The translations under genes were made by a program, and so were the position numbers. The notes below the pieces were generated by a model that was not told the DNA's origin, searched no databases, and worked only from the letters and a program-made list of their open reading frames with translations. A stretch of 64,000 nucleotides of DNA from positions 219,001 through 283,000 of the forward strand of contig NZ_CP116413.1 of assembly GCF_030064675.1 (NCBI RefSeq). The letters run 5' to 3'. Below, in pieces: positions 1 to 64,000 of the stretch; position 1 is the stretch's first letter; every line of letters starts with the position of its first letter. Origin of the DNA: Crossiella sp. CA-258035. Lineage in GTDB: Bacteria; Actinomycetota; Actinomycetes; Mycobacteriales; Pseudonocardiaceae.

Positions 1-741
1 GCCCGCGGGCACGCCGGACATCGGCAGCGGGGTCCGGCCGTCGTCGCTGACCACGGTCGCGCCGCCGGCGAGCCAGTGGTTGCCGAGCTGGAGGTTCGGT
101 GAGAAGTGCCAGGAGTGCTCGCTCAGGTTGCTGACCCGGACCCGCACCGCGGCCTGCTGGCCCGGCCTCAGCCGAGTCGGCGCGGACAGCACTTCCAGCC
201 CGGCCCGGCAGCCCTCCGGCACCGGCACCGGGCTGGTGCGGTGGCTGGGCAGCTGGAGCACCAGCACCCCGCCCGGCCGGACCACCCTGACCAGCTCCAG
301 CAGGCTGGCCACCTTGGGCAGCGGCGGGATGTGCTGGAGCACGATCAGGCTCAGCACCCCGTCGAAGCTCGCGTCCGGGAACGGCAGCGCGCGGCCGTCA
401 TAGGCCACGAACTCGGTGCGCTCCGGGAACCGGCTCATCGCCTTGGCCTGCTCGACCATGGAAGGAGCGATGTCCACGCCGACCACCTGACAGCCGGTCT
501 CGGCCAGCGCGTTGCTCAGCCTGCCCAGCCCGCAGCCGAAGTCGAGCACCCGGCCGCCCAGCTCCAGGTCCAGCCCGGCCAGCCAGCCGCTGACAGCCTC
601 GACGTGCCTGCGCCCGGTGGCCATGAACTCGTCGTGGTCCCACTGGTTGTGCCTGCGCTCCGGATCGGAGAGCACCGCCCAGTACGGATCTTCCTTACCC
701 AGGTTGTCCCAGGTGGCTTGCAGGCCGGGCAGGTCGGTCAC
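1..741 (-). CDS. SAM-dependent methyltransferase with C-terminal Ig-like segment (partial)
   Basis: Class I methyltransferase; the C-terminus runs off the window. The GTG start at 741 overlaps the tyrA stop as GTGA, so the two are probably translationally coupled. The Rossmann motif I reads VLDFGCGLGRLSNAL (about residues 66-80), followed by the acidic loop VGVDIAP and the post-motif region FDGVLSLIVLQHI and VRPGGVLVLQL, as in ubiE/COQ5-type enzymes. After about residue 170 the chain changes to a beta-rich stretch (RPGQQAAVRVRVSNLSEHSW, then LQLGNHWL) that resembles a CARDB or NBR1-type Ig-like domain rather than methyltransferase. The substrate cannot be read from sequence. Confidence is high for the methyltransferase fold and low for the second domain. 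Confidence 0.85.
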   Translation of the reverse strand, partial: MTDLPGLQATWDNLGKEDPYWAVLSDPERRHNQWDHDEFMATGRRHVEAVSGWLAGLDLELGGRVLDFGCGLGRLSNALAETGCQVVGVDIAPSMVEQAKAMSRFPERTEFVAYDGRALPFPDASFDGVLSLIVLQHIPPLPKVASLLELVRVVRPGGVLVLQLPSHRTSPVPVPEGCRAGLEVLSAPTRLRPGQQAAVRVRVSNLSEHSWHFSPNLQLGNHWLAGGATVVSDDGRTPLPMSGVPAG

Positions 742-1715
742 GTGCTCCCCAGTTCCGTTCCGATGGCCATCTCGTCCTCGATCGAGGTGATCCGGCCACC
801 CAGTGTGCCAAGGTCGAGCAGCTCGTCCAGGGCATTGGGGTCCTTCAGGTCGATCCGCACCTCGGCCGGCGCGCTCTCCGGGGCCCTGGTGAAGCCGCGG
901 CGGGCCTCGAACCCGGCGTCCACGGTGACCGCGAGGCCGCCGGTGGAGGCCAGCGAGCCGCGGGCCGCGCCCAGCCTGCCCAGCGCCTCGTCCAGCGCCT
1001 CCAGCAGCGCGCCCCGGTTGCCCTCGCACATCGCCCTGACCAGCTCGGGCCGGGTGCCGGCCACCCTGGTGCCATCGGCGAAGGAACCGGCGGCCAGTGA
1101 CCAGGCCAGCGGCCCGCCCTCGGCGCCGACCGCGGCCAGCACCGCGGCGAACAGGTGCGGCAGGTGCGAGATCCGGGCCACCGTGGCGTCGTGCTGCTCA
1201 GGTGTCGCGGGCACCACGTGCGCGCCGCAGGCGATGGCCAGCCTGGCCACCTGCGCCCACCTGGTCAGGTCGGTCTCCTCCTCGGCGGTGACCACCCAGG
1301 GCGCGCCGCGGAACAGCTCGGCCGAGCCCGCCGCCCAGCCGGACCCGGTGGACCCGGCCATCGGGTGCCCGCCGACGTAACGGGCCGAGGGCAGGATGCG
1401 GCCCACCGCCTCGGCCACCGGCCCCTTGACGCTGACCACGTCGGTCAGCGGGCAGGACGGGGCGAGCGCGCGGACCTGCCGGAGCACCTCCTCCAGCGCG
1501 GTCAGCGGCACCGCCAGGACGATCAGCGCGCCCTCGTCCTCGGCCCGGCGCAGCGCGTCCGCCACGCTCGCCTCGGCCTGGTAGCCGTCGGCCAGCGCCG
1601 CGTCCCGGTCCACCTCGGACTTGGTCGCGCCCCACGCCGGGTAGCCGGCCGACCGGACCGCCCGTAGCACCGAGCCGCCGATCAGCCCGAGCCCGAGCAC
1701 ACACACCGAATGCAT
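738..1715 (-). CDS. tyrA: Prephenate dehydrogenase
   Basis: Oxidises prephenate to 4-hydroxyphenylpyruvate with NAD(P), the tyrosine branch of aromatic amino-acid synthesis; cytosolic. The 325-residue protein opens with the dinucleotide-binding loop LGLGLIGGS (residues 7-15). TDVVSVK (91-97) and GGHPMAGS (115-122), the family's conserved active-site segments with the catalytic histidine, follow. The C-terminal third is the helical dimerisation domain. The start ATG at 1715 has a GGAAGGA ribosome site upstream. In M. tuberculosis tyrA (Rv3754) also lies near the tadA pair, which agrees with the genes that follow here. The chain ends in a divergent tail without a clear ACT domain. Confidence 0.95.
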   Translation of the reverse strand: MHSVCVLGLGLIGGSVLRAVRSAGYPAWGATKSEVDRDAALADGYQAEASVADALRRAEDEGALIVLAVPLTALEEVLRQVRALAPSCPLTDVVSVKGPVAEAVGRILPSARYVGGHPMAGSTGSGWAAGSAELFRGAPWVVTAEEETDLTRWAQVARLAIACGAHVVPATPEQHDATVARISHLPHLFAAVLAAVGAEGGPLAWSLAAGSFADGTRVAGTRPELVRAMCEGNRGALLEALDEALGRLGAARGSLASTGGLAVTVDAGFEARRGFTRAPESAPAEVRIDLKDPNALDELLDLGTLGGRITSIEDEMAIGTELGST

Positions 1716-1752
1716 TCGCCCATCCTTCCGCTGCCCACGTCCGCAGCGTTTG

Positions 1753-2244
1753 CTACCCCGGGTTCCCCGCGCTGTCTGCCTGGTTCGCGGGAGAGGCGCC
1801 CGGCCGCAGCTCCTCGTCGGTCAGCGCCCACACCGGCGTGACCTCCGGTCCAGGACCAGCGGTGACCTGGAGCTCGCCGATCCGGTACTCGTCGCGGCTG
1901 GGCTGAACGGTGTACCCGGCCTCCCGCAGGATGGCGGTCATCGCCGCGACCATCGCCTCACCGACCCGGTACGAGTAGCCGATCGCCGGATCGTCCAACC
2001 GGCCGCTGTTCACCGCCCGCCGGGCACAGGCGCGCAGCCGGGGGCTGACCACCCAATCCACGTGCACCCCACCGATCTCGTCCCGGCCGGGGTCCACGCT
2101 GACCTCGGCGCCGGGATACAGGTCGCCGGAGAAGGTCCTCGGCACCACCGCCAGCCCGGCCGCGGCCAGCTCGTCGCGCACGCACACGGCCAGGAACTCC
2201 CGCCGGGCCAGCTCCTCCGGCTCGGCCTTCTGGGGAAAGGTCAC
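1753..2244 (-). CDS. Conserved hypothetical protein, coupled to M20 amidohydrolase
   Basis: 163-residue soluble protein with no family I can name. It is acidic, with no signal peptide or membrane segment; the first half carries an Arg-rich stretch (SPRLRACARRAV) and the second a mixed alpha/beta pattern ending in a disordered PGASPANQADSAGNPG tail. Its GTG start at 2244 overlaps the stop of the M20 amidohydrolase as GTGA, so it is the downstream, translationally coupled member of a two-gene unit. The coupling suggests a role linked to the hydrolase, but nothing in the sequence proves one. Confidence 0.75.
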   Translation of the reverse strand: MTFPQKAEPEELARREFLAVCVRDELAAAGLAVVPRTFSGDLYPGAEVSVDPGRDEIGGVHVDWVVSPRLRACARRAVNSGRLDDPAIGYSYRVGEAMVAAMTAILREAGYTVQPSRDEYRIGELQVTAGPGPEVTPVWALTDEELRPGASPANQADSAGNPG

Positions 2245-3461
2245 CGCAGTGCGTCCAGCGCGAACCCGGCGTACATGGCCACCCCGTGCGCCATCGCGGC
2301 CTCGTCGAAGATCACCCGGTTGGAGTGGTTCGGCGCGGCGTCGGCCACCGGCGTGCCGGGCGGGCAGGCGCCGAGGAAGGCCATCGCGCCCGGCACCTCG
2401 TTCAGCACGTAGGACCAGTCCTCCGCGCCCATCAGCGGATCCAGCATCGGCGCGGCGTGCGCCGGGCCGAGCACCGCGGCGGCCAGGTCCACCACGCCGG
2501 GGCCGACCACCTCGTCGTTGACCGTCACCCCGTAGCCGAGCACCACCTCCACCTCGGCGGTGCAGCCGTGCGCGGCGGCCACGTGCTCGCAGACCCGGCG
2601 GACCTCCTCGTGCACCAGCTTGCGGGTGGGCTCCGACAGCGCCCTGATGGTGCCCTGCAGGTGCGCGACCTCGGGGATGATGTTGCTGGTGGTGCCCGCC
2701 TTGATGTGCGCCACGGTGACCACGGCCGGGTCGAACACGCTGACCTTGCGGGTGATCATGGTTTGCAGCGCGCCGACCATGGCCGCGGCCGCCGGGATCG
2801 GGTCCAGCGCGTCGTGCGGGGCCGAGGCGTGCCCGCCGCGGCCGGTGACGGTCACGTTCAGGATGTCCGAGGAGGCCATGATCGGCCCCGGCCGGGACTG
2901 GAGCATGCCGCTGTCCAGGGTCGAGGTGATGTGGATGGCCAGCGCCCGCTCCGGCCTGCTGCCGGTGACCTCCAGCAGCCCCTCGTCCAGCATGTACTTG
3001 GCCCCGTGGTGACCCTCCTCACCCGGCTGGAACATGAACACCACCTGCCCGGCCAGCTCCGCGCGGCGGGCGCTGAGCAGGCGCGCGGCCGAGGCGAGCA
3101 TCGCCACGTGCGTGTCGTGGCCGCAGGCGTGCATGGTGCCGGGCGTCTCGGAGGCGAACTCCAGACCGGTGTCCTCGGTCAGCGGCAGCGCGTCCATGTC
3201 CGCGCGCAGCAGCACCGTCCGGCCCGGCTTGCCGCCCTCCAGCACCCCCACCACCGAGGTGGTGGACTCGCCGGTGCGCGTGCTCAGCGGCAGGTCGGCC
3301 AGCTCGGCCAGCACCGCGGCCTGGGTGCTCGGCAGGCGCAGGCCCTGCTCGGGGTGGCGGTGGATCCGGCGGCGCAGCGCGACCGTCCTCGGCTGGAGTT
3401 CGCGGGCCTGGTGCAGGACGCCGGCGAGCCGGGCGTCCGCGGGGTGCACGGGGGCGCTCAT
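2241..3461 (-). CDS. M20 family metallo-amidohydrolase (hippurate hydrolase-like)
   Basis: Probable N-acyl-amino acid or hippurate-type amidohydrolase that releases a free amino acid from an acylated or aminoacyl substrate; cytosolic, 406 residues, normal for the family. Metal-binding and catalytic motifs are present in order: RADMDALP (86-93), HACGHDTH (111-118), QPGEEG (145-150), and C-terminal GAEDWSY and PNHSNR. The central dimerisation domain contains GRGGHAS. The start ATG at 3461 lies close to the divergent tadA operon. Exact substrate is not readable; peptidase T or succinyl-diaminopimelate desuccinylase are less likely because the HACGHDTH block is typical of the IAA-amino acid hydrolase subfamily. 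Confidence 0.9.
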   Translation of the reverse strand: MSAPVHPADARLAGVLHQARELQPRTVALRRRIHRHPEQGLRLPSTQAAVLAELADLPLSTRTGESTTSVVGVLEGGKPGRTVLLRADMDALPLTEDTGLEFASETPGTMHACGHDTHVAMLASAARLLSARRAELAGQVVFMFQPGEEGHHGAKYMLDEGLLEVTGSRPERALAIHITSTLDSGMLQSRPGPIMASSDILNVTVTGRGGHASAPHDALDPIPAAAAMVGALQTMITRKVSVFDPAVVTVAHIKAGTTSNIIPEVAHLQGTIRALSEPTRKLVHEEVRRVCEHVAAAHGCTAEVEVVLGYGVTVNDEVVGPGVVDLAAAVLGPAHAAPMLDPLMGAEDWSYVLNEVPGAMAFLGACPPGTPVADAAPNHSNRVIFDEAAMAHGVAMYAGFALDALR

Positions 3462-3550
3462 GGGGACAGTGTCGCCTGTCAGTGGGACGCGCGGACACCG
3501 TCATTTGCCTCGCCACGCCGCGTACGCGGGATAGTGCTTTCGGGTTAAGC

Positions 3551-3566
3551 GTTATGCGCATAACGT
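3551..3566 (+). promoter_or_regulatory. Palindromic operator overlapping -10 of the tadA operon
   Basis: GTTATGCGCATAAC (3551-3564) is a perfect 14-base palindrome. A -10-like TAACGT (3561-3566) overlaps its right half and stands 7 bases before the ATG at 3574, the leaderless arrangement used repeatedly in this window. A protein bound here would cover the promoter. The site also lies in the divergent gap with the M20 gene. Confidence 0.6.
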
Positions 3567-3573
3567 GTGCCCC

Positions 3574-4062
3574 ATGGCGGTGCAGGAGCCGGTCATCGGC
3601 TTCGCGGTTGCGGTGGTGCGTGAGGAAGGCCGTTGGCGGTGTACGCCGATGGACAGTGCGGCGCTGGCTGACCTGGACGCGGCGATCACCGAGTTGCGCA
3701 GGACCAGGTCGACGGGCGCCGTCTTCGGCATGCTCGCCGTCGACGACGAGTTCTTCGTGCTGATCAGACCGGCGCCGACCGGAGTGGCCCTGCTGCTCTC
3801 CGACGCGGGCTCCGGACTCGACTACGACGTGGCCGCGGACGTGCTCGACCTGCTCAGGGTCGAGCCGCCGGACCCCGACGACGAGGACATCTGGCCGGCC
3901 GGCGACTTCACCATCCTCACCGACCTCGGCCTGCCCGAACCCGAGCTGCAGCTGATCGTCGACGACATCGACCTGTACCCGGACGAGCAGCTCACCATGA
4001 TCGCCCAGCGCTGCGGGTTCGCCGACGAGCTGAGCAAGATCACCGAGCGGCTGCAGCAGTGA
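3574..4062 (+). CDS. tRNA adenosine deaminase-associated protein
   Basis: 162-residue acidic protein of the family that actinobacteria encode directly before tadA (Rv3753c-like). Visible features are FAVAVVREEGRWRC at the N-terminus, a long acidic middle (VEPPDPDDEDIWPAGD) and an aspartate-rich C-terminus (LIVDDIDLYPDEQL). There are no membrane segments. Its function is unknown; constant association with tadA suggests a partner in wobble-adenosine editing. I chose the ATG at 3574 because a -10 box ends 7 bases upstream, rather than the in-frame GTG at 3565. The stop overlaps the tadA start as GTGA. Confidence 0.88.
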   Translation: MAVQEPVIGFAVAVVREEGRWRCTPMDSAALADLDAAITELRRTRSTGAVFGMLAVDDEFFVLIRPAPTGVALLLSDAGSGLDYDVAADVLDLLRVEPPDPDDEDIWPAGDFTILTDLGLPEPELQLIVDDIDLYPDEQLTMIAQRCGFADELSKITERLQQ

Positions 4063-4535
4063 CCCTGCCGCCATCGGCGGCGGACCTGGCAGCCATGCGC
4101 ACCGCGCTGGAGATCGCGCGCGGGGCCCTGACCAGCGGAGACGTCCCCATCGGCGCGGTCGTGCTGGACCAGCACGGCCGGGAGCTGGCCCGCGCGCACA
4201 ACGCCCGCGAAGCCAGCGCCGACCCCACCGCCCACGCCGAGGTCCTCGCCCTGCGCGCCGCCGCGGCGGCCAACGGCGACGGCTGGCGCCTGGACGGCTG
4301 CACCCTGGTGGTCACCCTGGAGCCCTGCACCATGTGCGCGGGCGCGATCGTGCTGGCCAGGGTCGCCAGAGTGGTCTTCGGCGCCTGGGAACCCAAGACC
4401 GGCGCGGCCGGCTCGCTGTGGGACGTGCTGCGCGACCGCAGGCTCAACCACCGCCCCGAAGTGCGCGGCGACGTGCTCGCCGAAGAGTCCGCGGCCCTGC
4501 TCGAAAAGTTCTTCCGGGACCACCGGGACGGGTGA
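4059..4535 (+). CDS. tadA: tRNA-specific adenosine deaminase
   Basis: Converts A34 to inosine in the anticodon of tRNA-Arg(ACG) so that one tRNA reads CGU, CGC and CGA; cytosolic zinc enzyme acting as a homodimer. The 158-residue chain contains the deaminase zinc site HAE (residues 59-61, with the proton-shuttling glutamate) and PCTMC (89-93), plus the TadA-type GAWEPKTGAAGS loop that distinguishes it from guanine or cytosine deaminases. The GTG start overlaps the preceding stop by four bases, so it is probably coupled to the associated protein and to the palindromic promoter at 3551. Confidence 0.95.
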   Translation: MTLPPSAADLAAMRTALEIARGALTSGDVPIGAVVLDQHGRELARAHNAREASADPTAHAEVLALRAAAAANGDGWRLDGCTLVVTLEPCTMCAGAIVLARVARVVFGAWEPKTGAAGSLWDVLRDRRLNHRPEVRGDVLAEESAALLEKFFRDHRDG

Positions 4536-4636
4536 GGCCGCTCACAACGGCGTGACGCGAACGGAATTCGGGCACTCCGTACGAGGTGAGTGGCCCGGTG
4601 CGGGGCCGGCGCCACCACAGCGCGAAGGGAGCCGCC

Positions 4637-4843
4637 ATGAGCGTGTTCGACAAGGCCAAGGACAAGGCCGAGCAGCTGGTCGGCCAGGCCAAGGAGAAGA
4701 TCGGCCAGGTCACCGGCAACGAGGAACTGGAGGCCGCTGGCAAGCGCGACCAGCTCGCCGGCGAAGCCAAGGAGACCGCCCACGACGTCCGCGACAAGGC
4801 GGCCGACGCGGTCAAGGACATCAAGGACAAGTTCCAGAAGTAG
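4637..4843 (+). CDS. CsbD family stress protein
   Basis: 68-residue, highly charged, probably helical and partly disordered protein of the CsbD family, whose Bacillus member is a general-stress (sigma-B) protein of unknown biochemical role. Sequence is dominated by Lys, Glu, Asp and Ala in repeated amphipathic blocks (DKAKDKAEQLVGQAKEKI; GKRDQLAGEAKE). The ATG at 4637 is preceded by a GAAGGGA ribosome site; longer in-frame upstream starts have no such site and add unrelated residues. Confidence 0.9.
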   Translation: MSVFDKAKDKAEQLVGQAKEKIGQVTGNEELEAAGKRDQLAGEAKETAHDVRDKAADAVKDIKDKFQK

Positions 4844-4906
4844 CAGCTCAGAGGCCTGCGGAACCCGATTGCGGTTTCCCGGTGGTCGTTCGGTATTGTT
4901 CTCGGC

Positions 4907-4993
4907 GGTGGCGTGTCCGAGCGGCCGAAGGAGCACGCCTCGAAAGCGTGTGAGGGTTCACGCCCTCCGTGGGTTCAAATCCCACCGCCACCG
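4907..4993 (+). tRNA. tRNA-Ser (CGA)
   Basis: Acceptor arms GGTGGCG (4907-4913) and CGCCACC (4986-4992) pair fully, with discriminator G at 4993. The anticodon loop CTCGAAA gives anticodon CGA (codon UCG). A long variable arm (GTGAGGGTTCACGCCCTC region) identifies class II serine tRNA; the T loop GGTTCAAATCC is present. No CCA is encoded. A -10-like TATTGT lies at 4894-4899. Confidence 0.97.
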
Positions 4994-4999
4994 CTGGCT

Positions 5000-5041
5000 G
5001 ATGGCCCCGTGCTCGCGCTCTACGCGCTCGCCGGGGCCATC
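5000..5041 (+). terminator. Hairpin after tRNA-Ser(CGA)
   Basis: GATGGCCCCG (5000-5009) pairs with CGGGGCCATC (5032-5041); inside the loop GCGC repeats can form a second short stem. Followed by GGTTTATTG, only weakly T-rich. Likely the tRNA terminator. Confidence 0.65.
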
Positions 5042-5280
5042 GGTTTATTGACCCGGGGGGCCGAGCCCCCCGGACCCCCACGGTGCGTGGTTGTTGCGGA
5101 ACCAGCCTGGTGCGGTTCCGTCTTCCCCTCCGGGGCTCCACCCCCAGGCCTCCACCCTCTCTCTCGGGCCCCTCTGTCGGGCCTCCGCCCTCCGGGCCTC
5201 CACTTCCCTCCGCTTCCCTCTGGCCTCCGGTTTTGTCTTCGGTTTTGGGGTTGTGGTCGCCGTAGGGTTTGGGGGTGGGG

Positions 5281-5643
5281 ATGTATGTGTCTGTTCGTGG
5301 GTGGATTGAGGTTCGGCACGAGCAGTGGGACGTGTTCAAGCGGATCGTGGCCAGTCATGGTCCGGAGCGGTATGCGGCTGGGTTTGTGTTTCCCTCGGGG
5401 TTCAGCTGGTCGCTTCCTGTCTGCTACGCGGCTGATGTTCGGGAGTGGGCTGTCAAGCCTCTTCGGTGGCTGGTGGCTGAGTTGGCTCGGATGGAGCCGG
5501 TGGATGAGGACCTGGACATGCCTGCGGGGTTCTTCCTGCTGAGTGACGAGCGGCAGCAGTCGTTCTCGTGGACCGTTCGGGATGGTCAGGTGATCGATGG
5601 GCCTGCGCCTGCGGAGCTTCGGTGGCTTGGGGAGCGGCCGTGA
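5281..5643 (+). CDS. Hypothetical protein in atypical-composition stretch
   Basis: 120-residue soluble protein that I do not recognise. It starts MYVSVRGWIEVRHEQWDVFK and contains many aromatic residues (WSLPVCYAADVREWAVKPLRWLV) with an acidic centre (MEPVDEDLDMP). No signal or membrane segment. I chose ATG 5281, directly after a G-rich GGGGGTGGGG tract that could act as ribosome site. Codon use differs from most neighbours: T-ending codons (GTT, TTT, GCT, CCT) and GGG are common, which together with its position just after a tRNA gene hints at acquired DNA. The 236 bases before it hold no gene, only a C/T-rich tract. Confidence 0.7.
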   Translation: MYVSVRGWIEVRHEQWDVFKRIVASHGPERYAAGFVFPSGFSWSLPVCYAADVREWAVKPLRWLVAELARMEPVDEDLDMPAGFFLLSDERQQSFSWTVRDGQVIDGPAPAELRWLGERP

Positions 5644-5712
5644 GGTTGGGATGACCTGCGGCAATCGTTAGGGGAACGCCTACCAAAGTTCACTCGATCA
5701 GGGAAAGATTCC

Positions 5713-5736
5713 TCCTCCCGACCCCGACCGGGAGGA
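5713..5736 (+). promoter_or_regulatory. Hairpin masking the nuclease ribosome site
   Basis: TCCTCCCG (5713-5720) pairs perfectly with CGGGAGGA (5729-5736) across the loop ACCCCGAC. The 3' arm contains GGAGGA, the only good ribosome-binding sequence before the ATG at 5749, so the folded leader would block translation. No T-run follows, which argues against a terminator. Confidence 0.5.
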
Positions 5737-5748
5737 CCTGAGCTTCGG

Positions 5749-8223
5749 ATGAGCTACCGCCGCCGAGTGTTGTTTCCGCTGTTGGCCGCCTCGTGTGTGG
5801 CTGCTGTGCTGCCTGTGGGTGCCGTTGCGGCGCCGTCCCCCGATGTGCTGATCTCCGAGGTCTACGGCGGGGGTGGGAACTCTGGGGCGAGCCTGACGCA
5901 CGACTTCGTTGAGTTGGCCAATCCGAGTGCCGTGGCCGTCGACCTGACCGGGTGGAGCGTGCAGTACCTGACCGCTTCGCCTTCCTCCGGGTCGCGGTGG
6001 CAGGCCACGCCGTTGGCTGGTGTTGTCGCCGCGGGGAAGCGGTACCTGGTTGGGCTGGCCAAGGGGAGTGGGGGGAGTGTCGCGTTGCCCGCGCCGGATG
6101 CCACCGGTTCGCTGGCGATGGGGGGTTCTGGGGGGACTGTCGCGCTGGTCAAGGGGGCCGAGGCGCTGACCTGTCTGACCGCGGCTGAGTGTGCGGCGGA
6201 TGGGCGGATCCGGGATCTTGTTGGCTACGGCAATGCGGTGGTGCGGGAGGGGAGTCCGGTTGGGGCTACCTCGAACGCCACCTCGGCGGCGCGGGGGGCG
6301 TTGACCGACACCGATGACAATGCCGCCGACTTCGTTGTTGGCGAGCCGACCCCCGTGAACAGCAAGGGGGAGGGGCCGGGGAGTGGGGAGCCTGGGCCGC
6401 AGCCGGTGGCGGCGCGGATTCACCAGGTGCAGGGGAGTACCCGGGTTTCGCCGTTGCGGGACAAGGTGGTTGTGCTGCCGGGGGTGGTCACCGCGGTGCG
6501 GGCGTTTGGGCCTGCGCGCGGGTTCTGGGTGCAGGACCCGGTGCCGGATGCCGATCCGCGCACCAGCGAGGGGTTGTTCGTGCACACGGGGTCCACGACG
6601 CCTGCGGTGGCGGCCGGGGACGATGTGTTGGTCACCGGGACCGTGGCCGAGTTCTACCCGGTGGCCAACGGGGAGGATCCGCGGACCACGCCGAACCAGT
6701 CGGTCACCCAGCTCACCAAGGCGACCTGGGTGGTGCGGGGGAGCGGGAAACCGTTGCCCGAGGCGGAGGTGCTCGGGGCGGAGACCGTGCCTGCGGCGCT
6801 GACCGCCACTCCGGGTGGCAGCATCGAGGCGTTGCCGCTGGAGCCGGGGAAGTACGCGCTGGACTTCCTGGAGTCGCGGGAGGGCATGCGGCTGCGGGTG
6901 AATGACGCTCGGGTGGTCGGCGCGACTGACGGGTTCTACGCGTTGTGGGTGACCAGCAAGCCCGCGCAGAACACCACCGTGCGCGGTGGGACGGTGTACC
7001 CGTCCTATGCCGATGCCAACACCGGGCGGCTGAAGGTGGAGTCGTTGTTGCCGTTCGCGCAGCGGCCCTTCCCCAAGGCCGATGTCGGGGACCGGCTCAA
7101 GGGCGTCACCGAGGGGCCGTTGGACTACAGCCGGTTCGGCGGTTACGTGTTGCAGGCCAGCGCTCTTGGCGAGCACGTCTCCGGTGGGCTGGTCCGCGAG
7201 GTCACCCGCAAGCAGCGGGAGCACGAGCTGGCGGTGGCCACCTACAACGTGGAGAACCTCTCGCCGGTGGACAAGCCGGAGAAGTTCGCCGCGCTGGCCA
7301 ACGGCGTGGTCCGGCACCTGGCGAACCCGGATGTCGTGGTGCTGGAAGAGATCCAGGACGACAACGGGCCGGCCAACGACGCGGTGGTCGGCGCGGAGGC
7401 CACGTTGAAGAAGTTCACCGAGGCGATCGTGGCCGCCGGTGGGCCCAAGTACGACTGGCGGCAGATCAACCCCAACGACGACCAGGACGGGGGTCAGCCC
7501 GGCGGCAACATCCGGGTGGGCTTCCTGTTCAACCCGGCTCGGGTGTCCTTTGTGGACCGTCCGGGAGGGGATGCGGACACGGCCGTCAAGGTGGTCAAGC
7601 AGCACGGCAGGGCGGCGCTTTCGGTGTCGCCAGGGCGGATCGCGCCCGCGGACGAGGCGTGGCGGAACAGCCGCAAGCCGCTGGCCGGTGAGTTCCGGTT
7701 CCCGGCCCGTGGGCCGTTGGGCCGTACCGTGTTCGTGGTGGCCAACCACTTCGCGTCCAAGGGCGGGGACCAGCCGCTGCACGGCCGGTTCCAGGAGCCG
7801 CAGCGCACCTCCGAGGTGCAGCGGCTCAAGCAGGCGAAGCTGTTGCGCGGGTTCGCCGACTCGCTGCGGGCGGTGGAGAAGGACGCCAACCTGGTGGTGG
7901 CAGGCGACCTCAACGACTACCTGTTCTCCCCGGCGCTGAAGACCCTGCTGGACGGTCCGGTGCTGCACGCGCCGATGAACGACCTCAAGCCCGGCGAGCG
8001 CTACAGCTACGTCTTCGACGGCAACTCCCAGACGCTGGACCACATCCTCATCAACCGGAAGCTGGACCGGCGGGTGGACTACGACGTGGTGCACATCAAC
8101 GCCGAGTTCCACGAGCAGGCCAGCGACCACGACCCGCAGCTGGTCCGGTTCCGCCCGCGCACCGGTCTGCCGCTGGTGGACGCGCTGGAGGACCTGATCG
8201 ACTGTCTGGAACCCAAGGGCTGA
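5749..8223 (+). CDS. Secreted ExeM/NucH-type extracellular nuclease
   Basis: 824-residue exported nuclease that probably degrades extracellular DNA. The N-terminus is a signal peptide (MSYRRRVLFPLLAASCVAAV, cleavage near AVAA). Residues about 30-150 look like a lamin-tail domain (ISEVYGGGGNSGAS, FVELANPS, DLTGWSVQY). A middle OB-like segment (about 220-330) follows. The C-terminal endonuclease/exonuclease/phosphatase domain has VATYNVENLSP (about 495), VVLEEIQDDNG, ANHFASKGGD, AGDLNDYL (about 718), TLDHILIN and ASDHDP (about 791), so the Asn, Glu, Asp and His catalytic residues are present. The first 1.4 kb uses GGG, GTT and TTG codons heavily; the catalytic part uses the C/G-ending codons of the host. 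A hairpin covers the ribosome site. Confidence 0.9.
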   Translation: MSYRRRVLFPLLAASCVAAVLPVGAVAAPSPDVLISEVYGGGGNSGASLTHDFVELANPSAVAVDLTGWSVQYLTASPSSGSRWQATPLAGVVAAGKRYLVGLAKGSGGSVALPAPDATGSLAMGGSGGTVALVKGAEALTCLTAAECAADGRIRDLVGYGNAVVREGSPVGATSNATSAARGALTDTDDNAADFVVGEPTPVNSKGEGPGSGEPGPQPVAARIHQVQGSTRVSPLRDKVVVLPGVVTAVRAFGPARGFWVQDPVPDADPRTSEGLFVHTGSTTPAVAAGDDVLVTGTVAEFYPVANGEDPRTTPNQSVTQLTKATWVVRGSGKPLPEAEVLGAETVPAALTATPGGSIEALPLEPGKYALDFLESREGMRLRVNDARVVGATDGFYALWVTSKPAQNTTVRGGTVYPSYADANTGRLKVESLLPFAQRPFPKADVGDRLKGVTEGPLDYSRFGGYVLQASALGEHVSGGLVREVTRKQREHELAVATYNVENLSPVDKPEKFAALANGVVRHLANPDVVVLEEIQDDNGPANDAVVGAEATLKKFTEAIVAAGGPKYDWRQINPNDDQDGGQPGGNIRVGFLFNPARVSFVDRPGGDADTAVKVVKQHGRAALSVSPGRIAPADEAWRNSRKPLAGEFRFPARGPLGRTVFVVANHFASKGGDQPLHGRFQEPQRTSEVQRLKQAKLLRGFADSLRAVEKDANLVVAGDLNDYLFSPALKTLLDGPVLHAPMNDLKPGERYSYVFDGNSQTLDHILINRKLDRRVDYDVVHINAEFHEQASDHDPQLVRFRPRTGLPLVDALEDLIDCLEPKG

Positions 8224-8236
8224 TCCGGGAGTGCGG

Positions 8237-8638
8237 ATGCGGGTACGGGCTCAGCTGGGCGTGGCCGGACTGCTGGTCCTGCTCGGGGTGCTGGTGATCG
8301 CCGCCCCGGCGGACGGGCCGATGGTGGTCGAGGGCGCGCTGATCGAGTTCGGCCCGCACCGCCCGGTGCCGACCATGATCGACCTGGCCGGGCTCGCGGT
8401 GTGCGCCGCGGGCCTGGTCTGGTTGCTGGTGCTGCTGATCCGCTACCTGCCCGCGGTCCGGCGCTGCCTCGGCGAGCGCACCGTCTTCGGCGCCGGACTG
8501 CTCGGCGGGTTCGGCTTCGGGCTGCTGCTGTGCGCGGCCGCCACCGGCCTGCCCGGCTGGTGGATCGTGGGCGGCGCGCTGGCCGGCACCGTGCTGGTGG
8601 TGCTCTCGGTCAGCCTGGCGCTCCGGGCTCCGGACTGA
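8237..8638 (+). CDS. Small integral membrane protein
   Basis: 133-residue protein with four predicted membrane helices (about residues 7-24, 47-67, 84-101 and 107-126) and an external loop after the first helix. No recognised family. ATG 8237 is used because GGGA (8227-8230) is correctly spaced before it; the GTG at 8231 touches that site. It starts 13 bases after the nuclease stop, so it may be co-transcribed. Its 3' end overlaps the convergent MazG-like gene by 29 bases. Confidence 0.75.
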   Translation: MRVRAQLGVAGLLVLLGVLVIAAPADGPMVVEGALIEFGPHRPVPTMIDLAGLAVCAAGLVWLLVLLIRYLPAVRRCLGERTVFGAGLLGGFGFGLLLCAAATGLPGWWIVGGALAGTVLVVLSVSLALRAPD

Positions 8639-8999
8639 CCCCGGGCAGCCGGGTGTACTTGGTCAGCTCGGCCCGGCCCTTCACCAGCTCCACCGGGTAC
8701 CGGGCCGCGTTCACCGCGCCCTTCTCCCGCACCGCCTCGGCCAGGTCCACGTCGAGCACGTCGGCCAGCCGCAGCAGGTAGGACAGCACGTCGGCCAGCT
8801 CGTGCCGCACCTGCACGGCCCGGTCCGGGTCACTCATCACCTGCTGGGCCTCGGCGTCGGTGAGCCACTGAAAGATCTCCGCCAGCTCGCCCACCTCGCC
8901 GACGAGCGCCATGGCCAGGTTCTTCGGCGTGTGGAACCGATCCCAGTCCCGCTCGGCGACGAACCTGGCCACCATCGCCTGCAGCTCGGAGATCTCCAT
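8610..8999 (-). CDS. MazG-like nucleotide pyrophosphohydrolase
   Basis: 129-residue all-helical NTP pyrophosphohydrolase of the MazG / RS21-C6 (dCTPase) type, expected to hydrolyse non-canonical or excess (d)NTPs to monophosphates and pyrophosphate. The metal-binding helices are clear: GEVGELAEIFQW (E-x-x-E) at about residues 34-45 and HELADVLSYLLRLAD (E-x-x-D) at about 65-79. Single-domain length matches the short subfamily. TAGACT lies six bases before the ATG, so the message is probably leaderless. It diverges from tRNA-Ser(GGA) across a perfect inverted repeat (9034-9058). Confidence 0.9.
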   Translation of the reverse strand: MEISELQAMVARFVAERDWDRFHTPKNLAMALVGEVGELAEIFQWLTDAEAQQVMSDPDRAVQVRHELADVLSYLLRLADVLDVDLAEAVREKGAVNAARYPVELVKGRAELTKYTRLPGVSPEPGAPG

Positions 9000-9033
9000 C
9001 CGCCGAGTCTAGAGTTCGGCCGACCGCGAGCCG

Positions 9034-9076
9034 TTGACCAGCCGTTTTGGCTGGTCAAACCTGGCTCCGGTAAGGT
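9034..9076 (+). promoter_or_regulatory. Inverted repeat and promoter before tRNA-Ser(GGA)
   Basis: TTGACCAGCC (9034-9043) and GGCTGGTCAA (9049-9058) form a perfect 10-base inverted repeat with loop GTTTT. Its right arm contains TTGGCT (9047-9052), an 18-base-spaced -35 candidate for TAAGGT (9071-9076), which sits just before the tRNA at 9084. It can be read as an operator for the tRNA or the divergent MazG-like gene. Confidence 0.5.
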
Positions 9077-9083
9077 TCTCGAC

Positions 9084-9168
9084 GGAGGATTCGCATAGTG
9101 GCCTAGTGCGCACGATTGGAAATCGTGTTGGGATAAAACCCTCGGGGGTTCAAATCCCCCATCCTCCG
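9084..9168 (+). tRNA. tRNA-Ser (GGA)
   Basis: Acceptor arms GGAGGAT (9084-9090) and ATCCTCC (9161-9167) with discriminator G. The anticodon loop TTGGAAA gives GGA (codons UCC and UCU). The long variable arm is typical of class II serine tRNA; the T loop reads GGTTCAAATCC. CCA is not encoded. Confidence 0.97.
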
Positions 9169-9178
9169 CTCAGGCCAG

Positions 9179-9209
9179 CGGCCCCGGACGCCATCAACGT
9201 CCGGGGCCG
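9179..9209 (+). terminator. Terminator after tRNA-Ser(GGA)
   Basis: CGGCCCCGGACG (9179-9190) pairs perfectly with CGTCCGGGGCCG (9198-9209), loop CCATCAA; followed by TTGCCGTTGCC. Strong GC hairpin without a long T-run, as usual in this genome type. Confidence 0.8.
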
Positions 9210-9300
9210 TTGCCGTTGCCGGGCGAGTGCCGATCCGGGACATGGGGAGAACACCCCATTGCCGTAGCGCCCGATGGGGTGATCGACTGCACCCGTCCGG

Positions 9301-9975
9301 ATGACTGGGGTTCAGGCAGGAGGAGTGTCCCGGTTGCGCACCGAACACGTTGAGGACTGGTTGTCCCGGCTGGCCTCGGCCGGGCCCGCGCCTGGTGGGG
9401 GCGCGGCGGCCGCGATGCACGCGGCGATGGCGGCGGCTCTGGTGGAGAAGGTCTGCAACTTCACCATCGGACGGCCCGGTTACGCCGAACACGAGTCGCT
9501 GGTCCGGCGGGTGTGCCAGGAGGCGAGCGAGCTGCGGCGGCAGGCGGTCGAGCTGGCCGACGCGGACGCGCGGGCCTTCACCTCGGTGACCGAGGCCTAC
9601 AAGCTGCCCACGAACGGCGAGCACGAGCGGATGGCGCGCAGCGCGGCGATCCAGGGCGCGCTGGTGATGGCGGCCGCGGTGCCGGTGCGCACCGCCGAGG
9701 TGGCCTCCAGGGTGCTGGAGCTGGTCGAGCGGATCATCGGGCGGTCCAACACCGCGGTGCTCTCCGACCTCGCGGTCTCCGCCTCCTCCTCGGGGGCGGC
9801 GCTGGCCTCGGCCTCGGTGCACGTGGAGGTGAACCGGACCTCGATCAACTCGCCCGAGGTGGCCGAGCGGCTCGGGGACGCGGTGGCCAAGATCGAGGAA
9901 GCGATCGAGAACGCGCACCGGATCTCCGCCGAGGTGCGGGAGCGGATCAGCCGGGCAGCGCCAGTGGCTCGGTGA
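9301..9975 (+). CDS. Cyclodeaminase/cyclohydrolase (FTCD-C) family protein
   Basis: All-helical protein of the formiminotransferase-cyclodeaminase C-terminal family (PF04961-like), which acts on formimino- or methenyl-tetrahydrofolate; here it stands alone without the formiminotransferase domain. The family's opening PAPGGGAAAAMHAAMAAAL (about residues 29-47) is present, followed by helices with RSNTAVLSDLAVSA. ATG 9301 has no ribosome site. AGGAGGA at 9318-9324 points to a later start, most likely TTG 9334 (LRTEHVEDWL), so the true protein may be 11 residues shorter. The end overlaps the convergent gene by 29 bases. Confidence 0.85.
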   Translation: MTGVQAGGVSRLRTEHVEDWLSRLASAGPAPGGGAAAAMHAAMAAALVEKVCNFTIGRPGYAEHESLVRRVCQEASELRRQAVELADADARAFTSVTEAYKLPTNGEHERMARSAAIQGALVMAAAVPVRTAEVASRVLELVERIIGRSNTAVLSDLAVSASSSGAALASASVHVEVNRTSINSPEVAERLGDAVAKIEEAIENAHRISAEVRERISRAAPVAR

Positions 9976-10480
9976 TCCGCAGCGACCAGTCCAGCAGCCG
10001 CGCCAGCTCCCCGGCCCGCTCCGGCGGCGCCCAGCCCCGCACCAGGCCCAAGAAGCCGGTCAGGTCCTGCTGCACCGCCCGCAGCATCGCGGGCAGTTCG
10101 GCCGCGGGCAGGTCGATGCGGACCGGGACCGGGTCGCTGTCGCGGCGCACCTGGACCACGTCGTCGCGCAGCTCGGCCCAGGTCTCCGGCGAGTGCCCGA
10201 ACTGGTGGCGCCCGCCCGCGAGCACCTGGGCCCAGCCCGTCCAGTCCTCGACCCCGCCGCAGCAGCCCGGCTCGATCACCACGCCGGTGACCGGGTCGGT
10301 GACCAGCAGGCCACCGGGCACGATGATCAGGTCGGTGTCCAGCAACGCGGTCAGCGGATCGGTCTCGTCGTCGAGGTAGCCGCCCATGCGGGTCAGCACC
10401 TGGTCCAGCTCGGCCGGGGTCAGGTCCCCGGACAGCGGCAGGAAGCTCAGGTCGTCGAGCTCGATCACCGGTCGCAGCAC
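9947..10480 (-). CDS. Hypothetical protein
   Basis: 177-residue soluble acidic protein that I cannot assign. The first half (IELDDLSFLPLSGDLTPAEL; LIIVPGGLLVTDP) is beta/alpha and the middle contains GCCGGVEDWTGWAQVLAG, with two adjacent cysteines and tryptophans. The C-terminus is helical (LARLLDWSLRI). Two in-frame GTG starts (10480 and 10468) are possible; neither has a clear ribosome site. It converges on the FTCD-like gene with a 29-base overlap. Confidence 0.75.
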   Translation of the reverse strand: MLRPVIELDDLSFLPLSGDLTPAELDQVLTRMGGYLDDETDPLTALLDTDLIIVPGGLLVTDPVTGVVIEPGCCGGVEDWTGWAQVLAGGRHQFGHSPETWAELRDDVVQVRRDSDPVPVRIDLPAAELPAMLRAVQQDLTGFLGLVRGWAPPERAGELARLLDWSLRITEPLALPG

Positions 10481-10555
10481 CGGGCCAGTCTGCGCCGGTT
10501 CACTCCTTCGGGCACTCCAATTGCCGGTCCTCGGCGACGGGGGGAAGCTGCGCCC

Positions 10556-10816
10556 ATGGCGACCTGTGACGTGTGTGGCAACGACTACTGGATGTCCTTC
10601 GAGGTCCGCACGGTCGGTGGCGGCGTGCACACCTTCGACTCGTTCGAGTGCGCCATCCAGCGGCTGGCGCCCACCTGTGAGCACTGCGGCTGCCGGGTGG
10701 TCGGGCACGGGGTCGAGGTGGAGGGCCGGTTCTTCTGCTGCGCGCACTGCGCCCGAACTGGGGCTTCCGGACTGGGCGCGCAGATCCGGGACACCGTTGG
10801 CGCACACCCCGGATGA
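10556..10816 (+). CDS. Small cysteine-rich protein, prokaryotic metallothionein-like
   Basis: 86-residue protein with cysteine pairs CDVC (residues 4-7), a single Cys in the linker SFECAIQ, then CEHCGC and CCAHC. The second half (CEHCGCRVVGHGVEVEGRFF) resembles prokaryotic metallothioneins or a short treble-clef zinc finger, so it probably binds zinc; DNA-binding versus metal storage cannot be decided. GGGGGAAG just before gives a good ribosome site for ATG 10556. It lies directly before the SRP RNA gene. Confidence 0.8.
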   Translation: MATCDVCGNDYWMSFEVRTVGGGVHTFDSFECAIQRLAPTCEHCGCRVVGHGVEVEGRFFCCAHCARTGASGLGAQIRDTVGAHPG

Positions 10817-10822
10817 ACCCGC

Positions 10823-10828
10823 TACACT
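10823..10828 (+). promoter_or_regulatory. -10 box of the SRP RNA gene
   Basis: TACACT ends six bases before the first G of the SRP RNA at 10835, a standard -10 to start distance. No -35 hexamer at normal spacing is convincing. Confidence 0.65.
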
Positions 10829-10834
10829 GAACGT

Positions 10835-10928
10835 GGACCTCATGCGGCGTCCATCCTGTGAACCTCCCCAGGGCCGGAAGGCAGCAAGGATAAGCGGGCT
10901 CTGGCGGGTGCGTGAGGTCCCCTTTTTT
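10835..10928 (+). ncRNA. ffs: Signal recognition particle RNA (4.5S, small type)
   Basis: RNA core of the bacterial SRP that binds Ffh and targets nascent membrane proteins. GGACCTCA at the 5' end pairs with TGAGGTCC at 10913-10920. The apical domain contains the invariant GGCCGGAAGGCAGCAAGG block with the GGAA tetraloop and the asymmetric AGCA loop that binds Ffh. A run of six T (10923-10928) follows the closing stem as terminator. The gene precedes dnaX, the usual actinobacterial order. Confidence 0.97.
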
Positions 10929-10972
10929 GCCCAAAACCGGACTGTCGGTGGCGGCCGGTAAGGTCTCGCCTC

Positions 10973-13042
10973 GTGGCACTCGCCCTTTACCGCAAGTACC
11001 GTCCGGCGACCTTCGCCGAGGTTGTCGGGCAGGAGCATGTCACCGAGCCGCTGCGCACCGCGCTGGCCGCCGGCCGGGTCAACCACGCGTACCTGTTCTC
11101 CGGGCCACGCGGGTGTGGCAAGACGTCCTCCGCCCGGATCCTCGCCCGCTCGCTCAACTGCGCGCAGGGCCCGACGCCCGATCCGTGCGGGACGTGCAAC
11201 TCCTGCGTCAACCTCGCGCCGGAGGGCTCCGGCAGCGTGGACGTGGTGGAGCTGGACGCGGCCAGCCACGGTGGTGTGGACGACACCCGTGAGCTGCGTG
11301 ACCGGGCCTTCTACGCGCCGGCCGAGTCGCGGTACCGGGTGTTCATCATCGACGAGGCGCACATGGTCACCACGCAGGGCTTCAACGCCCTGCTGAAGAT
11401 CGTGGAGGAGCCGCCGGAGCACCTGATCTTCATCTTCGCCACCACCGAGCCGGAGAAGGTGCTCGGCACCATCCGCTCCCGCACGCACCACTACCCGTTC
11501 CGGCTGATCCCGCCGGGCGCGATGCGCGCGCTGATCGAGCGCAACTGCGTCGACGAGGGCGTCTCGGTGGAGCCCGCGGTGTTCCCGCTGGTCATCAGGG
11601 CCGGTGGCGGGTCGGCCCGGGACACCCAGTCGGTGCTGGACCAGCTGCTGGCCGGGGCGGGGCCGGACGGGGTCACCTACGACCGGGCGATCGCGCTGCT
11701 CGGGGTCACCGACGTCGCGCTGATCGACGACGCGGTGGACGCGCTGGCCACCGGTGACGGGGCCGAGGTGTTCGGCGTGATCGACCGGCTGGTCGAGGCC
11801 GGGCACGACCCGCGCCGCTTCGCCGCCGACCTGCTGGACCGGCTGCGCGACCTGGTGCTGCTGGCCGCGGTGCCCGAGGCCGCCCAGCGCGGCCTGATCG
11901 ACGTGCCGGAGGAACAGCTGACCCGGATGTCGGCGCAGGTCGAGCGGCTCGGGCCGGGCACGCTGACCCGGTTCGCCGAGATCGTGCACAACGGGCTGAC
12001 CGAGATGCGCGGGGCCACCGCGCCCCGGCTGGTGCTGGAACTGCTGTGCGCGCGGATGCTGCTGCCCTCGGTCTCCGACACCGAGTCCGCCCTGCTGCAA
12101 CGCCTGGAGCGGCTGGAGCGCCGGGCCACGGTCGCGCCGGTCGCCGCGTCGGCCGCGGAGGCCGGGATGCAGGCGGCGGTCGCCCAGGCACCCGTCGCGC
12201 AGCCTCCGGTGACGCCCGCGGCGCAGGTCCCGGCGGGGGACAAGCCGACTTTCCAGCGCCGCTCGCAGGCCGAGCGTTCCTCAGCGCAGCCACCGGCCGC
12301 CGCACCCGCCGCCCCGCAGGCCGAACGGCCCGCGGCGCAGCCACCAGCCGCGCCCGCCCCGGCACCGCAGGCCGAGCGGCCCGCCGCAAGCGCGCCTCCA
12401 GTCCCGGCCGCCGCGCCGCCCGCTGCCGCACCCTCGGCCGCCACGCCATCAGTGCCCGCCGCCGCGCCGACCGTGGCCGCTGGTGGGCTGGACGCGGCCG
12501 CGATCCGGCGGGTCTGGTCCGAGCTGCTCGCCGCCGTGCGGGCCAAGAGCCGCAGCACCGAGGCGATGCTGACCAACGCCACCGTGCAGTCCGTGGACGG
12601 CGAGACCGTGGTGCTCACCCACACCGCGGAACCGCTGGCCCGCCGCCTGTCCGACAGCCGCAACGCCGAGGTCATCGCCGAGGCGCTGGGCACCGTGGTC
12701 GGCGGGCGCTGGCGGGTCACCTGCGTGCACGGCGACGCCGCCCCGCCGCCGGCGCCCAGCGGGGGCAACGGCGGGTCCCGGCCCGCGCCTGCCCGGCAGC
12801 TGACCAGGCCCAGCCAGGGCAACCGGCCGGTGGCCGAGCCCGCGCCCGCCCCGGCGCCCGCGCCGCCGCCCGAGCCGGACATCCCGCTGCCGCCGGAGCC
12901 GGACGAGCCGGAGGACACCGAGGCGATGATCGCCGAGTCCACCGCGCTGGACGAGTCCGTGGTGATCCGCAACAACCACGAGGAAAGCACCATCGCGCTC
13001 ATCACCCAGCACCTCGGGGCCCGGCGGATCGAGAAGAGCTAA
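10973..13042 (+). CDS. dnaX: DNA polymerase III subunit gamma/tau
   Basis: Motor of the clamp-loader complex that opens the beta clamp for the replicative polymerase. The 689-residue chain has Walker A GPRGCGKT (44-51), the zinc-binding cysteines 63, 72, 75 and 78, DEAH (127-130) and sensor-type ATTEPEKV. Residues about 390-510 form a long Ala/Pro/Gln linker containing repeated APQAERPAAQPP units, then a tau-like domain (AIRRVWSELLAAVRAKSR). A second proline-rich tail precedes the C-terminus. The GTG start follows TAAGGT by eight bases, suggesting a leaderless message. No programmed frameshift heptamer was seen. It overlaps the convergent amidase by four bases. Confidence 0.96.
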   Translation: MALALYRKYRPATFAEVVGQEHVTEPLRTALAAGRVNHAYLFSGPRGCGKTSSARILARSLNCAQGPTPDPCGTCNSCVNLAPEGSGSVDVVELDAASHGGVDDTRELRDRAFYAPAESRYRVFIIDEAHMVTTQGFNALLKIVEEPPEHLIFIFATTEPEKVLGTIRSRTHHYPFRLIPPGAMRALIERNCVDEGVSVEPAVFPLVIRAGGGSARDTQSVLDQLLAGAGPDGVTYDRAIALLGVTDVALIDDAVDALATGDGAEVFGVIDRLVEAGHDPRRFAADLLDRLRDLVLLAAVPEAAQRGLIDVPEEQLTRMSAQVERLGPGTLTRFAEIVHNGLTEMRGATAPRLVLELLCARMLLPSVSDTESALLQRLERLERRATVAPVAASAAEAGMQAAVAQAPVAQPPVTPAAQVPAGDKPTFQRRSQAERSSAQPPAAAPAAPQAERPAAQPPAAPAPAPQAERPAASAPPVPAAAPPAAAPSAATPSVPAAAPTVAAGGLDAAAIRRVWSELLAAVRAKSRSTEAMLTNATVQSVDGETVVLTHTAEPLARRLSDSRNAEVIAEALGTVVGGRWRVTCVHGDAAPPPAPSGGNGGSRPAPARQLTRPSQGNRPVAEPAPAPAPAPPPEPDIPLPPEPDEPEDTEAMIAESTALDESVVIRNNHEESTIALITQHLGARRIEKS

Positions 13043-13902
13043 GCCAGGTACCGCAGCAGCCCCTCCGCGATCGCGGTCGCGTACTTCTGCCTGCCCTCGG
13101 GGCTCGCGGCCAGTGCGGCCTCGGTGGCATCGCGCATGTTCGCGCACTCGACCATGATCGCCGGGCGGGTGGACAGGTTCAGGCCCGCGATGTCGTCGCG
13201 GCCGTTGAGGCCGGACTGGCCGACGTAGTTGGACAGCGGGATGCCGCCGTCCCGCATGGCGTCCCGGACCGTGGCGGCCAGCTTGGCCGACGGCGCGCCC
13301 TGGGCCGGGTTCAGCGGCGGGCTGGAGTAGATGATGTGGAAGCCGTGGTGCCCGGCGGTGGTCGAGCCGTCGGAGTGGATGGAGACCACCGCGTCCGCGT
13401 TCGCCCGGTTGCCGATCTCGGCCCGCTCGTTCACACACGGGCCGACGCCGGTGTCGTTGGGCCTGGTCAGCTCGACCCGCACGCCCTTGGCGGTGAGCGC
13501 GGCCCTGATCCGGTTGGCCACGTCCCAGGTGAAGGCGTGCTCGGTGTAGCCGGAGCCGGTCTGGGTGCCGGTGGTGTTGCAGGGCTTGCCCTTGCCGCGG
13601 CCCGCGGGCACCGGCTTGTTGATCACGGCCGGGTTCTTGCTGTTGCCGCCGTTGTGGCCGGGGTCGATCACCACCACCTTGCCCTTGGCCGGTGGTGGCG
13701 GCGACGGCGAGGTGCTGGGCGGCGGGGATGAGCTGCTCGGCGGGGTGGCGGAGGCGGAGGTCTCCGGTGGTGGCGTGGTGGCTTCCGTGCTGGTGGCCGG
13801 GGTGGCGCTGGAGGAGGCGGCCGGTTCGCCGTTGCCGCAGGCGACCAGGGCGGTGACCGCCAGCGCGAGGGCCAGTGGGGTCATCAGGGGGGCACGGTGC
13901 AC
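13039..13902 (-). CDS. N-acetylmuramoyl-L-alanine amidase (lipoprotein)
   Basis: Zinc amidase (Amidase_3 type, Rv3717-like) that cuts the amide between N-acetylmuramic acid and L-alanine in peptidoglycan. The N-terminus is a lipoprotein signal: [11 protein letters not shown] with Cys22 as lipid anchor. Residues about 28-72 are a Ser/Thr/Pro linker. The catalytic domain begins [12 protein letters not shown] (His83), then [21 protein letters not shown] (His176) and VECANM with the catalytic glutamate. A start six codons later (MTPLAL) also leaves a good signal. In M. tuberculosis the homologue lies beside ybaB and recR, as here. Confidence 0.92.
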
Positions 13903-13930
13903 ACTCCAACGGTGCCAGAAGCCGCGCGGC

Positions 13931-13974
13931 TACCCTGGTCACCACGCCAGAACGGCACGGGCGACGGCCCGTGC
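13931..13974 (+). promoter_or_regulatory. ybaB-recR promoter and leader hairpin
   Basis: TACCCT (13931-13936) is a -10 candidate. The leader then contains GCACGGGC (13955-13962) paired with GCCCGTGC (13967-13974), a perfect eight-base hairpin ending just before the GAGAGGAG ribosome site of ybaB. Confidence 0.5.
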
Positions 13975-13990
13975 AGCGAGAGGAGCCCCC

Positions 13991-14341
13991 GTGCTACCCG
14001 GCCAGCCGAACATGCAGCAGATCATGGAGCAGGCGCAGCGCATGCAGGAGCAGCTCATGACTGCCCAGCAGGAGCTCGCCGAGGCCGAGGTGACCGGCAC
14101 CGCCGGGGGCGGCCTGGTGACGGCGACCGTCGCGGGCACCGGCGAGCTGAAGTCCCTGGACATCGACCCGAAGGTGGTCGACCCGGAGGACACCGAGACG
14201 CTGGCCGACCTGGTGGTGGCCGCGGTGCGCGACGCCAACCGCGCGGTGGCCGAGCTGACCGCGGAGAAGATGGGGCCGCTGGCCGGCGGCCTCGGTGGCG
14301 GACTCGACCTGGGCGGCCTCGGCCTGCCCGGCGGCATGTAG
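13991..14341 (+). CDS. YbaB/EbfC family nucleoid-associated protein
   Basis: 116-residue DNA-binding protein of the YbaB/EbfC family, thought to act as a dimer that shapes the nucleoid and to assist RecR-linked repair. Typical pattern: amphipathic helix [20 protein letters not shown] (8-27), then [18 protein letters not shown] and the [20 protein letters not shown] block. The tail is glycine-rich ([18 protein letters not shown]). GTG 13991 is chosen because GAGAGGAG stands directly upstream. Upstream of recR as in most bacteria. Confidence 0.93.
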
Positions 14342-14357
14342 CCGGAACAGGACGGCT

Positions 14358-14966
14358 GTGTACGAGGGACCGGTACAGGACCTGATCGACGAGCTCGGGC
14401 GGCTGCCCGGGGTCGGGCCGAAGAGCGCCCAGCGGATCGCCTTCCACCTGCTCGCCGCCGAACCCGCGGACATCTCGCGGTTGCAGGAGGTGCTGCAGAA
14501 GGTCAAGGAGGGCGTGCAGTTCTGCGAGGTCTGCGGCAACGTCTCCGAGGAGACCACCTGCCGGATCTGCAAGGACGCGCGCCGGGACGCCAGCCTGGTG
14601 TGCGTGGTGGAGGAGCCCAAGGACGTGCTCGCGGTGGAGCGCACCCGCGAGTTCAAGGGCCGCTACCACGTGCTCGGCGGCGCGCTGGACCCGTTGTCCG
14701 GCATCGGGCCGGACCAGCTGCGCATCCGCGAGCTGCTCCGCCGGATCGGCGGCGACTCCGGCGGGGTGCAGGTCGCCGAGGTGATCATCGCGACCGACCC
14801 GAACACCGAGGGCGAGGCCACCGCCACCTACCTGGTGCGGATGCTGCGCGACTTCCCCGGCCTCACCGTGACCCGGCTCGCCTCCGGGTTGCCGATGGGC
14901 GGTGACCTGGAGTTCGCCGACGAGCTGACCCTGGGCCGCGCCCTCTCCGGCCGCCGCGCGATGTAG
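14358..14966 (+). CDS. recR: Recombination mediator RecR
   Basis: Ring-forming partner of RecO/RecF that loads RecA at gaps. The 202-residue chain has an N-terminal helix-hairpin-helix ([20 protein letters not shown]), a four-cysteine zinc finger (Cys56, 59, 68, 71), a Toprim domain ([15 protein letters not shown] ... [14 protein letters not shown]) and the C-terminal Walker-B-like strand ending in [10 protein letters not shown]. The start is GTG 14358, 16 bases after the ybaB stop. Its stop shares one base with the next gene's GTG, so the three genes likely form one operon. Confidence 0.96.
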
Positions 14967-15535
14967 TGCACCGGGCCGTCGAGCTGCTGCTGGCCGCCCC
15001 GCCGAAGCTCGGCGGGGTCCGGCTGGCCGCGGTCGACGGCCCGTCCGGCTCCGGCAAGTCCACCTGGGCCGACGCCCTGGTCGCCGAGCTGCGCGCGCGA
15101 GGCCACCACACCGGGCTTGTCCGCTCGGACGAGTTCGCCACCTGGGACGATCCGGTGTCCTGGTGGCCGAGGCTGGTCGCGGGCGTGCTGGAACCGCTGC
15201 GCCGGGGCGAGCCCGGCCGCTACCGCCGCACCGCCTGGACCAACGGCCTGCCGCGCCCCGGCGACTGGGCGGAGCTGCCGGTGCCGGAGGTCCTGGTGCT
15301 GGAGGGCGTGTCCACCGGCCGCCGTTCGGTCTCGCCGCTGCTGTCCTTGCTCTGCTGGGTGGAGCTGGCCGATCCCGGCCACCGGCTGGCACGGGCGGTG
15401 ACCAGGGATGGCGACAGCTGTCGCAACGCGCTGCTCCACTGGCAGCGCTTCGAACAGGGGTGGTTCGGCGTGGACGACACGCGCGGACGAGCGGATGTGC
15501 GGGTGAACACCGAAGGTGACCGCAAGATCGGGTGA
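14966..15535 (+). CDS. P-loop kinase (uridine kinase-like)
   Basis: 189-residue P-loop NTPase with Walker A GPSGSGKS (25-32) followed by TWADALVAELRARG and a substrate-type segment VRSDEFATWDDPVSWWPRL, the pattern of uridine kinase or phosphoribulokinase relatives. VLVLEGVSTGRR resembles the kinase Walker B strand. C-terminal residues (HWQRFEQGWFGVDDTRGRAD) resemble the LID and base-binding part. The phosphorylated substrate is unknown. The GTG start at 14966 overlaps the recR stop by one base, so it is likely co-translated with recR. Confidence 0.82.
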   Translation: MHRAVELLLAAPPKLGGVRLAAVDGPSGSGKSTWADALVAELRARGHHTGLVRSDEFATWDDPVSWWPRLVAGVLEPLRRGEPGRYRRTAWTNGLPRPGDWAELPVPEVLVLEGVSTGRRSVSPLLSLLCWVELADPGHRLARAVTRDGDSCRNALLHWQRFEQGWFGVDDTRGRADVRVNTEGDRKIG

Positions 15536-15619
15536 AACCCTTGTAAAACTCCGAAAAATTCACTCGACCTGATGATGCCTGACGTGGCCGTATCGTGACC
15601 TTCGCATCGTCGGTAGGGC

Positions 15620-15656
15620 CACATGGACGGGTTAGTGTCGGCGACCACACCATGTG
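15620..15656 (+). promoter_or_regulatory. Inverted repeat around the dpp promoter
   Basis: CACATGG (15620-15626) and CCATGTG (15650-15656) are perfect inverted arms flanking TAGTGT (15633-15638), a -10 candidate for the dpp operon. The preceding stretch (15536-15575) is unusually A/T-rich. The layout suggests a repressor or activator site. Confidence 0.45.
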
Positions 15657-15681
15657 ACATCGGACCCATGAGGTGCGCGAG

Positions 15682-17370
15682 ATGCCCAAGATTGACATGA
15701 CACGGGGGTCGACGCTGCGCAAGCTGACCATTGTCGGCGTCGCCAGTATGACCGCCCTGTCCCTGACTGCGTGCGCGCAGTCGCAGCGAGACCAGGGCAA
15801 CCAGGGGGGCAAGACCGGCGGGACACTGACTTTCGGCGCCGAGGGCAAGCCGAGGCACTTCGACCCGTTCTACGCCACCGACGGTGCCACGTTCCGCATT
15901 TCCCGCCAGATCTTCGAGGGTCTGGTGGGCTTCAAGCCGGGCACGGCAGAGGCGGGCCCTGAGCTGGCCACCAAGTGGGAGTCCAGCCCGGACGGCAAGT
16001 CCTGGACCTTCACCCTCAAGCAGGGCGTGAAGTTCCACGACGGCAGCGACTTCAACGCCGAGGCGGCCTGCTTCAACTTCAACCGCTGGTACAACCAGAA
16101 GGGCGCCGGGCAGAGCGCCTCGGTCTCCGAGTACTGGGTGGACAACTTCGGCGGCTTCGCCGACGGCGCCAAGCCCTCGCTGTTCAAGTCCTGCACCGTC
16201 AAGGACGCCTCGAACGTCGTGGTCGAGCTGACCGGCCCGTCCTCGAAGTTCCCCGACGTGCTCGGGCTGCCGTCCTTCTCCATGCAGAGCCCGACCGCGA
16301 TGCAGAAGTACAACGCGGACAACGTGGTCGCGCAGGGCGACAGCTTCGCCTTCCCCGAGTACGCGCTGAAGCAGCCGACCGGCACCGGCCCGTTCAAGTT
16401 CGTCAACTACGACACGACGAACAACCTGGTCGAGCTGGGCCGCTTCGACGGCTACCACGGTGACAAGGCCAAGCTGGACAAGCTGAACTTCAAGATCATC
16501 CCGGACGAGACCGCGCGCAAGCAGGCGCTGCAGACCGGGGACATCGACGGCTACGACTACCCGGCCCCGGCCGACTGGGCGAAGCTGAAGAGCGACGGCT
16601 TCCAGGTCGTGCCCCGGGACGCGTTCAACCTGATGTACCTGGGCATCACGCAGAAGAACAACTCCAAGCTGCAGGACCTCCGGGTGCGCCAGGCGATCGC
16701 GATGGCGATCAACCGGGAGCAGCTGGTCAAGTCGCAGCTGCCGGAGAGCGCCACGGTCGCCACCCAGTTCATGCCCAAGATCGTGCAGGGCTACAACCCG
16801 AACGTGAAGCCGATCGAGTTCAACCAGGCCAAGGCCAAGCAGCTGCTGGCCGAGGCCGGGGCGAGCAACCTCGAGGTCAACTTCTGGTGGCCGAGCGAGG
16901 TCACCCGGCCGTACATGCCGAACCCGCAGGACATCTTCGGCGCGATCGCGGCTGACCTGCGCAACGTCGGCATCAAGCTGAACGTGGTGACCAAGCCCTG
17001 GAACGGTGGTTACCTCAGCGAGATCGACCAGGCCAAGGCGGACCTGTTCCTGCTCGGCTGGACCGGTGACCAGAGCGCGGCGGCGAACTGGATCGGCACC
17101 TTCTTCGGCAACGCGGAGAACCGCTTCTGGACCAAGGGCTCCCCGTGGGGCGAGGACCTGGCCAAGCGGCTGGACGCGGCGGACGTGACCGCGGACAAGG
17201 CCCAGCGGGAGAAGCTCTACCAGGAGCTGAACCGGCAGATCGTGGAGGAGTACCTCCCGGCCGTGCCGCTGTCGCATTCCCCGCCCGCGTTCGTGCTGAA
17301 GAAGGACGTCAAGAACCTGACGCCCAGCCCGCTGACCGCCGAGGAGTTCAGCCCGGTTACCAAGGGCTGA
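15682..17370 (+). CDS. dppA: Peptide ABC transporter substrate-binding lipoprotein (DppA-like)
   Basis: 562-residue family 5 solute-binding protein that captures di- or oligopeptides outside the membrane and delivers them to the DppBC pore. Signal and lipobox: RKLTIVGVASMTALSLTAC, with LTAC as the lipidation site. The body shows the family motifs GGTLTFGAEGKPRHFDPFYA, SWTFTLKQGVKFHDGSDFNA and LQDLRVRQAIAMAINREQLV. ATG 15682 has TGAGGT eight bases upstream. First gene of a five-gene operon with intergenic gaps of 34, 11 and 6 bases and a final four-base overlap. Confidence 0.93.
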   Translation: MPKIDMTRGSTLRKLTIVGVASMTALSLTACAQSQRDQGNQGGKTGGTLTFGAEGKPRHFDPFYATDGATFRISRQIFEGLVGFKPGTAEAGPELATKWESSPDGKSWTFTLKQGVKFHDGSDFNAEAACFNFNRWYNQKGAGQSASVSEYWVDNFGGFADGAKPSLFKSCTVKDASNVVVELTGPSSKFPDVLGLPSFSMQSPTAMQKYNADNVVAQGDSFAFPEYALKQPTGTGPFKFVNYDTTNNLVELGRFDGYHGDKAKLDKLNFKIIPDETARKQALQTGDIDGYDYPAPADWAKLKSDGFQVVPRDAFNLMYLGITQKNNSKLQDLRVRQAIAMAINREQLVKSQLPESATVATQFMPKIVQGYNPNVKPIEFNQAKAKQLLAEAGASNLEVNFWWPSEVTRPYMPNPQDIFGAIAADLRNVGIKLNVVTKPWNGGYLSEIDQAKADLFLLGWTGDQSAAANWIGTFFGNAENRFWTKGSPWGEDLAKRLDAADVTADKAQREKLYQELNRQIVEEYLPAVPLSHSPPAFVLKKDVKNLTPSPLTAEEFSPVTKG

Positions 17371-17404
17371 CCTGCTTCTCCCACCACGAAACAGGATCTG
17401 ACAG

Positions 17405-18412
17405 GTGCTCCGCTACACCGTGCGGCGGCTCCTCCAGCTCATCCTCGTCGTCGGTGTGCTCTCGCTGCTGCTCTTCGCCTGGCTACGCGCGCTGCCAGGA
17501 GGGCCGGTCTCGGCCCTCCTGGGGGAGCGTGGCACCGAGGAGTCGCGGCGGGAGCTCTCCGCGCTGTTGGGGCTGGACCAGCCGATCTACGTGCAGTACT
17601 TCAAGTTCCTCGGTCGCGCCCTCTCGGGTGACTTCGGCATCTCGCTCGGCGTGCAGCCGGGCACCTCTGCCTTCGACCTCTTCCTGGAACGCTTCCCGGC
17701 CACGCTGGAGCTGAGCTTCTTCGCGATCATCCTCGCGATCGCGGCCGGTATCCCGCTGGGTTACCTGGCCGCCCGACAGCGCGGCCGCTGGTTCGACAAC
17801 GTCGGCGTGATCGGCTCGCTGATCGGCGTGGCCGTGCCGGTCTTCTTCCTCGCGTTCGTGCTCAAGCACCTGTTCGCGGTGGAGCTGGGCTGGCTGCCCT
17901 CGGCCGGGCGGCAGGACGACATCGACGCCACCAGGATCACCGGCTTCTACGTGCTCGACGGGATGATCACCGGCGAGTGGGACGCGGTGTTCAACTCCCT
18001 CGAACACCTCATCCTGCCCTCGATCGCGCTGGCCACCATCCCGTTCGCGGTGATCTTCCGGATCACCAGGGCGGCGGTGCTGGACGTGCTGGACGAGGAC
18101 TACGTGCGCACCGCCCAGTCCAAGGGCCTGACCGCGCAGACGGTGCGCCGCAGGCACGTGCTGCGCAACGCGCTGCTGCCGGTGGTCACCACGATCGGCC
18201 TGCAGACCGGCGCCCTGCTGGCGGGGGCGGTGCTGACCGAGAAGGTCTTCGCCTTCCCCGGCCTCGGCGAGGCGCTGGCGCTGGGCTTCGAGCGCAGGGA
18301 CTACCCGGTGCTCCAGGTGCTGATCATCGTGGCCGCCATGGTCTACGTGTTCGTCAACCTGCTCGTCGACCTGTCCTACGCGCTGATCGACCCGCGCGTG
18401 CGGACCCGCTGA
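17405..18412 (+). CDS. dppB: Peptide ABC transporter permease (DppB-like)
   Basis: 335-residue inner-membrane permease. The N-terminal helix (LLQLILVVGVLSLLLFAWLR) is followed by the DppB-type periplasmic loop and five more helices. The EAA loop that contacts the ATPases reads DYVRTAQSKGLTAQTVRRRH with the usual conserved G, and ends FAFPGLGEALALGF as in DppB/OppB. GTG 17405 lies 34 bases after dppA with the short site GACAGGTG. Pairs with the next gene to form the transmembrane channel. Confidence 0.93.
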   Translation: MLRYTVRRLLQLILVVGVLSLLLFAWLRALPGGPVSALLGERGTEESRRELSALLGLDQPIYVQYFKFLGRALSGDFGISLGVQPGTSAFDLFLERFPATLELSFFAIILAIAAGIPLGYLAARQRGRWFDNVGVIGSLIGVAVPVFFLAFVLKHLFAVELGWLPSAGRQDDIDATRITGFYVLDGMITGEWDAVFNSLEHLILPSIALATIPFAVIFRITRAAVLDVLDEDYVRTAQSKGLTAQTVRRRHVLRNALLPVVTTIGLQTGALLAGAVLTEKVFAFPGLGEALALGFERRDYPVLQVLIIVAAMVYVFVNLLVDLSYALIDPRVRTR

Positions 18413-18423
18413 GAGGAGGGGAC

Positions 18424-19356
18424 ATGCCAAGCAAGACCAAGATCGACGATCTGGCTTCCTCCACCGCGGAGACGCAGGTGGACACCGGGGTCAGCCTGGC
18501 GGCCAGCGCGTGGCGGCGGCTGCGCCGCAACCCGGTCTTCCTGACCGGCGCGGGGATCATCCTGCTGTTCGTGCTGGTCGCGATCCTGTCCCCGCTGCTG
18601 GCCCCGCACGACCCGGCCGACCGGATGCTGGCCGACCAGGTGATCAAGGCGCGCAACGAGATCCCGCCGTCCCAGCCGGGGCACCCGCTGGGCGGCGACC
18701 TGCAGGGCCGGGACTTCCTCTCCCGCCTGCTCATCGGCTCCCAGCAGACCCTGCTGGTCGGCGTGCTGGCCACGATGATCGGCCTGGGCGGCGGCCTGAT
18801 CCTGGGCACGCTGGCCGGCGCGCTCGGCGGCTGGGTGGACTCGGTGGTCATGCGCGCGGTGGACGTCATGCTGTCCATCCCCAGCCTGCTGCTGGCGGTG
18901 TCCATCGGCATGCTGTTCGCCCAGGCCAACCAGTTCACCGTGATCCTCGCGGTGGCGATCGTGCAGATACCCATCTTCGCGCGGTTGCTCAGAGGGTCGA
19001 TGCTGGCGCAACGGCACAGCGACCACGTGCTGGCCGCGCGGGCGCTCGGTGTGAAACCGGCCGCGATCGTGTTCCGGCACATGCTGCCCAACTCGCTCGG
19101 CCCGGTGATCGTGCAGTCCACGCTGGTGCTCGCGGTGGCGATCATCGACGCGGCCGCGCTGTCCTTCCTCGGCCTCGGCAACCCGGATGACAACATCCCG
19201 GAGTGGGGCCAGATGCTCGGCGGCTCGCAGACCGTGCTGGACAGCCACCCGTCACTGGCCTTCTGGCCCGCCAGCTGCATCATCGTGGTGGCACTGGGCT
19301 TCACGCTGATGGGCGAGTCGCTGCGCGATGCCCTCGACCCGAAGAACAGGCGGTGA
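18424..19356 (+). CDS. dppC: Peptide ABC transporter permease (DppC-like)
   Basis: 310-residue permease with an N-terminal cytoplasmic extension and a first membrane helix (VFLTGAGIILLFVLVAILSP), then five helices after the HPLGGDLQGRDFLSRLLIGS motif characteristic of DppC/OppC. The EAA motif is HVLAARALGVKPAAIVFRHM and the ending SFLGLGNPDDNIPEWGQML is diagnostic. ATG 18424 follows GAGAGGAGGGG. Encoded 11 bases after dppB. Confidence 0.94.
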   Translation: MPSKTKIDDLASSTAETQVDTGVSLAASAWRRLRRNPVFLTGAGIILLFVLVAILSPLLAPHDPADRMLADQVIKARNEIPPSQPGHPLGGDLQGRDFLSRLLIGSQQTLLVGVLATMIGLGGGLILGTLAGALGGWVDSVVMRAVDVMLSIPSLLLAVSIGMLFAQANQFTVILAVAIVQIPIFARLLRGSMLAQRHSDHVLAARALGVKPAAIVFRHMLPNSLGPVIVQSTLVLAVAIIDAAALSFLGLGNPDDNIPEWGQMLGGSQTVLDSHPSLAFWPASCIIVVALGFTLMGESLRDALDPKNRR

Positions 19357-19362
19357 ATCCCC

Positions 19363-20343
19363 ATGGCGCTGCTTGAGGTTCGTGACCTCAGCGTGGTCTT
19401 CCAGCGGCACGGCGAGGAACCCTTCGCCGCGGTCGACGGGGTCAGCTTCGACGTCGCGCCCGGCCAGACGGTCGGGCTGGTCGGCGAGTCCGGCTGCGGC
19501 AAGTCGGTCACCTCGCTGGCCATCATGGGCCTGCTGCCCAAGCGCGGGGCCAAGGTCAGCGGTTCGGTGAAGTTCGAGGACACCGAACTGCTCTCGCTGT
19601 CGGACCGGCAGATGCGGGACCGGCGCGGCCGGGACCTGGGCATGGTGTTCCAGGACCCGCTGTCCTCGCTGAACCCGGTGATCCCGATCGGCATCCAGGT
19701 CACCGAGGTGCTGGAGCGGCACCGCGGCATGGCGCGCAAGCAGGCCATGGGCGAGGCCAAGGACCTGCTGGACAAGGTTGGCATCCCGGACCCGACCCGG
19801 CGGCTCACCGAGTACCCGCACCAGCTCTCCGGCGGCATGCGGCAGCGCGCGCTGATCGCGATGGCGCTGGCCTGCCGGCCCCGGCTGCTGATCGCGGACG
19901 AGCCGACCACCGCGCTGGACGTGACCATCCAGGCCCAGATCCTGGCGCTGCTGAAGGAACTGGTGCAGGACACCGAGACCGCGCTGATCATGATCACGCA
20001 CGACCTCGGCGTGGTGGCCGGGCTGTGCGACGAGGTCAACGTGCTCTACGGCGGCCGGGTGGTCGAGCGCGGGCGGCGGCACGAGCTCTTCGCCACGCCC
20101 AAGCACCCGTACACGCACGGGCTGCTGGCCTCGATCCCGCGGCTGGACGCCCCGCGCGGGGAAAAGCTGGTGCCGATCCGTGGATCGGTGGCCGACAACA
20201 TCCCGTGGACGCACGCGTGCGCCTTCGCGCCGCGCTGCCCGAACGCGCTGGACACCTGCGTCGAGGTGACCCCGGCGATGGAGCTCGAGGCGGGCCGGTT
20301 GCTGCGCTGCCACAACCCGGTCCAGCAGGAGGTACCGGCATGA
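19363..20343 (+). CDS. dppD: Peptide ABC transporter ATP-binding protein (DppD-like)
   Basis: 326-residue ATPase of the peptide importer. Walker A GESGCGKS (41-48), Q-loop in [14 protein letters not shown], signature LSGGMRQR, Walker [13 protein letters not shown] and the H-loop in MITHDLGVV. The C-terminus has the oligopeptide-type cysteine-containing segment ([14 protein letters not shown]) that may bind an iron-sulfur cluster in this subfamily. Its stop overlaps the next start as ATGA, indicating coupled translation. Confidence 0.94.
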
Positions 20344-21485
20344 CCGCCCCGGCCGAGACGACCACCGGAGTGTCCACTGTGGACGATGCTCTGGTCACGG
20401 TCGAGGGACTGAAGGTGCACTTCCCGATCAAGCGCGGGGTGGTGCTGGACCGCACGGTGGGCTACGTCTACGCGGTGGACGGCGTCGACCTCTCGGTGCG
20501 CCGCGGCGAGACCTACGGCCTGGTCGGCGAGTCCGGCTGCGGCAAGTCCACCTTCGGGCGGGCGCTGCTCAAGCTCACCCCGCCCACCGCGGGCAAGGTG
20601 GTCTTCGACGGCGTGGACCTGTCCTCGCTCAAGGGCGAGCCGCTGCGGCACATGCGCCGCCGGATGCAGATGATCTTCCAGGACCCGCTGTCCTCGCTGG
20701 ACCCCCGGCAGTCGGTGGAGTCGATCCTGGTGGAGGGTCTGCGCGCGCACAACCTGGACAAGGGCAAGGCGCAGACCAGCAAGCGGCTGCGCGACCTGCT
20801 CACCTCGGTCGGGCTGCCCAGCACCTCGCTGCGCAAGTACCCGCACGAGTTCTCCGGCGGGCAGCGGCAGCGCATCGGCATCGCCCGTGCGCTGACCGTG
20901 GAACCGGACCTGATCGTGGCCGATGAGCCGGTGTCCGCGCTGGACGTCTCGGTGCAGGCCCAGGTGGTCAACCTGCTGGAGGACCTGCAGGAGCAGCTCG
21001 GGCTCACCTACCTGGTGATCGCGCACGACCTGGCCGTGGTGCGGCACATCTCCGACCGGGTGGGCGTGATGTACCTGGGCGGACTGGTCGAGGAGGCCGG
21101 TTCGGACACCCTCTACGCCGACCCACAGCACCCGTACACCAGGGCGCTGCTGTCCGCGGTGCCGGTGCCGGACCCGCTGCTGGAGGACCGCCGCGAGCGG
21201 ATCCTGCTGGCCGGCGACCTGCCCTCGCCGGCCAACCCGCCCACCGGCTGCCGGTTCCACACCCGGTGCCCGTGGCGGCAGGCGACCCGCTGCGACACCG
21301 AGCGGCCGGTGCTCCGGGAGGTCGCGCCGGGCCACCGGGTGGCCTGCCACTACGCGGAGGACATCAAGGCCGGGCGGATCCGGCCGCACGAGGTCGAGGC
21401 GGAGCTGGTGCAGGCCGACGACGGCATCTCGCCGGACATCAGCCTGACCGGTCCGGCGTCGGTCACTGAGGTGCTCGGGCCGTAG
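20340..21485 (+). CDS. dppF: Peptide ABC transporter ATP-binding protein (DppF-like)
   Basis: 381-residue second ATPase of the importer. Walker A GESGCGKS (63-70), Q-loop [14 protein letters not shown], signature FSGGQRQR, Walker [14 protein letters not shown]-loop VIAHDLAVV. It also ends in the oligopeptide-type cysteine segment ([15 protein letters not shown]) plus an extra acidic tail of about 50 residues. Codons 12-15 (Ser-Thr-Val-Asp) carry one copy of the GTCCACTGTGGAC palindrome described under findings, with the otherwise uncommon ACT threonine codon. The ATG overlaps dppD by four bases. Confidence 0.94.
20372..20384 (+). repeat. Iterated palindrome copy 1
   Basis: GTCCACTGTGGAC, inside dppF. 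Exact 13-base palindrome about a central T. Confidence 0.6.
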
Positions 21486-21503
21486 CTCTGTCACCCTGTT
21501 CCC

Positions 21504-22154
21504 GTGCGATATCGGGCGCAGCGCGAGGCGATCGTGGCCACGTGCCGGCGACTGGTCGAACAGCGACTGGTCGTCGGCACGGCGGGCAACGTCAGCCTCC
21601 GGGTCGATGATCTTCTACTGGTCACCCCGAGCGGGGTCGACTACGACCAGCTCACCGCCGAGCAGGTCGGCCTGCACCGGCTGGACGGCAGGCCGGTCGA
21701 GGCGCCGCTGTCGCCGACCAGCGAGCTCCCCATGCACCAGGCGATCTACGCCGCCGGTGCCGCCAGGGCGATCGTGCACACCCACTCGGTGGCCGCGACC
21801 GCGCTGAGCTGCCTGGTCGAGGAGATCCCGCCGGTGCACTACTACCTGGGCATATTCGGCGGCGCGGTCCGGGTCGCGCCGTACGCGCCCTACGGCAGCC
21901 CCGCGCTGGCCGAGGCCACGGTGGCCGCGCTCCAGGGCTCCTCGGCCTGCCTGCTGGGCAACCACGGCGCGGTGACCGTGGCCGGCACCCTGGCGCACGC
22001 CTTCCGCCGGGCCGCCTACCTGGAGTGGCTGGCCGAGGTGGCGCTGCGGGTGCTCTCCAGCGGGGTCACGCCGCGGCTGCTCTTCGCCGAGGAGCTGGCC
22101 GAGGTGACGCCGCGGATCCAGGAGTACGGGCAGCACCCCGGCGAGGAGATCTGA
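21504..22154 (+). CDS. Class II aldolase/adducin family protein
   Basis: 216-residue zinc aldolase of the fuculose-phosphate aldolase / ribulose-phosphate epimerase fold. Seen: LVVGTAGNVSLR (substrate-phosphate loop), LVTPSGVDYDQL, SELPMHQAIYAA, the zinc ligands in VHTHSVAAT and a third His in LLGNHGAVTV. It probably cleaves or isomerises a short phosphorylated sugar or aldehyde; the substrate cannot be assigned. GTG 21504 lies 18 bases after dppF, so it may be read from the same message. Confidence 0.87.
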   Translation: MRYRAQREAIVATCRRLVEQRLVVGTAGNVSLRVDDLLLVTPSGVDYDQLTAEQVGLHRLDGRPVEAPLSPTSELPMHQAIYAAGAARAIVHTHSVAATALSCLVEEIPPVHYYLGIFGGAVRVAPYAPYGSPALAEATVAALQGSSACLLGNHGAVTVAGTLAHAFRRAAYLEWLAEVALRVLSSGVTPRLLFAEELAEVTPRIQEYGQHPGEEI

Positions 22155-22190
22155 CTCTTCCGGGCCAGGCTGAAGAGCATGTCCGGGGAC

Positions 22191-22802
22191 CTAGGCGACC
22201 AGGGCTTCCAGCGCCTCGCGCTCGAGCCGTTCGGCCTCGTCCGCGCGGCGCTGGGCCCGCCGGACCAGCAGCGCCACCATCAGGCTGAGCACCGCGGCCA
22301 TCGCGATGGACAGCAGCAGGCCGAGCACCGGGTCGGAGGTCAGGCGGCCGCCGGTGTAGCCCAGCAGCGAGGCGTAGGTGGCCCACAGCGCGGAGCCGAT
22401 CACCGCGGCCACGGTGAACCGGCGCGGGCCCATCCGGAAGGTGCCGGCCAGCATCGCGCCCGCGATGCCGCCGCCCGGCACGAACCTGGCCGCGACCAGC
22501 ACCGGCTCGCCGTGCTGCTCCAGCCGGGCGCGCACCCAGCGGACCGAGGCAGGCGTGCCGCCCTTGCGCCGCTCGAAGCGGTGCAGCGCGGGCGGGCCGA
22601 ACTTGTAGCCCACCCGGTAGTTGATCAGGTCGGAGATCAGGCAGCCGACCGCGGTCACCACGATCACCACCGGCAGGGAGAGCTGCCCGGACGCGGCGAG
22701 CAGTCCGGAGCTGATCACGAACGCCTCGGTGGGCGCCAGCGGAACGACCGCGACCACGAAGGTCGCCAGCAGCAGCAGCTCAGGCACAGCGGTGAAGTTC
22801 AC
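22191..22802 (-). CDS. DedA family membrane protein
   Basis: 203-residue integral membrane protein of the DedA/VTT family, implicated in lipid-carrier flipping and envelope homeostasis. Several hydrophobic helices; the family motif region reads AARFVPGGGIAGAMLAGTFRM (the F/R-x-x-P-G-G/R type), and an N-terminal acidic segment APTEAFVISSGLLAA. The C-terminus is a charged helix (RRAQRRADEAERLEREALEA). Start is GTG 22802. Confidence 0.87.
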   Translation of the reverse strand: MNFTAVPELLLLATFVVAVVPLAPTEAFVISSGLLAASGQLSLPVVIVVTAVGCLISDLINYRVGYKFGPPALHRFERRKGGTPASVRWVRARLEQHGEPVLVAARFVPGGGIAGAMLAGTFRMGPRRFTVAAVIGSALWATYASLLGYTGGRLTSDPVLGLLLSIAMAAVLSLMVALLVRRAQRRADEAERLEREALEALVA

Positions 22803-22872
22803 ATCTCGCCCAACGTAGGGAACACGGTCGTGGATCCGGTCTGGCCCGGTCCTTCAGTGACTCTTCAGCTGC

Positions 22873-23898
22873 TCAGCCCAGGTCGCGTCTGGCCCGGCGC
22901 AGCAGCCGCAGCACTGAGCGTTCGATGGTGTCGCGTGTTTCCGGCATGGTCAAATCGGTGCTCCTGATCCGCAGGACGGTCGGCCGGATGGTGAGACCGT
23001 GGTCATAGGCGTCGATGACGTGCGGATCGATGTAGGAGCGGCGGCAGACCGCGGGGGTGTTGCCGATCTCCTCGGCCACCTCCCGGACCATCCCGGCCAC
23101 CGCCCGCTTGCGACTGGTCTTGCTCGCCGGACGTTCCTCGGCGGCCAGTGCGGTGGCCGCCAGCACGGTGGCATTCCAGGTGCGCAGGTCCTTGGCGGAG
23201 AACCCGTCCCCGACCAGTTCGCGGAGGAACTCGTTGACCTCCTCGGCGCGCACGTTCCGCCAGCCGTCACCGTTGCGGTAGGCGAAGAGCTCCGGGTTGT
23301 CCTCCTCCCGCCGCAACAGCCCCCGCACCACGGAGAACGCCTGGTCATCGACCACCGAGACCTCCCGCTGCTGGCCGCTCTTGGCCAGGTAGCAGACGTG
23401 GATCCGGCCCTTGCGCAGCGCCACGTGCTCGCGCCGCAGGGTGGCCAGCCCGTAGCTGCCGTTCTCCTTGGCGTAGCTGTGCCCGCCGACCCGGAACGCG
23501 CCCAGCTCCAGCAGCCGCAGCGCCGCCGCCAGCACCCGCTCCCGGCCCAGTCCCGGCTGCTCGATGAACTCCGCGATCCGCGTCCGCGCCTTGGGCAGCC
23601 GGGCGGCCAGCCGGAGCACCCGGTCGAACTTCTCCGCGTCCCGGCGGGCGGTCCAGGCCGGGTGGTAGAGGTACTGCCGCCGCCCGGCCTCGTCCACCCC
23701 GACGGCCTGGATGTGGCCGTTGGGGTGTGGGCAGATCCACACCTCCCGCCAGGCCGGCGGGATCACCAGCTCCTTGATCCGGGTGAGGGCGGCGGCGTCC
23801 ACCGGTTCGCCGCGCGCGTCCAGGTAGCGGAACCCCCGGCCGTGCCTGGCCCTGGTGAGTCCCGCTGCCCCTGGGTCACTGCGCCGGAGCCTGGTCAC
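22873..23898 (-). CDS. DNA topoisomerase IB
   Basis: 341-residue poxvirus-type topoisomerase IB that relaxes supercoils by a 3'-phosphotyrosine intermediate. N-terminal domain begins YLDARGEPVDAAALTRIKEL; the catalytic core shows RVGGHSYAKENGSYGLATL (first catalytic Arg region), GKSGQ-like LAKSGQQREVSV with the general-acid Lys, LRTWNATVLAATAL, and the nucleophile in CRRSYIDPHVIDAY. Many actinobacteria carry this bacterial type I enzyme in addition to TopA and gyrase. Translation probably starts at GTG 23898. Confidence 0.93.
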   Translation of the reverse strand: MTRLRRSDPGAAGLTRARHGRGFRYLDARGEPVDAAALTRIKELVIPPAWREVWICPHPNGHIQAVGVDEAGRRQYLYHPAWTARRDAEKFDRVLRLAARLPKARTRIAEFIEQPGLGRERVLAAALRLLELGAFRVGGHSYAKENGSYGLATLRREHVALRKGRIHVCYLAKSGQQREVSVVDDQAFSVVRGLLRREEDNPELFAYRNGDGWRNVRAEEVNEFLRELVGDGFSAKDLRTWNATVLAATALAAEERPASKTSRKRAVAGMVREVAEEIGNTPAVCRRSYIDPHVIDAYDHGLTIRPTVLRIRSTDLTMPETRDTIERSVLRLLRRARRDLG

Positions 23899-23935
23899 CC
23901 GGAGCGGATACCCACTCCGCTCCGGGTGATGCGGC

Positions 23936-26300
<2,365 letters not shown>

Positions 26301-26301
26301 G

Positions 26302-26712
26302 TCAGACCCCGACCACGGTGACCATGTCGTCCAGCCCGGCGAAGTCAGCCACGTTGCGGGTGTAGAGCGGCAGGTCCCGCGAGGACGCGATGGCCGCGAT
26401 CATCAGGTCCAGGCGGCGCGGCTTGGGGCTCCGGTTGGCCTCCAGGGTCAGCGCGACCAGGGTGCCGTAGCGGGCCGCGGCCTCGCGGTCGAAGGGCAGC
26501 GGCTCGAACTCCACGATCGCGGCCCCGAGCTGCTCGGCTCGGGCCGCCCTGGCAGCGGCGGTCTTGGCCATGGCGACGCCCTGGTGCAGCTCGGCCAGGG
26601 TGATCGCGGTGATCTCCGGGAACTCCGGCAGGGCGGCCGGGTCGAGCCGGTCGAGGTCGATGAACGCGCAGGTGTCCAGGACCCCTGCCTCGGGACGGTC
26701 AGCCACCGGCAC
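26302..26712 (-). CDS. PIN-domain toxin (VapC-like)
   Basis: 136-residue PIN-domain ribonuclease, the likely toxin of a type II toxin-antitoxin pair. The first acidic residue is in [10 protein letters not shown] (Asp13), a second in ITLAELHQG (Glu), and a third cluster in [20 protein letters not shown] and VADFAGL, giving the metal site of VapC toxins. Cognate targets (tRNA or rRNA) cannot be read. The start overlaps the antitoxin gene by 14 bases, so synthesis is coupled and the antitoxin is made first. Confidence 0.9.
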
Positions 26713-26977
26713 GCGTCCACGGGTCTTCGTCGTCCACCCGGCCCTCGGTGCCGAAGAACTCGTCGGCCTCTGCCCGCAGCTGTGCGGCCTCGACCCTGGG
26801 CAGCTTCCGGTGCCGCGCCACCAGCTCCTCGGCGCTGAGCCTGCGCCTGCGGGACAGCGGGCGCAGCTCCGCCACCGGCACCCCGTTGCGGGTGACGTGG
26901 TAGGTCTCGCCTGCCTCCACCGCGTCCATCACGGCAGCGGAGTTGTTCCGGAACTCCCGCTGGGTGAGGATCTTCAT
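26699..26977 (-). CDS. Phd/YefM-type antitoxin
   Basis: 92-residue antitoxin. The N-terminal DNA-binding part reads [32 protein letters not shown] broken here by its YefM/Phd hallmarks (N-term strand, FRNN, then V-x-RNG-x-P-V-A-E-L), and the acidic C-terminal half ([19 protein letters not shown]) is the flexible toxin-binding part. It would repress its own operon through the repeats at 26987-27015. Pairing of a Phd-type antitoxin with a PIN toxin is common in actinobacteria. Confidence 0.9.
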
Positions 26978-26986
26978 GGCACCAGT

Positions 26987-27015
26987 GTAGCACCGCGTAG
27001 CACGCCGAGCTACGC
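26987..27015 (-). promoter_or_regulatory. Operator of the toxin-antitoxin operon
   Basis: Two direct copies of GTAGCAC (26987-26993 and 26997-27003) lie ten bases apart. GCGTAGC (26995-27001) also forms an inverted repeat with GCTACGC (27009-27015). The site is directly before the antitoxin start at 26977. Confidence 0.6.
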
Positions 27016-27016
27016 G

Positions 27017-27619
27017 TCAGAACGCCGGTTCGCCCCACTCGCTGAACACCAGCTCGTCCAGCGCCTTCCGCGTCCTCGGCCGGGCGTCCCGCTCCAGCAG
27101 CTGCTGGTCCGCGCTCGCCGGATCGGCCAGCCTGCCCACCGAGATCACCACGACTGGGTCCAGGTGCTCCGGCAGCGAGAACACCGCCTTCGCGCCGGGC
27201 CTGCTGAACCCGGCCATCTGGTGCGCGACCAGGCCCTCGGCCACCGCCTGCAGCACCAGGTTCTGCGCGGCCAGCCCCAGCCCGTACTCCGCGTACGGCA
27301 TCGGCTTGCCCTCCTCCAGCTCGGTCACCGCGAGGCCCAGGACCAGCGCGGCGGAGACCGCGGCCCAGCGCTTGTTGCCCTCGGTCAGGGTGTCCACGAT
27401 CTTGCCGAAGGTCTCGTCCCCCCGGCGGCCGAGGATGAACCGGGCCGGCTGGGTGTTGCCCCAGGACGGGGCCCAGCGGGCCGCCTCGAACAGCGCGCGC
27501 AGCTGCGCTTCGGTGACCTCCGCGGCCGGGTCCAGGGCGCGCGGGCTCCAGCGGGTGGCGATCAGGTCGTGCACCGGGACGCTGGTGGTGGCCAGTGGGT
27601 GCGCCGCGGTCTCGGTCAA
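27017..27619 (-). CDS. Nitroreductase family protein
   Basis: 200-residue FMN-dependent nitroreductase-like oxidoreductase. Family marks: RWSPRALDP, LFEAARWAPSWGNTQPARF (FMN-binding), GLAAQNLVLQAVAEGLVAHQ and the C-terminal DPVVVISVGRL. It probably reduces nitro-, quinone- or enone-type compounds with NAD(P)H. I chose TTG 27619 because GGAGG stands six bases before it; a later GTG (VHDLIATRW) is possible. It lies 14 bases after the mannosyltransferase stop and may be co-transcribed. Confidence 0.87.
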   Translation of the reverse strand: MTETAAHPLATTSVPVHDLIATRWSPRALDPAAEVTEAQLRALFEAARWAPSWGNTQPARFILGRRGDETFGKIVDTLTEGNKRWAAVSAALVLGLAVTELEEGKPMPYAEYGLGLAAQNLVLQAVAEGLVAHQMAGFSRPGAKAVFSLPEHLDPVVVISVGRLADPASADQQLLERDARPRTRKALDELVFSEWGEPAF

Positions 27620-27633
27620 GGAGGGCCTCCGGG

Positions 27634-28860
27634 TCAGATCGCGTAGGGCCAGGCGGTGATCGAGTAGGCGCCGAACCAGGAACCGAACAGCAGCAGCAGG
27701 CCCAGCACCGTCACCATGGTGCCGGGACGCCTGCGGGCCAGCAGCACCGCCGCCGGGAGCAGCAGCGTGATCGCCGGCACCAGCAGCCTGGCCTTGGAGT
27801 TCATCAGGCCGTTGGAGCCGATGCTGAGGAACATCACCCCCGCGGAGTAGACCATCAGCGGCCAGGGCAGCCGGTGGTGCAGGCCGAGCGCGAACAGCAC
27901 CAGGGTCAGCACGATGATCCACGCCGTCGCCACCTCCAGCACCGACCTGGCCGAGGACAGCACGTCCAGGCTGAACCGCACGGTGGCCAGGCCGCCGTCG
28001 AACTGGGAGTCCCAGCCGCGGGCCTGCAACGCCAGCCAGCCGTCCCAGCGGCCGGTGCGGCTGCCCACCCAGGTCAGGTAGCCGAGCAGGCCGGCCGGGG
28101 CCAGCAGCAGCGTCACCCAGGGCCGCCAGCCGTCCCGCCCGCGGATCACCGTGACCAGCGCGGCCAGGCAGACCGCGGCCACCAGCGCCGCGCTGGTCGG
28201 GCGGACCAGGCCGGCCGTGGCGCAGCCCAGCGCGGCCAGCAGCCACTCCCGGTCGATGAGCCACAGCAGGGTCCACACCGCCAGCGCGCAGAACAGCGCC
28301 TCCGAGTAGGTCATGGACAGCACCACCGACATCGGCGAGACCGCGAACAGCGCCAGCAGCACCATCCCGCAGCGCCAGCTGCCGCCGATCCGCTCACCCA
28401 GCCGGACCAGGCCGTACGCGCACACCACCCCGGCCACCACGTTCACCGCGAAGGCCGCCGCGACCAGGCCGACCCCCGGCAGCTCGCCGACCGCGCGGAC
28501 CAGCATCGGGTAGCCGGGGAAGAAGGCCAGCGGGGTCTCCTCGCTGCGCCGCCCGAAGGCGTCCACCAGCGAGGCGGGCACCTTGTCGTAGCCGCTGGCG
28601 CTGATCGAGAGGTACCACTGCCCGTCCCACGAGGTGAGCGCGCCGGTCACGCTGATCCGGTTCCGGCCGGCCATCCACTGCACCACCCACAGCCCGACCT
28701 GCCGGATGACCAGGTAGAGCAGGGCGGGGGCGAACAGCCGGACCCACCTGTTCCGTTCCCAACGGGCGGGATCACGCCACAGTGGGCGGCGGCGCGGCCC
28801 AGATGTGACCGATCCCACCGGAGCAGCCTCCTGCTCGGTTCCCACCTGCGCAGCCGACAC
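27634..28860 (-). CDS. Integral membrane mannosyltransferase (PIG-V-like)
   Basis: Multi-spanning protein of the GT-C/PIG-V type, expected to transfer mannose from polyprenyl-phosphate mannose to a glycolipid or glycan on the outer face. After the first helix there is the loop TSWDGQWYLSISASGYD with the catalytic-type Asp, followed by AFFPGYPMLVRAV and repeated hydrophobic helices to the end. Two good starts exist: GTG 28860 (GGAGG seven bases before) and GTG 28818 (AGGAGG eight bases before); an earlier in-frame start has no site. The long Arg/Pro N-terminal part is cytoplasmic. Confidence 0.82.
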   Translation of the reverse strand: MSAAQVGTEQEAAPVGSVTSGPRRRPLWRDPARWERNRWVRLFAPALLYLVIRQVGLWVVQWMAGRNRISVTGALTSWDGQWYLSISASGYDKVPASLVDAFGRRSEETPLAFFPGYPMLVRAVGELPGVGLVAAAFAVNVVAGVVCAYGLVRLGERIGGSWRCGMVLLALFAVSPMSVVLSMTYSEALFCALAVWTLLWLIDREWLLAALGCATAGLVRPTSAALVAAVCLAALVTVIRGRDGWRPWVTLLLAPAGLLGYLTWVGSRTGRWDGWLALQARGWDSQFDGGLATVRFSLDVLSSARSVLEVATAWIIVLTLVLFALGLHHRLPWPLMVYSAGVMFLSIGSNGLMNSKARLLVPAITLLLPAAVLLARRRPGTMVTVLGLLLLFGSWFGAYSITAWPYAI

Positions 28861-29024
28861 AGATTTCCTCCGTCCCAGTGCTTCCGGACCAGGTGCGGGG
28901 GACCAGGCGTCCCCTGAATGGCTACCGGACACCCTCGCGCGCGCGGGTAGGCTGCTCGCGAGTGTGGACCTGCGTCCTCGCAGGTTAGTGCTGGTGTGTG
29001 CGGCTTCGTGGGAGGTGCGGTTCG

Positions 29025-30290
<1,266 letters not shown>

Positions 30291-30292
30291 AC

Positions 30293-31363
30293 ATGACGAA
30301 CACCAACGGCCCCGTGCTCGCCCTGGTCGGCGCGACCGGCGCGGTGGGCACGGTCATGATCGACATCATCAACGGCAGGGAGTCCGTGCCGTGGGGTGAG
30401 ATCCGGCTGATCGCCTCGGCCCGCTCGGCGGGCAAGAAGATCACCGTGCGCGGGGTGGAGCACACCGTCATCGCGCTGGCCCCCGAGGCCTTCGACGGCG
30501 TGCACGTGGCCATGTTCGACGTGCCGGACGAGGTCTCCGCGGAGTGGGCGCCGATCGCGGCCGAGCGCGGCGCGGTCGCGGTGGACAACTCCGGCGCGTT
30601 CCGGATGGACCCGGACGTGCCGCTGGTGGTGCCCGAGGTCAACGCCGACCAGGTCGGCAACCGGCCGCGCGGGATCATCTCCAACCCGAACTGCACCACC
30701 CTGTCCATGATGGCCGGGCTGGGCGCGCTGCACCGGGAGTACCAGCTCACCGAGCTCGTGGTGGCCAGCTACCAGGCCGTCTCCGGCGCGGGCCAGGCCG
30801 GCGTGGACCGGCTCTACGCCGAGATCGCCGCGGTCGCCGGCAAGGCGGTCGGGGAGAAGGCGGGCGACGTGCGCGCCGCGCTGGAGGCCGCCGGGCTGAC
30901 CCAGGCCGATTCGCCGTTCCCGGCGCCGATGGCCTTCAACGTGGTGCCGTGGGCGGGTTCGCTCAAGGACGACGGCTGGTCCAGCGAGGAGCTGAAGGTC
31001 CGCAACGAGGCCCGCAAGATCCTCGGCATCCCGGACCTCAAGGTCTCCGCGACCTGCGTGCGCGTCCCGGTGGTCACCACGCACTCGCTGGCGGTGCACG
31101 CCACCTTCGCCCGCGAGGTCACCGTGGAGCAGGCCAAGAAGCTGCTCGGCGCGCAGCCCTCGGTCGTGGTGGTGGACGACCCGGCCAACGGCGAGTACCC
31201 CACCCCGGCCGAGGTGGTCGGCGGCGACCCGACCTACGTCGGCCGGATCCGCCAGGCGCTGGACTTCCCGAACACGCTGGAGCTGTTCGTGTGCGGGGAC
31301 AACCTGCGCAAGGGCGCGGCGCTGAACACCTACGAGATCGCCGAGGTCATCGTCACCCAGTAG
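30293..31363 (+). CDS. asd: Aspartate-semialdehyde dehydrogenase
   Basis: Reduces aspartyl phosphate to aspartate semialdehyde with NADPH, the second common step of the aspartate pathway. The 356-residue chain starts [18 protein letters not shown] (NADP loop); the active-site cysteine is in [23 protein letters not shown] and the substrate-binding RVPVVTTHS follow. It is two bases downstream of ask, so translation is almost certainly coupled. Confidence 0.96.
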
Positions 31364-31373
31364 GTTCGGTGGC

Positions 31374-32837
31374 ATGACTCTGGGCGACGGAGTGGTGCTC
31401 GGCATCGACCTGGGCACCACTGCGACCAAGGTGGTGGCCGCGGACCGGCGGGGGCGGGTGCTCGCCCTCGCCGAACGCGGCTACCCCATGCGCACCGACC
31501 AGCCCGGCCTGGCCGTGCACGACCCGGACCGGGTGCTGCACGCGGCACTGGCCGCGGTGCGCGAGTGCGTGCAGACCTGCCAGGACCCGGTGCGGGGGCT
31601 GTCCTTCACCGGCGCCATGCACACCCTGATCGGGCTGGACGCCGACTACCGCCCGATCACCCCTTCGCTGAGCTGGGCGGACAACCGGGCCATCGAACAG
31701 GCCGCCCGGCTGCGCAGCGATCCGGCCTCGGCCGACCTGCACCGGGCCACCGGCACGCCGGTGCACCCGTTCGCGCCGCTGAGCAAGCTGGTCTGGTTCG
31801 CCGAGCAGGACCCGGACACCAAGCCCGCGTACTGGTGCGCGCTCAAGGACTTCGTGCTGCGCCACTTCACCGGCCGCCTGGTCACCGAGCACTCCTACTC
31901 CTCGGGCAGCGGGCTGATGAACATCCACCAGCTGGCCTGGCACCAGCCCTCGCTGGAACTGGCCGGGATCACGGCCGGGCAGCTGCCCGAGCTGCTGGCC
32001 CCCACCGACACCCTGCCGCTGCGCGATGGGGTGGCCGACGACCTCGGCCTGCCCCGCGGCCTGCCGGTGGTGGCCGGTGGCGGCGACGGCCCGCTGGCCA
32101 ACCTCGGCGTGGGCGCGGTCCGCCCCGGCATGGCCGCGCTGTCGCTGGGCACCAGCGGCGCGCTGCGGGTGGTCCGCACCGAACCCGGCATCGACGAGCG
32201 CGGCCGCACCTTCTGCTACGGCATCGCCGAGGGCTACTGGGTGCTCGGCGGCGCGGTCAGCAACGGCGGCGTGGTCAGCCAGTGGGCCGCCGAGCTGGTC
32301 GGCGAGGAGGACATGGCCGACCTGCTCGCCGAGGCCGCCACGGTGCCGCCCGGCGCGAACGGCCTGTTCGCACTGCCCTACCTGCTCGGCGAGCGCGCCC
32401 CCTGGTGGGACCCGGACCCGCGGGGCCTGCTGCTCGGCCTGCGCCGCGACCACGGCCGGGCCGAGCTGACCCGTGCCATGGTGGAGGGCGTGGCCCAGCA
32501 GCTGGCCCTGGTCAGGGACGCGGTGCGGGACACCGGGGCCGAGGTCTCGCCGGTGCGGGCCACCGGCGGCTCGTTCCGCTCGGCGCTGTGGGGCCAGCTC
32601 ATCGCGGCCGCGCTGGACACCGACCTGGAGATCACCGAGGACAGCGAGGGCTCCGGCCTGGGCGCCTGTCTGCTCGGCTGGCGGGCGCTGGGCGTGCTGT
32701 CCTCGCTGGAGGACGCCGCCGGGCTGATCACCCCGACCGAGACGGTGCACCCGGACCCCGAGCTGGCCGAGCACTTCGCCGCGGCCCGGCCCAGGGTGGA
32801 GCGGGTCTACCTGGCACTGCGCGAGCTCATGAGCTGA
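31374..32837 (+). CDS. Gluconokinase-type FGGY sugar kinase
   Basis: 487-residue carbohydrate kinase of the FGGY family. VLGIDLGTTATKVVAADRRG is the phosphate-1 loop; GLSFTGAMHTLIGLD and PSLSWADNRAIEQA match gluconate kinases of the GntK FGGY type more than xylulokinases. Later motifs include ALSLGTSGALRV (phosphate-2), YLLGERAPWWDPD and TGGSFRSALW (adenosine site). Likely substrate is D-gluconate, giving 6-phosphogluconate, but other sugars are possible. ATG 31374 follows TAGGTT by seven bases, so it has its own leaderless promoter although asd ends only ten bases before. It overlaps the convergent SDR gene by 11 bases. Confidence 0.88.
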   Translation: MTLGDGVVLGIDLGTTATKVVAADRRGRVLALAERGYPMRTDQPGLAVHDPDRVLHAALAAVRECVQTCQDPVRGLSFTGAMHTLIGLDADYRPITPSLSWADNRAIEQAARLRSDPASADLHRATGTPVHPFAPLSKLVWFAEQDPDTKPAYWCALKDFVLRHFTGRLVTEHSYSSGSGLMNIHQLAWHQPSLELAGITAGQLPELLAPTDTLPLRDGVADDLGLPRGLPVVAGGGDGPLANLGVGAVRPGMAALSLGTSGALRVVRTEPGIDERGRTFCYGIAEGYWVLGGAVSNGGVVSQWAAELVGEEDMADLLAEAATVPPGANGLFALPYLLGERAPWWDPDPRGLLLGLRRDHGRAELTRAMVEGVAQQLALVRDAVRDTGAEVSPVRATGGSFRSALWGQLIAAALDTDLEITEDSEGSGLGACLLGWRALGVLSSLEDAAGLITPTETVHPDPELAEHFAAARPRVERVYLALRELMS

Positions 32838-33741
32838 GCAGCTCCACCGAGACCTCCCACAGCCGCTTGGCCGCGGCGGCGTCCAGCGCGTAGGGGGCGA
32901 CACCCCGGCGGACCTCACCCGGCACGCTCGGCAGCGCCTCGTTGCCGTCCTCGAAGTAGCGGCCGCTGATCCCGGCCACCAGCGGCGAGGCGGCCAGCAG
33001 CACCGAGGTGGCCGCGCCCTGCTCGGTGGTCTTCCACCGCATGCCCGAGCCGTCCACCATGGCCTGGAAGCCCGGGTCGTTCGCCACGTGCCGCTGGAGC
33101 CCGGTGCGGATGCCGCCCGGCATCAGCGCGTTGACCTCGATCCCGTCCGCGGCCCAGCGCTGCGCGGCCTCGATCGCGAAGTGGATGTTGGCGGTCTTGC
33201 TCTGGCCGTAGGCCACCCACGGGTCGTAGGGACGGCGCTCGAAGTGCAGGTCGTCGAGGTCGACCGTGCCCATCAGGTGCGCGGAGGAGCTGACCGAGAC
33301 CACCCTGGCGCCACCGGCCTCGGCGAGTGCGCGGTGCAGGCCGAGGGTGAGCCCGAAGTGGCCGAGGTGGTTGGTGGCGAACTGGAGCTCCCAGCCCTCC
33401 GGCGTGCGGGTCAGCGGCGAGGCCATCACCCCGGCGTTGTTGACCAGGATGTGCAGCGGCCCCTGCCAGTCGGCGGCGAACCTGGCCACCGAGGCCCGGT
33501 CGGCCAGGTCCAGGTGCGCGGCCAGCGCGCCGACCTCGGCGCCGACCTCCTCCGCCGCGGCCAGGTTGCGCGCGGCGATGGTGACCTCGGCCCCTGCGCC
33601 GGCGAGGGCCCGTGCGGTCTCCACGCCGATACCGGAGGCGCCGCCGGTGACGATGGCGCGCTTGCCGGTCAGATCCACGCCGGCGATGACCTCGGCCGCG
33701 GTGGACTCGTGGTTGAAGGGGGTGGTGAAACGAGTGGTCAT
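32827..33741 (-). CDS. Short-chain dehydrogenase/reductase
   Basis: 304-residue NAD(P)-dependent oxidoreductase, similar to the retinol dehydrogenase / WW-domain oxidoreductase group. GKRAIVTGGASGIGVETARAL is the cofactor loop (TGxxxGIG), LVNNAGVMASPL the stabilising motif, and the catalytic Ser lies in VSVSSSAHLMG with YGQSKTANIHF carrying Tyr and Lys. Substrate unknown. The start ATG lies 111 bases from the divergent TetR gene, with the twin palindromes between them, so this is the probable target of that regulator. Confidence 0.9.
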   Translation of the reverse strand: MTTRFTTPFNHESTAAEVIAGVDLTGKRAIVTGGASGIGVETARALAGAGAEVTIAARNLAAAEEVGAEVGALAAHLDLADRASVARFAADWQGPLHILVNNAGVMASPLTRTPEGWELQFATNHLGHFGLTLGLHRALAEAGGARVVSVSSSAHLMGTVDLDDLHFERRPYDPWVAYGQSKTANIHFAIEAAQRWAADGIEVNALMPGGIRTGLQRHVANDPGFQAMVDGSGMRWKTTEQGAATSVLLAASPLVAGISGRYFEDGNEALPSVPGEVRRGVAPYALDAAAAKRLWEVSVELLSS

Positions 33742-33769
33742 GGTGAGTCCGTCCTGGGGCTATGCTGTA

Positions 33770-33817
33770 ACCGGAGGAGCCTCCGGTGACTCCAAGCTAA
33801 CCGGAGGAGCCTCCGTT
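33770..33817 (+). promoter_or_regulatory. Twin palindromic operators between SDR and TetR genes
   Basis: ACCGGAGGAGCCTCCGGT (33770-33787) is a perfect 18-base palindrome with AG at its centre. A second copy, ACCGGAGGAGCCTCCGTT (33800-33817), differs in the last two matching bases. Centres are exactly 30 bases apart, about three DNA turns, so two dimers would bind on one face. Confidence 0.75.
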
Positions 33818-33852
33818 TAACAGGTGATGCGGGTCACAGGAGTGGAGCGGGC

Positions 33853-34401
33853 ATGCGCGCGGACGCCCAGCGCAACCGGGAGAAGCTGCTCAAGTGCGCG
33901 GTCCGGCTGTTCTCCGAACGCGGTCCTGAGGCCACCCTGGACGCGGTGGCCAAGGCAGCGGGTGTCGGCATCGGCACGCTCTACCGGCACTTCCCGACCA
34001 GGGAGGCGCTGATCGAGGCCGCCTACCGCAACGAGCTGGCCCAGGTGTGCGCGGCCGCGGCCGACCTGCTCGCCGAGCTGCCGCCGGAGCGGGCGCTGCG
34101 CACCTGGATGGACCGGTTCCTGGACTACTGGACCACCAAGCACGGCATGTCCGACGCGCTCAACGCGGTGATCGCCAGCGGCGCGGACCCCTACGAGCAG
34201 AGCCGCGACTCACTGGTCTCGGCCGTCCAGTTGCTGCTCGCCCCGGCCGCCGAGTCCGGCGCGCTGCGCACCGACGTGCCTGCCGAGGACGTGCTGCTGG
34301 GCATCGCCGGCGTGGCGCTGGTCGCGGGTGCCACGGATCAGCGCGACGCCGCGAGCCGCCTGCTCGACCTGCTGATGGACGGCCTGCGCTACCGCCCCTA
34401 G
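33853..34401 (+). CDS. TetR family transcriptional regulator
   Basis: 182-residue one-component repressor. The N-terminal helix-turn-helix reads TLDAVAKAAGVGIGTLYRHF (about residues 27-46) after RLFSERGPEA. The C-terminal ligand domain (RTWMDRFLDYWTTKHGMSD; LLAPAAESGALRTDVPAEDV) fits the SBP-type TetR group. It is divergent from the SDR gene and both share the twin palindrome region, which fits auto-repression and SDR control. Start ATG 33853 follows AGGAG at modest distance. Its stop overlaps the convergent MFS gene by four bases. Confidence 0.92.
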   Translation: MRADAQRNREKLLKCAVRLFSERGPEATLDAVAKAAGVGIGTLYRHFPTREALIEAAYRNELAQVCAAAADLLAELPPERALRTWMDRFLDYWTTKHGMSDALNAVIASGADPYEQSRDSLVSAVQLLLAPAAESGALRTDVPAEDVLLGIAGVALVAGATDQRDAASRLLDLLMDGLRYRP

Positions 34402-35582
34402 ATCGAGACCTTCGCCGCGGTCCGTTTCGCCGAGGCGCGGAAGAGCACGAAGGCGATGACCGCCGCGAGCAGCCCGGCCCCGCCCACCGCGGCGAAGCCC
34501 CATGGCGGCCCGAACAGGTCGATCGCCGCCCCGGCCAGCGGCGCGCCCAGCGCGGTGCCGGTGGTCAGCGCCGAGCCGTGCAGGCCGAGCGCCTCGCCGC
34601 GCACCGACTCCGGGGCCAGCTTGCTGACCTCCTCGGAGGTGGCCGCGATGGTCGGCGCGCAGAGCAGTCCGGCCGGGATGATCATCAGGGCGATCAGCCA
34701 CCAGGTGTCGGCCAGCGCCACCGGGATGGTGCACAGGCCGAGCAGGCCCATCAGCACCAGTGACGGGTAGGACCGCTTCAGCGAGCCGTAGACGAACCCG
34801 CCGACCAGCGAGGCCAGGCACCAGATCGGGATCACCGCGCTGGTCCACGGCAGCTCACCGGCCTCGCGCAGCACGCCGATGATGGCCAGGTCGCTGCCGG
34901 CCAGCACCAGCACCGCGCCCGAGGAGGCGACCAGCACCGCGACCATCCGGGCGGTCAGCCAGCTGGAACGCGGCGGCCGCGGGCCGGTGGCCACCGAGTC
35001 CGGGCCGCGCATGACCGGGTTGAGCAGGAACAGCCCGGCCCCGGCCAGCACGATGCAGGCGCCGATGCCGACCATCGCCACGTGCCCGGACACCGTGGTC
35101 ACCACCAGCACACCGAGCGCGGGACCGGCCATGAACGCGCCCTCGACCACCATCGAGTCCAGCGAGAACGCGGTCCGCCGCTGCTCCTCCGGCACCAGGG
35201 CGGCCATCGCCTGCCGGGAGATCGAGTGCACCGGCAGCGCGAACAGGCCGCCGAACAGGGCCGTGGCCAGCAGCCCGGTCAGGCCCAGCCACGGGCTGGC
35301 GAACCAGAACACGCCCTCTACCACCGTGGTCAGCACCACCACCGGGCGCAGCCCGACCGAGTCCACCATCCGGCCCAGCAGCGGCGAGCCCACCGCCAGC
35401 CCGACGGTCACCGCCAGCGTCACCAGCGCGGCCCAGGTGTAGCTCTGGCCGAGGTCCTGCAACACGTGCAGGTTCAACACGATTGGCCCTGCCGCGATCG
35501 GGGTCCTGGCCAGCAGGGTGACAACGACCAGGGAACGGACACCGGGCAGCGCGAACAGACGGCGGTAGGGCTCGATCGGCAC
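34398..35582 (-). CDS. MFS transporter
   Basis: 394-residue major facilitator with about twelve membrane helices. The N-terminal part has GPIVLNLHVLQDLGQSYTWA and VGSPLLGRMVDSVGLRPVVV, the loop 2-3 motif (G-x-L-x-D-R/S-x-G-R/L). The second half repeats the pattern (LVGGFVYGSLKRSYPSLVLM). Substrate unknown; likely a drug or metabolite exporter. The proposed start is GTG 35582; there is no strong ribosome site. It diverges from the Fur gene. Confidence 0.88.
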   Translation of the reverse strand: MPIEPYRRLFALPGVRSLVVVTLLARTPIAAGPIVLNLHVLQDLGQSYTWAALVTLAVTVGLAVGSPLLGRMVDSVGLRPVVVLTTVVEGVFWFASPWLGLTGLLATALFGGLFALPVHSISRQAMAALVPEEQRRTAFSLDSMVVEGAFMAGPALGVLVVTTVSGHVAMVGIGACIVLAGAGLFLLNPVMRGPDSVATGPRPPRSSWLTARMVAVLVASSGAVLVLAGSDLAIIGVLREAGELPWTSAVIPIWCLASLVGGFVYGSLKRSYPSLVLMGLLGLCTIPVALADTWWLIALMIIPAGLLCAPTIAATSEEVSKLAPESVRGEALGLHGSALTTGTALGAPLAGAAIDLFGPPWGFAAVGGAGLLAAVIAFVLFRASAKRTAAKVSI

Positions 35583-35663
35583 CCGTGCATGGTGACTGGC
35601 GGCACCGACGGCCGTCCAAGCGGTTTCCCGCGCCCGGGGGCCGACGCACCGGAGGGAGTGGTG

Positions 35664-36080
35664 GTGAACCCCGAGACCCCCGCCCGCGACCAGCTCCGCT
35701 CGGCCGGACTCCGGGTCACCCAGCCGCGGATCGCGGTGCTCGAATGGCTCGCCGGACACCCGCACTCCACCGCCGAGCAGGTCGCCACCGCGGCGCGGGC
35801 CCGGCTCGGCGCGGTGTCCACCCAGGCGATCTACGACGTGCTCAGCGCCTGCACCTCGGCCGGCCTGCTGCGCCGGATCGAACCGGCCGGGCACCCGGCC
35901 CGGTTCGAGACCAGGACCGGGGACAACCACCACCACCTGGTGTGCCGCCAGTGCGGGCGCACCGAGGACGTGGACTGCCTGCGCGGGGACAAGCCCTGCC
36001 TGGACCCCGGGGACACCGCGGGCTTCGCCGTGGACGAGGCCGAGGTCGTGTTCTGGGGCCGGTGCCGGAACTGCCGGTAG
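35664..36080 (+). CDS. Fur family transcriptional regulator
   Basis: 138-residue metal-dependent repressor. The winged-helix DNA-binding domain spans about residues 5-80 (AGLRVTQPRIAVLEWLAGHP; STQAIYDVLSACTSAGLLRR). Metal ligands: HHHLVCRQCG and the C-terminal CRNC, giving two CxxC pairs for structural zinc. The FurA type usually controls katG, but no katG follows here; a peroxide- or iron-responsive regulon elsewhere is likely. Start GTG 35664 is chosen because GGAGGGA stands just before it; two earlier GTGs overlap that site. Confidence 0.9.
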   Translation: MNPETPARDQLRSAGLRVTQPRIAVLEWLAGHPHSTAEQVATAARARLGAVSTQAIYDVLSACTSAGLLRRIEPAGHPARFETRTGDNHHHLVCRQCGRTEDVDCLRGDKPCLDPGDTAGFAVDEAEVVFWGRCRNCR

Positions 36081-36128
36081 TGGGCCGAGTGGGCACATCG
36101 GGTCACCGGGCCTACTACCCTCGGCCTG

Positions 36129-36719
36129 GTGACACTGCCCGGTCAGGACCCGTTAGAGGACACCAAACGCGCCACCCAGACCGCGCTGGAACGCGCGGTG
36201 GGCGAGGGCAGGCTGACCCTGGAGGAGTTCGCCGCGCGCGCCGACACGGTGTGGCGCGCGGACACCCCGGCCGAGATCGCCAGCGCGGTGGCCGACCTGC
36301 CCGCGCCAGTCGCCCCTGCCCTGCCCGCCACCGAGGGCGCGGTCAAGGTCAGCATCAGCTCGATCTTCGACGACGTGCGCCGCAGCGGCCGGTTCACCCT
36401 GCGCTCGGGCACCAAGGTCAGCGCGGTCTTCGGGGACGCCAAGGTGGACCTGCGGCAGGCCGTGATCAGCGAGCCGGTGGTGGAGCTGACCGTGTTCAGC
36501 TGCTTCGGCGACGTGGTGGTCACCGTGCCCAAGGGCGTCCGGGTGGAGGTCGACGGCTCGGTGGTCTTCGGCTCGGAGCGGGTCGAGCTCTCCGCCGAAC
36601 CGCCGCTGCCGGGCAGCCCGCTGATCCGCCTGCACGCGCGTTCGATCTTCGGCGATGTCAAGGTGCGCGACCAGCACTGGACCGAGCGGGTGAAGGGCTG
36701 GCTGGACCGGCTCGCTTGA
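36129..36719 (+). CDS. DUF1707 / LiaF-like protein (paralogue 1)
   Basis: 196-residue protein. The N-terminus is a DUF1707-type segment (TALERAVGEGRLTLEEFAAR), common at the start of actinobacterial membrane-associated or SHOCT-like proteins. The C-terminal half is a beta-helical LiaF-like / cell-wall-active-antibiotic response domain (ISSIFDDVRRSGRFTLRSGT; FGDAKVDLRQAV; FGDVVVTVPKGVRVEVDGSV; FGDVKV), with an FGD repeat every 25-30 residues. No membrane helix, so cytosolic. GTG 36129 follows TACCCT by seven bases. A paralogue lies 0.7 kb downstream. Confidence 0.87.
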   Translation: MTLPGQDPLEDTKRATQTALERAVGEGRLTLEEFAARADTVWRADTPAEIASAVADLPAPVAPALPATEGAVKVSISSIFDDVRRSGRFTLRSGTKVSAVFGDAKVDLRQAVISEPVVELTVFSCFGDVVVTVPKGVRVEVDGSVVFGSERVELSAEPPLPGSPLIRLHARSIFGDVKVRDQHWTERVKGWLDRLA

Positions 36720-36782
36720 CCTCCAGCTAGGTGGAGGTCGTAGCGTGCGATCCGGGTCGGCCGAGGGAAGGAAGTTGTACGG

Positions 36783-37388
36783 ATGACGGTCACCGTGGTG
36801 GGCATCGGCGGGTCGCTGCGCGCGGACTCGCAGTCGCAGCGCGCGCTGGACCTGGTACTGGCCGGGGCCCGCGAGGCAGGTGCGAAGACGGTCGCCTTCA
36901 CCGGCCCCGAACTGGTGCTGCCCTTCTACGACCCGGCGGTGCCCGAACGCCCTGAGCACGCGGTCCGGATGGTGGAGGCGCTGCGCGCGGCCGACGGCGT
37001 GGTGCTGGTCTCGCCCGGCTACCACGGCACGGTCTCCGGCCTGGTGAAGAACACCCTGGACTACATCGAGGACCTGCGCGGCGACGAGCGCCCGTACCTG
37101 GACGGCCGTGCGGTCGGCTGCGTGGCCACCGCGATGGGCTGGCAGGCCGCGGTCACCACGCTCACCGCGCTGCGCTCCATCGTGCACGCGCTGCGCGGCT
37201 GGCCCACCCCGCTGGGCGCCGCGCTCAACTCCCGCGAGGTGCGCTTCGACCCCGAGGGCGGCTGCACGGACACCCAGGTCAGCGAGACCCTGCGCACCAT
37301 CGGCCAGCAGGTGGCCGAGTTCGCGCTGCGCGGCAGGCATCAGCCTGAGGGCCGACCTGACGTGCTACTCCGTGCCGATGAGGACTGA
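36783..37388 (+). CDS. NADPH-dependent FMN reductase
   Basis: 201-residue flavodoxin-like NADPH:FMN or quinone reductase. VVGIGGSLRADSQSQRAL is the FMN phosphate loop and VLVSPGYHGTVSGLVKNTLD the family block before the dimer helix. CTDTQVSETLRTIGQQVAEF closes the domain. Probably supplies reduced flavin or protects against quinones; the electron acceptor cannot be read. It lies between the two DUF1707 paralogues on the same strand with short gaps. Confidence 0.9.
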   Translation: MTVTVVGIGGSLRADSQSQRALDLVLAGAREAGAKTVAFTGPELVLPFYDPAVPERPEHAVRMVEALRAADGVVLVSPGYHGTVSGLVKNTLDYIEDLRGDERPYLDGRAVGCVATAMGWQAAVTTLTALRSIVHALRGWPTPLGAALNSREVRFDPEGGCTDTQVSETLRTIGQQVAEFALRGRHQPEGRPDVLLRADED

Positions 37389-37414
37389 GCGGCCCGCTGG
37401 CTAGCGTGGACGGC

Positions 37415-37975
37415 GTGACTGAGCCAAGCGCCATCCCCGCCGTACCGGCCGGACCGGAGCTCGACGGTGTCCGCGACCGCGCCCAGGCCACGCTGGAACG
37501 CGCGGTCGGCGAGGGCAGGCTGACCCTGGACGAGTTCACCGACAAGGTCGACCTGGTGCTGCGTGCCGGGTCCGAGGCCGAGGTCAACGCCGTGCTCGGC
37601 CAGCTGCCCGCCCCGGTCACCGCGCCCGCGGCCAAGGTGGTCAGCCGCCAGTCCGTCTTCGACGACGTCTCCCGCAGCGGCCGCTTCGCGCTGCCCACCG
37701 GGGCCACCGTGTCCTCCTTCTTCGGCGACGTCGAGCTGGACCTGCGGCACGCGGTGATCACCGACCCGGTGGTGGAGGTGCGCACCTGGACCTGGTTCGG
37801 CGACATCGTGGTCACCGTGCCGGAAGGGGTCGAGGTGGAGGTCAGGAGCGGCCTGGTCTTCGGCGACGAGGAGGTCGAGCTGGCCGACGTGCCGCCGGTG
37901 CCCGGCGCGCCCAAGATCCGGATCAAGGCCTGGACCACCTTCGGCGACGTGCGGGTGGCCAGCCAGGCGGGGTGA
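37415..37975 (+). CDS. DUF1707 / LiaF-like protein (paralogue 2)
   Basis: 186-residue paralogue of the 36129 gene with the same architecture: DUF1707-type TLERAVGEGRLTLDEFTDKV, then FGDVELDLRHAVI, FGDIVVTVPEGVEVEV and FGDVRVASQAG beta repeats. Sequence is roughly half identical along the length by eye. GTG 37415 follows TAGCGT by seven bases, the same leaderless layout as its paralogue, so the whole unit, promoter included, may have been duplicated. Confidence 0.85.
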   Translation: MTEPSAIPAVPAGPELDGVRDRAQATLERAVGEGRLTLDEFTDKVDLVLRAGSEAEVNAVLGQLPAPVTAPAAKVVSRQSVFDDVSRSGRFALPTGATVSSFFGDVELDLRHAVITDPVVEVRTWTWFGDIVVTVPEGVEVEVRSGLVFGDEEVELADVPPVPGAPKIRIKAWTTFGDVRVASQAG

Positions 37976-38049
37976 ACCCCCGCACATCGCGTTTCCCGCC
38001 CCTGAACAGCGGAAAACCCCATCACGCACCCACCACACAAGGAGGCGTG

Positions 38050-38526
38050 ATGACCACCAGCCCGATCAAGAGCCCGCTCGGCCCCGCCGAACGCGATGCC
38101 ACCGGGGCCGTGCTGCAGGCGGCACTGGTCGACCTGATCGACCTGTCGCTGATCGCCAAGCAGGCGCACTGGAACGTGGTCGGCCGCCAGTTCCGCGACG
38201 TGCACCTCCAGCTGGACGAGCTGGTCGCCGCCGCCAGGAACTACACCGACCAGGTCGCCGAGCGCGCCTCCGCGATCGGCGTCTCCCCGGACGGCCGGGT
38301 GGCCACCGTGGCCGAGACCTCCGGTGTGCCCGCCTTCCCGGACGGCTGGAAGAAGGACACCGACGTCATCGGCGCGATCGTGACCACCCTGGACACCCTC
38401 ATCCAGCGGATGCGCGCCCGGATCGACGCCACTGACAAGACCGACCTGGTCACCCAGGACCTGTTCATCGAGATCACCGGCAAGCTGGAGGAAGCGCACT
38501 GGATGTGGCAGGCCCAGCTCGCCTGA
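38050..38526 (+). CDS. Dps-family DNA-binding ferritin
   Basis: 158-residue ferritin-like Dps: stores iron and protects DNA during oxidative stress, forming a dodecamer. The ferroxidase residues lie in LIAKQAHWNVVGRQFRDVH (His40, His52) and LQLDELV (Asp56, Glu57). The short N-terminal tail has one Lys; length fits the family. ATG 38050 has AAGGAGG directly upstream. Near a Fur gene and FMN reductase, it fits an iron/oxidative-stress neighbourhood. Confidence 0.94.
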   Translation: MTTSPIKSPLGPAERDATGAVLQAALVDLIDLSLIAKQAHWNVVGRQFRDVHLQLDELVAAARNYTDQVAERASAIGVSPDGRVATVAETSGVPAFPDGWKKDTDVIGAIVTTLDTLIQRMRARIDATDKTDLVTQDLFIEITGKLEEAHWMWQAQLA

Positions 38527-38543
38527 GCCGGACCTGCGCCTGC

Positions 38544-38571
38544 GCGGCGGCCGCGAGTTCGCGGCCGCCGC
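38544..38571 (+). terminator. Bidirectional terminator between dps and S9 peptidase
   Basis: GCGGCGGCCGCGA (38544-38556) pairs perfectly with TCGCGGCCGCCGC (38559-38571) through a two-base loop. It serves both convergent genes. Confidence 0.85.
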
Positions 38572-38580
38572 GGCGCGGGC

Positions 38581-40407
38581 TCACCCGGCGGCCAGCACCT
38601 GCCTGGCGAAGTCGATCTCGGCCGCGGTCTGCCTGGTGGTCTCGGCGATCACCAGCGAGCCGTGGCCTGCGTTGTACCGGTAGACCCGGTACTCCGCGCC
38701 CCGCTCGGCCAGCCGGTCCAGGTAGTTCTCGATCTGCCGGATCGGGCAGCGCGGGTCGTTCTCCCCGGCCAGCACGAGCACCGGCGCGGTCACCTTGTCC
38801 ACGTAGGTGATCGGCGAGGACGCCTCGTAGCGCTCCGGCAGCTCCTCCGGCGAGCCGCCGAACAGCGCCCGGTCGTAGGCCCGCAGCGGCTCCATCTCGT
38901 CCTCGTAGGCGGCCACGTAGTCCGCCACCGGCACGCTGGCCACCCCGGCCGCCCACAGCTCGGGCTGGGTGCCCACGGCCAGCAGGGTCAGGAACCCGCC
39001 CCAGGAGCCACCCGCGACCACGCACTTGGCCGGGTCGGCCAGGCCGGAGCCCACCGCCCAGGCGTGCACCGCGGCCACGTCCTCCAGCTCGGTCAGGCCC
39101 GGCCTGCCCTCGATCGCGTCCCGCCACACCGAGCCGTAGCCGGTGGAGCCGCGGTAGTTGACGTGCACCACCGCGAACCCGGCGTCCACCCAGGCCGCGC
39201 GGTAGGCGGAGAACCGGTCCTCATCCGCCGAGTGCGGCCCGCCGTGCAGGTCGAACACGGTCGGGAACGGCCCCTCGCCCTCGGGCCGGGCCACCAGCGC
39301 GTGCACCGTGCCGCCGGGACCCTCCACGAACGCGTCGTCCAGCGGCACGCTCTCCGGGGCCCGCTCACCCTGCGGCTCCAGCAGCACCCGGTCCACGCCG
39401 TCCGGCCCGATCGCGCGCACCGCCGGCGGCTGACCGGAGAAGGACCAGGAGTACTCCACGGTGCCGTCCGGGCGCACCTCGGCCGAGCTGACCACGCCCC
39501 GAGCAGTGTCCACAGTGGACAGTTCGCCGGTGGTCAGGTCGTAGCGGTGCAGGGTGTTGCGGGCCTGGTAGGTGTGCGAGATCAGCAACGCGCTGCCGTC
39601 GGGGTACCAGTCGCCGACGATCTCACCCGGCAGGTCGATGCTCAGCTCGACCTCGGTGTCGGCCTCGACATCCCACAGCAGCAGCTCTTCCTTGCCGCGC
39701 CGTTCGTGCAGGATCAGCACCCGCTGGTCGCCGGGCACCGGGCTGAAGGCCAGCGCGTCCAGGCCCTTGCCCTTGCCGTCCCACTTCTCCGCCACCGTGC
39801 TGCCGTCGTCGGTGCGCAGCACGCGCAGCGCCGGGTGCCGGGAGTCGCCGTGCTCGGAGTGCGAGATGACCAGGAACGTCTCGTCCTTGGCCAGCGAGCC
39901 CACCCCGCCGTCGTGCTCGTTCTGGTACACGACCTCCGACGGCCCGCCGTCCCTGGAGATCCAGATGGTGGTGCCGTCGTCGGTCGCGGTGCCCAGGGCC
40001 ACCACCCGGTTGCCCAGGGCCAGCCCGGCCGGGTAGGCGTCCGGGGTGCCGGGCAGCGCGGGCACCGGCGCCGCGCCACCGCCGTAGGGCTCGCTGACCC
40101 AGTGGCCGAACTCGTCGCCGTCGGTGTCGGCGAACCACCAGATGTGCTCGCCGTCGGGGGTGAGCGTGGCGCTGGTGGTCCCGTTCTTGCGGTTGGTCAC
40201 CTGCCGGTGCGTGTCGCTGTCCCGGTCCCAGGCGTAGACCTCCCACACGCCGCCGAGGTTGGAGAGGTAGAGGCTGCGCTGCGGCGCGTCCTCGGCCCAG
40301 CCCGGCCGCGACACCCTGGGCGCCGCGAACCGGGCTCGCCACCTCGCCTCGGCCACCGGATCGGGGAAGAGCTGGTCGGGGACCTGTGCGGTCGGATGCT
40401 GGCTCAC
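38581..40407 (-). CDS. S9 family serine peptidase (acylaminoacyl-peptidase-like)
   Basis: 608-residue prolyl-oligopeptidase-type enzyme. Residues about 50-330 are a beta-propeller gate; the alpha/beta-hydrolase domain follows with the nucleophile in GGSWGGFLTLL, an acid in ENDPRCPIRQ and the histidine in NAGHGSLV. It cleaves short peptides, probably acylated or N-terminal substrates, in the cytosol. GTG 40407 follows TAGGAT by seven bases, so it is likely leaderless. Codons near residue 310 include a copy of the GTCCACTGTGGAC palindrome. Confidence 0.9.
   Translation of the reverse strand: MSQHPTAQVPDQLFPDPVAEARWRARFAAPRVSRPGWAEDAPQRSLYLSNLGGVWEVYAWDRDSDTHRQVTNRKNGTTSATLTPDGEHIWWFADTDGDEFGHWVSEPYGGGAAPVPALPGTPDAYPAGLALGNRVVALGTATDDGTTIWISRDGGPSEVVYQNEHDGGVGSLAKDETFLVISHSEHGDSRHPALRVLRTDDGSTVAEKWDGKGKGLDALAFSPVPGDQRVLILHERRGKEELLLWDVEADTEVELSIDLPGEIVGDWYPDGSALLISHTYQARNTLHRYDLTTGELSTVDTARGVVSSAEVRPDGTVEYSWSFSGQPPAVRAIGPDGVDRVLLEPQGERAPESVPLDDAFVEGPGGTVHALVARPEGEGPFPTVFDLHGGPHSADEDRFSAYRAAWVDAGFAVVHVNYRGSTGYGSVWRDAIEGRPGLTELEDVAAVHAWAVGSGLADPAKCVVAGGSWGGFLTLLAVGTQPELWAAGVASVPVADYVAAYEDEMEPLRAYDRALFGGSPEELPERYEASSPITYVDKVTAPVLVLAGENDPRCPIRQIENYLDRLAERGAEYRVYRYNAGHGSLVIAETTRQTAAEIDFARQVLAAG
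39508..39520 (-). repeat. Iterated palindrome copy 2
   Basis: Reads GTCCACTGTGGAC on the minus strand, inside the S9 peptidase gene, coding Ser-Thr-Val-Asp. Confidence 0.6.
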
Positions 40408-40427
40408 GCCCCCGATCCTAGATACCG

Positions 40428-42779
40428 CTACTCCACGATGACGTCGGTCCGCAGCCCCGGCGCCTTCAGGATCTCCGTTCGCGTGAACCGCTCCGGCACC
40501 CAGCCCTTGCGCACGTACAGCTCGGTCTGGTCGAAGTGGTGCGGCGAGGTGGGGTCCGCCGCCTGCGAGTAGGTCAGCACGGTCTGCGTGCGCGGCCCGT
40601 TCTTGCCCAGCTGAACAGCCATGATGAAGCTGGACCCCATCTCAACCTTGCCGTACGTGCCGTCCGCCCCGAGCTTGGTGGTGGTCGGCTCGGTCACGTT
40701 GAAGCAGCCCTCGAAGCCGGTGCAGCCCTGGATCGGCAGCAGCTTGCGCGAGGGGATGTCCCGCTGCGCCTTGCCGAGCTCCAGCGTCAGCGGCAGGCCG
40801 AGCCCGGTCAGCCGCTGCACCCCGTCCGCGATGGCCGTCTTGACCTTGGGTTCGGCGGTGTTGAGCGTGTGCGGGGTGCGCACCGGGTCCTTCGGGTCGA
40901 ACGGCACCGCGAACTTGTTCCGCAGCGGCACGATCCCCGCGTAGACCTCCCGCCACAGCACCGAGCCTTGGCTGCCGGTGTCCATCTTCAGATCCCACTT
41001 GGCCAGCACCGCCCCGGCCGCGCGCACGTCCACCTGGGCGCCGTCGGAGGCGGTCAGCACCGGGTTGGCCTCGATCAGCCCGACCACCGCGTCCCGGAAC
41101 AGCTCACCGGTGAGCGTCCGGTTGCCCAGCATGGTCTGCTGCAGGCTCGGCAGGTCGAACCCGGCCGGACCGAACCCGTCCGTGCCGTTGCGCCGCTGCT
41201 CCACCATCAGGTGGGACAGCCGGTCCCGCGGCGAGCGGGGGCCCGCCTGCTCGCCGTACATCCGCGGGTAGCCGGTCAGCGGCGCGGTGGCGTTGGTCAG
41301 CCAGGCCGACTCGTTGGAGTTGTGCACGTAGTCCGCACGCTGCTGCGCGGGCTGCTGCTTCGGCCCGAACACCCCGGGCGTCACCGCGTCCGGGTCACTG
41401 CCCCAGCCGCACTCGGCCCGCGAGCCGTTGAGGATCACCCGGTGGGGATAGGCGGCCCGCCCCGCCGGGGTGTCCACGCATCGCTGGGCGTGCTCGTCGG
41501 TGACGTGCGGCACCAGCGAGGCGTCGGTGTAGTAGCTCTCGCCCTTGCTGTCCGCGGCGATGGTGTTGATGAACGGGGACCCCTGAACCCGGTGCAGCGC
41601 CGCCCGCACCCCGGCCACGTCCTTGGCCCGGCCCAGCGCCAGCTCCTGGTCCACCGCGCGCACGTTGTCCTCATTGGACCCGCGCACCGCGAAGGCCGAC
41701 CCGGCGGTCCACCCGTCGGCCAGCACCGGCCCGTACCGCGACCGGTACAGCACACGCTCCACAGTGGACAGCGCACCATCCGCGCCACGCACCTGGACCC
41801 GCACGGCCTGCCGGGTCATCGGCTCTGTTTTCCCGTCCACCACATAGGAAGTGGGGTCACCGGGCGCCAGCTCCAGCTCGAACAGGGTGAACCGCCTGGC
41901 GAAGGACACGGTGTGCGTCCACGCCATGGACTCGTTGTGCCCCATCGCGATCATCGGCAACCCGCTCAACGCCGCCCCGGCCACGTTGAGCTTGCCCGGC
42001 ACCGTCAATTGCGCCTGGTACAGCCGTTTCGGCCCGGCCCACGGGAAGTGCGGGTTGGCCAGCAACATCCCGCTGCCGTCCCGGGTCGCCGCCCGCCCCA
42101 GCCCCCACGCGTTGCTGCCCACCGGCTGCATCTCCGCAGCCGCGGGCACCCCCGGACTCCCTTGGCCCACAGGCGGTTTCGCGTTCGCGATCTGCCCGGC
42201 GAAGGAGGACACCCCGGTCAGCTGGCTGGTGTCGTAGACGTTGCGCCACACATCCAGCTCGGTCAGCGGCCGCACCCATCCCTTGCCCCGGCAGGTCGGA
42301 TCCGGCAACCGCTCCACCCCGGTCTCCCGCAACCGCCGGTTGAACCCGGCCACGTACCCGCGCACGGTCTCCCTGGCCTCCGCCGACGGCCCACCCGGCG
42401 CTGCCAGCAGCCGTTCCAGCCGCCCGGTGTCGTTGGACGCCCGGAAGTAGAGGTCGCTCTCCAGGTTGGTGAAGCTCCCGGCCCCGGTGTTCACCCGCCC
42501 ATCGGGCCCGAAGTGCGCCGCCCGCTCCCCGGCCAGCGTGGTCACGTAGTCCGCCATCAGGCACAGGTTGTCCTGCGCATAGGCGTAACCGAACCCGTAA
42601 CCCGCCGACCCCATGTCCACCCCGGTGATGTGCGGCACCCCGTACTCGGTCCGCTGGATCACCGCCGCATACCGCTGCCCATCCCGCAAAGCCAGCTCCG
42701 GTTCCGCCGACGCGGGCGTCACCAGCACGGTGCTCGCCAGCGCGGTGACAACCGCCCCCAGTACAAGTCCTCTTCGCAT
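40428..42779 (-). CDS. Secreted penicillin acylase family hydrolase
   Basis: 783-residue N-terminal nucleophile hydrolase of the penicillin amidase / acyl-homoserine lactone acylase family, made as one chain and cut in two. MRRGLVLGAVVTALASTVLV with TPASA/E is a secretion signal. The autocleavage and catalytic site is G221/Ser222 in PVGSNAWGLG; LANPHFPW and HNESMAWTHTVS follow as usual. Family members remove acyl groups from beta-lactams, AHLs or lipopeptides; the substrate here is not readable. ATG 42779 is chosen over GTG 42812 because it gives the cleaner signal peptide. It is separated by 20 bases from the S9 gene. Confidence 0.9.
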   Translation of the reverse strand: MRRGLVLGAVVTALASTVLVTPASAEPELALRDGQRYAAVIQRTEYGVPHITGVDMGSAGYGFGYAYAQDNLCLMADYVTTLAGERAAHFGPDGRVNTGAGSFTNLESDLYFRASNDTGRLERLLAAPGGPSAEARETVRGYVAGFNRRLRETGVERLPDPTCRGKGWVRPLTELDVWRNVYDTSQLTGVSSFAGQIANAKPPVGQGSPGVPAAAEMQPVGSNAWGLGRAATRDGSGMLLANPHFPWAGPKRLYQAQLTVPGKLNVAGAALSGLPMIAMGHNESMAWTHTVSFARRFTLFELELAPGDPTSYVVDGKTEPMTRQAVRVQVRGADGALSTVERVLYRSRYGPVLADGWTAGSAFAVRGSNEDNVRAVDQELALGRAKDVAGVRAALHRVQGSPFINTIAADSKGESYYTDASLVPHVTDEHAQRCVDTPAGRAAYPHRVILNGSRAECGWGSDPDAVTPGVFGPKQQPAQQRADYVHNSNESAWLTNATAPLTGYPRMYGEQAGPRSPRDRLSHLMVEQRRNGTDGFGPAGFDLPSLQQTMLGNRTLTGELFRDAVVGLIEANPVLTASDGAQVDVRAAGAVLAKWDLKMDTGSQGSVLWREVYAGIVPLRNKFAVPFDPKDPVRTPHTLNTAEPKVKTAIADGVQRLTGLGLPLTLELGKAQRDIPSRKLLPIQGCTGFEGCFNVTEPTTTKLGADGTYGKVEMGSSFIMAVQLGKNGPRTQTVLTYSQAADPTSPHHFDQTELYVRKGWVPERFTRTEILKAPGLRTDVIVE
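41758..41770 (-). repeat. Iterated palindrome copy 3 (one mismatch)
   Basis: Minus strand TGTCCACTGTGGA, flanked by G where the exact copies have C. Inside the penicillin acylase gene, coding Leu-Ser-Thr-Val-Glu. Confidence 0.5.
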
Positions 42780-42870
42780 GGAGGCAGTCAACCGATCTTG
42801 CCGACTCCGCACACCAGGAGAACCACCTAGGTGGCCCCCGGAGCCATTCGGTTCAGCACCCGGAAACGAC

Positions 42871-42908
42871 TTTGGGCCGCCACCGAATGTTCTCGGTGGC
42901 GACCCAAA
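42871..42908 (-). terminator. Terminator after tRNA-Pro
   Basis: Arms 42871-42886 and 42893-42908 form a 16-base stem with one mismatch and loop of six. It lies three bases after the tRNA-Pro gene on its strand. Confidence 0.75.
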
Positions 42909-42911
42909 ATG

Positions 42912-42988
<77 letters not shown>

Positions 42989-43014
42989 GTGGAACTGGTC
43001 GAACGAAGAAAATA

Positions 43015-43977
43015 CTAGCGGATGTTCGCCCGTACTCCGAATCGGGGGTTCCCACCGGCCCTGAGCAGGCTCGGGTCGGTCTCCGCCGACCGCGGCACCA
43101 GCGTCAACAGGCTCGCCTCCGGTGGGCAGGCGAACCGCGCGGGCGCGTACGGCGAGGTGCCCAGACCGGCCGAGACGTGCAGCCAGGTGCGCTCGCCCCA
43201 GCGGGAGGCGCCCTTGACCCTGGAGCGGTCCAGGCCGCAGTTGGTGACCAGGGCGCCGTAGCCAGGCACGCAGAGCTGGCCGCCGTGGGTGTGACCGGCC
43301 ATGACCAGGTCGTAGCCGTCCTCGGCGAAGGCGTCCAGCACGTGCGGTTCCGGCGAGTGGGTCAGGCCAAGGCGCAGGTCGGTGTGGTGGTCCGGCCTGC
43401 CCGCGATCTCGCTGTACTGGTCGCGGTGCAGGTGCGGGTCGTCCACGCCGGCGGCCTGGATGCTCAGGCCGGCGATGGTCAGGTTCCGGCGGACGTGGGT
43501 GAGGTCCTGCCAGCCGCGTTCGGTCAGCGCGGCGCGCAGGTCGCGCCAGGGCAGCGGGACGCCGTGCACGCGCTTGGTCTTGCTCGAGGGCAGCAGGTAG
43601 CGGGCCGGGTTCTTCGGCCTCGGCCCGTAGTAGTCGTTGCTGCCCCAGACGAACAGGCCGGGCAGGTCCAGCAGCGGGCCCAGCGCGCGCAGCACCGCGG
43701 GCACCGCCTTGGGGTGGGCCAGGTTGTCGCCGGTGTTGACCACCAGGTCGGGCTCGAGCTCGGCCAGTGCGGCCACCCAGCGCTGCTTGGACTGCTGGCC
43801 GGGCAGCATGTGCAGGTCGGAGACGTGCAGCAGGCGTAGCGGGCGGGCGTTGTCGGAGAGCACCGGCAGCGTCGCGTGCCGTAGCGTCCACATGCGCCGT
43901 TCGATCGCGGTGGCGTAGCCGAGTGCCGCGCCGCCGAGTGCCGCCGTGCCGAGCAGGATCCGACCCAGGGTGTTCAC
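43015..43977 (-). CDS. Metallophosphoesterase (YkuE/Rv3683-like)
   Basis: 320-residue calcineurin-like phosphoesterase. A short N-terminal hydrophobic segment ([18 protein letters not shown]) may anchor it at the membrane. Metal motifs: [29 protein letters not shown] (the usual GNHD block with N-D in place of N-H) and [10 protein letters not shown]. The substrate is not known; the homologue Rv3683 also neighbours ponA2 and whiB4, as here. GTG 43977 follows TACCCT by seven bases. Confidence 0.9.
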
Positions 43978-44036
43978 CCTTACCAGGGTACGTAATGCGC
44001 CGTGGTGGCTTTTTCGCAGGAGTAACCTGCCTGGTC

Positions 44037-44507
44037 ATGGCGGAGCTGAAGGCGAAACTACAGGCCGATCTGGCCGCGGCGATCAAGCAGAAGGAAACCC
44101 TGGTGGTGGCGTCGCTGCGGATGGCGCTCGCGGCGATCACCACCGAGGAGGTCTCCGGCAAGGCCGCCAGGGAGCTGACCGACGACGAGGTGCGCAAGGT
44201 GCTCACCCGCGAGGTGAAGAAGCGCAAGGAGGCCGCCGAGGCCTTCGCCGGCGCCGGGCGGGCCGAGCAGGCCGCCGCCGAGCGCGCCGAGGGCGAGGTG
44301 CTCTCGGCCTACCTGCCCGCGCAGCTCACCGACGAGGAGCTGACCGAGCTGGTCGGCCAGGCGGTGACCGAGCTCACCGCGCAGCTGGGCGAGAAGCCCG
44401 GCCCCAAGCAGATGGGCCAGGTCATGAAGGCGGCCAACGCGAAGGTGGCCGGCCGCGCCGAGGGCGGCCGGGTGGCCGCGCTGGTGAAGGCCAGCCTGCT
44501 CGGCTGA
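44037..44507 (+). CDS. GatB/YqeY domain protein
   Basis: 156-residue helical protein of the YqeY family, related to the tRNA-binding tail of amidotransferase subunit GatB. Marks: ITTEEVSGKAARELTDDEVRKVL, REVKKRKEAAEAFAGAGRAE and AYLPAQLTDEELTELV, ending with PGPKQMGQVMKAANAKVAG. Function unclear, possibly tRNA binding. ATG 44037 follows TAACCT by eight bases; it diverges from the metallophosphoesterase. Confidence 0.92.
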   Translation: MAELKAKLQADLAAAIKQKETLVVASLRMALAAITTEEVSGKAARELTDDEVRKVLTREVKKRKEAAEAFAGAGRAEQAAAERAEGEVLSAYLPAQLTDEELTELVGQAVTELTAQLGEKPGPKQMGQVMKAANAKVAGRAEGGRVAALVKASLLG

Positions 44508-44520
44508 ACCGGCACGCGAG

Positions 44521-44553
44521 AACGGGGTCCGTCCACTGTGGACGGACCCCGTT
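44521..44553 (+). terminator. Perfect 15-base-pair terminator after yqeY
   Basis: AACGGGGTCCGTCCA (44521-44535) and TGGACGGACCCCGTT (44539-44553) pair perfectly across CTG. Its core contains the GTCCACTGTGGAC palindrome (44531-44543). Followed by TTCCGCTTG. Serves yqeY and the convergent PBP. Confidence 0.85.
44531..44543 (+). repeat. Iterated palindrome copy 4
   Basis: GTCCACTGTGGAC exactly, here as the tip of a terminator hairpin rather than inside a gene. Confidence 0.6.
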
Positions 44554-44571
44554 TCCGCTTGTGCGCCTTGG

Positions 44572-47016
44572 TCAGCCGCCGCCGGTCGGCTCGACCGGAT
44601 CGATGGTGATGCCGCCGGTGGGCGGCGGTTCCGTCTCGCCGGGCGGCGGCTCGGTGGTGCCGGTGGGCGGCGGCACCACGCCGGTGCTCACCCACAGCGT
44701 GATCGTCTCCCCCGGCAGCGCCGCGCCGCGCGGGTTCTGCCCGATCACGGTGCCCTTGGGCTGAGCGCCGTTGCGGTTCTGGGTGGTCACCTTGTACCCG
44801 GCGGACTGGAGCTTCGAGGTGGCCTCGTTGACCATCATGCCCACCACGTTGGGCACCTTGGCCTCGTCGCCGCCGTTGAGGTAGCGCGGATCCGCGCCGG
44901 GCAGCTGCTGCACCGGCTGGTCGCCGTGGATGGCGCCCATCGCGTCGAACCAGGTCGGCGCGGACACCGAGGAGCCGAAGATGCCCCCGTTGGTGTTGCC
45001 GCCGCACAACCGGGGCGGGTTGCCCTTGCAGATCACCTGCGGCCGGTTGCCGTCGTTGAAGGTCAGCACCGCGCCGGCGTACTGCGGGGTGGCGCCGACG
45101 AACCCGGCGGACTTGTGGTCCTGGGTGGTGCCGGTCTTGCCCAGCATCGGCCGGTTCCACTCCTTGGGCCGCGCGCCGGCCGCGGTGCCGCCGGGCAGGT
45201 CGTCCTTGCTCAGCCCCTGCACCAGGCCGTTGGCCAGGCCCTCCGGCACCGCCTGCTCGCACGGGGCCTCGTTGAGCTGGAGCGGCTTGCCGTTGCGGTC
45301 CAGCACCTGCTCGATCGGGCTCGGCGGGCACCACACGCCGCCGCTGATCATCGTCGCGGACACGTTGGCCAGCTCCAGCGTGCTCACCGCGGCCGGGCCG
45401 AGGGTGAACGCGCCCTTGTTGTTGCGCCAGTAGTCCGACTGCGAGCGGTTCAGATCGTCCCGTTTGGACTTGGTGTCCGGCTTCACCCCGGCCACGTTGA
45501 GCTGCATGGTCTCCCGCAGCCCCAGCCTGCTGGCCATGTCGACCACCGGGCCCATGCCCACCCGCTCCTCCAGGATGACGAACCCGGTGTTCGGCGAGGT
45601 GGCCAGCGCGGTCTGCAGGGTCATCTGGGGCGGGTAGCTGTCCCCGGCGTTGCTCAGGCAGTACCAGCGCTCACCGCCACCGGCCGGTGGACAGCGGGTG
45701 GCACCGCCCTTGAACACCTTGGAGGTGTAGGAGGTCGGGGTGTCGATGGTGTTGTTGATGCCCATGCCGCGCTCCAGCGCCGCGGCGGCAGTGAAGATCT
45801 TGTAGATCGAGCCCGCGCCGAACTTGTTCGCCGCCGCGCTGGGCAGCGCGTAGGTGGTCTGCCCCTTGTCCTGGTCCAGGCCGTAGTCCCGGTTGGCCAC
45901 CAGGGCCAGCACCTTGTGCTTGTCCTTGCCCGGCTGCACCACCGCCATCGTGTTGGCCACCCCGTTGGCGTCCTTGGGCACCCGGCCCTGCACCGCCTTC
46001 TTCGAGGCCTGGGTGACCCTGGGGTCCAGGGTCGTCCTGATGGTGAAACCGCCGCGCTTCAACGTGTCCTCGGAGTAGCCGATCTTGGCCAGGTAGTCGA
46101 TGACGTACTTGCAGAAGAACCCGTTGTCCGGGCCGGCGCCGATGCAGCCGTAGGGCGGGTTGCGGAAGTCCGGGGTGGTGCCCAGCGGCTCCTTCTTGGC
46201 CGTCTCGGCCACGTCCACCGGGATCCGGCCCTGCCGCCCCATCTCGCCGATCACCAGGTTCCGCCTGGTCAGCGCGGCCTCGGGGTTGCGCTTGGGGTTC
46301 AGGCCGCTGGGCTCGTTGACCATGCCGGCCAGCAGCGCGGCCTGGGCGATGGTGAGCTTGTCCGGGGTGGTGTCGAAGTAGGTCTTGGCCGCCGCGGCCA
46401 CCCCGTAGGTGCTCGCGCCGAAGGGCACGATGTTGAGGTACCTGGTGAGGATCTCGTCCTTGGTGAGCTTGCGCTCCAGTTGCAGCGCGATGCGCATCTC
46501 GCGCAGCTTGCGGGCCGGGGTCTGCTCCTGCGCCTTGGCCTGCTCGACCTTGTTCGTGGCCACCACGTGCATCAGGTAGTTCTTCACGTACTGCTGGGTG
46601 AGGGTCGAGCCACCCTGGGCGACCTTGCCCTCCACCGTGTTGGTCACCAGCGCGCGCATCGCGCCGCGCCAGTCCACGCCCTCGTGGTCGTAGAAGCGCT
46701 GGTCCTCAATGGACACGATCGCGGCCTTCATGGTGTCCGCGATCTTCTCCGGCCCGGCGAGCACCCGGTACTGGTCGAACAGGTAGGCGATCTGGTTGCC
46801 CTGGGCGTCGAGCACGGTGGTCAGCAGTGGCGGGTCCTTCTGGACCAGGTCCGAGGAGATGCTGTCGACTGTGTCACTAGCGCGGTTGGAGACCACCCCC
46901 AGCGCGCCCACCGCAGGGAACAGCATGCCGGCGAGTAGCACTCCAGCCAGCACACATAGCCCCAACAACTTGACCAAAGCCGCCCGCACGCCCACGCGGG
47001 ACAGCGTACGCTTCAC
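44572..47016 (-). CDS. Class A penicillin-binding protein (PonA2-like) with PASTA domain
   Basis: 814-residue bifunctional cell-wall synthase. One N-terminal membrane helix (about 12-43), a glycosyltransferase domain with catalytic Glu104 in VSIEDQRFYDHEGVDW and GGSTLTQQ, then a transpeptidase domain: S403-x-x-K in GAGSIYKIF (less usual Ile-Tyr in place of Thr-Phe), SPN (ATSPNTGF) and KTG (MLGKTGTTQ, about 640). A PASTA segment near 730-785 (KVPNVVGMMVNEATSKLQSA) and a Pro/Thr/Gly tail finish the chain. It polymerises and cross-links peptidoglycan outside the membrane. The gene next to WhiB and metallophosphoesterase matches ponA2 of M. tuberculosis. Confidence 0.94.
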   Translation of the reverse strand: MKRTLSRVGVRAALVKLLGLCVLAGVLLAGMLFPAVGALGVVSNRASDTVDSISSDLVQKDPPLLTTVLDAQGNQIAYLFDQYRVLAGPEKIADTMKAAIVSIEDQRFYDHEGVDWRGAMRALVTNTVEGKVAQGGSTLTQQYVKNYLMHVVATNKVEQAKAQEQTPARKLREMRIALQLERKLTKDEILTRYLNIVPFGASTYGVAAAAKTYFDTTPDKLTIAQAALLAGMVNEPSGLNPKRNPEAALTRRNLVIGEMGRQGRIPVDVAETAKKEPLGTTPDFRNPPYGCIGAGPDNGFFCKYVIDYLAKIGYSEDTLKRGGFTIRTTLDPRVTQASKKAVQGRVPKDANGVANTMAVVQPGKDKHKVLALVANRDYGLDQDKGQTTYALPSAAANKFGAGSIYKIFTAAAALERGMGINNTIDTPTSYTSKVFKGGATRCPPAGGGERWYCLSNAGDSYPPQMTLQTALATSPNTGFVILEERVGMGPVVDMASRLGLRETMQLNVAGVKPDTKSKRDDLNRSQSDYWRNNKGAFTLGPAAVSTLELANVSATMISGGVWCPPSPIEQVLDRNGKPLQLNEAPCEQAVPEGLANGLVQGLSKDDLPGGTAAGARPKEWNRPMLGKTGTTQDHKSAGFVGATPQYAGAVLTFNDGNRPQVICKGNPPRLCGGNTNGGIFGSSVSAPTWFDAMGAIHGDQPVQQLPGADPRYLNGGDEAKVPNVVGMMVNEATSKLQSAGYKVTTQNRNGAQPKGTVIGQNPRGAALPGETITLWVSTGVVPPPTGTTEPPPGETEPPPTGGITIDPVEPTGGG

Positions 47017-47080
47017 CCATTTTGGTGACCCGATTCACACACTTTCGAGTGCTGGGATGTAACGGGTAGGCAAACCCGTC

Positions 47081-47109
47081 TTGGACCTGGAACCAGAACC
47101 CTCTACAGT
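47081..47109 (+). promoter_or_regulatory. Sigma-A-type promoter of the WhiB gene
   Basis: TTGGAC (47081-47086), a 17-base spacer and TACAGT (47104-47109) form a near-consensus promoter. The leader to the ATG at 47230 is about 114 bases, unlike the many leaderless genes here, leaving room for post-transcriptional control. CTGGAACCAG within the spacer is a short palindrome. Confidence 0.7.
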
Positions 47110-47229
47110 CCGTCAACGTCGAACGACAGCACACCGGCGGGTGCGCCACTCCCGTGGCACACCTCATGCGGACCTCGGAGCTGGGGAGCACCGAGCGTAG
47201 TCGCGACGACGCGTAGGAGCTGGGGGAAC

Positions 47230-47556
47230 ATGGAGTTCAACCAGGGGGACTGGCGAGTGCGGGCCTCGTGCAGGGATGAGGACCCGGACCAGCTTTTCGT
47301 CCGAGGTGCAGAGCAGCGCAAGGCCAAGCTCGTCTGCATGGGGTGCCCCGTGCGGACGGAATGCCTGGCTGAGGCGCTGGACAGTCGAATCGAGTTCGGT
47401 GTCTGGGGTGGCATGACCGAGCGGGAGCGCCGTGCTCTGCTCCGCCGCCGTCCGGACGTCGTGTCCTGGGCGGAGCTGCTGGAGTCCGCCCGCCGCAAAC
47501 ACCTTGACTTCGACGAGGTCGAGGAAGCCGACTACCGCGTGGGCCTGCCCGGCTGA
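47230..47556 (+). CDS. WhiB-family iron-sulfur regulator (WhiB4-like)
   Basis: 108-residue Wbl protein: Cys14, Cys36, Cys39 and Cys45 would bind a [4Fe-4S] cluster that senses oxygen or nitric oxide, followed by the GVWGG turn (57-61) and a basic C-terminal segment (TERERRALLRRRP) for DNA or sigma-factor contact. Proximity to ponA2 and the two ATPases matches whiB4 (Rv3681c). AGCTGGGGGAAC gives a ribosome site before ATG 47230. Expressed from the promoter at 47081 with a long leader. Confidence 0.95.
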   Translation: MEFNQGDWRVRASCRDEDPDQLFVRGAEQRKAKLVCMGCPVRTECLAEALDSRIEFGVWGGMTERERRALLRRRPDVVSWAELLESARRKHLDFDEVEEADYRVGLPG

Positions 47557-47590
47557 TCGTCTCCCGGTACGCCGGTCACCGACCCTCCAG

Positions 47591-48730
47591 TCACCGACCG
47601 GCCAGCCGGGCGCCGATCTCACGCAGTCCGTCGATGTCGTGCACATCGGCGGGCAGTGCGGGCACCCCGATCATCGCCACGCCCGGGTGAGCCTTGGTGA
47701 AGCGAGCGAGCAGCCTTCGCTCACGCTCCGCTACGGCCACCCGGTCCGCGTGCAACCGCAGCACGGCCGCGGCCAGCGGCGCCGAACCGGCGCGTTCGAG
47801 GTCCTCGGCCGCGGCGAGCGCGCGCGAGGCGGGCAGGTCGGCGAACACCGGGTGGGTCCGGTTGGCGACCAACCCGGCCAGTGGCATGCCCTCACCGGCC
47901 AGCCGGTCCACGAAGTAGGAGGCCTCGCGCAGCGCGTCCGGCTCCGGCGCGGCCACCACCAGGAACGCGGTGCCCGGCGAGCGGAGCAGCTCGTAGGTGG
48001 CCTGCGCGCGCTGCCGGAAGCCGCCGAACATGCTGTCGAAGGCCTGCACGAACGCCGAGGCGTCGTTGAGCAGCTGCCCGCCGATGATCGTCGAGATCAC
48101 CTTGGTGAACAGCCCGAAACCCGCGCCGACCAGCCGCCGGATGCCCCGCCCACCGGCGCGGGCCGGCGCGGACAACATCCGGATGATCTTGCCGTCGAGC
48201 ACCGTGGACAGCCGCTGCGGCGCGTCCAGGAAGTCCAGCGCGGACCGGCTCGGCGGGGTGTCCACCACCACCAGGTCCCACTCGCCGGTGTGCGCCAGCT
48301 GCCCCAGCTTCTCCATCGCCATGTACTCCTGCGTGCCGGAGAACGAGGAGGAGATGGTCTGGTAGAAGGGGTTGCGCAGGATCTGCTCGGCCCGGTCCGG
48401 CCCGGCGTGGGAGAGCACCATCTCGTCGAAGGTGCGCCGCATGTCCAGCATCATCGCGTGCAGCGAGCCCTCCGTCCCTTCCGGACGGTCCACCACGGTC
48501 ACCTCGCGCGGGTGGTTGCCCAGCTCGGTCAGGCCGAGGGACTGGGCCAGCCTGCGCGCCGGGTCGATGGTGAGCACCACGGTGCGGCGGCCGCGCTCGG
48601 CCGCGCGCAGGGCCAGCGCCGCCGCGGTGGTGGTCTTGCCGACCCCGCCGGAGCCGCAGCACACCACCACCTTGGTCTGCGCGTCGTCCAGCAGGTCGTC
48701 GATGTCCAGCAACGGCGGACGGGCGTTCAC
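47591..48730 (-). CDS. Get3/ArsA-like ATPase B (Rv3680-like)
   Basis: 379-residue deviant-Walker ATPase of the ArsA/Get3 family. The P-loop is GSGGVGKT (26-33): the position of the second, signature lysine is Ser27, so the usual intermonomer contact is missing. [16 protein letters not shown] is the switch-like strand, [20 protein letters not shown] the Walker B region. It forms a pair with the next gene; the mycobacterial pair Rv3679-Rv3680 is reported to assemble together and affect glycerol and nitric-oxide resistance. Start GTG 48730 overlaps the partner stop as GTGA. Confidence 0.88.
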
Positions 48731-49719
48731 CGGACCCCCTGCTCGATCAGCAGCTCGCTCAGCTCGTACAGCCCCGCGGTGTCCACCCCGTCGGTGAGGT
48801 CGGGCAGCTCGACCACGGGCAGGTCCACCTCGGCCAGCTGGTTGCGGGCGCTCAGCTCGGCCCGCACCCGGATCGCGTGCTCCACCGTCTCGTCCACCAG
48901 CCCGTCCACAATGGCCTCGTCCAGGTTCAGACCGGCCGAGAGCAGCCCCGACTTGATCCGGGCCGCGTCCACCCGGCCACCGGCCGCGGCGCCCACCGAG
49001 CGCGCGGGCAGCCGGGGCGGGCGCACCCTGTTCATGATCACCGCGCCGGGCCGCAGGTCGGCGGCGTCCAGCTCGCCGACCGCGTCCATGGTCTCCCGCA
49101 CCGGCATCTCCTCCAGCAGGGTCACCAGGTGCACCGCGGTGTCCCCGGAGTGCAGCAGCCGGATCACGCCCTCGCTCTGGTTGCGGATCGGGCCGACCTT
49201 GGCCAGATCGGCCATCGCCCTGGTCACGTCCAGGAACTTGACCACCCGGCCGGTCGGCGGCGCGTCCACCACCACCGCGTCGTACTCGTGCCGCCCGCGC
49301 TCGCCGGTGCGGCCGACGCACTCCTTGATCTTGCCGGTGAGCAGCACGTCCCGCAGACCGGGCGCGAGTGTGGTGGCGAACTCCACCGCGCCCATCCGGC
49401 GCAGCGTCCGCCCGGCGAAACCCAGGTTGTAGAACATGGACAGGTACTCCAGCAGCGCCGCCTCGGCGTCCACCGCCAGCGCCCGCACCTCGCCGCCGCC
49501 GGGCGCGGCCGCGATCCGCTCCTCGGAGTAGGGCAGCGGCGCGTGGTCGAAGACCTGGGCGATGCCCTGCCTGCCCTCCACCTCCACCAGCAGCACCCGC
49601 CGCCCGCCGGTGGCCAGCGCGAGCGCCAGCGCGGCGGCGATCGTGGTCTTGCCGGTGCCGCCCTTGCCGGTGACTATGTGCAACCGGGCGCGGCTGAGCT
49701 CCTCGGTCCAGGCCATCAC
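48727..49719 (-). CDS. Get3/ArsA-like ATPase A (Rv3679-like)
   Basis: 330-residue deviant-Walker ATPase. The P-loop GKGGTGKTT (18-26) keeps the signature Lys19 in addition to Lys24, unlike its partner. [35 protein letters not shown] and the tail segment NRVRPPR follow. The homologous mycobacterial pair is related to Get3, which delivers tail-anchored proteins to membranes. GTG 49719 follows TAGGCT by seven bases (leaderless). Read as an operon with ATPase B. Confidence 0.9.
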
Positions 49720-49758
49720 AGTGATCAGCCTAGGTCGGCGGGCGCGCGCGTGCGGCTT

Positions 49759-50010
49759 CTAGCCCGCGAGCATGAGGAAAAGCACGGCGATGGCCTCGGC
49801 GGCCACCAGCGCCCAGGCCCAGGTGGAGGGCAGCGCGAAGGCCACCAGCAGGGCCAGCCCGGCGACCACCGCCACCGAGATCAGCCCGGCCTGCACCACG
49901 GCCGCGTGCGTGGTCCGCTTCCGGTCCCTGACCTGCGCCATGGCGACCAGGGTGAGGATGAGTCCGCCCACGATGAACAGGACGGTCGCGGTGATGCGCC
50001 AAGTCTCCAC
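49759..50010 (-). CDS. Small membrane protein
   Basis: 83-residue protein with three hydrophobic segments (about 5-24, 36-58 and 62-82) separated by a basic loop (RDRKRTTHA). No family recognised. GTG 50010 follows TACCGT by six bases. It lies between the ATPase operon and the divergent DUF4177 gene; both transcripts appear to be leaderless. Confidence 0.75.
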   Translation of the reverse strand: METWRITATVLFIVGGLILTLVAMAQVRDRKRTTHAAVVQAGLISVAVVAGLALLVAFALPSTWAWALVAAEAIAVLFLMLAG

Positions 50011-50064
50011 GCGATCACGGTATCCGGTCGGGCAACCGAACCACCCGCAACTAGGCTCTTGGCC

Positions 50065-50223
50065 ATGACGAAGTGGGAGTACGCCACGGTTCCGCTGCTG
50101 ACCCACGCGACCAAGCAGATCCTCGACCAGTGGGGCGAGGACGGCTGGGAGCTGGTGTCGGTGCAGCCGGGACCCACCGGTGAGCAGCTGATCGCCTTCC
50201 TGAAGCGCCCGAAGGGCAACTGA
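50065..50223 (+). CDS. DUF4177 small protein (Rv3678A-like)
   Basis: 52-residue protein MTKWEYATVPLLTHATKQIL... with the family pattern W-E-Y, GWELVSVQPG. Function unknown. It is followed after two bases by RidA, as in M. tuberculosis. TAGGCT ends seven bases before ATG 50065. Confidence 0.88.
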   Translation: MTKWEYATVPLLTHATKQILDQWGEDGWELVSVQPGPTGEQLIAFLKRPKGN

Positions 50224-50225
50224 GC

Positions 50226-50684
50226 ATGGCCGGCTGGAAGCAGCGACTGGTCGAACTGGGCATCGAGCTGCCCGCGGTGGCCGCCCCGGTGGCCGCCTAC
50301 GTGCCTGCCGTGCGCAGCGGTCAGCATGTCTACACCTCGGGCCAGCTGCCCATGGTGGCCGGCGCGCTGGCCGCGACCGGCAAGGTCGGCGCCGAGGTCA
50401 GCCCGGAGGAGGCCAAGCGGCACGCGCGCACCTGCGTGCTCAACGGCCTGGCCGCCATCGACGCGCTGGTCGGGCTGGACTCGATCGCCCAGGTGGTCAA
50501 GGTGGTCGGCTACGTTGCCTCCGCGGACGGCTTCACCGGCCAGCCCGCGGTGATCAACGGGGCCTCCGAGCTGCTCGGCGAGGTCTTCGGCGAGGCCGGG
50601 GTGCACGCACGGGCCGCGGTCGGGGTGTCCGAGCTGCCGCTCGGCGCGCCGGTCGAGGTCGAACTGATCGTCGAGATCGCCTGA
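50226..50684 (+). CDS. RidA-family imine deaminase (Rv3678c-like)
   Basis: 152-residue trimeric RidA/YjgF-type protein that hydrolyses reactive enamine/imine products of PLP enzymes. [20 protein letters not shown], the Gly-Gln-Leu loop, [20 protein letters not shown], and the C-terminal VELIVEIA strand are present. The canonical arginine that binds the substrate carboxylate is not obvious because the C-terminal block differs from E. coli RidA ([15 protein letters not shown]), typical of the archaeal-type/Rid6-7 subgroup. ATG 50226 follows the previous stop directly. Confidence 0.88.
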
Positions 50685-50690
50685 TCCGCT

Positions 50691-50720
50691 GACCCGCCGC
50701 CACCGGTGTGGCGGCGGGTC
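50691..50720 (+). terminator. Bidirectional terminator between ridA and TPR gene
   Basis: GACCCGCCGCCAC (50691-50703) pairs perfectly with GTGGCGGCGGGTC (50708-50720), loop CGGT. Confidence 0.85.
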
Positions 50721-50726
50721 CCCACC

Positions 50727-51971
50727 TCAGCCCGGCAGCGCGGCCAGCGCGTCCACCAGCGCGGACCGCTGCTCCTTGGCCAGCAGCCGGTAGGGCCGGG
50801 CGGCCATCCGGTCCGCGCGGGTGTCGATCCGCTGCTTCACCGGGTCCTCGCCGGACAGCTCGGCCGCCTGTGCCGCGCTGAGCCCCTCCGCGCCGGCCGC
50901 CGCGGTGTGCGTGTCCACCCGGTGGTAGCGCAGCGCGCACAGCCCGTCGACCAGCCGGGCCGGCGCCGTGCGCGCCGAGCGGGCGCCCACCCAGGCGTCG
51001 AAGGCCGCACCGTCGGAGGTGCCGACCGCGCCGCCCACCACCAGCTCCACCAGGGACAGCGCGAGCTCCGGCTCCGGCCACAGCCTGGCCGCGGTCCGGT
51101 CCACCACCTCCACCACCTCGCGCAGCATCGCCACGCACCGCGGCGCGGCCAGCACCGCCCGGCCCTGCCGGCACAGCCAGCCCTGCGCGGCCAGCTCGTC
51201 CAGCACCGCCTCCAGGTCCGGGGTCCGCGGGTGCACCGCGTGCGCCACCGGCAGCAGCACCGGCCCGGACAGCAGCAGGGTGCGCAGCTCCAGCAGCAGC
51301 TCCCCGCCGTCGGGCAGCCCGTGCTCGGCGGTCACCGCGGCCCCGCCGCCCGCGGCCGCGGCCTGGTAGATCGCGGTGAGCAGCCGGTTCAGCTGCCGGT
51401 GCACCGCCCGCGCGGTGAGCACCGAGTCGGTGGCCTCCCAGGCCCACAGCTGCGGGTCGCCCGGCTCGGCCCCGCCGCCGCGCAGCCGCAGCGCGGTGGC
51501 GAAGCAGTGCCGGGCCGCGGCCCACTCGCCCGCGTCGTAGTAGCACTGCCCGGCGTGCTGGAAGATGAAGTGGAAGTGCGTGCCCAGCTCCGGCGTGCGG
51601 CTGCCGTCGACCAGGCAGCGGTCGAACTCGGCCATCGCCTCGGCGAAGCGGCCCTGCCACTGGAACACGTGCGCCAGCCTGCTGCGCGCCAGCACCTCCG
51701 AGGCGGCCGGACCGTGCTCCTCGGCCAGCCGCAGCGCGGTGGACAGGTGCCGCTCGGCCAGGTCGAGACGGCGCAGGATGCGCGCGGCCACCCCGATCAT
51801 GGTGTGGTGCTGGCGGGCCACCGCCGGGTTGCCCGGCACCGGCTGCGCGGCGGCCCGGTCCAGCCAGGCGGTCAGCGCGGCCGGGTCGTCCGAGCGTTCC
51901 CACAGGGTTTCCGGGTCGATGTGGTAGGCGAACAGCGGGCTCGCCATCGGGTCTGTCGGTTGTGCCGTCAC
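50727..51971 (-). CDS. TPR-like protein of unknown function
   Basis: 414-residue mostly helical protein, rich in Ala, Leu and Arg. Repeated amphipathic units ([40 protein letters not shown]) with about 34-residue spacing suggest tetratricopeptide repeats. ADL/LLS stretches and a C-terminal [16 protein letters not shown] follow. No catalytic motif. The start GTG 51971 is four bases after the oxidoreductase stop, so the pair is probably co-transcribed. It may be a scaffold or regulator; no known family was recognised. Confidence 0.78.
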
Positions 51972-51975
51972 GGTC

Positions 51976-52878
51976 TCAGGCGACCCACCCGGCGCGGCCG
52001 ACGATGTCGTCGAGCACCCGTTGCAGGTGCAGTCCCCTGCGCACGTCGCACGGGTGTTCGGTGGCACCGCAGTCGATCAGCGCCAGGAACTCGTCCAGCA
52101 GCGCGGTGAAGCAGTCCTGCGCGCTGAACTCGCCGCCGCCCAGCGCCCGGTGCCCGTGCTGCCCGTAGACCGCGATGTCGACCACGCTGGGCTGGATCGG
52201 CAGCCGCAGGGACAGGGTGAGCGTGCTGCTCGCGCCGCCCTGGTGGCCGAGTACCAGGTGGCACAGGTCGTCCTGGCCGCGGTGCGCGGCGATGACCTGC
52301 TCGACCGGGCCGAGTGCGGCGTCCAGCAGGTCGATGGCGTGCGGGCCGATGTCCAGCACCGCGCCGTCGGTCTGCCGCCACGGCGAGGCCGAGTAGGGGC
52401 CGCCGAGCACCGCGCCGGTCAGCCAGCGCACCGAGCCACCGGTCCAGCCGCCCAGCCGGTGCAGCTCGGCCAGCCAGTCGCGGACCTCGGGGGAGTAGCG
52501 CCGGGTGAGCAGCAGCAGCGAGGCCAGCCCGCGCCCGGTCACCTCCTCGGTCAGCCGCCGGGCCTGCTCCACGTTGCCCGCCAACGGCTTCTCCAGGATC
52601 AGGTGCTTGCCCGCCCTGGCCGCCTGGAGCGCCAGCTCGCCCTGCACCGCCGGTGGCACCGCGAACGCGACAGCGTCCACAGTGGACAGAAGTTCGTCGA
52701 AGGAGTCCGCGGTCCGCGCGCCGTGCGGCTCGGCGAGCTCCTTGGCCGCCGCCCGCCGCCGGGCCCACACCGCGGCCAGCCGGGTGCCAGGGTGATCCGC
52801 GATTCCTGGCGCGTGCACGGCCCGCGCCCATGGACCCGCGCCGACCAAGCCGATCTTCAGCTGTTCGTCCACGGGCAC
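51976..52878 (-). CDS. Gfo/Idh/MocA family oxidoreductase
   Basis: 300-residue NAD(P)-dependent dehydrogenase. Rossmann loop GLVGAGPWARAVHAPGI, conserved EKPLAGNVEQARRLTEE (catalytic Lys) and a C-terminal domain with DIGPHAIDLLDAALGPVEQV, where His is the catalytic base. Substrates of the family are sugars or inositols; not assignable here. A copy of the GTCCACTGTGGAC palindrome lies near its N-terminal coding part. It is followed by the TPR gene. Confidence 0.88.
   Translation of the reverse strand: MPVDEQLKIGLVGAGPWARAVHAPGIADHPGTRLAAVWARRRAAAKELAEPHGARTADSFDELLSTVDAVAFAVPPAVQGELALQAARAGKHLILEKPLAGNVEQARRLTEEVTGRGLASLLLLTRRYSPEVRDWLAELHRLGGWTGGSVRWLTGAVLGGPYSASPWRQTDGAVLDIGPHAIDLLDAALGPVEQVIAAHRGQDDLCHLVLGHQGGASSTLTLSLRLPIQPSVVDIAVYGQHGHRALGGGEFSAQDCFTALLDEFLALIDCGATEHPCDVRRGLHLQRVLDDIVGRAGWVA
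52675..52687 (-). repeat. Iterated palindrome copy 5
   Basis: GTCCACTGTGGAC on the minus strand, inside the oxidoreductase gene, coding Ser-Thr-Val-Asp. Confidence 0.6.
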
Positions 52879-52891
52879 ATCCTGCCGGGTT

Positions 52892-53338
52892 TCACCGCGA
52901 GTCGCGGAACACCCTCACCGGAACTTCGATCCGGCCGCCCTCGGCGAACTCCAGCCGCACCGCCTCCCTGGCCCACCGCACGGTCATCCCGGTGTCGGTC
53001 CGCCAGCCCTTGGGCACCTCGACCACGTGCCCGCGCGGCACCTCGTCGCCGTCCCTGCGCCCCAGCCACACCTCGAACGACCGGCCACCGGAGACCAGGG
53101 TGCCGACCCGCTTGACCGCCAGCGCGTGGCCCTCGTAGCCCCCGGCGGCGGCCACCGCGGTCGGCGGCGACTGGAGCTGCACCGTGGTGCGCACCGGCAG
53201 CAGCAGCGCGAGCGCGACCACCACGGTCAGCACGGTGCCCAGCACCGCACCACCCAGCACCAGGCTCAGCTTGAGCAGGCAGCCCGCGCCCCGCCACCGC
53301 GGCGGGGATGGGACGTTCGGCACACTCACAACCGACAT
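52892..53338 (-). CDS. Membrane-anchored protein of unknown function
   Basis: 148-residue protein with one strong membrane helix (about 21-48, LLKLSLVLGGAVLGTVLTVV) and an extracytoplasmic beta-rich domain containing ARP-like VKRVGTLVSGGRSFEVWLGR and WAREAVRLEFAEGGRIEV. No family recognised. It starts 13 bases upstream of the oxidoreductase and may be part of the same unit. Confidence 0.75.
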   Translation of the reverse strand: MSVVSVPNVPSPPRWRGAGCLLKLSLVLGGAVLGTVLTVVVALALLLPVRTTVQLQSPPTAVAAAGGYEGHALAVKRVGTLVSGGRSFEVWLGRRDGDEVPRGHVVEVPKGWRTDTGMTVRWAREAVRLEFAEGGRIEVPVRVFRDSR

Positions 53339-53361
53339 CCTGCCCCCCTACTCTGGATCAC

Positions 53362-54192
53362 ATGCCGCAGCTGCCCGAGGACATGGTCCTGCCGGAGGGA
53401 TTTGTGCCGACGCAGGCTCCCCAGCCACCGGCCGAGCCCCGCGACTCGGCGACCGTGGCCCTGGTCAGGGACACCGAGGGCGGCCCGGAGGTGTTCCTGC
53501 TGCGCCGGGTGCTCGGCATGGCCTTCGCCGGCGGCATGACCGTCTTCCCCGGCGGCGGGGTGGACAAGCGGGACGCGGACACCTCGGTGGCCTGGGCCGG
53601 GCCGACCCCGGCCTGGTGGGCGCGGAAGTTCGGCTGTTCCGCGGAGCTGGCGCGGGCGCTGGTGTGCGCGGCGGTCCGGGAGACCTTCGAGGAGGCCGGG
53701 GTGCTGCTGGCCGGGCCGGACGCGGACAGCGTGGTCGCCGACGCCACCCCGTACGCCGACGCCCGGCAGGACCTGGTGGAGCGCAAGCTGTCGCTGGCGG
53801 AGTTCCTCACCGAGGCCGGGCTGGTGCTGCGCGCCGACCTGCTGCGGCCGCTGGGCAACTGGGTGACCCCGCCGGAGGAGCCGCGCCGCTACGACACCCG
53901 GTTCTTCCTGGCCGCGCTGCCCACCGGCCAGCGCGCCGACGGCAGCACCACCGAGGCCGACCACGCCGCCTGGCAGCGCCCCCAGGACGCCATCGCCGAC
54001 TGGGCCGCCGGGCGCAGCGGCCTGATGCCGCCGACCTGGGTGACCCTGTCCCAGCTGGCCGAGCACCGCGGCGTGCGCGAGCTGCTGGCCGTCGAACGGG
54101 TCATCACCAAGATCACGCCGAGGGTGGTGCGCCGCAACGGGAACCTGCACGTGGCGCTGCCCGGCGACGCCGACTACCCGGAGGCATCGTGA
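53362..54192 (+). CDS. NUDIX hydrolase
   Basis: 276-residue NUDIX enzyme with the box split: TVFPGGGVDKR (62-71) then, after a loop of about 30 residues, AVRETFEEAGVLLAG (104-118). This insertion is normal in the NUDT19/CoA-pyrophosphatase-like group. It hydrolyses a nucleoside diphosphate linked to X; the substrate is unknown. ATG 53362 follows TACTCT by seven bases. The end overlaps the MBL gene as GTGA. Confidence 0.9.
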   Translation: MPQLPEDMVLPEGFVPTQAPQPPAEPRDSATVALVRDTEGGPEVFLLRRVLGMAFAGGMTVFPGGGVDKRDADTSVAWAGPTPAWWARKFGCSAELARALVCAAVRETFEEAGVLLAGPDADSVVADATPYADARQDLVERKLSLAEFLTEAGLVLRADLLRPLGNWVTPPEEPRRYDTRFFLAALPTGQRADGSTTEADHAAWQRPQDAIADWAAGRSGLMPPTWVTLSQLAEHRGVRELLAVERVITKITPRVVRRNGNLHVALPGDADYPEAS

Positions 54193-54968
54193 CCCACCCG
54201 GCCTACGGCACGCTGCGCCAGGTCACCCCGAACGCGGCCGTGCTGCTCGCACCGAACCCGAACGTGATGACCCTGGACGGCACCAACACCTGGCTGCTGC
54301 GCGCCCCCGGCACCGCCGAGTGCGTGGTGGTCGACCCTGGCCCGCTGGACGAGGACCACCTGGCCAAGGTCGCCGCGCACGGTCCGGTCTCGCAGGTGAT
54401 CATCACGCACCACCACGGCGACCACACCGACGGCGCGGCCCGCTTCGCCGAGCTGACCGGCGCGCCCACCCACGCGGTCACCCCCGCGCACCGGCACAAC
54501 GGCGGCGGCGACCTGGTGGACGGCCAGCTCATCGAGGCCGCGGGTCTGCGCCTGCGGATCTGGGCCACCCCCGGCCACACCGCCGACTCGGTCTGCGTGC
54601 TCGTCGAGGACGACGGCGCCATGCTCACCGGCGACACCGTCCTGGGCCGGGGCACCACCATCGTGGCGCACCCGGACGGCCAGCTCGGCCCGTACCTGGA
54701 CACCCTGCGCCGCCTGATCACCCTGCCCGCTGGCACCAGGGCGCTGCCCGCGCACGGCCCCGAGCTGCCCGACCTGGCGCATGTCGCCAGCTACTACCTG
54801 ACCCACCGCGAACAGCGCCTGGACCAGGTCCGCCAGGCCCTGGCCACCCTCGGCCAGGACGCCTCCGCGCGGGCCGTGGTCGAGCTGGTCTACGCCGATG
54901 TGGACAAGTCGCTGTGGCCGGCCGCGGAATGGTCGGTGCTGGCTCAATTGGCTTACCTGCGCGGCTAG
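54189..54968 (+). CDS. Metallo-beta-lactamase fold hydrolase (Rv3677c-like)
   Basis: 259-residue MBL enzyme. Zinc motif THHHGDH (73-79), then ATPGHTADSVC, LTGDTVLG and ALPAHGPEL supply the remaining ligands. The length and DGTNTWLL opening resemble the LACTB2 / hydroxyacylglutathione-type RNA or thioester hydrolases. Coupled to the NUDIX gene by GTGA overlap. It overlaps the convergent clamp-like gene by four bases. In M. tuberculosis the homologue lies next to crp; here other genes separate them. Confidence 0.9.
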   Translation: MTHPAYGTLRQVTPNAAVLLAPNPNVMTLDGTNTWLLRAPGTAECVVVDPGPLDEDHLAKVAAHGPVSQVIITHHHGDHTDGAARFAELTGAPTHAVTPAHRHNGGGDLVDGQLIEAAGLRLRIWATPGHTADSVCVLVEDDGAMLTGDTVLGRGTTIVAHPDGQLGPYLDTLRRLITLPAGTRALPAHGPELPDLAHVASYYLTHREQRLDQVRQALATLGQDASARAVVELVYADVDKSLWPAAEWSVLAQLAYLRG

Positions 54969-56068
54969 TTCGGCTGCCGCAGCGGCACCACCAGGTACCG
55001 CAGCCGCACCGCCGGCGCCGTGACGTGGCTGAACATGGTGCCCCTGATGCCGGGCTGGATGTCGATCCGCACCTCGTCCCCGCCGAACCAGCGCAGCGTC
55101 TCCAGCAGGTACTTCGCCTGGTAGCCGCGGCTGACCCGGTTGCCGTGCACCCCGGCCTTGATCGTCTCCTCGGCCTCCCCGGCCTGCGGGTCGCTGCCGC
55201 GCACCCGCAGCTCGCCGTCCCCGGTCTCCAGGGTCACCGCGCCGCGCGCGCCGGCGTACGGCGCGACCCGGCGCACCGCCCCGGCCAGCGCGGCCCCGTC
55301 CAGGGTCAGCGAGCACTCGACGTCGCGGGGGAACAGCTTGTCCTCATCCGGCAGCGCACTGGCCAGCACCGCGGTGGTGACCGTGGCCGAGTCCCAGGTC
55401 AGCGCGGCCCGGTCGGCATCGGCGTGCACCGTCACCCGCTCGGCGGCGCGTGCCTGCTTGGCCACCTCGGTGAACAGCGCGGCCGGGATCAGCACGTCCA
55501 GGTCCTCGTCCACACCGATCCAGGGCAGGTCGGCCGCCGCCATCCGGTACCGGTCGGTGGCCACCGCCACCAGCCGCCCGGCCTTGGCGCGCAGCCGCAC
55601 CCCGGTGAACACCGGCAGCGCGTCGTCCCGGCTGGCCGCCGAGGCCACCGGCAGCACCGCCGCGTGCAGGTCCGCCCCGCGCACACTGCCGGCCGCGGCG
55701 GGCGGCGCGGGCACCCCGGGATGGCTGTCCGCGGCCAGCAGCGGCAGCGCGAACCGGCCGCCGGGCGTGCGGATGGCCAGCCTGCTGCCCTCCACCACCA
55801 GCCGCACATCGGGCGAGTCCAGCGCGGCCAGCGTCTCGGCCAGCGGCTTCGCCGGCACCAGCACCTGCCCGTCGGTGTGCGCCACGGCCTCGGCGTGCAG
55901 GCGCACCCCGCGCTCCCGGTCGGTGGCCGCCAGCGTCACGCCGGTGGCGTCCGCGGTCAGCAGCAACCCGGCCAGCACCGGGTCGAGGGTGCGGCCGGGC
56001 AGCAGCCGGGACAGGTCGGCGGTGGCGGCGGCCAGTGCCGCGGTGGTCGCGGTCAGGTCCAGGGACAT
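54965..56068 (-). CDS. Second DNA polymerase III beta-clamp-like protein
   Basis: 367-residue protein with the three-fold sliding clamp architecture of DnaN. Visible family segments: DPVLAGLLLTADATGVTL, QVLVPAKPLAETLAAL, LPVFTGVRLRAKAGRLVAVATDRYRMA, VLIPAALFTEVAKQAR and the C-terminal YQAKYLLETLRWFG and LRYLVVPLRQPN, close to the YLIMPxR ending of real clamps. It is shorter and diverged, so it is a paralogue and not the chromosomal dnaN, which sits next to dnaA elsewhere. Function could be repair, a specialised polymerase, or resistance to a clamp inhibitor. The ATG at 56068 lies 74 bases from the divergent NPCBM-like gene. Confidence 0.85.
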   Translation of the reverse strand: MSLDLTATTAALAAATADLSRLLPGRTLDPVLAGLLLTADATGVTLAATDRERGVRLHAEAVAHTDGQVLVPAKPLAETLAALDSPDVRLVVEGSRLAIRTPGGRFALPLLAADSHPGVPAPPAAAGSVRGADLHAAVLPVASAASRDDALPVFTGVRLRAKAGRLVAVATDRYRMAAADLPWIGVDEDLDVLIPAALFTEVAKQARAAERVTVHADADRAALTWDSATVTTAVLASALPDEDKLFPRDVECSLTLDGAALAGAVRRVAPYAGARGAVTLETGDGELRVRGSDPQAGEAEETIKAGVHGNRVSRGYQAKYLLETLRWFGGDEVRIDIQPGIRGTMFSHVTAPAVRLRYLVVPLRQPN

Positions 56069-56142
56069 GCGCGCACGCTATGCCCGCGCACCGACACTTT
56101 TGGGCGAGCACGCAGAGTGATCAACTTATTACACTGGAGCTC

Positions 56143-56718
56143 GTGGGGGAGAAGAAGCGTGAACCGGCGATCACGGTGGCCATCCTGACCACGGCGGGGG
56201 CGCTGCTGGGCACGATCATCACCACCGGCGGCGGCCTGCTGACCGGCCTGCTCAAACCCGGCGGCGAGACCGTCAAGACGGAGACGGTGACGGTCCACCC
56301 AGCCCCGGCCGGGGCCGGGGTCGCGAACGGCGAGCTGAGCCTGCTGGAGCTGGAACCGCTCAGCAGCGGGCCCTTCACCAAGGAACCGGCCAAGGTCTCC
56401 GGCCAGCTGGTCGGCGAGGCGCTCAGCCAGAACTACGTGCAGTCCGGCGTGCTCTACGTGCAGCACTACCAGGCGCCTGCGGACTACCGCGGCTTCCACG
56501 CGCAGCTGGCCGTCGACGACCGCAGCGACCACGAGGGCCCGGTCCTGTTCGAGCTGCTGGACGAGGCGGGCAAGCCGGTGACCGGCAAGCGGGTGGCCAA
56601 GGGGAAGACAGAGGAGATCACCGCGCCGGTCGCGCCGGGCAAGAAGTTCTCCCTGCACGTCTCCGCGCAGACCGGGGGAGCCCAGGTGGCCTGGCTCCGC
56701 CCGGTGCTGCGCAGGTGA
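56143..56718 (+). CDS. Membrane-anchored protein with NPCBM-like domain
   Basis: 191-residue protein starting at GTG 56143 (VGEKKREP); one hydrophobic helix (about 8-35, VAILTTAGALLGTIITTGGG) and an external part. Residues about 105-190 (YVQHYQAPADYRGFHAQLAV; GPVLFELLDEAGKPV; FSLHVSAQTGGAQVAWL) look like the NPCBM/NEW2-type carbohydrate-binding beta-sandwich, a weak match by eye. TACACT ends seven bases before the start. It ends two bases before the convergent MFS gene. Confidence 0.72.
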   Translation: MGEKKREPAITVAILTTAGALLGTIITTGGGLLTGLLKPGGETVKTETVTVHPAPAGAGVANGELSLLELEPLSSGPFTKEPAKVSGQLVGEALSQNYVQSGVLYVQHYQAPADYRGFHAQLAVDDRSDHEGPVLFELLDEAGKPVTGKRVAKGKTEEITAPVAPGKKFSLHVSAQTGGAQVAWLRPVLRR

Positions 56719-56719
56719 C

Positions 56720-57982
56720 TCAGCGGGTGACGGCGACCTTGGCCGGGACCGCGCAGTCCGCGGCCGAGACCGAGGGCAGCGCGTCCCGCACGGTGCGCCG
56801 CCGCAGCCACACGCCACCGGCCAGCAGCAGACCGGCCACGGTCGCCGCGGCGAAGGCCAGCGGCGGGCCGGAGAGCTCGATCAGCTGGCCGCTGATCGAC
56901 TGACCGGCGGCCAGGCCCAGCGTCACCGAGGTGATCACCCAGCCGAAGGCCTCGGTGGAGCTGCCCGCGGGGGCGACCTCGTCCACCGCCAGGGAGTGCG
57001 CGGTGGCCTGCGGGGTGATCAGGGTGCCGACCACCAGCAGCGCGATGGCCAGCCCGGCCAGCGAGGTCTGCCACACCAGCAGCAGGATCAGCAGCGAGAA
57101 CGCGCCGAGCAGCACCGGCAGGCGCAGGTACATCGGGCGCGGCACCGGGCGCAGGCCGTAGAGCACGCCGGCGACCACCGAGCTGACCGACCACAGGCTC
57201 AGCAGCATGCCGCCCACCGAGCTGGGGTGACCGGCCGCGGTGACCGCGGCCGGGACCGCGATCTCGACGAATCCGATGGTCACGCCGAAGCCGAAGGCGG
57301 CCAGCGCCACCGTGCGCATGCCGGGGTTGAGCACGCCGAACAGGCCGGTTCCGCCCCGGGGCTCGGTGCTGCGCCGCCAGGCCCGCACGGCCGGGGTCAG
57401 CGCGAAGCCGACCGCGCCGATGACCATCGAACCCGCGCCGATCACCACGCCGGTGCCCGCCCACGGCAGCGCCATGAGCAGACCGGCGATGGCCGGGCCG
57501 AGGATGAAGAAGACCTCCATGCTGATCGCCTCGTAGGAGTAGGCGGCCTGCCGGGCCGGACCCGGCGGCAGCAGCCTGCTCCACAGGCTCCGCGAGGAGG
57601 AGCTGACCGAGGGCTGGCTCACGCCGAGCGCGAGCGCGATCGGCATCAGCAGCCACACCGGCGCGCCGGCCTCCACCGCGGTCACGCCCATGGTGGTGAA
57701 CAGGGCGAGCAGCGCGGCGGCGATGAGCAGCGGGCGGGTCGGGCCGAACCGGTCGACCAGGCGGCCCTGGACCACCGAGCCGATCGCGGCGCCGGTCAGC
57801 GCCGAGGCGGAGACCAGGCCGGCCGCGGCGAAGGAGCCGGTGGCCTGCCGGACGTAGAGCATGAGCGCCAGCCCGACCATCGCGACCGGGAGGCGCCCGA
57901 GCAGCGCGGCCAGCACCGGAAGGCGGGCTGCCGGGGTGCTCAGGGCCGCGCGGTAGGACGCGAAAGACACGGACTGGGACAT
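56720..57982 (-). CDS. MFS transporter
   Basis: 420-residue major facilitator with about twelve helices. First-half loop motif GSVVQGRLVDRFGPTRPLLI; helix 5 region SYEAISMEVFFILGPAIAGL resembles drug-efflux MFS. The chain is not close to a named subgroup. The start ATG 57982 is just before the GTACCAG repeats, so a specific regulator probably controls it. A 61-codon reading frame (58020-58205) lies just upstream on the same strand. Confidence 0.9.
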   Translation of the reverse strand: MSQSVSFASYRAALSTPAARLPVLAALLGRLPVAMVGLALMLYVRQATGSFAAAGLVSASALTGAAIGSVVQGRLVDRFGPTRPLLIAAALLALFTTMGVTAVEAGAPVWLLMPIALALGVSQPSVSSSSRSLWSRLLPPGPARQAAYSYEAISMEVFFILGPAIAGLLMALPWAGTGVVIGAGSMVIGAVGFALTPAVRAWRRSTEPRGGTGLFGVLNPGMRTVALAAFGFGVTIGFVEIAVPAAVTAAGHPSSVGGMLLSLWSVSSVVAGVLYGLRPVPRPMYLRLPVLLGAFSLLILLLVWQTSLAGLAIALLVVGTLITPQATAHSLAVDEVAPAGSSTEAFGWVITSVTLGLAAGQSISGQLIELSGPPLAFAAATVAGLLLAGGVWLRRRTVRDALPSVSAADCAVPAKVAVTR

Positions 57983-57984
57983 GT

Positions 57985-58019
57985 GTACCAGTCTGTCAGC
58001 TCTGGTACGCGGGTACCAG
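57985..58019 (-). promoter_or_regulatory. GTACCAG operator array before the MFS gene
   Basis: CTGGTAC (58002-58008) and GTACCAG (58013-58019) form a perfect inverted repeat with a four-base spacer; a third arm GTACCAG (57985-57991) is inverted again relative to the first. The array touches the MFS start and the stop of the small frame upstream. Confidence 0.65.
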
Positions 58020-58205
58020 TTATTTTGCGGTGCGGTTGGTCACCACACGCTGAGTCACGATGTTGTAACGAAGGTCCGGGTTTTGGGTGAATCCACGCAA
58101 CTCCGGCAGGGACTTCGCCGTCCTTGAGGGTGACAGCGCTTGAACAAAACCGCTGGAAGACGCACTGTTGGCGCTGTGCCCGTCATAACTGGGCTGCTCA
58201 GGCAT
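58020..58205 (-). CDS. Possible small protein upstream of MFS gene
   Basis: A 61-codon frame starting at ATG 58205 (MPEQPSYDGHSANSASSSGF) and ending ...QRVVTNRTAK. Composition is Ser/Asn/Thr-rich then basic; codons are less biased than in neighbours. No clear ribosome site, no known family. The 300-odd bases here otherwise hold no gene except the operator. It could be a secreted or processed peptide exported by the MFS protein, or a non-coding stretch that is open by chance. Low confidence. Confidence 0.25.
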   Translation of the reverse strand: MPEQPSYDGHSANSASSSGFVQALSPSRTAKSLPELRGFTQNPDLRYNIVTQRVVTNRTAK

Positions 58206-58314
58206 CCAACAGGCACATGCTTCACAATCGAACTTGAAAAAGTTCCCTCGGTGACCGGTTCGGGGCCGGGCCAAGGGACCGCGTGGCTGGTCGGGGGATT
58301 GGCCACGCACCAAA

Positions 58315-58356
58315 AGGAGGCTGGCGCGCCGCGTCGGGGGCGGCGTCCAGCCTCCT
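58315..58356 (-). terminator. Terminator after crp
   Basis: On the minus strand AGGAGGCTGG (58356-58347) pairs with CCAGCCTCCT (58324-58315), with inner CGCC/GGCG pairing, followed by TTTTGG: a conventional hairpin with a short T-run. It ends the crp message. Confidence 0.85.
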
Positions 58357-58381
58357 CTTGTGTCTTGCGTTCTCTGAAGTG

Positions 58382-59056
58382 CTACCGCGCCCGGCGCGCC
58401 ATCCGCTCCGGGTCCAGGATCAGCACGCTCTTGCCCTCCAGCCGCAACCAGCCACGGTGGGCGAAGTCGGCCAGCGCCTTGTTCACGGTCTCCCGCGAGG
58501 CGCCGACGAACTGCGCGATCTCCTCCTGTGTCAGGTCGTGGGTGACCCGCAACAGGCCACCCTCCTGGCTGCCGAAACGCTGCGCGAACTGCAACAACGC
58601 CTTGGCAACCCGGCCGGGCACATCGGTGAAGATCAGGTCGGCCAGCATGTTGTTCGTCCGGCGCAGCCTCCTGGCCAGCACCCGGAGCAGCTGCTCCGCG
58701 ATCTCTGGCCGTTTGTTGATCCACTCGCGGAGCGCAGGCCGATCCATGGTCAGCGCACGCACCTCGGTCACCGTGGTGGCCGTGGAAGTCCTCGGTCCCG
58801 GATCGAAGATGGACATCTCGCCGAACATGTCGGAAGGCCCCATGATGGCCAGCAGGTTCTCCCTGCCGTCCGGCGACTTGCGCCCGAGCTTCACCTTTCC
58901 CGACTGCAGGATGTACAGCCGGTCGCCGGGCTCTCCTTCCGCGAAGATCACATGGCTGCGCGGGAAGTCCACAGCCTCCAAAGAACTGGCCAGCGCCTCA
59001 GCGGCAGCCTGATCCACGCCCTGGAAGATGCCCGCGCGGGCCAGGGTCTCGTCCAC
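58382..59056 (-). CDS. crp: Crp/Fnr family cyclic-AMP-type regulator (GlxR/Rv3676-like)
   Basis: 224-residue global regulator. Residues about 20-120 form the cyclic-nucleotide domain: [40 protein letters not shown] (the phosphate-binding cassette with Gly-Glu and Arg-Thr/Ser). The C-terminal helix-turn-helix reads [20 protein letters not shown] (about 172-191), the RETV recognition helix that binds TGTGA-type half-sites. Start GTG 59056 follows AGGAGGG. Position between MBL and nth matches Rv3676. Confidence 0.95.
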
Positions 59057-59165
59057 CTCGTCCCTCCTGTCGAGACGCGACGGTCACGTGTTCTCGCCGT
59101 AGCCACTGGAGCGGGCCACGACGACGTGCCGCCGATCACTCCGAGCAGTCTAGGACGTCATCCGG

Positions 59166-59444
59166 CTAGGGTCGGCTACGGACACGGCGTGGCCGTCGCT
59201 GGGCCCCCCGTCCGCCGAGTCTCCGGAGCCGGAAAAGTTCCAGCGCCCGGCCGATGCCGTGCCCGTACAGGGCACGCACCTCATCCGGACGGGCCTTCTC
59301 CAGGAACTCCTCGACCTCGTCCTCTTGCACGGCAACATGCCGCAGCCGGTCTTCCACGCGCTCCATGAACAGCGCGAAGAACATCACCATCAGCGGAACG
59401 ACGAGTACAAACCAGGCAGCCATGATGAGCCGATAGTGGCCCAT
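59166..59444 (-). CDS. Small membrane protein (Rv3675-like)
   Basis: 92-residue protein with one hydrophobic segment (about 7-27, LIMAAWFVLVVPLMVMFFAL) and a basic acidic cytoplasmic tail (ERVEDRLRHVAVQEDEVEEF; RRPRRVRSRP). The ATG at 59444 has GGAGGG upstream. Located between crp and nth as the M. tuberculosis gene Rv3675; function unknown. Confidence 0.82.
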   Translation of the reverse strand: MGHYRLIMAAWFVLVVPLMVMFFALFMERVEDRLRHVAVQEDEVEEFLEKARPDEVRALYGHGIGRALELFRLRRLGGRGAQRRPRRVRSRP

Positions 59445-59517
59445 ACACCCTCCGTGAGCGCAACCGGGGTCCCCCACGGACGTAAACACCTTCGTGTGCA
59501 GTCCGTAGGCTGATGGG

Positions 59518-60282
59518 GTGGCAGCAGAGGTTTCCCGGCTGGCGTTGGTGCGACGGGTGCGGCGCATGGTGCGGGCGCTCGCCGAGGGTTACCCGGACGC
59601 GCACTGCGAGCTCGACTTCACCGACCCGCTGGAGCTGGCCGTGGCCACCATCCTGTCCGCCCAGTGCACGGACAAGCGGGTGAACGAGGTCACGCCCGCC
59701 CTGTTCGCCAGGTACCGCACCGCGGCGGACTACGCGGGCGCGGACCGCGCGGAGCTGGAGGAGTACATCCGGCCCACCGGCTTCTTCCGCAACAAGGCCA
59801 ACTCGATCATGGGTCTCGGTGCCGCGCTGGTGGAGAAACACGCTGGTCAGGTGCCCAAGCGGCTGGTCGACCTCGTGCAGCTGCCCGGGGTGGGCCGCAA
59901 GACCGCCAACGTCATCCTGGGCAACGCCTTCGGGGTGCCCGGCATCACCGTGGACACCCACTTCGGTCGGCTGGTGCGCCGCTGGGGCTGGACCACCGAG
60001 ACCGACCCGGTGAAGGTGGAGAAGATCATCGGCGAGCTGGTCTCGCGCAAGGAGTGGACCATGCTCTCGCACTGGATCATCTTCCACGGCCGCCGCGTCT
60101 GCCACGCCCGCAAACCCGCCTGCGGGGCCTGCTTCCTGGCCAAGGAGTGCCCCTCCTACGGCGAGGGCGAGCTGGACCCGGTCAAGGCCGCCGAGCTGGT
60201 CAAGGGCCCGGAGGCGCCGCACCTGCTGGCGCTGGCCGAGCGGGAGCGGGCGCCGCGCCGGAAGGCGGGTGCCGCTCGGTGA
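59518..60282 (+). CDS. nth: Endonuclease III
   Basis: 254-residue DNA glycosylase/AP lyase for oxidised pyrimidines. Helix-hairpin-helix [15 protein letters not shown] with catalytic Lys128, then [10 protein letters not shown] with Asp146; the four-cysteine iron-sulfur loop Cys195-x6-Cys202-x2-Cys205-x5-Cys211 is intact. GTG 59518 follows TAGGCT by six bases. Overlaps the next start as GTGA and starts a four-gene chain to marP. Confidence 0.96.
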
Positions 60283-60902
60283 TCCCCCGGGTGCGGTGGT
60301 TCGTGCTGATCGTGGTGCTGGTGGTGGCCGCGGTCATCGCGCTGTGGCCCCGAAGCCCCGAGGTCCCGCCAGCAGGCGCTGAGCGGACCACGGCGGCCGA
60401 GCCCGACCTGGCCCCCTACCGGGAGAAGGCCAAGCTCGCGCCCTGCCCGCAGCCCGGACCCACCGACGGCGTGGTCGCGCAGCTCTCCGGCGTCCGGGTG
60501 CCCTGCCTGGGCCAGGAGGGCGTCACTGACCTCGGTCACGCCCTCAGCGGCAAGGCCACCCTGGTCAACGTGTGGGCCACCTGGTGCGCCCCGTGCCGCG
60601 ACGAGCTGCCCGTGCTGGCCGGGTACGCGGCAGGCGAGGGCGCGGTGCCGGTGCTCGGGCTGCAGATGCGCAACGACGGCCGGGCCGCCGGGCTGGAACT
60701 GCTGGCCGCGCTCAACGTCCGGCTGCCCTCGGTGGCCGACGCCGACGGGGCCGCGGCGGCCGCGCTCAAGCTGCCGCCGGTGCTGCCGGCCACCTACCTG
60801 GTGCGCCCGGACGGCGAGATCCGCAGAATCACCGACCCGCTGCTGTTCACCTCGGCCGAGCAGGTGCGCAAGGCGGTCGCCGACAACCTGGGGGGCGCGT
60901 GA
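60279..60902 (+). CDS. Membrane-anchored thioredoxin-like protein (Rv3673c-like)
   Basis: 207-residue TlpA/ResA-type protein. One N-terminal membrane helix (about 7-23), then an extracytoplasmic thioredoxin domain with [13 protein letters not shown] (Cys103 and Cys106) that probably reduces or forms disulfides outside the membrane; [19 protein letters not shown] adds Cys56. Coupled both ways by four-base GTGA overlaps with nth and the NUDIX gene. Confidence 0.92.
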
Positions 60903-61603
60903 GTACCCACGGACCACTTGTCGACCCGGCCGAGCTGCCCGACTGGCTCGCGCCGCTGGTCAAGACCACCGCGGAGATCGACCACTCGGCGTTCACCCGG
61001 TTCAACCCCAAGGCCGGGCCGGACGTGCGCAAGGCCGCGGTGCTGATCCTGCTCGGCGAGGAGCACCCCGGCGCGGGCCCCGACGTGCTGCTGATCCGCC
61101 GCGCGGACGGCCTCAACTCCCACCCCGGCCAGGTCAGCTTCCCCGGCGGCGCGGTCGACCCCACCGACGCCGACGTGGTCGAGGCGGCGCTGCGCGAGGC
61201 CCAGGAAGAGGCCGGGGTGCTGCCGGAGAGCGTGCGCCCGGTCGCCCTGCTGCCCGAGCTCTACATCACGCCCAGCGGGTTCATGGTCACCTCGGTGCTC
61301 GGGCACTGGGAGAAGCCCGGCCCGGTCGCCCCGGTGGACTTCGGCGAGACCGCCGCGGTGGCCAGGGTGCCCATCGCCTACCTGGCCGATCCGGCCAACC
61401 GGTTCAAGGTCCGGCACTCCTCCGGCTGGCTCGGCCCCGCCTTCGCCGTGCCGGGCATGCTGGTCTGGGGTTTCACCGCCGGACTGCTCGCCGGGGTCAT
61501 CAAGCTGGCCGGCTGGGAGCAACCGTGGGACGAGAAGGACGTCAGAGACCTTGAGGCGTCCTGGCGGGCCGTCGAGCAGCTGGCAGGCGAGGAGAGCGCG
61601 TGA
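60899..61603 (+). CDS. CoA pyrophosphatase, NUDIX family (Rv3672c-like)
   Basis: 234-residue NUDIX hydrolase. The box GGAVDPTDADVVEAALREAQ continuing EEAGV is preceded by LLIRRADGLNSHPGQVSFPG, the UPF0035 motif of CoA pyrophosphatases (NudL/YeaB type). Predicted activity: hydrolysis of coenzyme A to 3',5'-ADP and phosphopantetheine. It is coupled by GTGA overlaps to the thioredoxin-like gene and marP. Confidence 0.92.
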   Translation: MSTHGPLVDPAELPDWLAPLVKTTAEIDHSAFTRFNPKAGPDVRKAAVLILLGEEHPGAGPDVLLIRRADGLNSHPGQVSFPGGAVDPTDADVVEAALREAQEEAGVLPESVRPVALLPELYITPSGFMVTSVLGHWEKPGPVAPVDFGETAAVARVPIAYLADPANRFKVRHSSGWLGPAFAVPGMLVWGFTAGLLAGVIKLAGWEQPWDEKDVRDLEASWRAVEQLAGEESA

Positions 61604-62784
61604 ACTGGGTCGACCTGCTGGTGGTGCTGCTGGCACTGGTGGCGGCGCTGTCCGGGGCCCGGCAGGGCGTGATCATCGCCGCGCCCGCGATCCTGGGCGC
61701 GCTCGGCGGCGCGCTGCTCGGCCTGGTGCTGGCGCCGATCGCGGTCGCCCAGTTCGCCAACGTCACCGTGCGGGTGGTGGTGCTGGTCGCGGTGATCGTG
61801 CTGCTCGCGGTGCTCGGCGAGACCCTGGGCGTGCTGATCGGGCGGCCACTGCGGGAGAAGATCCACCACTCCCGGATCGTCTGGCTGGACAACACCCTGG
61901 GCGCGATCACCCAGGGCGCGGTGGTCTTCGTGGTGGCCTGGCTGCTCGCGGTGCCGCTGACCTCGGTGGCTGGCCTGCCCGGCCTGTCCTCGGCGGTCAA
62001 GGGCTCGGCCGTGCTGGGCACCGTGGACGAGGTGATGCCGCAGGCGGGCAAGGACCTCTCCGGCGAGCTGCGGCGGCTGCTCAACGTCTCCGGCTTCCCG
62101 ACCATGCTCGACCCGTTCAGCACCACCCCGCGCACCGACGTCGGCCCCGCGGACGCCGCGCTGGGCAACAGCCCGGTGGCCAAGCAGGTCCAGGCCAGCG
62201 TGCTCAAGGTCAGGGCGCAGGCCTCTTCGTGTTCCAGGGCGCTGGAGGGCACCGGTTTCGTGGTCGCCCGCGGCCGGGTGATGACCAACGCGCACGTGGT
62301 CGCGGGCGCAGACACGGTGGCCGTGGAGGTCGGGCGCGGACAGTTCGACGCCACCGTGGTGCACTACGACCCGCAGACCGACCTGGCCGTGCTGGACGTG
62401 CCCGACCTGACCGCCGCGGCGCTGCCCTTCGCCTCCGCCGACGCCAAGTCCGGCCAGGACGGCATCGTGCTGGGCTACCCGCTGGACGGCCCGTACACCG
62501 CCACCGCGGCCCGCGTGCGGGACCGGATCCAGCTGCGCGGCCCGGACATCTACGAGTCCCGCACGGTGACCAGGGACGTCTACACCGTGCGCGGCACCGT
62601 GCGCAGCGGCAACTCCGGCGGCCCGTTGGTCGACCCGCAGGGCCGGGTGCTCGGCGTGGTCTTCGGCGCGGCCGTGGACGACCAGGAGACCGGGTTCGTG
62701 CTCACCGCGGACGAGGTCGCCGACGAGGTCAAGAACGCGCCGAGCATGACCCGGCGGGTCTCCACCGGGGCCTGCGCCCGCTGA
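61600..62784 (+). CDS. marP: MarP-type membrane serine protease
   Basis: 394-residue protease. Residues 1-140 contain four membrane helices of the CvpA type; residues about 200-390 are a trypsin-like domain with His232 (MTNAHVV), Asp261 (DPQTDLAV) and Ser339 (GTVRSGNSGGPL). Cys211 and Cys392 correspond to the disulfide that stabilises the M. tuberculosis enzyme, which is needed for acid tolerance and cell-wall hydrolase processing. GTG 61600 overlaps the NUDIX stop. This is the end of the nth-marP operon. Confidence 0.95.
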   Translation: MNWVDLLVVLLALVAALSGARQGVIIAAPAILGALGGALLGLVLAPIAVAQFANVTVRVVVLVAVIVLLAVLGETLGVLIGRPLREKIHHSRIVWLDNTLGAITQGAVVFVVAWLLAVPLTSVAGLPGLSSAVKGSAVLGTVDEVMPQAGKDLSGELRRLLNVSGFPTMLDPFSTTPRTDVGPADAALGNSPVAKQVQASVLKVRAQASSCSRALEGTGFVVARGRVMTNAHVVAGADTVAVEVGRGQFDATVVHYDPQTDLAVLDVPDLTAAALPFASADAKSGQDGIVLGYPLDGPYTATAARVRDRIQLRGPDIYESRTVTRDVYTVRGTVRSGNSGGPLVDPQGRVLGVVFGAAVDDQETGFVLTADEVADEVKNAPSMTRRVSTGACAR

Positions 62785-63285
62785 TCAGGCGGTCTGCTGC
62801 TCTTCCCCGCCACCGCGGCGGGGGAGCAGCTGCGAGGTGTCCTTGAGCGTCTCGATGGTCCGCTCGGGGCCGCGGATGGTGCGCACCCTGCGGTAGCCGA
62901 GGAAGCCGAACAGGCCCGCGGTGACCAGCATCAGCACGAACACGATGCCGAACCCGCCCCAGCGCGGCAGCCACACCGACAGCAGCTCGCCAAGGGTGAA
63001 GAACAGGAAGAACAGGCTGAAGGCGAGCACGGCCAGGGCGAGGATGAAGTACACGCTGCCCTTGACGCCCTTCTTCACCTCCGCGCCCAGCTCGGTCTTG
63101 GCGAGCTCCAGCTCGCTGCGGATCAGTGTCGACAGGTGTGTGGTCGCCTCGCGGACCAGGCCGCCGATCGACTGCTCACCTGGCGCGGCCTCGAAGTCCG
63201 ACAGCGGGATGGACGGGACGGGCGGCAGCCCGGCGCCGTCGGGGCTGCCGCTGGCGTTGTGCTGGGCGCGGGTCACGCCCGACAT
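62785..63285 (-). CDS. Phage holin family protein (PHE_holin_3_6-like)
   Basis: 166-residue membrane protein with two adjacent helices (about 78-99 and 109-130, VYFILALAVLAFSLFFLFFT and GIVFVLMLVTAGLFGFLGYR). An amphipathic helix (STLIRSELELAKTELGAEVKKGV) precedes them, the typical holin-like pattern; the protein is chromosomal and of unknown role. ATG 63285 (MSGVTRAQ) is used; GTG 63297 is an alternative. It ends convergent to marP. Confidence 0.88.
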   Translation of the reverse strand: MSGVTRAQHNASGSPDGAGLPPVPSIPLSDFEAAPGEQSIGGLVREATTHLSTLIRSELELAKTELGAEVKKGVKGSVYFILALAVLAFSLFFLFFTLGELLSVWLPRWGGFGIVFVLMLVTAGLFGFLGYRRVRTIRGPERTIETLKDTSQLLPRRGGGEEQQTA

Positions 63286-63301
63286 GTTGCCATGCACCCG
63301 C

Positions 63302-64000
63302 TCAGTCCACAGTTTCCGTGTCCCGGTGTGCCTTGCTCCGGCGCACCAGCATCAGCGCGGCCAGCAGCGCGGCCAGCGCGGAGGCCACCAGCACCGCGGC
63401 CTTGGCCACCTCGGCCTCGGCCGGTGGCAGCGCCAGCTCGGCGATGAGCAGGCTCACCGTGAACCCGACCCCGCCGAGCATGGCCACCGCGGCCATGTCC
63501 CGCCAGGTCAGCTCCTCCGGTTTGCTGGCCAGCTTCAGCTTCACCGCCACGTAGGAGAAGCCGAAGATGCCCAGCAGCTTGCCCGCCAGCAGCCCGGCGA
63601 TCACCGCCAGCGCGATCGGGTCCTCGGTGAGCATCCGCAGCGCGTCCGCGCCGATCGGCACCCCGGCGGCGAAGAGCGCGAACACCGGCACCGCCAGCCC
63701 GGCCGAGTAGGGCTGCAACCGGTGCTCCAGCCGCAGCGCGGGGGCCTCGTCCTCCTCCGGGTCCGGCCGGACCCTGGTCAGCAGGCCCAGCGCCACCCCG
63801 GCGATGGTGGCGTGGATGCCGGAGGCGTGCACCGCGTACCAGGTGAGCAGGCCGATCGGCACGTACAGCCAGGAGCTGCGGATCCGCTTGTGCTGCAAGA
63901 ACGCGTACAGCGCGCAGAGCAGCAGGGCCGCGCCGAAGGCGAGCAGGTCGAACTTGGCGGTGAACCCGATCGCGATCACCGCGATGGCGCCCAGGTCGTC
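63302..64000 (-). CDS. nhaA: Na+/H+ antiporter NhaA (partial)
   Basis: C-terminal 232 residues of NhaA; the N-terminus lies outside the window. The readable part begins with DDLGAIAVIAIGFTAKFD, which contains the transport aspartates (DDLG), and continues with VHASGIHATIAGVALGLL and LGGVGFTVSLLIAELAL, both typical of NhaA helices. Exchanges Na+ for H+ in the membrane for pH and salt balance. In M. tuberculosis nhaA is likewise near marP. Confidence 0.92.
   Translation of the reverse strand, partial: DDLGAIAVIAIGFTAKFDLLAFGAALLLCALYAFLQHKRIRSSWLYVPIGLLTWYAVHASGIHATIAGVALGLLTRVRPDPEEDEAPALRLEHRLQPYSAGLAVPVFALFAAGVPIGADALRMLTEDPIALAVIAGLLAGKLLGIFGFSYVAVKLKLASKPEELTWRDMAAVAMLGGVGFTVSLLIAELALPPAEAEVAKAAVLVASALAALLAALMLVRRSKAHRDTETVD

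Follow-up and report, generated by a model that had tools for sequence, protein, structure and literature searches.

A gapped dyad iterated through the genes of Pseudonocardiaceae, a candidate site for a symmetric DNA-binding protein

To our knowledge, few DNA words are known that are written by the hundred into bacterial genes. Short sites for chromosome-organising proteins (matS/MatP, Noc, SlmA and KOPS sites) are regional or polar, and one of them, matS, is a 13-bp gapped dyad; Chi sites are polar as well, and neither these nor uptake words are known to be gapped dyads. HIP1 of cyanobacteria (GCGATCGC) is a highly iterated, lineage-limited palindrome with a purpose that is still debated. 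The available passages of one study describe HIP1 as an ungapped 8-mer associated with methyltransferases, beside which DNA uptake sequences and Chi sites form the two other classes of over-represented dispersed words (PMC4390886). For Gbn of Streptomyces, an HTH nucleoid-associated protein of the actinobacteria that recognizes GATCWT, the available passages report more than 2,800 bound regions and describe binding, not a word over-represented 1000-fold (PMC9239103).

We analyzed a window (i.e., the whole stretch of DNA studied) of 64,000 nucleotides from the actinobacterium Crossiella sp. CA-258035, in which a preliminary description had reported a 13-base palindrome, GTCCACTGTGGAC, iterated inside genes. 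Its four exact copies stand where they had been placed, and none of 100 dinucleotide shuffles of the window contained any. A one-mismatch copy was also present, on the minus strand and one base to the left of where it had been put, and the gene contexts given for the sites (dppF-type ATPase, S9 peptidase, penicillin amidase and GFO/IDH/MocA oxidoreductase) were all recovered. The sites of the window, with their state in two congeners (G055 and G016), are as follows.

7545..7557, no strand assigned: variant site GTCCTTTGTGGAC, encoding SFVD; GTCCTTTGTGGAC also in G055, GTCCTTCGTGGAC in G016
20372..20384, plus strand: exact GTCCACTGTGGAC, encoding VSTVD near the N-terminus of an ABC transporter ATPase with oligo_HPY (dppF type; gene at 20340-21485, plus strand); exact in G055, GTCCACTGTGGAG in G016
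39508..39520, minus strand: exact site, encoding STVD in an S9 peptidase gene; exact in G055 and G016
41667..41679, no strand assigned: variant site GTCCTCATTGGAC with four A/T counted in the spacer, in a penicillin amidase gene; identical word in G055, broken in G016
41757..41769, minus strand: one-mismatch copy GTCCACTGTGGAG, in the same penicillin amidase gene
44521..44553, no strand assigned: perfect 33-nt inverted repeat between convergent genes, reaching 10 bp past the following site on each side
44531..44543, plus strand: exact site, noncoding, at the tip of the hairpin; centre T changed to A in G016, dyad still intact
45457..45469, no strand assigned: variant site GTCCCGTTTGGAC, in a penicillin-binding-protein gene; dyad kept in G055 as GTCCCTTTTGGAC, broken in G016
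46702..46714, no strand assigned: variant site GTCCTCAATGGAC, in the same penicillin-binding-protein gene; unchanged in both congeners
52675..52687, minus strand: exact site, encoding STVD in a GFO/IDH/MocA oxidoreductase gene; exact in G055 and G016

The inverted repeat is a terminator-like hairpin, in line with the earlier reading of the copy at 44531 as the tip of a terminator. The three exact coding copies specify Ser-Thr-Val-Asp (STVD) with ACT on the coding strand, and this codon is indeed rare elsewhere, at 1.95% of Thr codons (ACA, 1.47%) in our own gene calls.

In the whole 9.17-Mb chromosome, GTCCACTGTGGAC occurs 460 times and its reverse-read control not once. Further counts used a 2.064-Mb sample that includes 100 sampled 20-kb pieces, seven of which had been placed from an earlier site list, four of these on a visibly site-rich stretch. 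All seven were kept in the Markov count, the gap scan, the A/T-spacer count, the coding count and the half-site fit and were excluded from the dispersion count; the four site-rich pieces were excluded from the ori-ter and gene-length counts. In this sample, 131 copies of GTCCACTGTGGAC were observed as compared to 0.13 expected under an order-4 Markov model (approx. 1000 times the expectation) and 2.8 under an order-6 model. Chance or composition is thus ruled out as the source of the recurrence up to Markov order 6, as had been suspected from the window. The order-7 model expects 35 copies, we think because sub-words of GTCCACTGTGGAC are themselves enriched. Duplication was rejected as well; 43 of 342 sites with A/T-rich spacers have a partner with similar flanks, and many of the exact sites flagged in this way lie in megasynthase genes or in close pairs.

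The palindrome is thus truly iterated, but the 13-mer is not the unit. A scan of the gap between GTCC and GGAC arms found 471 occurrences at N5 as compared to 31-140 at each of the 15 other gaps tested, and GTCC-N5-GGAC with at least three A/T in the spacer accounts for the 342 sites, as compared to approx. 11 expected (same sample). Among 4+4 dyads, GTCC/GGAC ranks first in the Crossiella sequence and again in 671 kb from Amycolatopsis. The actual unit is the gapped dyad GTCC-(A/T-rich N5)-GGAC, and GTCCACTGTGGAC is its commonest spelling in a coding genome of 71-72% G+C. Counts of half-site pairs fit the product of half-site weights (r = 0.94, or 0.90 without AC-AC; 16 free weights, fitted to counts and not a binding measurement), with observed and predicted numbers of 131 and 127.8 for AC-AC, 53 and 51.0 for AC-GA, and 25 and 20.4 for AC-AT. 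By the gap scan and this count-based fit, a site consists of two independently contributing half-sites at a fixed distance, and the spacer counts agree with this independence, which a symmetric dimer would produce.

Being enriched, fixed in spacing and composed of independent half-sites, with arms conserved while spacers turn over, without polarity and restricted to one family among the genomes searched, the dyad is probably a genome-wide binding site of a putative symmetric, dimeric and sequence-specific dsDNA-binding protein of Pseudonocardiaceae. GTCC and the two bases that follow it would be read by each subunit, and the A/T-rich middle would favor binding through its shape. In a coding genome rich in G+C, the exact 13-mer would then be the form that an A/T-rich spacer is most likely to take. 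Extrapolation from the sample predicts approx. 1300-1700 sites on the chromosome, i.e., one per approx. 5.5-7 kb. The protein might serve chromosome packaging, or the sites might halt a DNA-tracking enzyme or give it a place to land. The dyad form would let a binding protein be found by simple pull-down and therefore makes the purpose of iterated words, contested in the case of HIP1, testable.

Exact sites are mostly coding (119 of 131, at a coding fraction of 0.886; genes from our own simple gene caller), with 12 outside any called gene, and so do not show the intergenic placement of REP/BIME-type elements. One reading frame holds 100 of the 119 coding copies, the two other frames 19. STVD occurs 118 times in the sample as compared to 8.2 expected, 100 of these being made by the palindrome, so that a DNA word has made this tetrapeptide 14 times commoner in proteins than expected; five permutations of it occur 4-8 times each, with the same expectation. 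These counts rule out peptide selection and uphold the proposal that the DNA word, not the peptide, is being kept. Nor is ACT used wherever STVD is encoded, as ACG or ACC is found in 10 of the 18 cases made without the palindrome. Divergent intergenic DNA is depleted of sites (4 as compared to 12 expected), and no promoter preference of the sites was seen; being mostly coding and depleted in such DNA, the sites are thus not promoter operators. The dimer-like form of the site and the dominance of one frame would suit a usual transcription factor operator accompanied by many decoys, or an effect of codons or of the peptide; such an origin is very unlikely in view of this depletion, the lack of excess of the STVD permutations, and the copies in other frames or outside called genes. 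In the reading as a site of a dimeric protein, the sites, which are dispersed in genes without polarity, are kept mostly in the frame G TCC ACW GTG GAC, probably where the demand on the DNA costs least protein change.

Among aligned sites, exact copies were intact in 8 of 8 cases in G055 and 7 of 8 in G016, as compared to 39.5% and 22.3% of random 13-mers, respectively; losses in G016 thus amount to 1 of 8 among the exact sites, and to 4 of 8 among the non-exact A/T-rich ones. For one Amycolatopsis site followed across 33 loci, the arms were intact in 31 and the centre was A or T in all 33, while spacer residues changed; a spacer with at least three A/T was present in 22 of the 33. The four arm wobble columns of this site scored 0.97-1.00 as compared to a wobble mean of 0.776, and 36% of all wobble columns in the gene reach at least 0.9, so that single columns are not striking. 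Arms are thus conserved while spacers turn over, and the sites are probably maintained by selection acting directly on DNA; instead of selection, a bias in repair or conversion could also have caused the enrichment.

Like HIP1, the dyad is a palindrome over-represented many-fold and largely in genes. It contains neither the HIP1 core GCGATCGC nor an ungapped alternate, the unit being GTCC-N5-GGAC with a variable spacer, and unlike HIP1 it is gapped, graded in its A/T-rich spacer, found in Actinomycetota and without a link to C5 methylases. A HIP1-like word made and kept by methylation- or repair-coupled bias, with no fitness role for each site, is an improbable explanation. In its favor, the dyad is highly iterated, palindromic and mostly coding, single Pseudonocardiaceae genomes contain anything between 0 and 640 copies of GTCCACTGTGGAC, and presence in some viral contigs (see below) fits a bias on all resident DNA. 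Against it, among 12 dyad-rich and 12 dyad-poor genomes chosen by copy number, the C5 family PF00145 was found equally often in the two groups (7 of 12 each) and was absent from the Crossiella genome itself and four others of the rich set (G008, G034, G193 and G047), and a graded, half-site-independent spacer is unlike a methylase word. A C5 methylase was thus rejected as tracker of the dyad. Of the classes first proposed, a HIP1-like palindrome and a site of a DNA-organising protein were fair suggestions; a restriction-modification word is not favored, as one would expect free spacer letters instead of a graded preference for A/T, and as the occurrence of C5 methylase genes does not follow that of the dyad.

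Enrichment by strand and by distance from the origin had been proposed as checks. With the origin set at 0 from parS and the terminus assumed opposite, we observed no polarity and no KOPS- or Chi-type strand bias along the replichores (65 leading and 66 lagging T-centre exact sites; 78 leading and 86 lagging asymmetric sites). An apparent forward-only run at 1.19-2.98 Mb, seen among the matches listed, was rejected as an artefact of that listing, as a sample from this stretch contains a reverse copy (locus L054) and the full test was flat. All fifths of the ori-ter axis are occupied, with 2.07-3.94 sites per 20 kb, i.e., without matS/MatP-type confinement to the terminus. The dyad thus differs from matS/MatP, Noc, SlmA and KOPS sites in lacking polarity and in being neither limited to the terminus half nor kept out of it. 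Spacing of the sites is near-random and slightly clumped, and therefore no architecture is visible in the dyad layout. A Noc-type ParB paralogue was rejected as tracker of the sites over the same 12 rich and 12 poor genomes: more than one PF02195 match occurs in 3 of the rich (Crossiella, with a weak second match, G055 and G019) and 5 of the poor genomes, and the richest genome, G008, has one. A reading as DnaA boxes is unlikely, as their core, GTCCACA, is missing from sites with a T centre or of the GAAGT type.

In some viral contigs, the dyad is as dense as in host DNA or denser. These contigs had been picked because each already contained an exact copy, and among at least 237 viral loci listed, 184 have only one GTCCNNWNNGGAC site. 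Density was measured in 19 contigs, from the loci with most sites, and three of these hold 38-49 GTCCNNWNNGGAC sites per 100 kb as compared to approx. 17 in the Crossiella sample: G740, a tailed phage, G744, with a terminase, and G742, putatively viral. As some viral contigs carry sites, the role of the putative dimeric protein may serve any replicon in host cells. A Chi-like or roadblock tag, at which a dyad-bound protein stops a nuclease or translocase and so spares the DNA, and which phages copy, would suit both these viral densities and the predicted spacing of sites on the chromosome; it is rather unlikely, given the lack of polarity of asymmetric sites and the 3 A/T-rich sites counted in 40 kb of family genomes (two pieces of 20 kb, each surrounding a terminase match). 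A family-wide residence mark is similarly doubtful: a dimeric protein would cover dyads in their thousands and shield or channel the DNA, e.g., as a nuclease roadblock or as a loader of a DNA-tracking enzyme, and phages of these hosts would have copied the mark into their own genes, among them a tape-measure gene, to pass as resident. Like uptake sequences and Chi, the dyad is an over-represented dispersed word, while it is gapped and non-polar. A role in DNA uptake by natural transformation is most improbable. In its favor, sites are scattered in coding DNA, lineage-specific and sometimes part of hairpins (pairing continues for at least 10 further base pairs on each side at 3 of 28 intergenic A/T-rich sites); against it, they are dense in the tailed phage, and known uptake words do not resemble a symmetric dyad with a gap and free letters. 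The dyad might help predict the hosts of uncultured phages.

A literature search for the GTCCACTGTGGAC word gave nothing on it in bacteria among the matches listed, judged by title. None of 395 genomes outside Pseudonocardiaceae, a family known for antibiotics, holds more than two copies of GTCCACTGTGGAC. In Actinokineospora loci, the dyad is not among the eight best, and in Lentzea loci it ranks only fourth. The genera in which the dyad is present include Amycolatopsis, Crossiella, Lentzea and Kutzneria.

All four exact copies of GTCCACTGTGGAC that the preliminary description had placed in the window were recovered at their positions, while no copy arose in 100 shuffles; the one-mismatch copy described with them is also present, but lies at 41757-41769 rather than 41758-41770. 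One protein encoded in the window has its closest named relatives in Crossiella (98% and 94% identity), a member of the family Pseudonocardiaceae. Over the whole 9,170,171-base contig, of which the window represents bases 219001-283000, the word occurs 218 times on the forward and 242 times on the reverse strand, and the word read backwards, used as a control, has 0 copies. In 2.064 Mb of this genome, made up of the window and one hundred 20-kb pieces ("the sample"), 131 copies were observed as compared to 0.04-0.6 expected under Markov models of order 1 to 5, which supports the initial claim of recurrence beyond chance; models of order 6 and 7 raised the expectation to 2.8 and 35, respectively. 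Exact copies outnumbered one-mismatch neighbours at every position in the sample, where the most frequent neighbours were GTCCATTGTGGAC (n = 21) and GTCCAATGTGGAC (n = 9).

When the gap between the arms was varied (GTCC-N(k)-GGAC, k = 0-15), 471 dyads were found in the sample at k = 5, as compared to 31-140 at other values of k and to about 92 expected at k = 5. This excess was mainly contributed by spacers with at least 3 A/T bases ("A/T-rich sites"; 342 observed versus about 11 expected), and the centre base was A or T in 351 of the 471 dyads. Among all 4+4 dyads with gaps of 0-10 (an A/T-rich spacer being demanded from gap 3 up), GTCC-N5-GGAC ranked first in the DNA of this genome and in 671 kb of Amycolatopsis DNA, and fourth in Lentzea loci; in Actinokineospora loci it was outside the top eight. 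Counts of inner-dinucleotide pairs in A/T-centred sites were well fitted by multiplying a single weight for each half (r = 0.94; r = 0.90 once the top pair was removed), with 16 weights describing 136 cells. Enrichment over expectation was alike for the halves AA, AC, AT, TT and TA (99-145 fold), with 49 fold for GA and <16 fold for all remaining halves. We read AC as the half most easily written by a G+C-rich coding genome, and the exact 13-mer as common for this reason.

Called genes contained 119 of the 131 exact sites in the sample (coding fraction 0.886), and 100 of these 119 were in the reading frame G|TCC ACW GTG GAC, with 13 and 6 in the other two frames. The tetrapeptide encoded in this frame, Ser-Thr-Val-Asp (STVD), was found 118 times as compared to 8.2 expected, 100 times via the palindrome, and five permutations of it occurred 4-8 times each. 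These data agree with the earlier proposal that the DNA word rather than the peptide is kept. Elsewhere STVD was written with ACG (6), ACT (5), ACC (4) and ACA (3), which goes against an ACT preference independent of the palindrome. SEVD, SDVD, SIVD, SFVD and VHSG were also raised, the majority of each via a dyad word.

Using parS near 9.166 Mb to set the origin at 0, and assuming that the terminus lies opposite, sites lacked strand polarity, both for exact T-centres (65 leading, 66 lagging) and for asymmetric sites (78 leading, 86 lagging). An apparent polarity in the contig-wide list of positions was an artefact of truncation of that list. In asymmetric dyads of the sample, the perfect half GTCCAC lay antisense to the gene more often than sense (92 versus 58; P = 0.007), a skew that may be an amino-acid effect. 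When the distance between origin and terminus was divided into fifths, starting at the origin, site density was 2.07, 2.60, 3.06, 3.94 and 3.18 per 20 kb. Spacing was near random, with a mean of 2.90 and a variance of 4.00 sites per 20 kb in 94 pieces. At the coding rate, 12 sites were expected in divergent intergenic DNA and 4 were found; site density was 1.38 per 10 kb between tandem genes and 1.80 per 10 kb between convergent ones. Longer genes were denser in sites (1.02 rising to 3.20 per 10 kb); genes >1500 aa showed 3.20 sites per 10 kb versus 1.40 for those of 200-400 aa, with four sampled loci (L083-L086) excluded. These loci (2.35-2.39 and 2.43-2.47 Mb) have a high density of exact dyads, located in very large genes that, named by eye, read like PKS/NRPS megasynthases; this density is partly due to module duplication. 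Close to the best ParB match (9164311-9164586), and to two exact parS sites as well, is another exact dyad (G000:C1:9162723, locus L130), with an additional partial copy (GTCCACTGTGGACGATCACAGTGGACC) shortly after it.

Segments of this genome within 195-410 kb were aligned to two congener genomes, G055 and G016 (90.5% and 84.4% identity, respectively). In each, 8 of 10 exact sites were alignable, and these were unchanged in 8/8 (G055) and 7/8 (G016) cases, as compared to 9737/24649 and 5415/24317 random 13-mers intact. The single exact site lost in G016 is window copy 20372, there GTCCACTGTGGAG; at window copy 44531 the centre T is replaced by A in G016 and the dyad is preserved. Non-exact A/T-rich sites were still sites in 6/7 (G055) and 4/8 (G016) aligned cases. 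Among 33 Amycolatopsis loci carrying the S9-peptidase gene, one site retained both arms in 31, with conservation of 0.97-1.00 at its arm wobble columns versus a gene mean of 0.776 (36% of the gene's wobble columns reach at least 0.9). Its centre was A or T in 33/33 and its middle was variable; requiring at least 3 A/T in the spacer, it was counted in 22/33. Two further sites in this gene were weaker (20/33 and 8/33).

The fixed spacing, dyad symmetry and half-site independence, together with the A/T-rich centre, the turnover of the spacer between constant arms and the absence of polarity, point to the dyad as the site of a putative dimeric protein on double-stranded DNA; we only infer a role for such a dyad-binding protein. 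As sites are spread through genes and depleted in divergent intergenic DNA, the data argue against a classical regulator reading of the dyad. Two candidates were compared between 12 rich and 12 poor family genomes, picked by copy number, and neither tracked the sites. More than one ParB match was found in 3 rich genomes (including this one, where the second match is weak) versus 5 poor ones, and a C5 methylase was present in 7 of each; the methylase search gave no match in this genome or in G008, the family genome richest in the exact word.

The exact word was present in 249 of 297 Pseudonocardiaceae genomes (0 to 640 copies) and in 19 of 396 genomes of a phylum-wide set, both including this genome; the other 18 have 1-2 copies. 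Counts of GTCCACWNNGGAC, in which both strands are summed and exact copies count twice, ranged from 199 to 2178 across the genomes behind 47 of 80 named loci (reverse-read control, 0-14); they were 1-320 in 29 family genomes picked as poor and 0-17 in 13 genomes of other families. By equal counts, G008 is Herbihabitans rhizosphaerae (L187, G698). One locus titled Rhodococcus rhodnii (L248) belongs to a 12.4 Mb, Pseudonocardiaceae-like genome with 40 exact copies and is perhaps wrongly labelled. Within genus g16, G294 is an outlier, with 6 exact copies versus 84-225 in the other listed genomes, possibly through loss or misplacement.

Scans of viral contigs with the exact word extended by one base gave at least 237 loci, and 184 of the 237 listed had one site only. 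In the 19 viral records behind 20 site-rich loci, all selected for carrying sites, GTCCNNWNNGGAC was found up to 26 times in 68.6 kb (G740), 24 times in 48.9 kb (G742) and 16 times in 40.5 kb (G744), and as few as 3 times in 60.5 kb; 11 of these 19 pre-selected records equalled or exceeded the 17 per 100 kb of the sample. The reverse-read control was absent from G740, G742 and G744 and had one match in 5 of the 19. G740 is a tailed phage, with portal, head protease, major head protein and tape measure genes; a 20-kb piece of it carries 9 GTCC-N5-GGAC dyads (7 with at least 3 A/T), 3 of them in the tape-measure gene, and the majority of their spacers also occur in the sample. Seven pieces of named actinophages that infect other hosts had 1 site in 209.9 kb, and two 20-kb pieces at terminase matches in family genomes had 3 A/T-rich sites. 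The G744 terminase has relatives in five family genomes (46-52% identity; any match in 23/200), and a Thermobifida phage terminase is equally close (50.6%).

In a literature short of most subscription papers, no bacterial paper was among the listed matches to the 13-mer, to its core or to the gapped form, and none was found on iterated palindromes in Actinobacteria or on palindromes over-represented in Pseudonocardiaceae; a further set of listed matches, which included Gbn, held none on this dyad word. Excerpts on HIP1 (PMC4390886) and Gbn (PMC9239103) provided the comparison systems.

A second iterated repeat was observed on this chromosome, consisting of GTGTTGGCCGTTGTCGTAC plus 3 bases in tandem steps of 22 bp, often with an inverted copy opposite, about 30-110 bp off. 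It had 0 matches in the window allowing up to 2 mismatches. Examples are:
G000:C1:1116973-1117080, GTGTTGGCCGTTGTCGTAC repeat (L047)
G000:C1:6910061-6910168, GTGTTGGCCGTTGTCGTAC repeat (L117)
Its core 13-mer occurs 42 times in 2.06 Mb, with 0 in called genes, and the repeat is REP/BIME-like.
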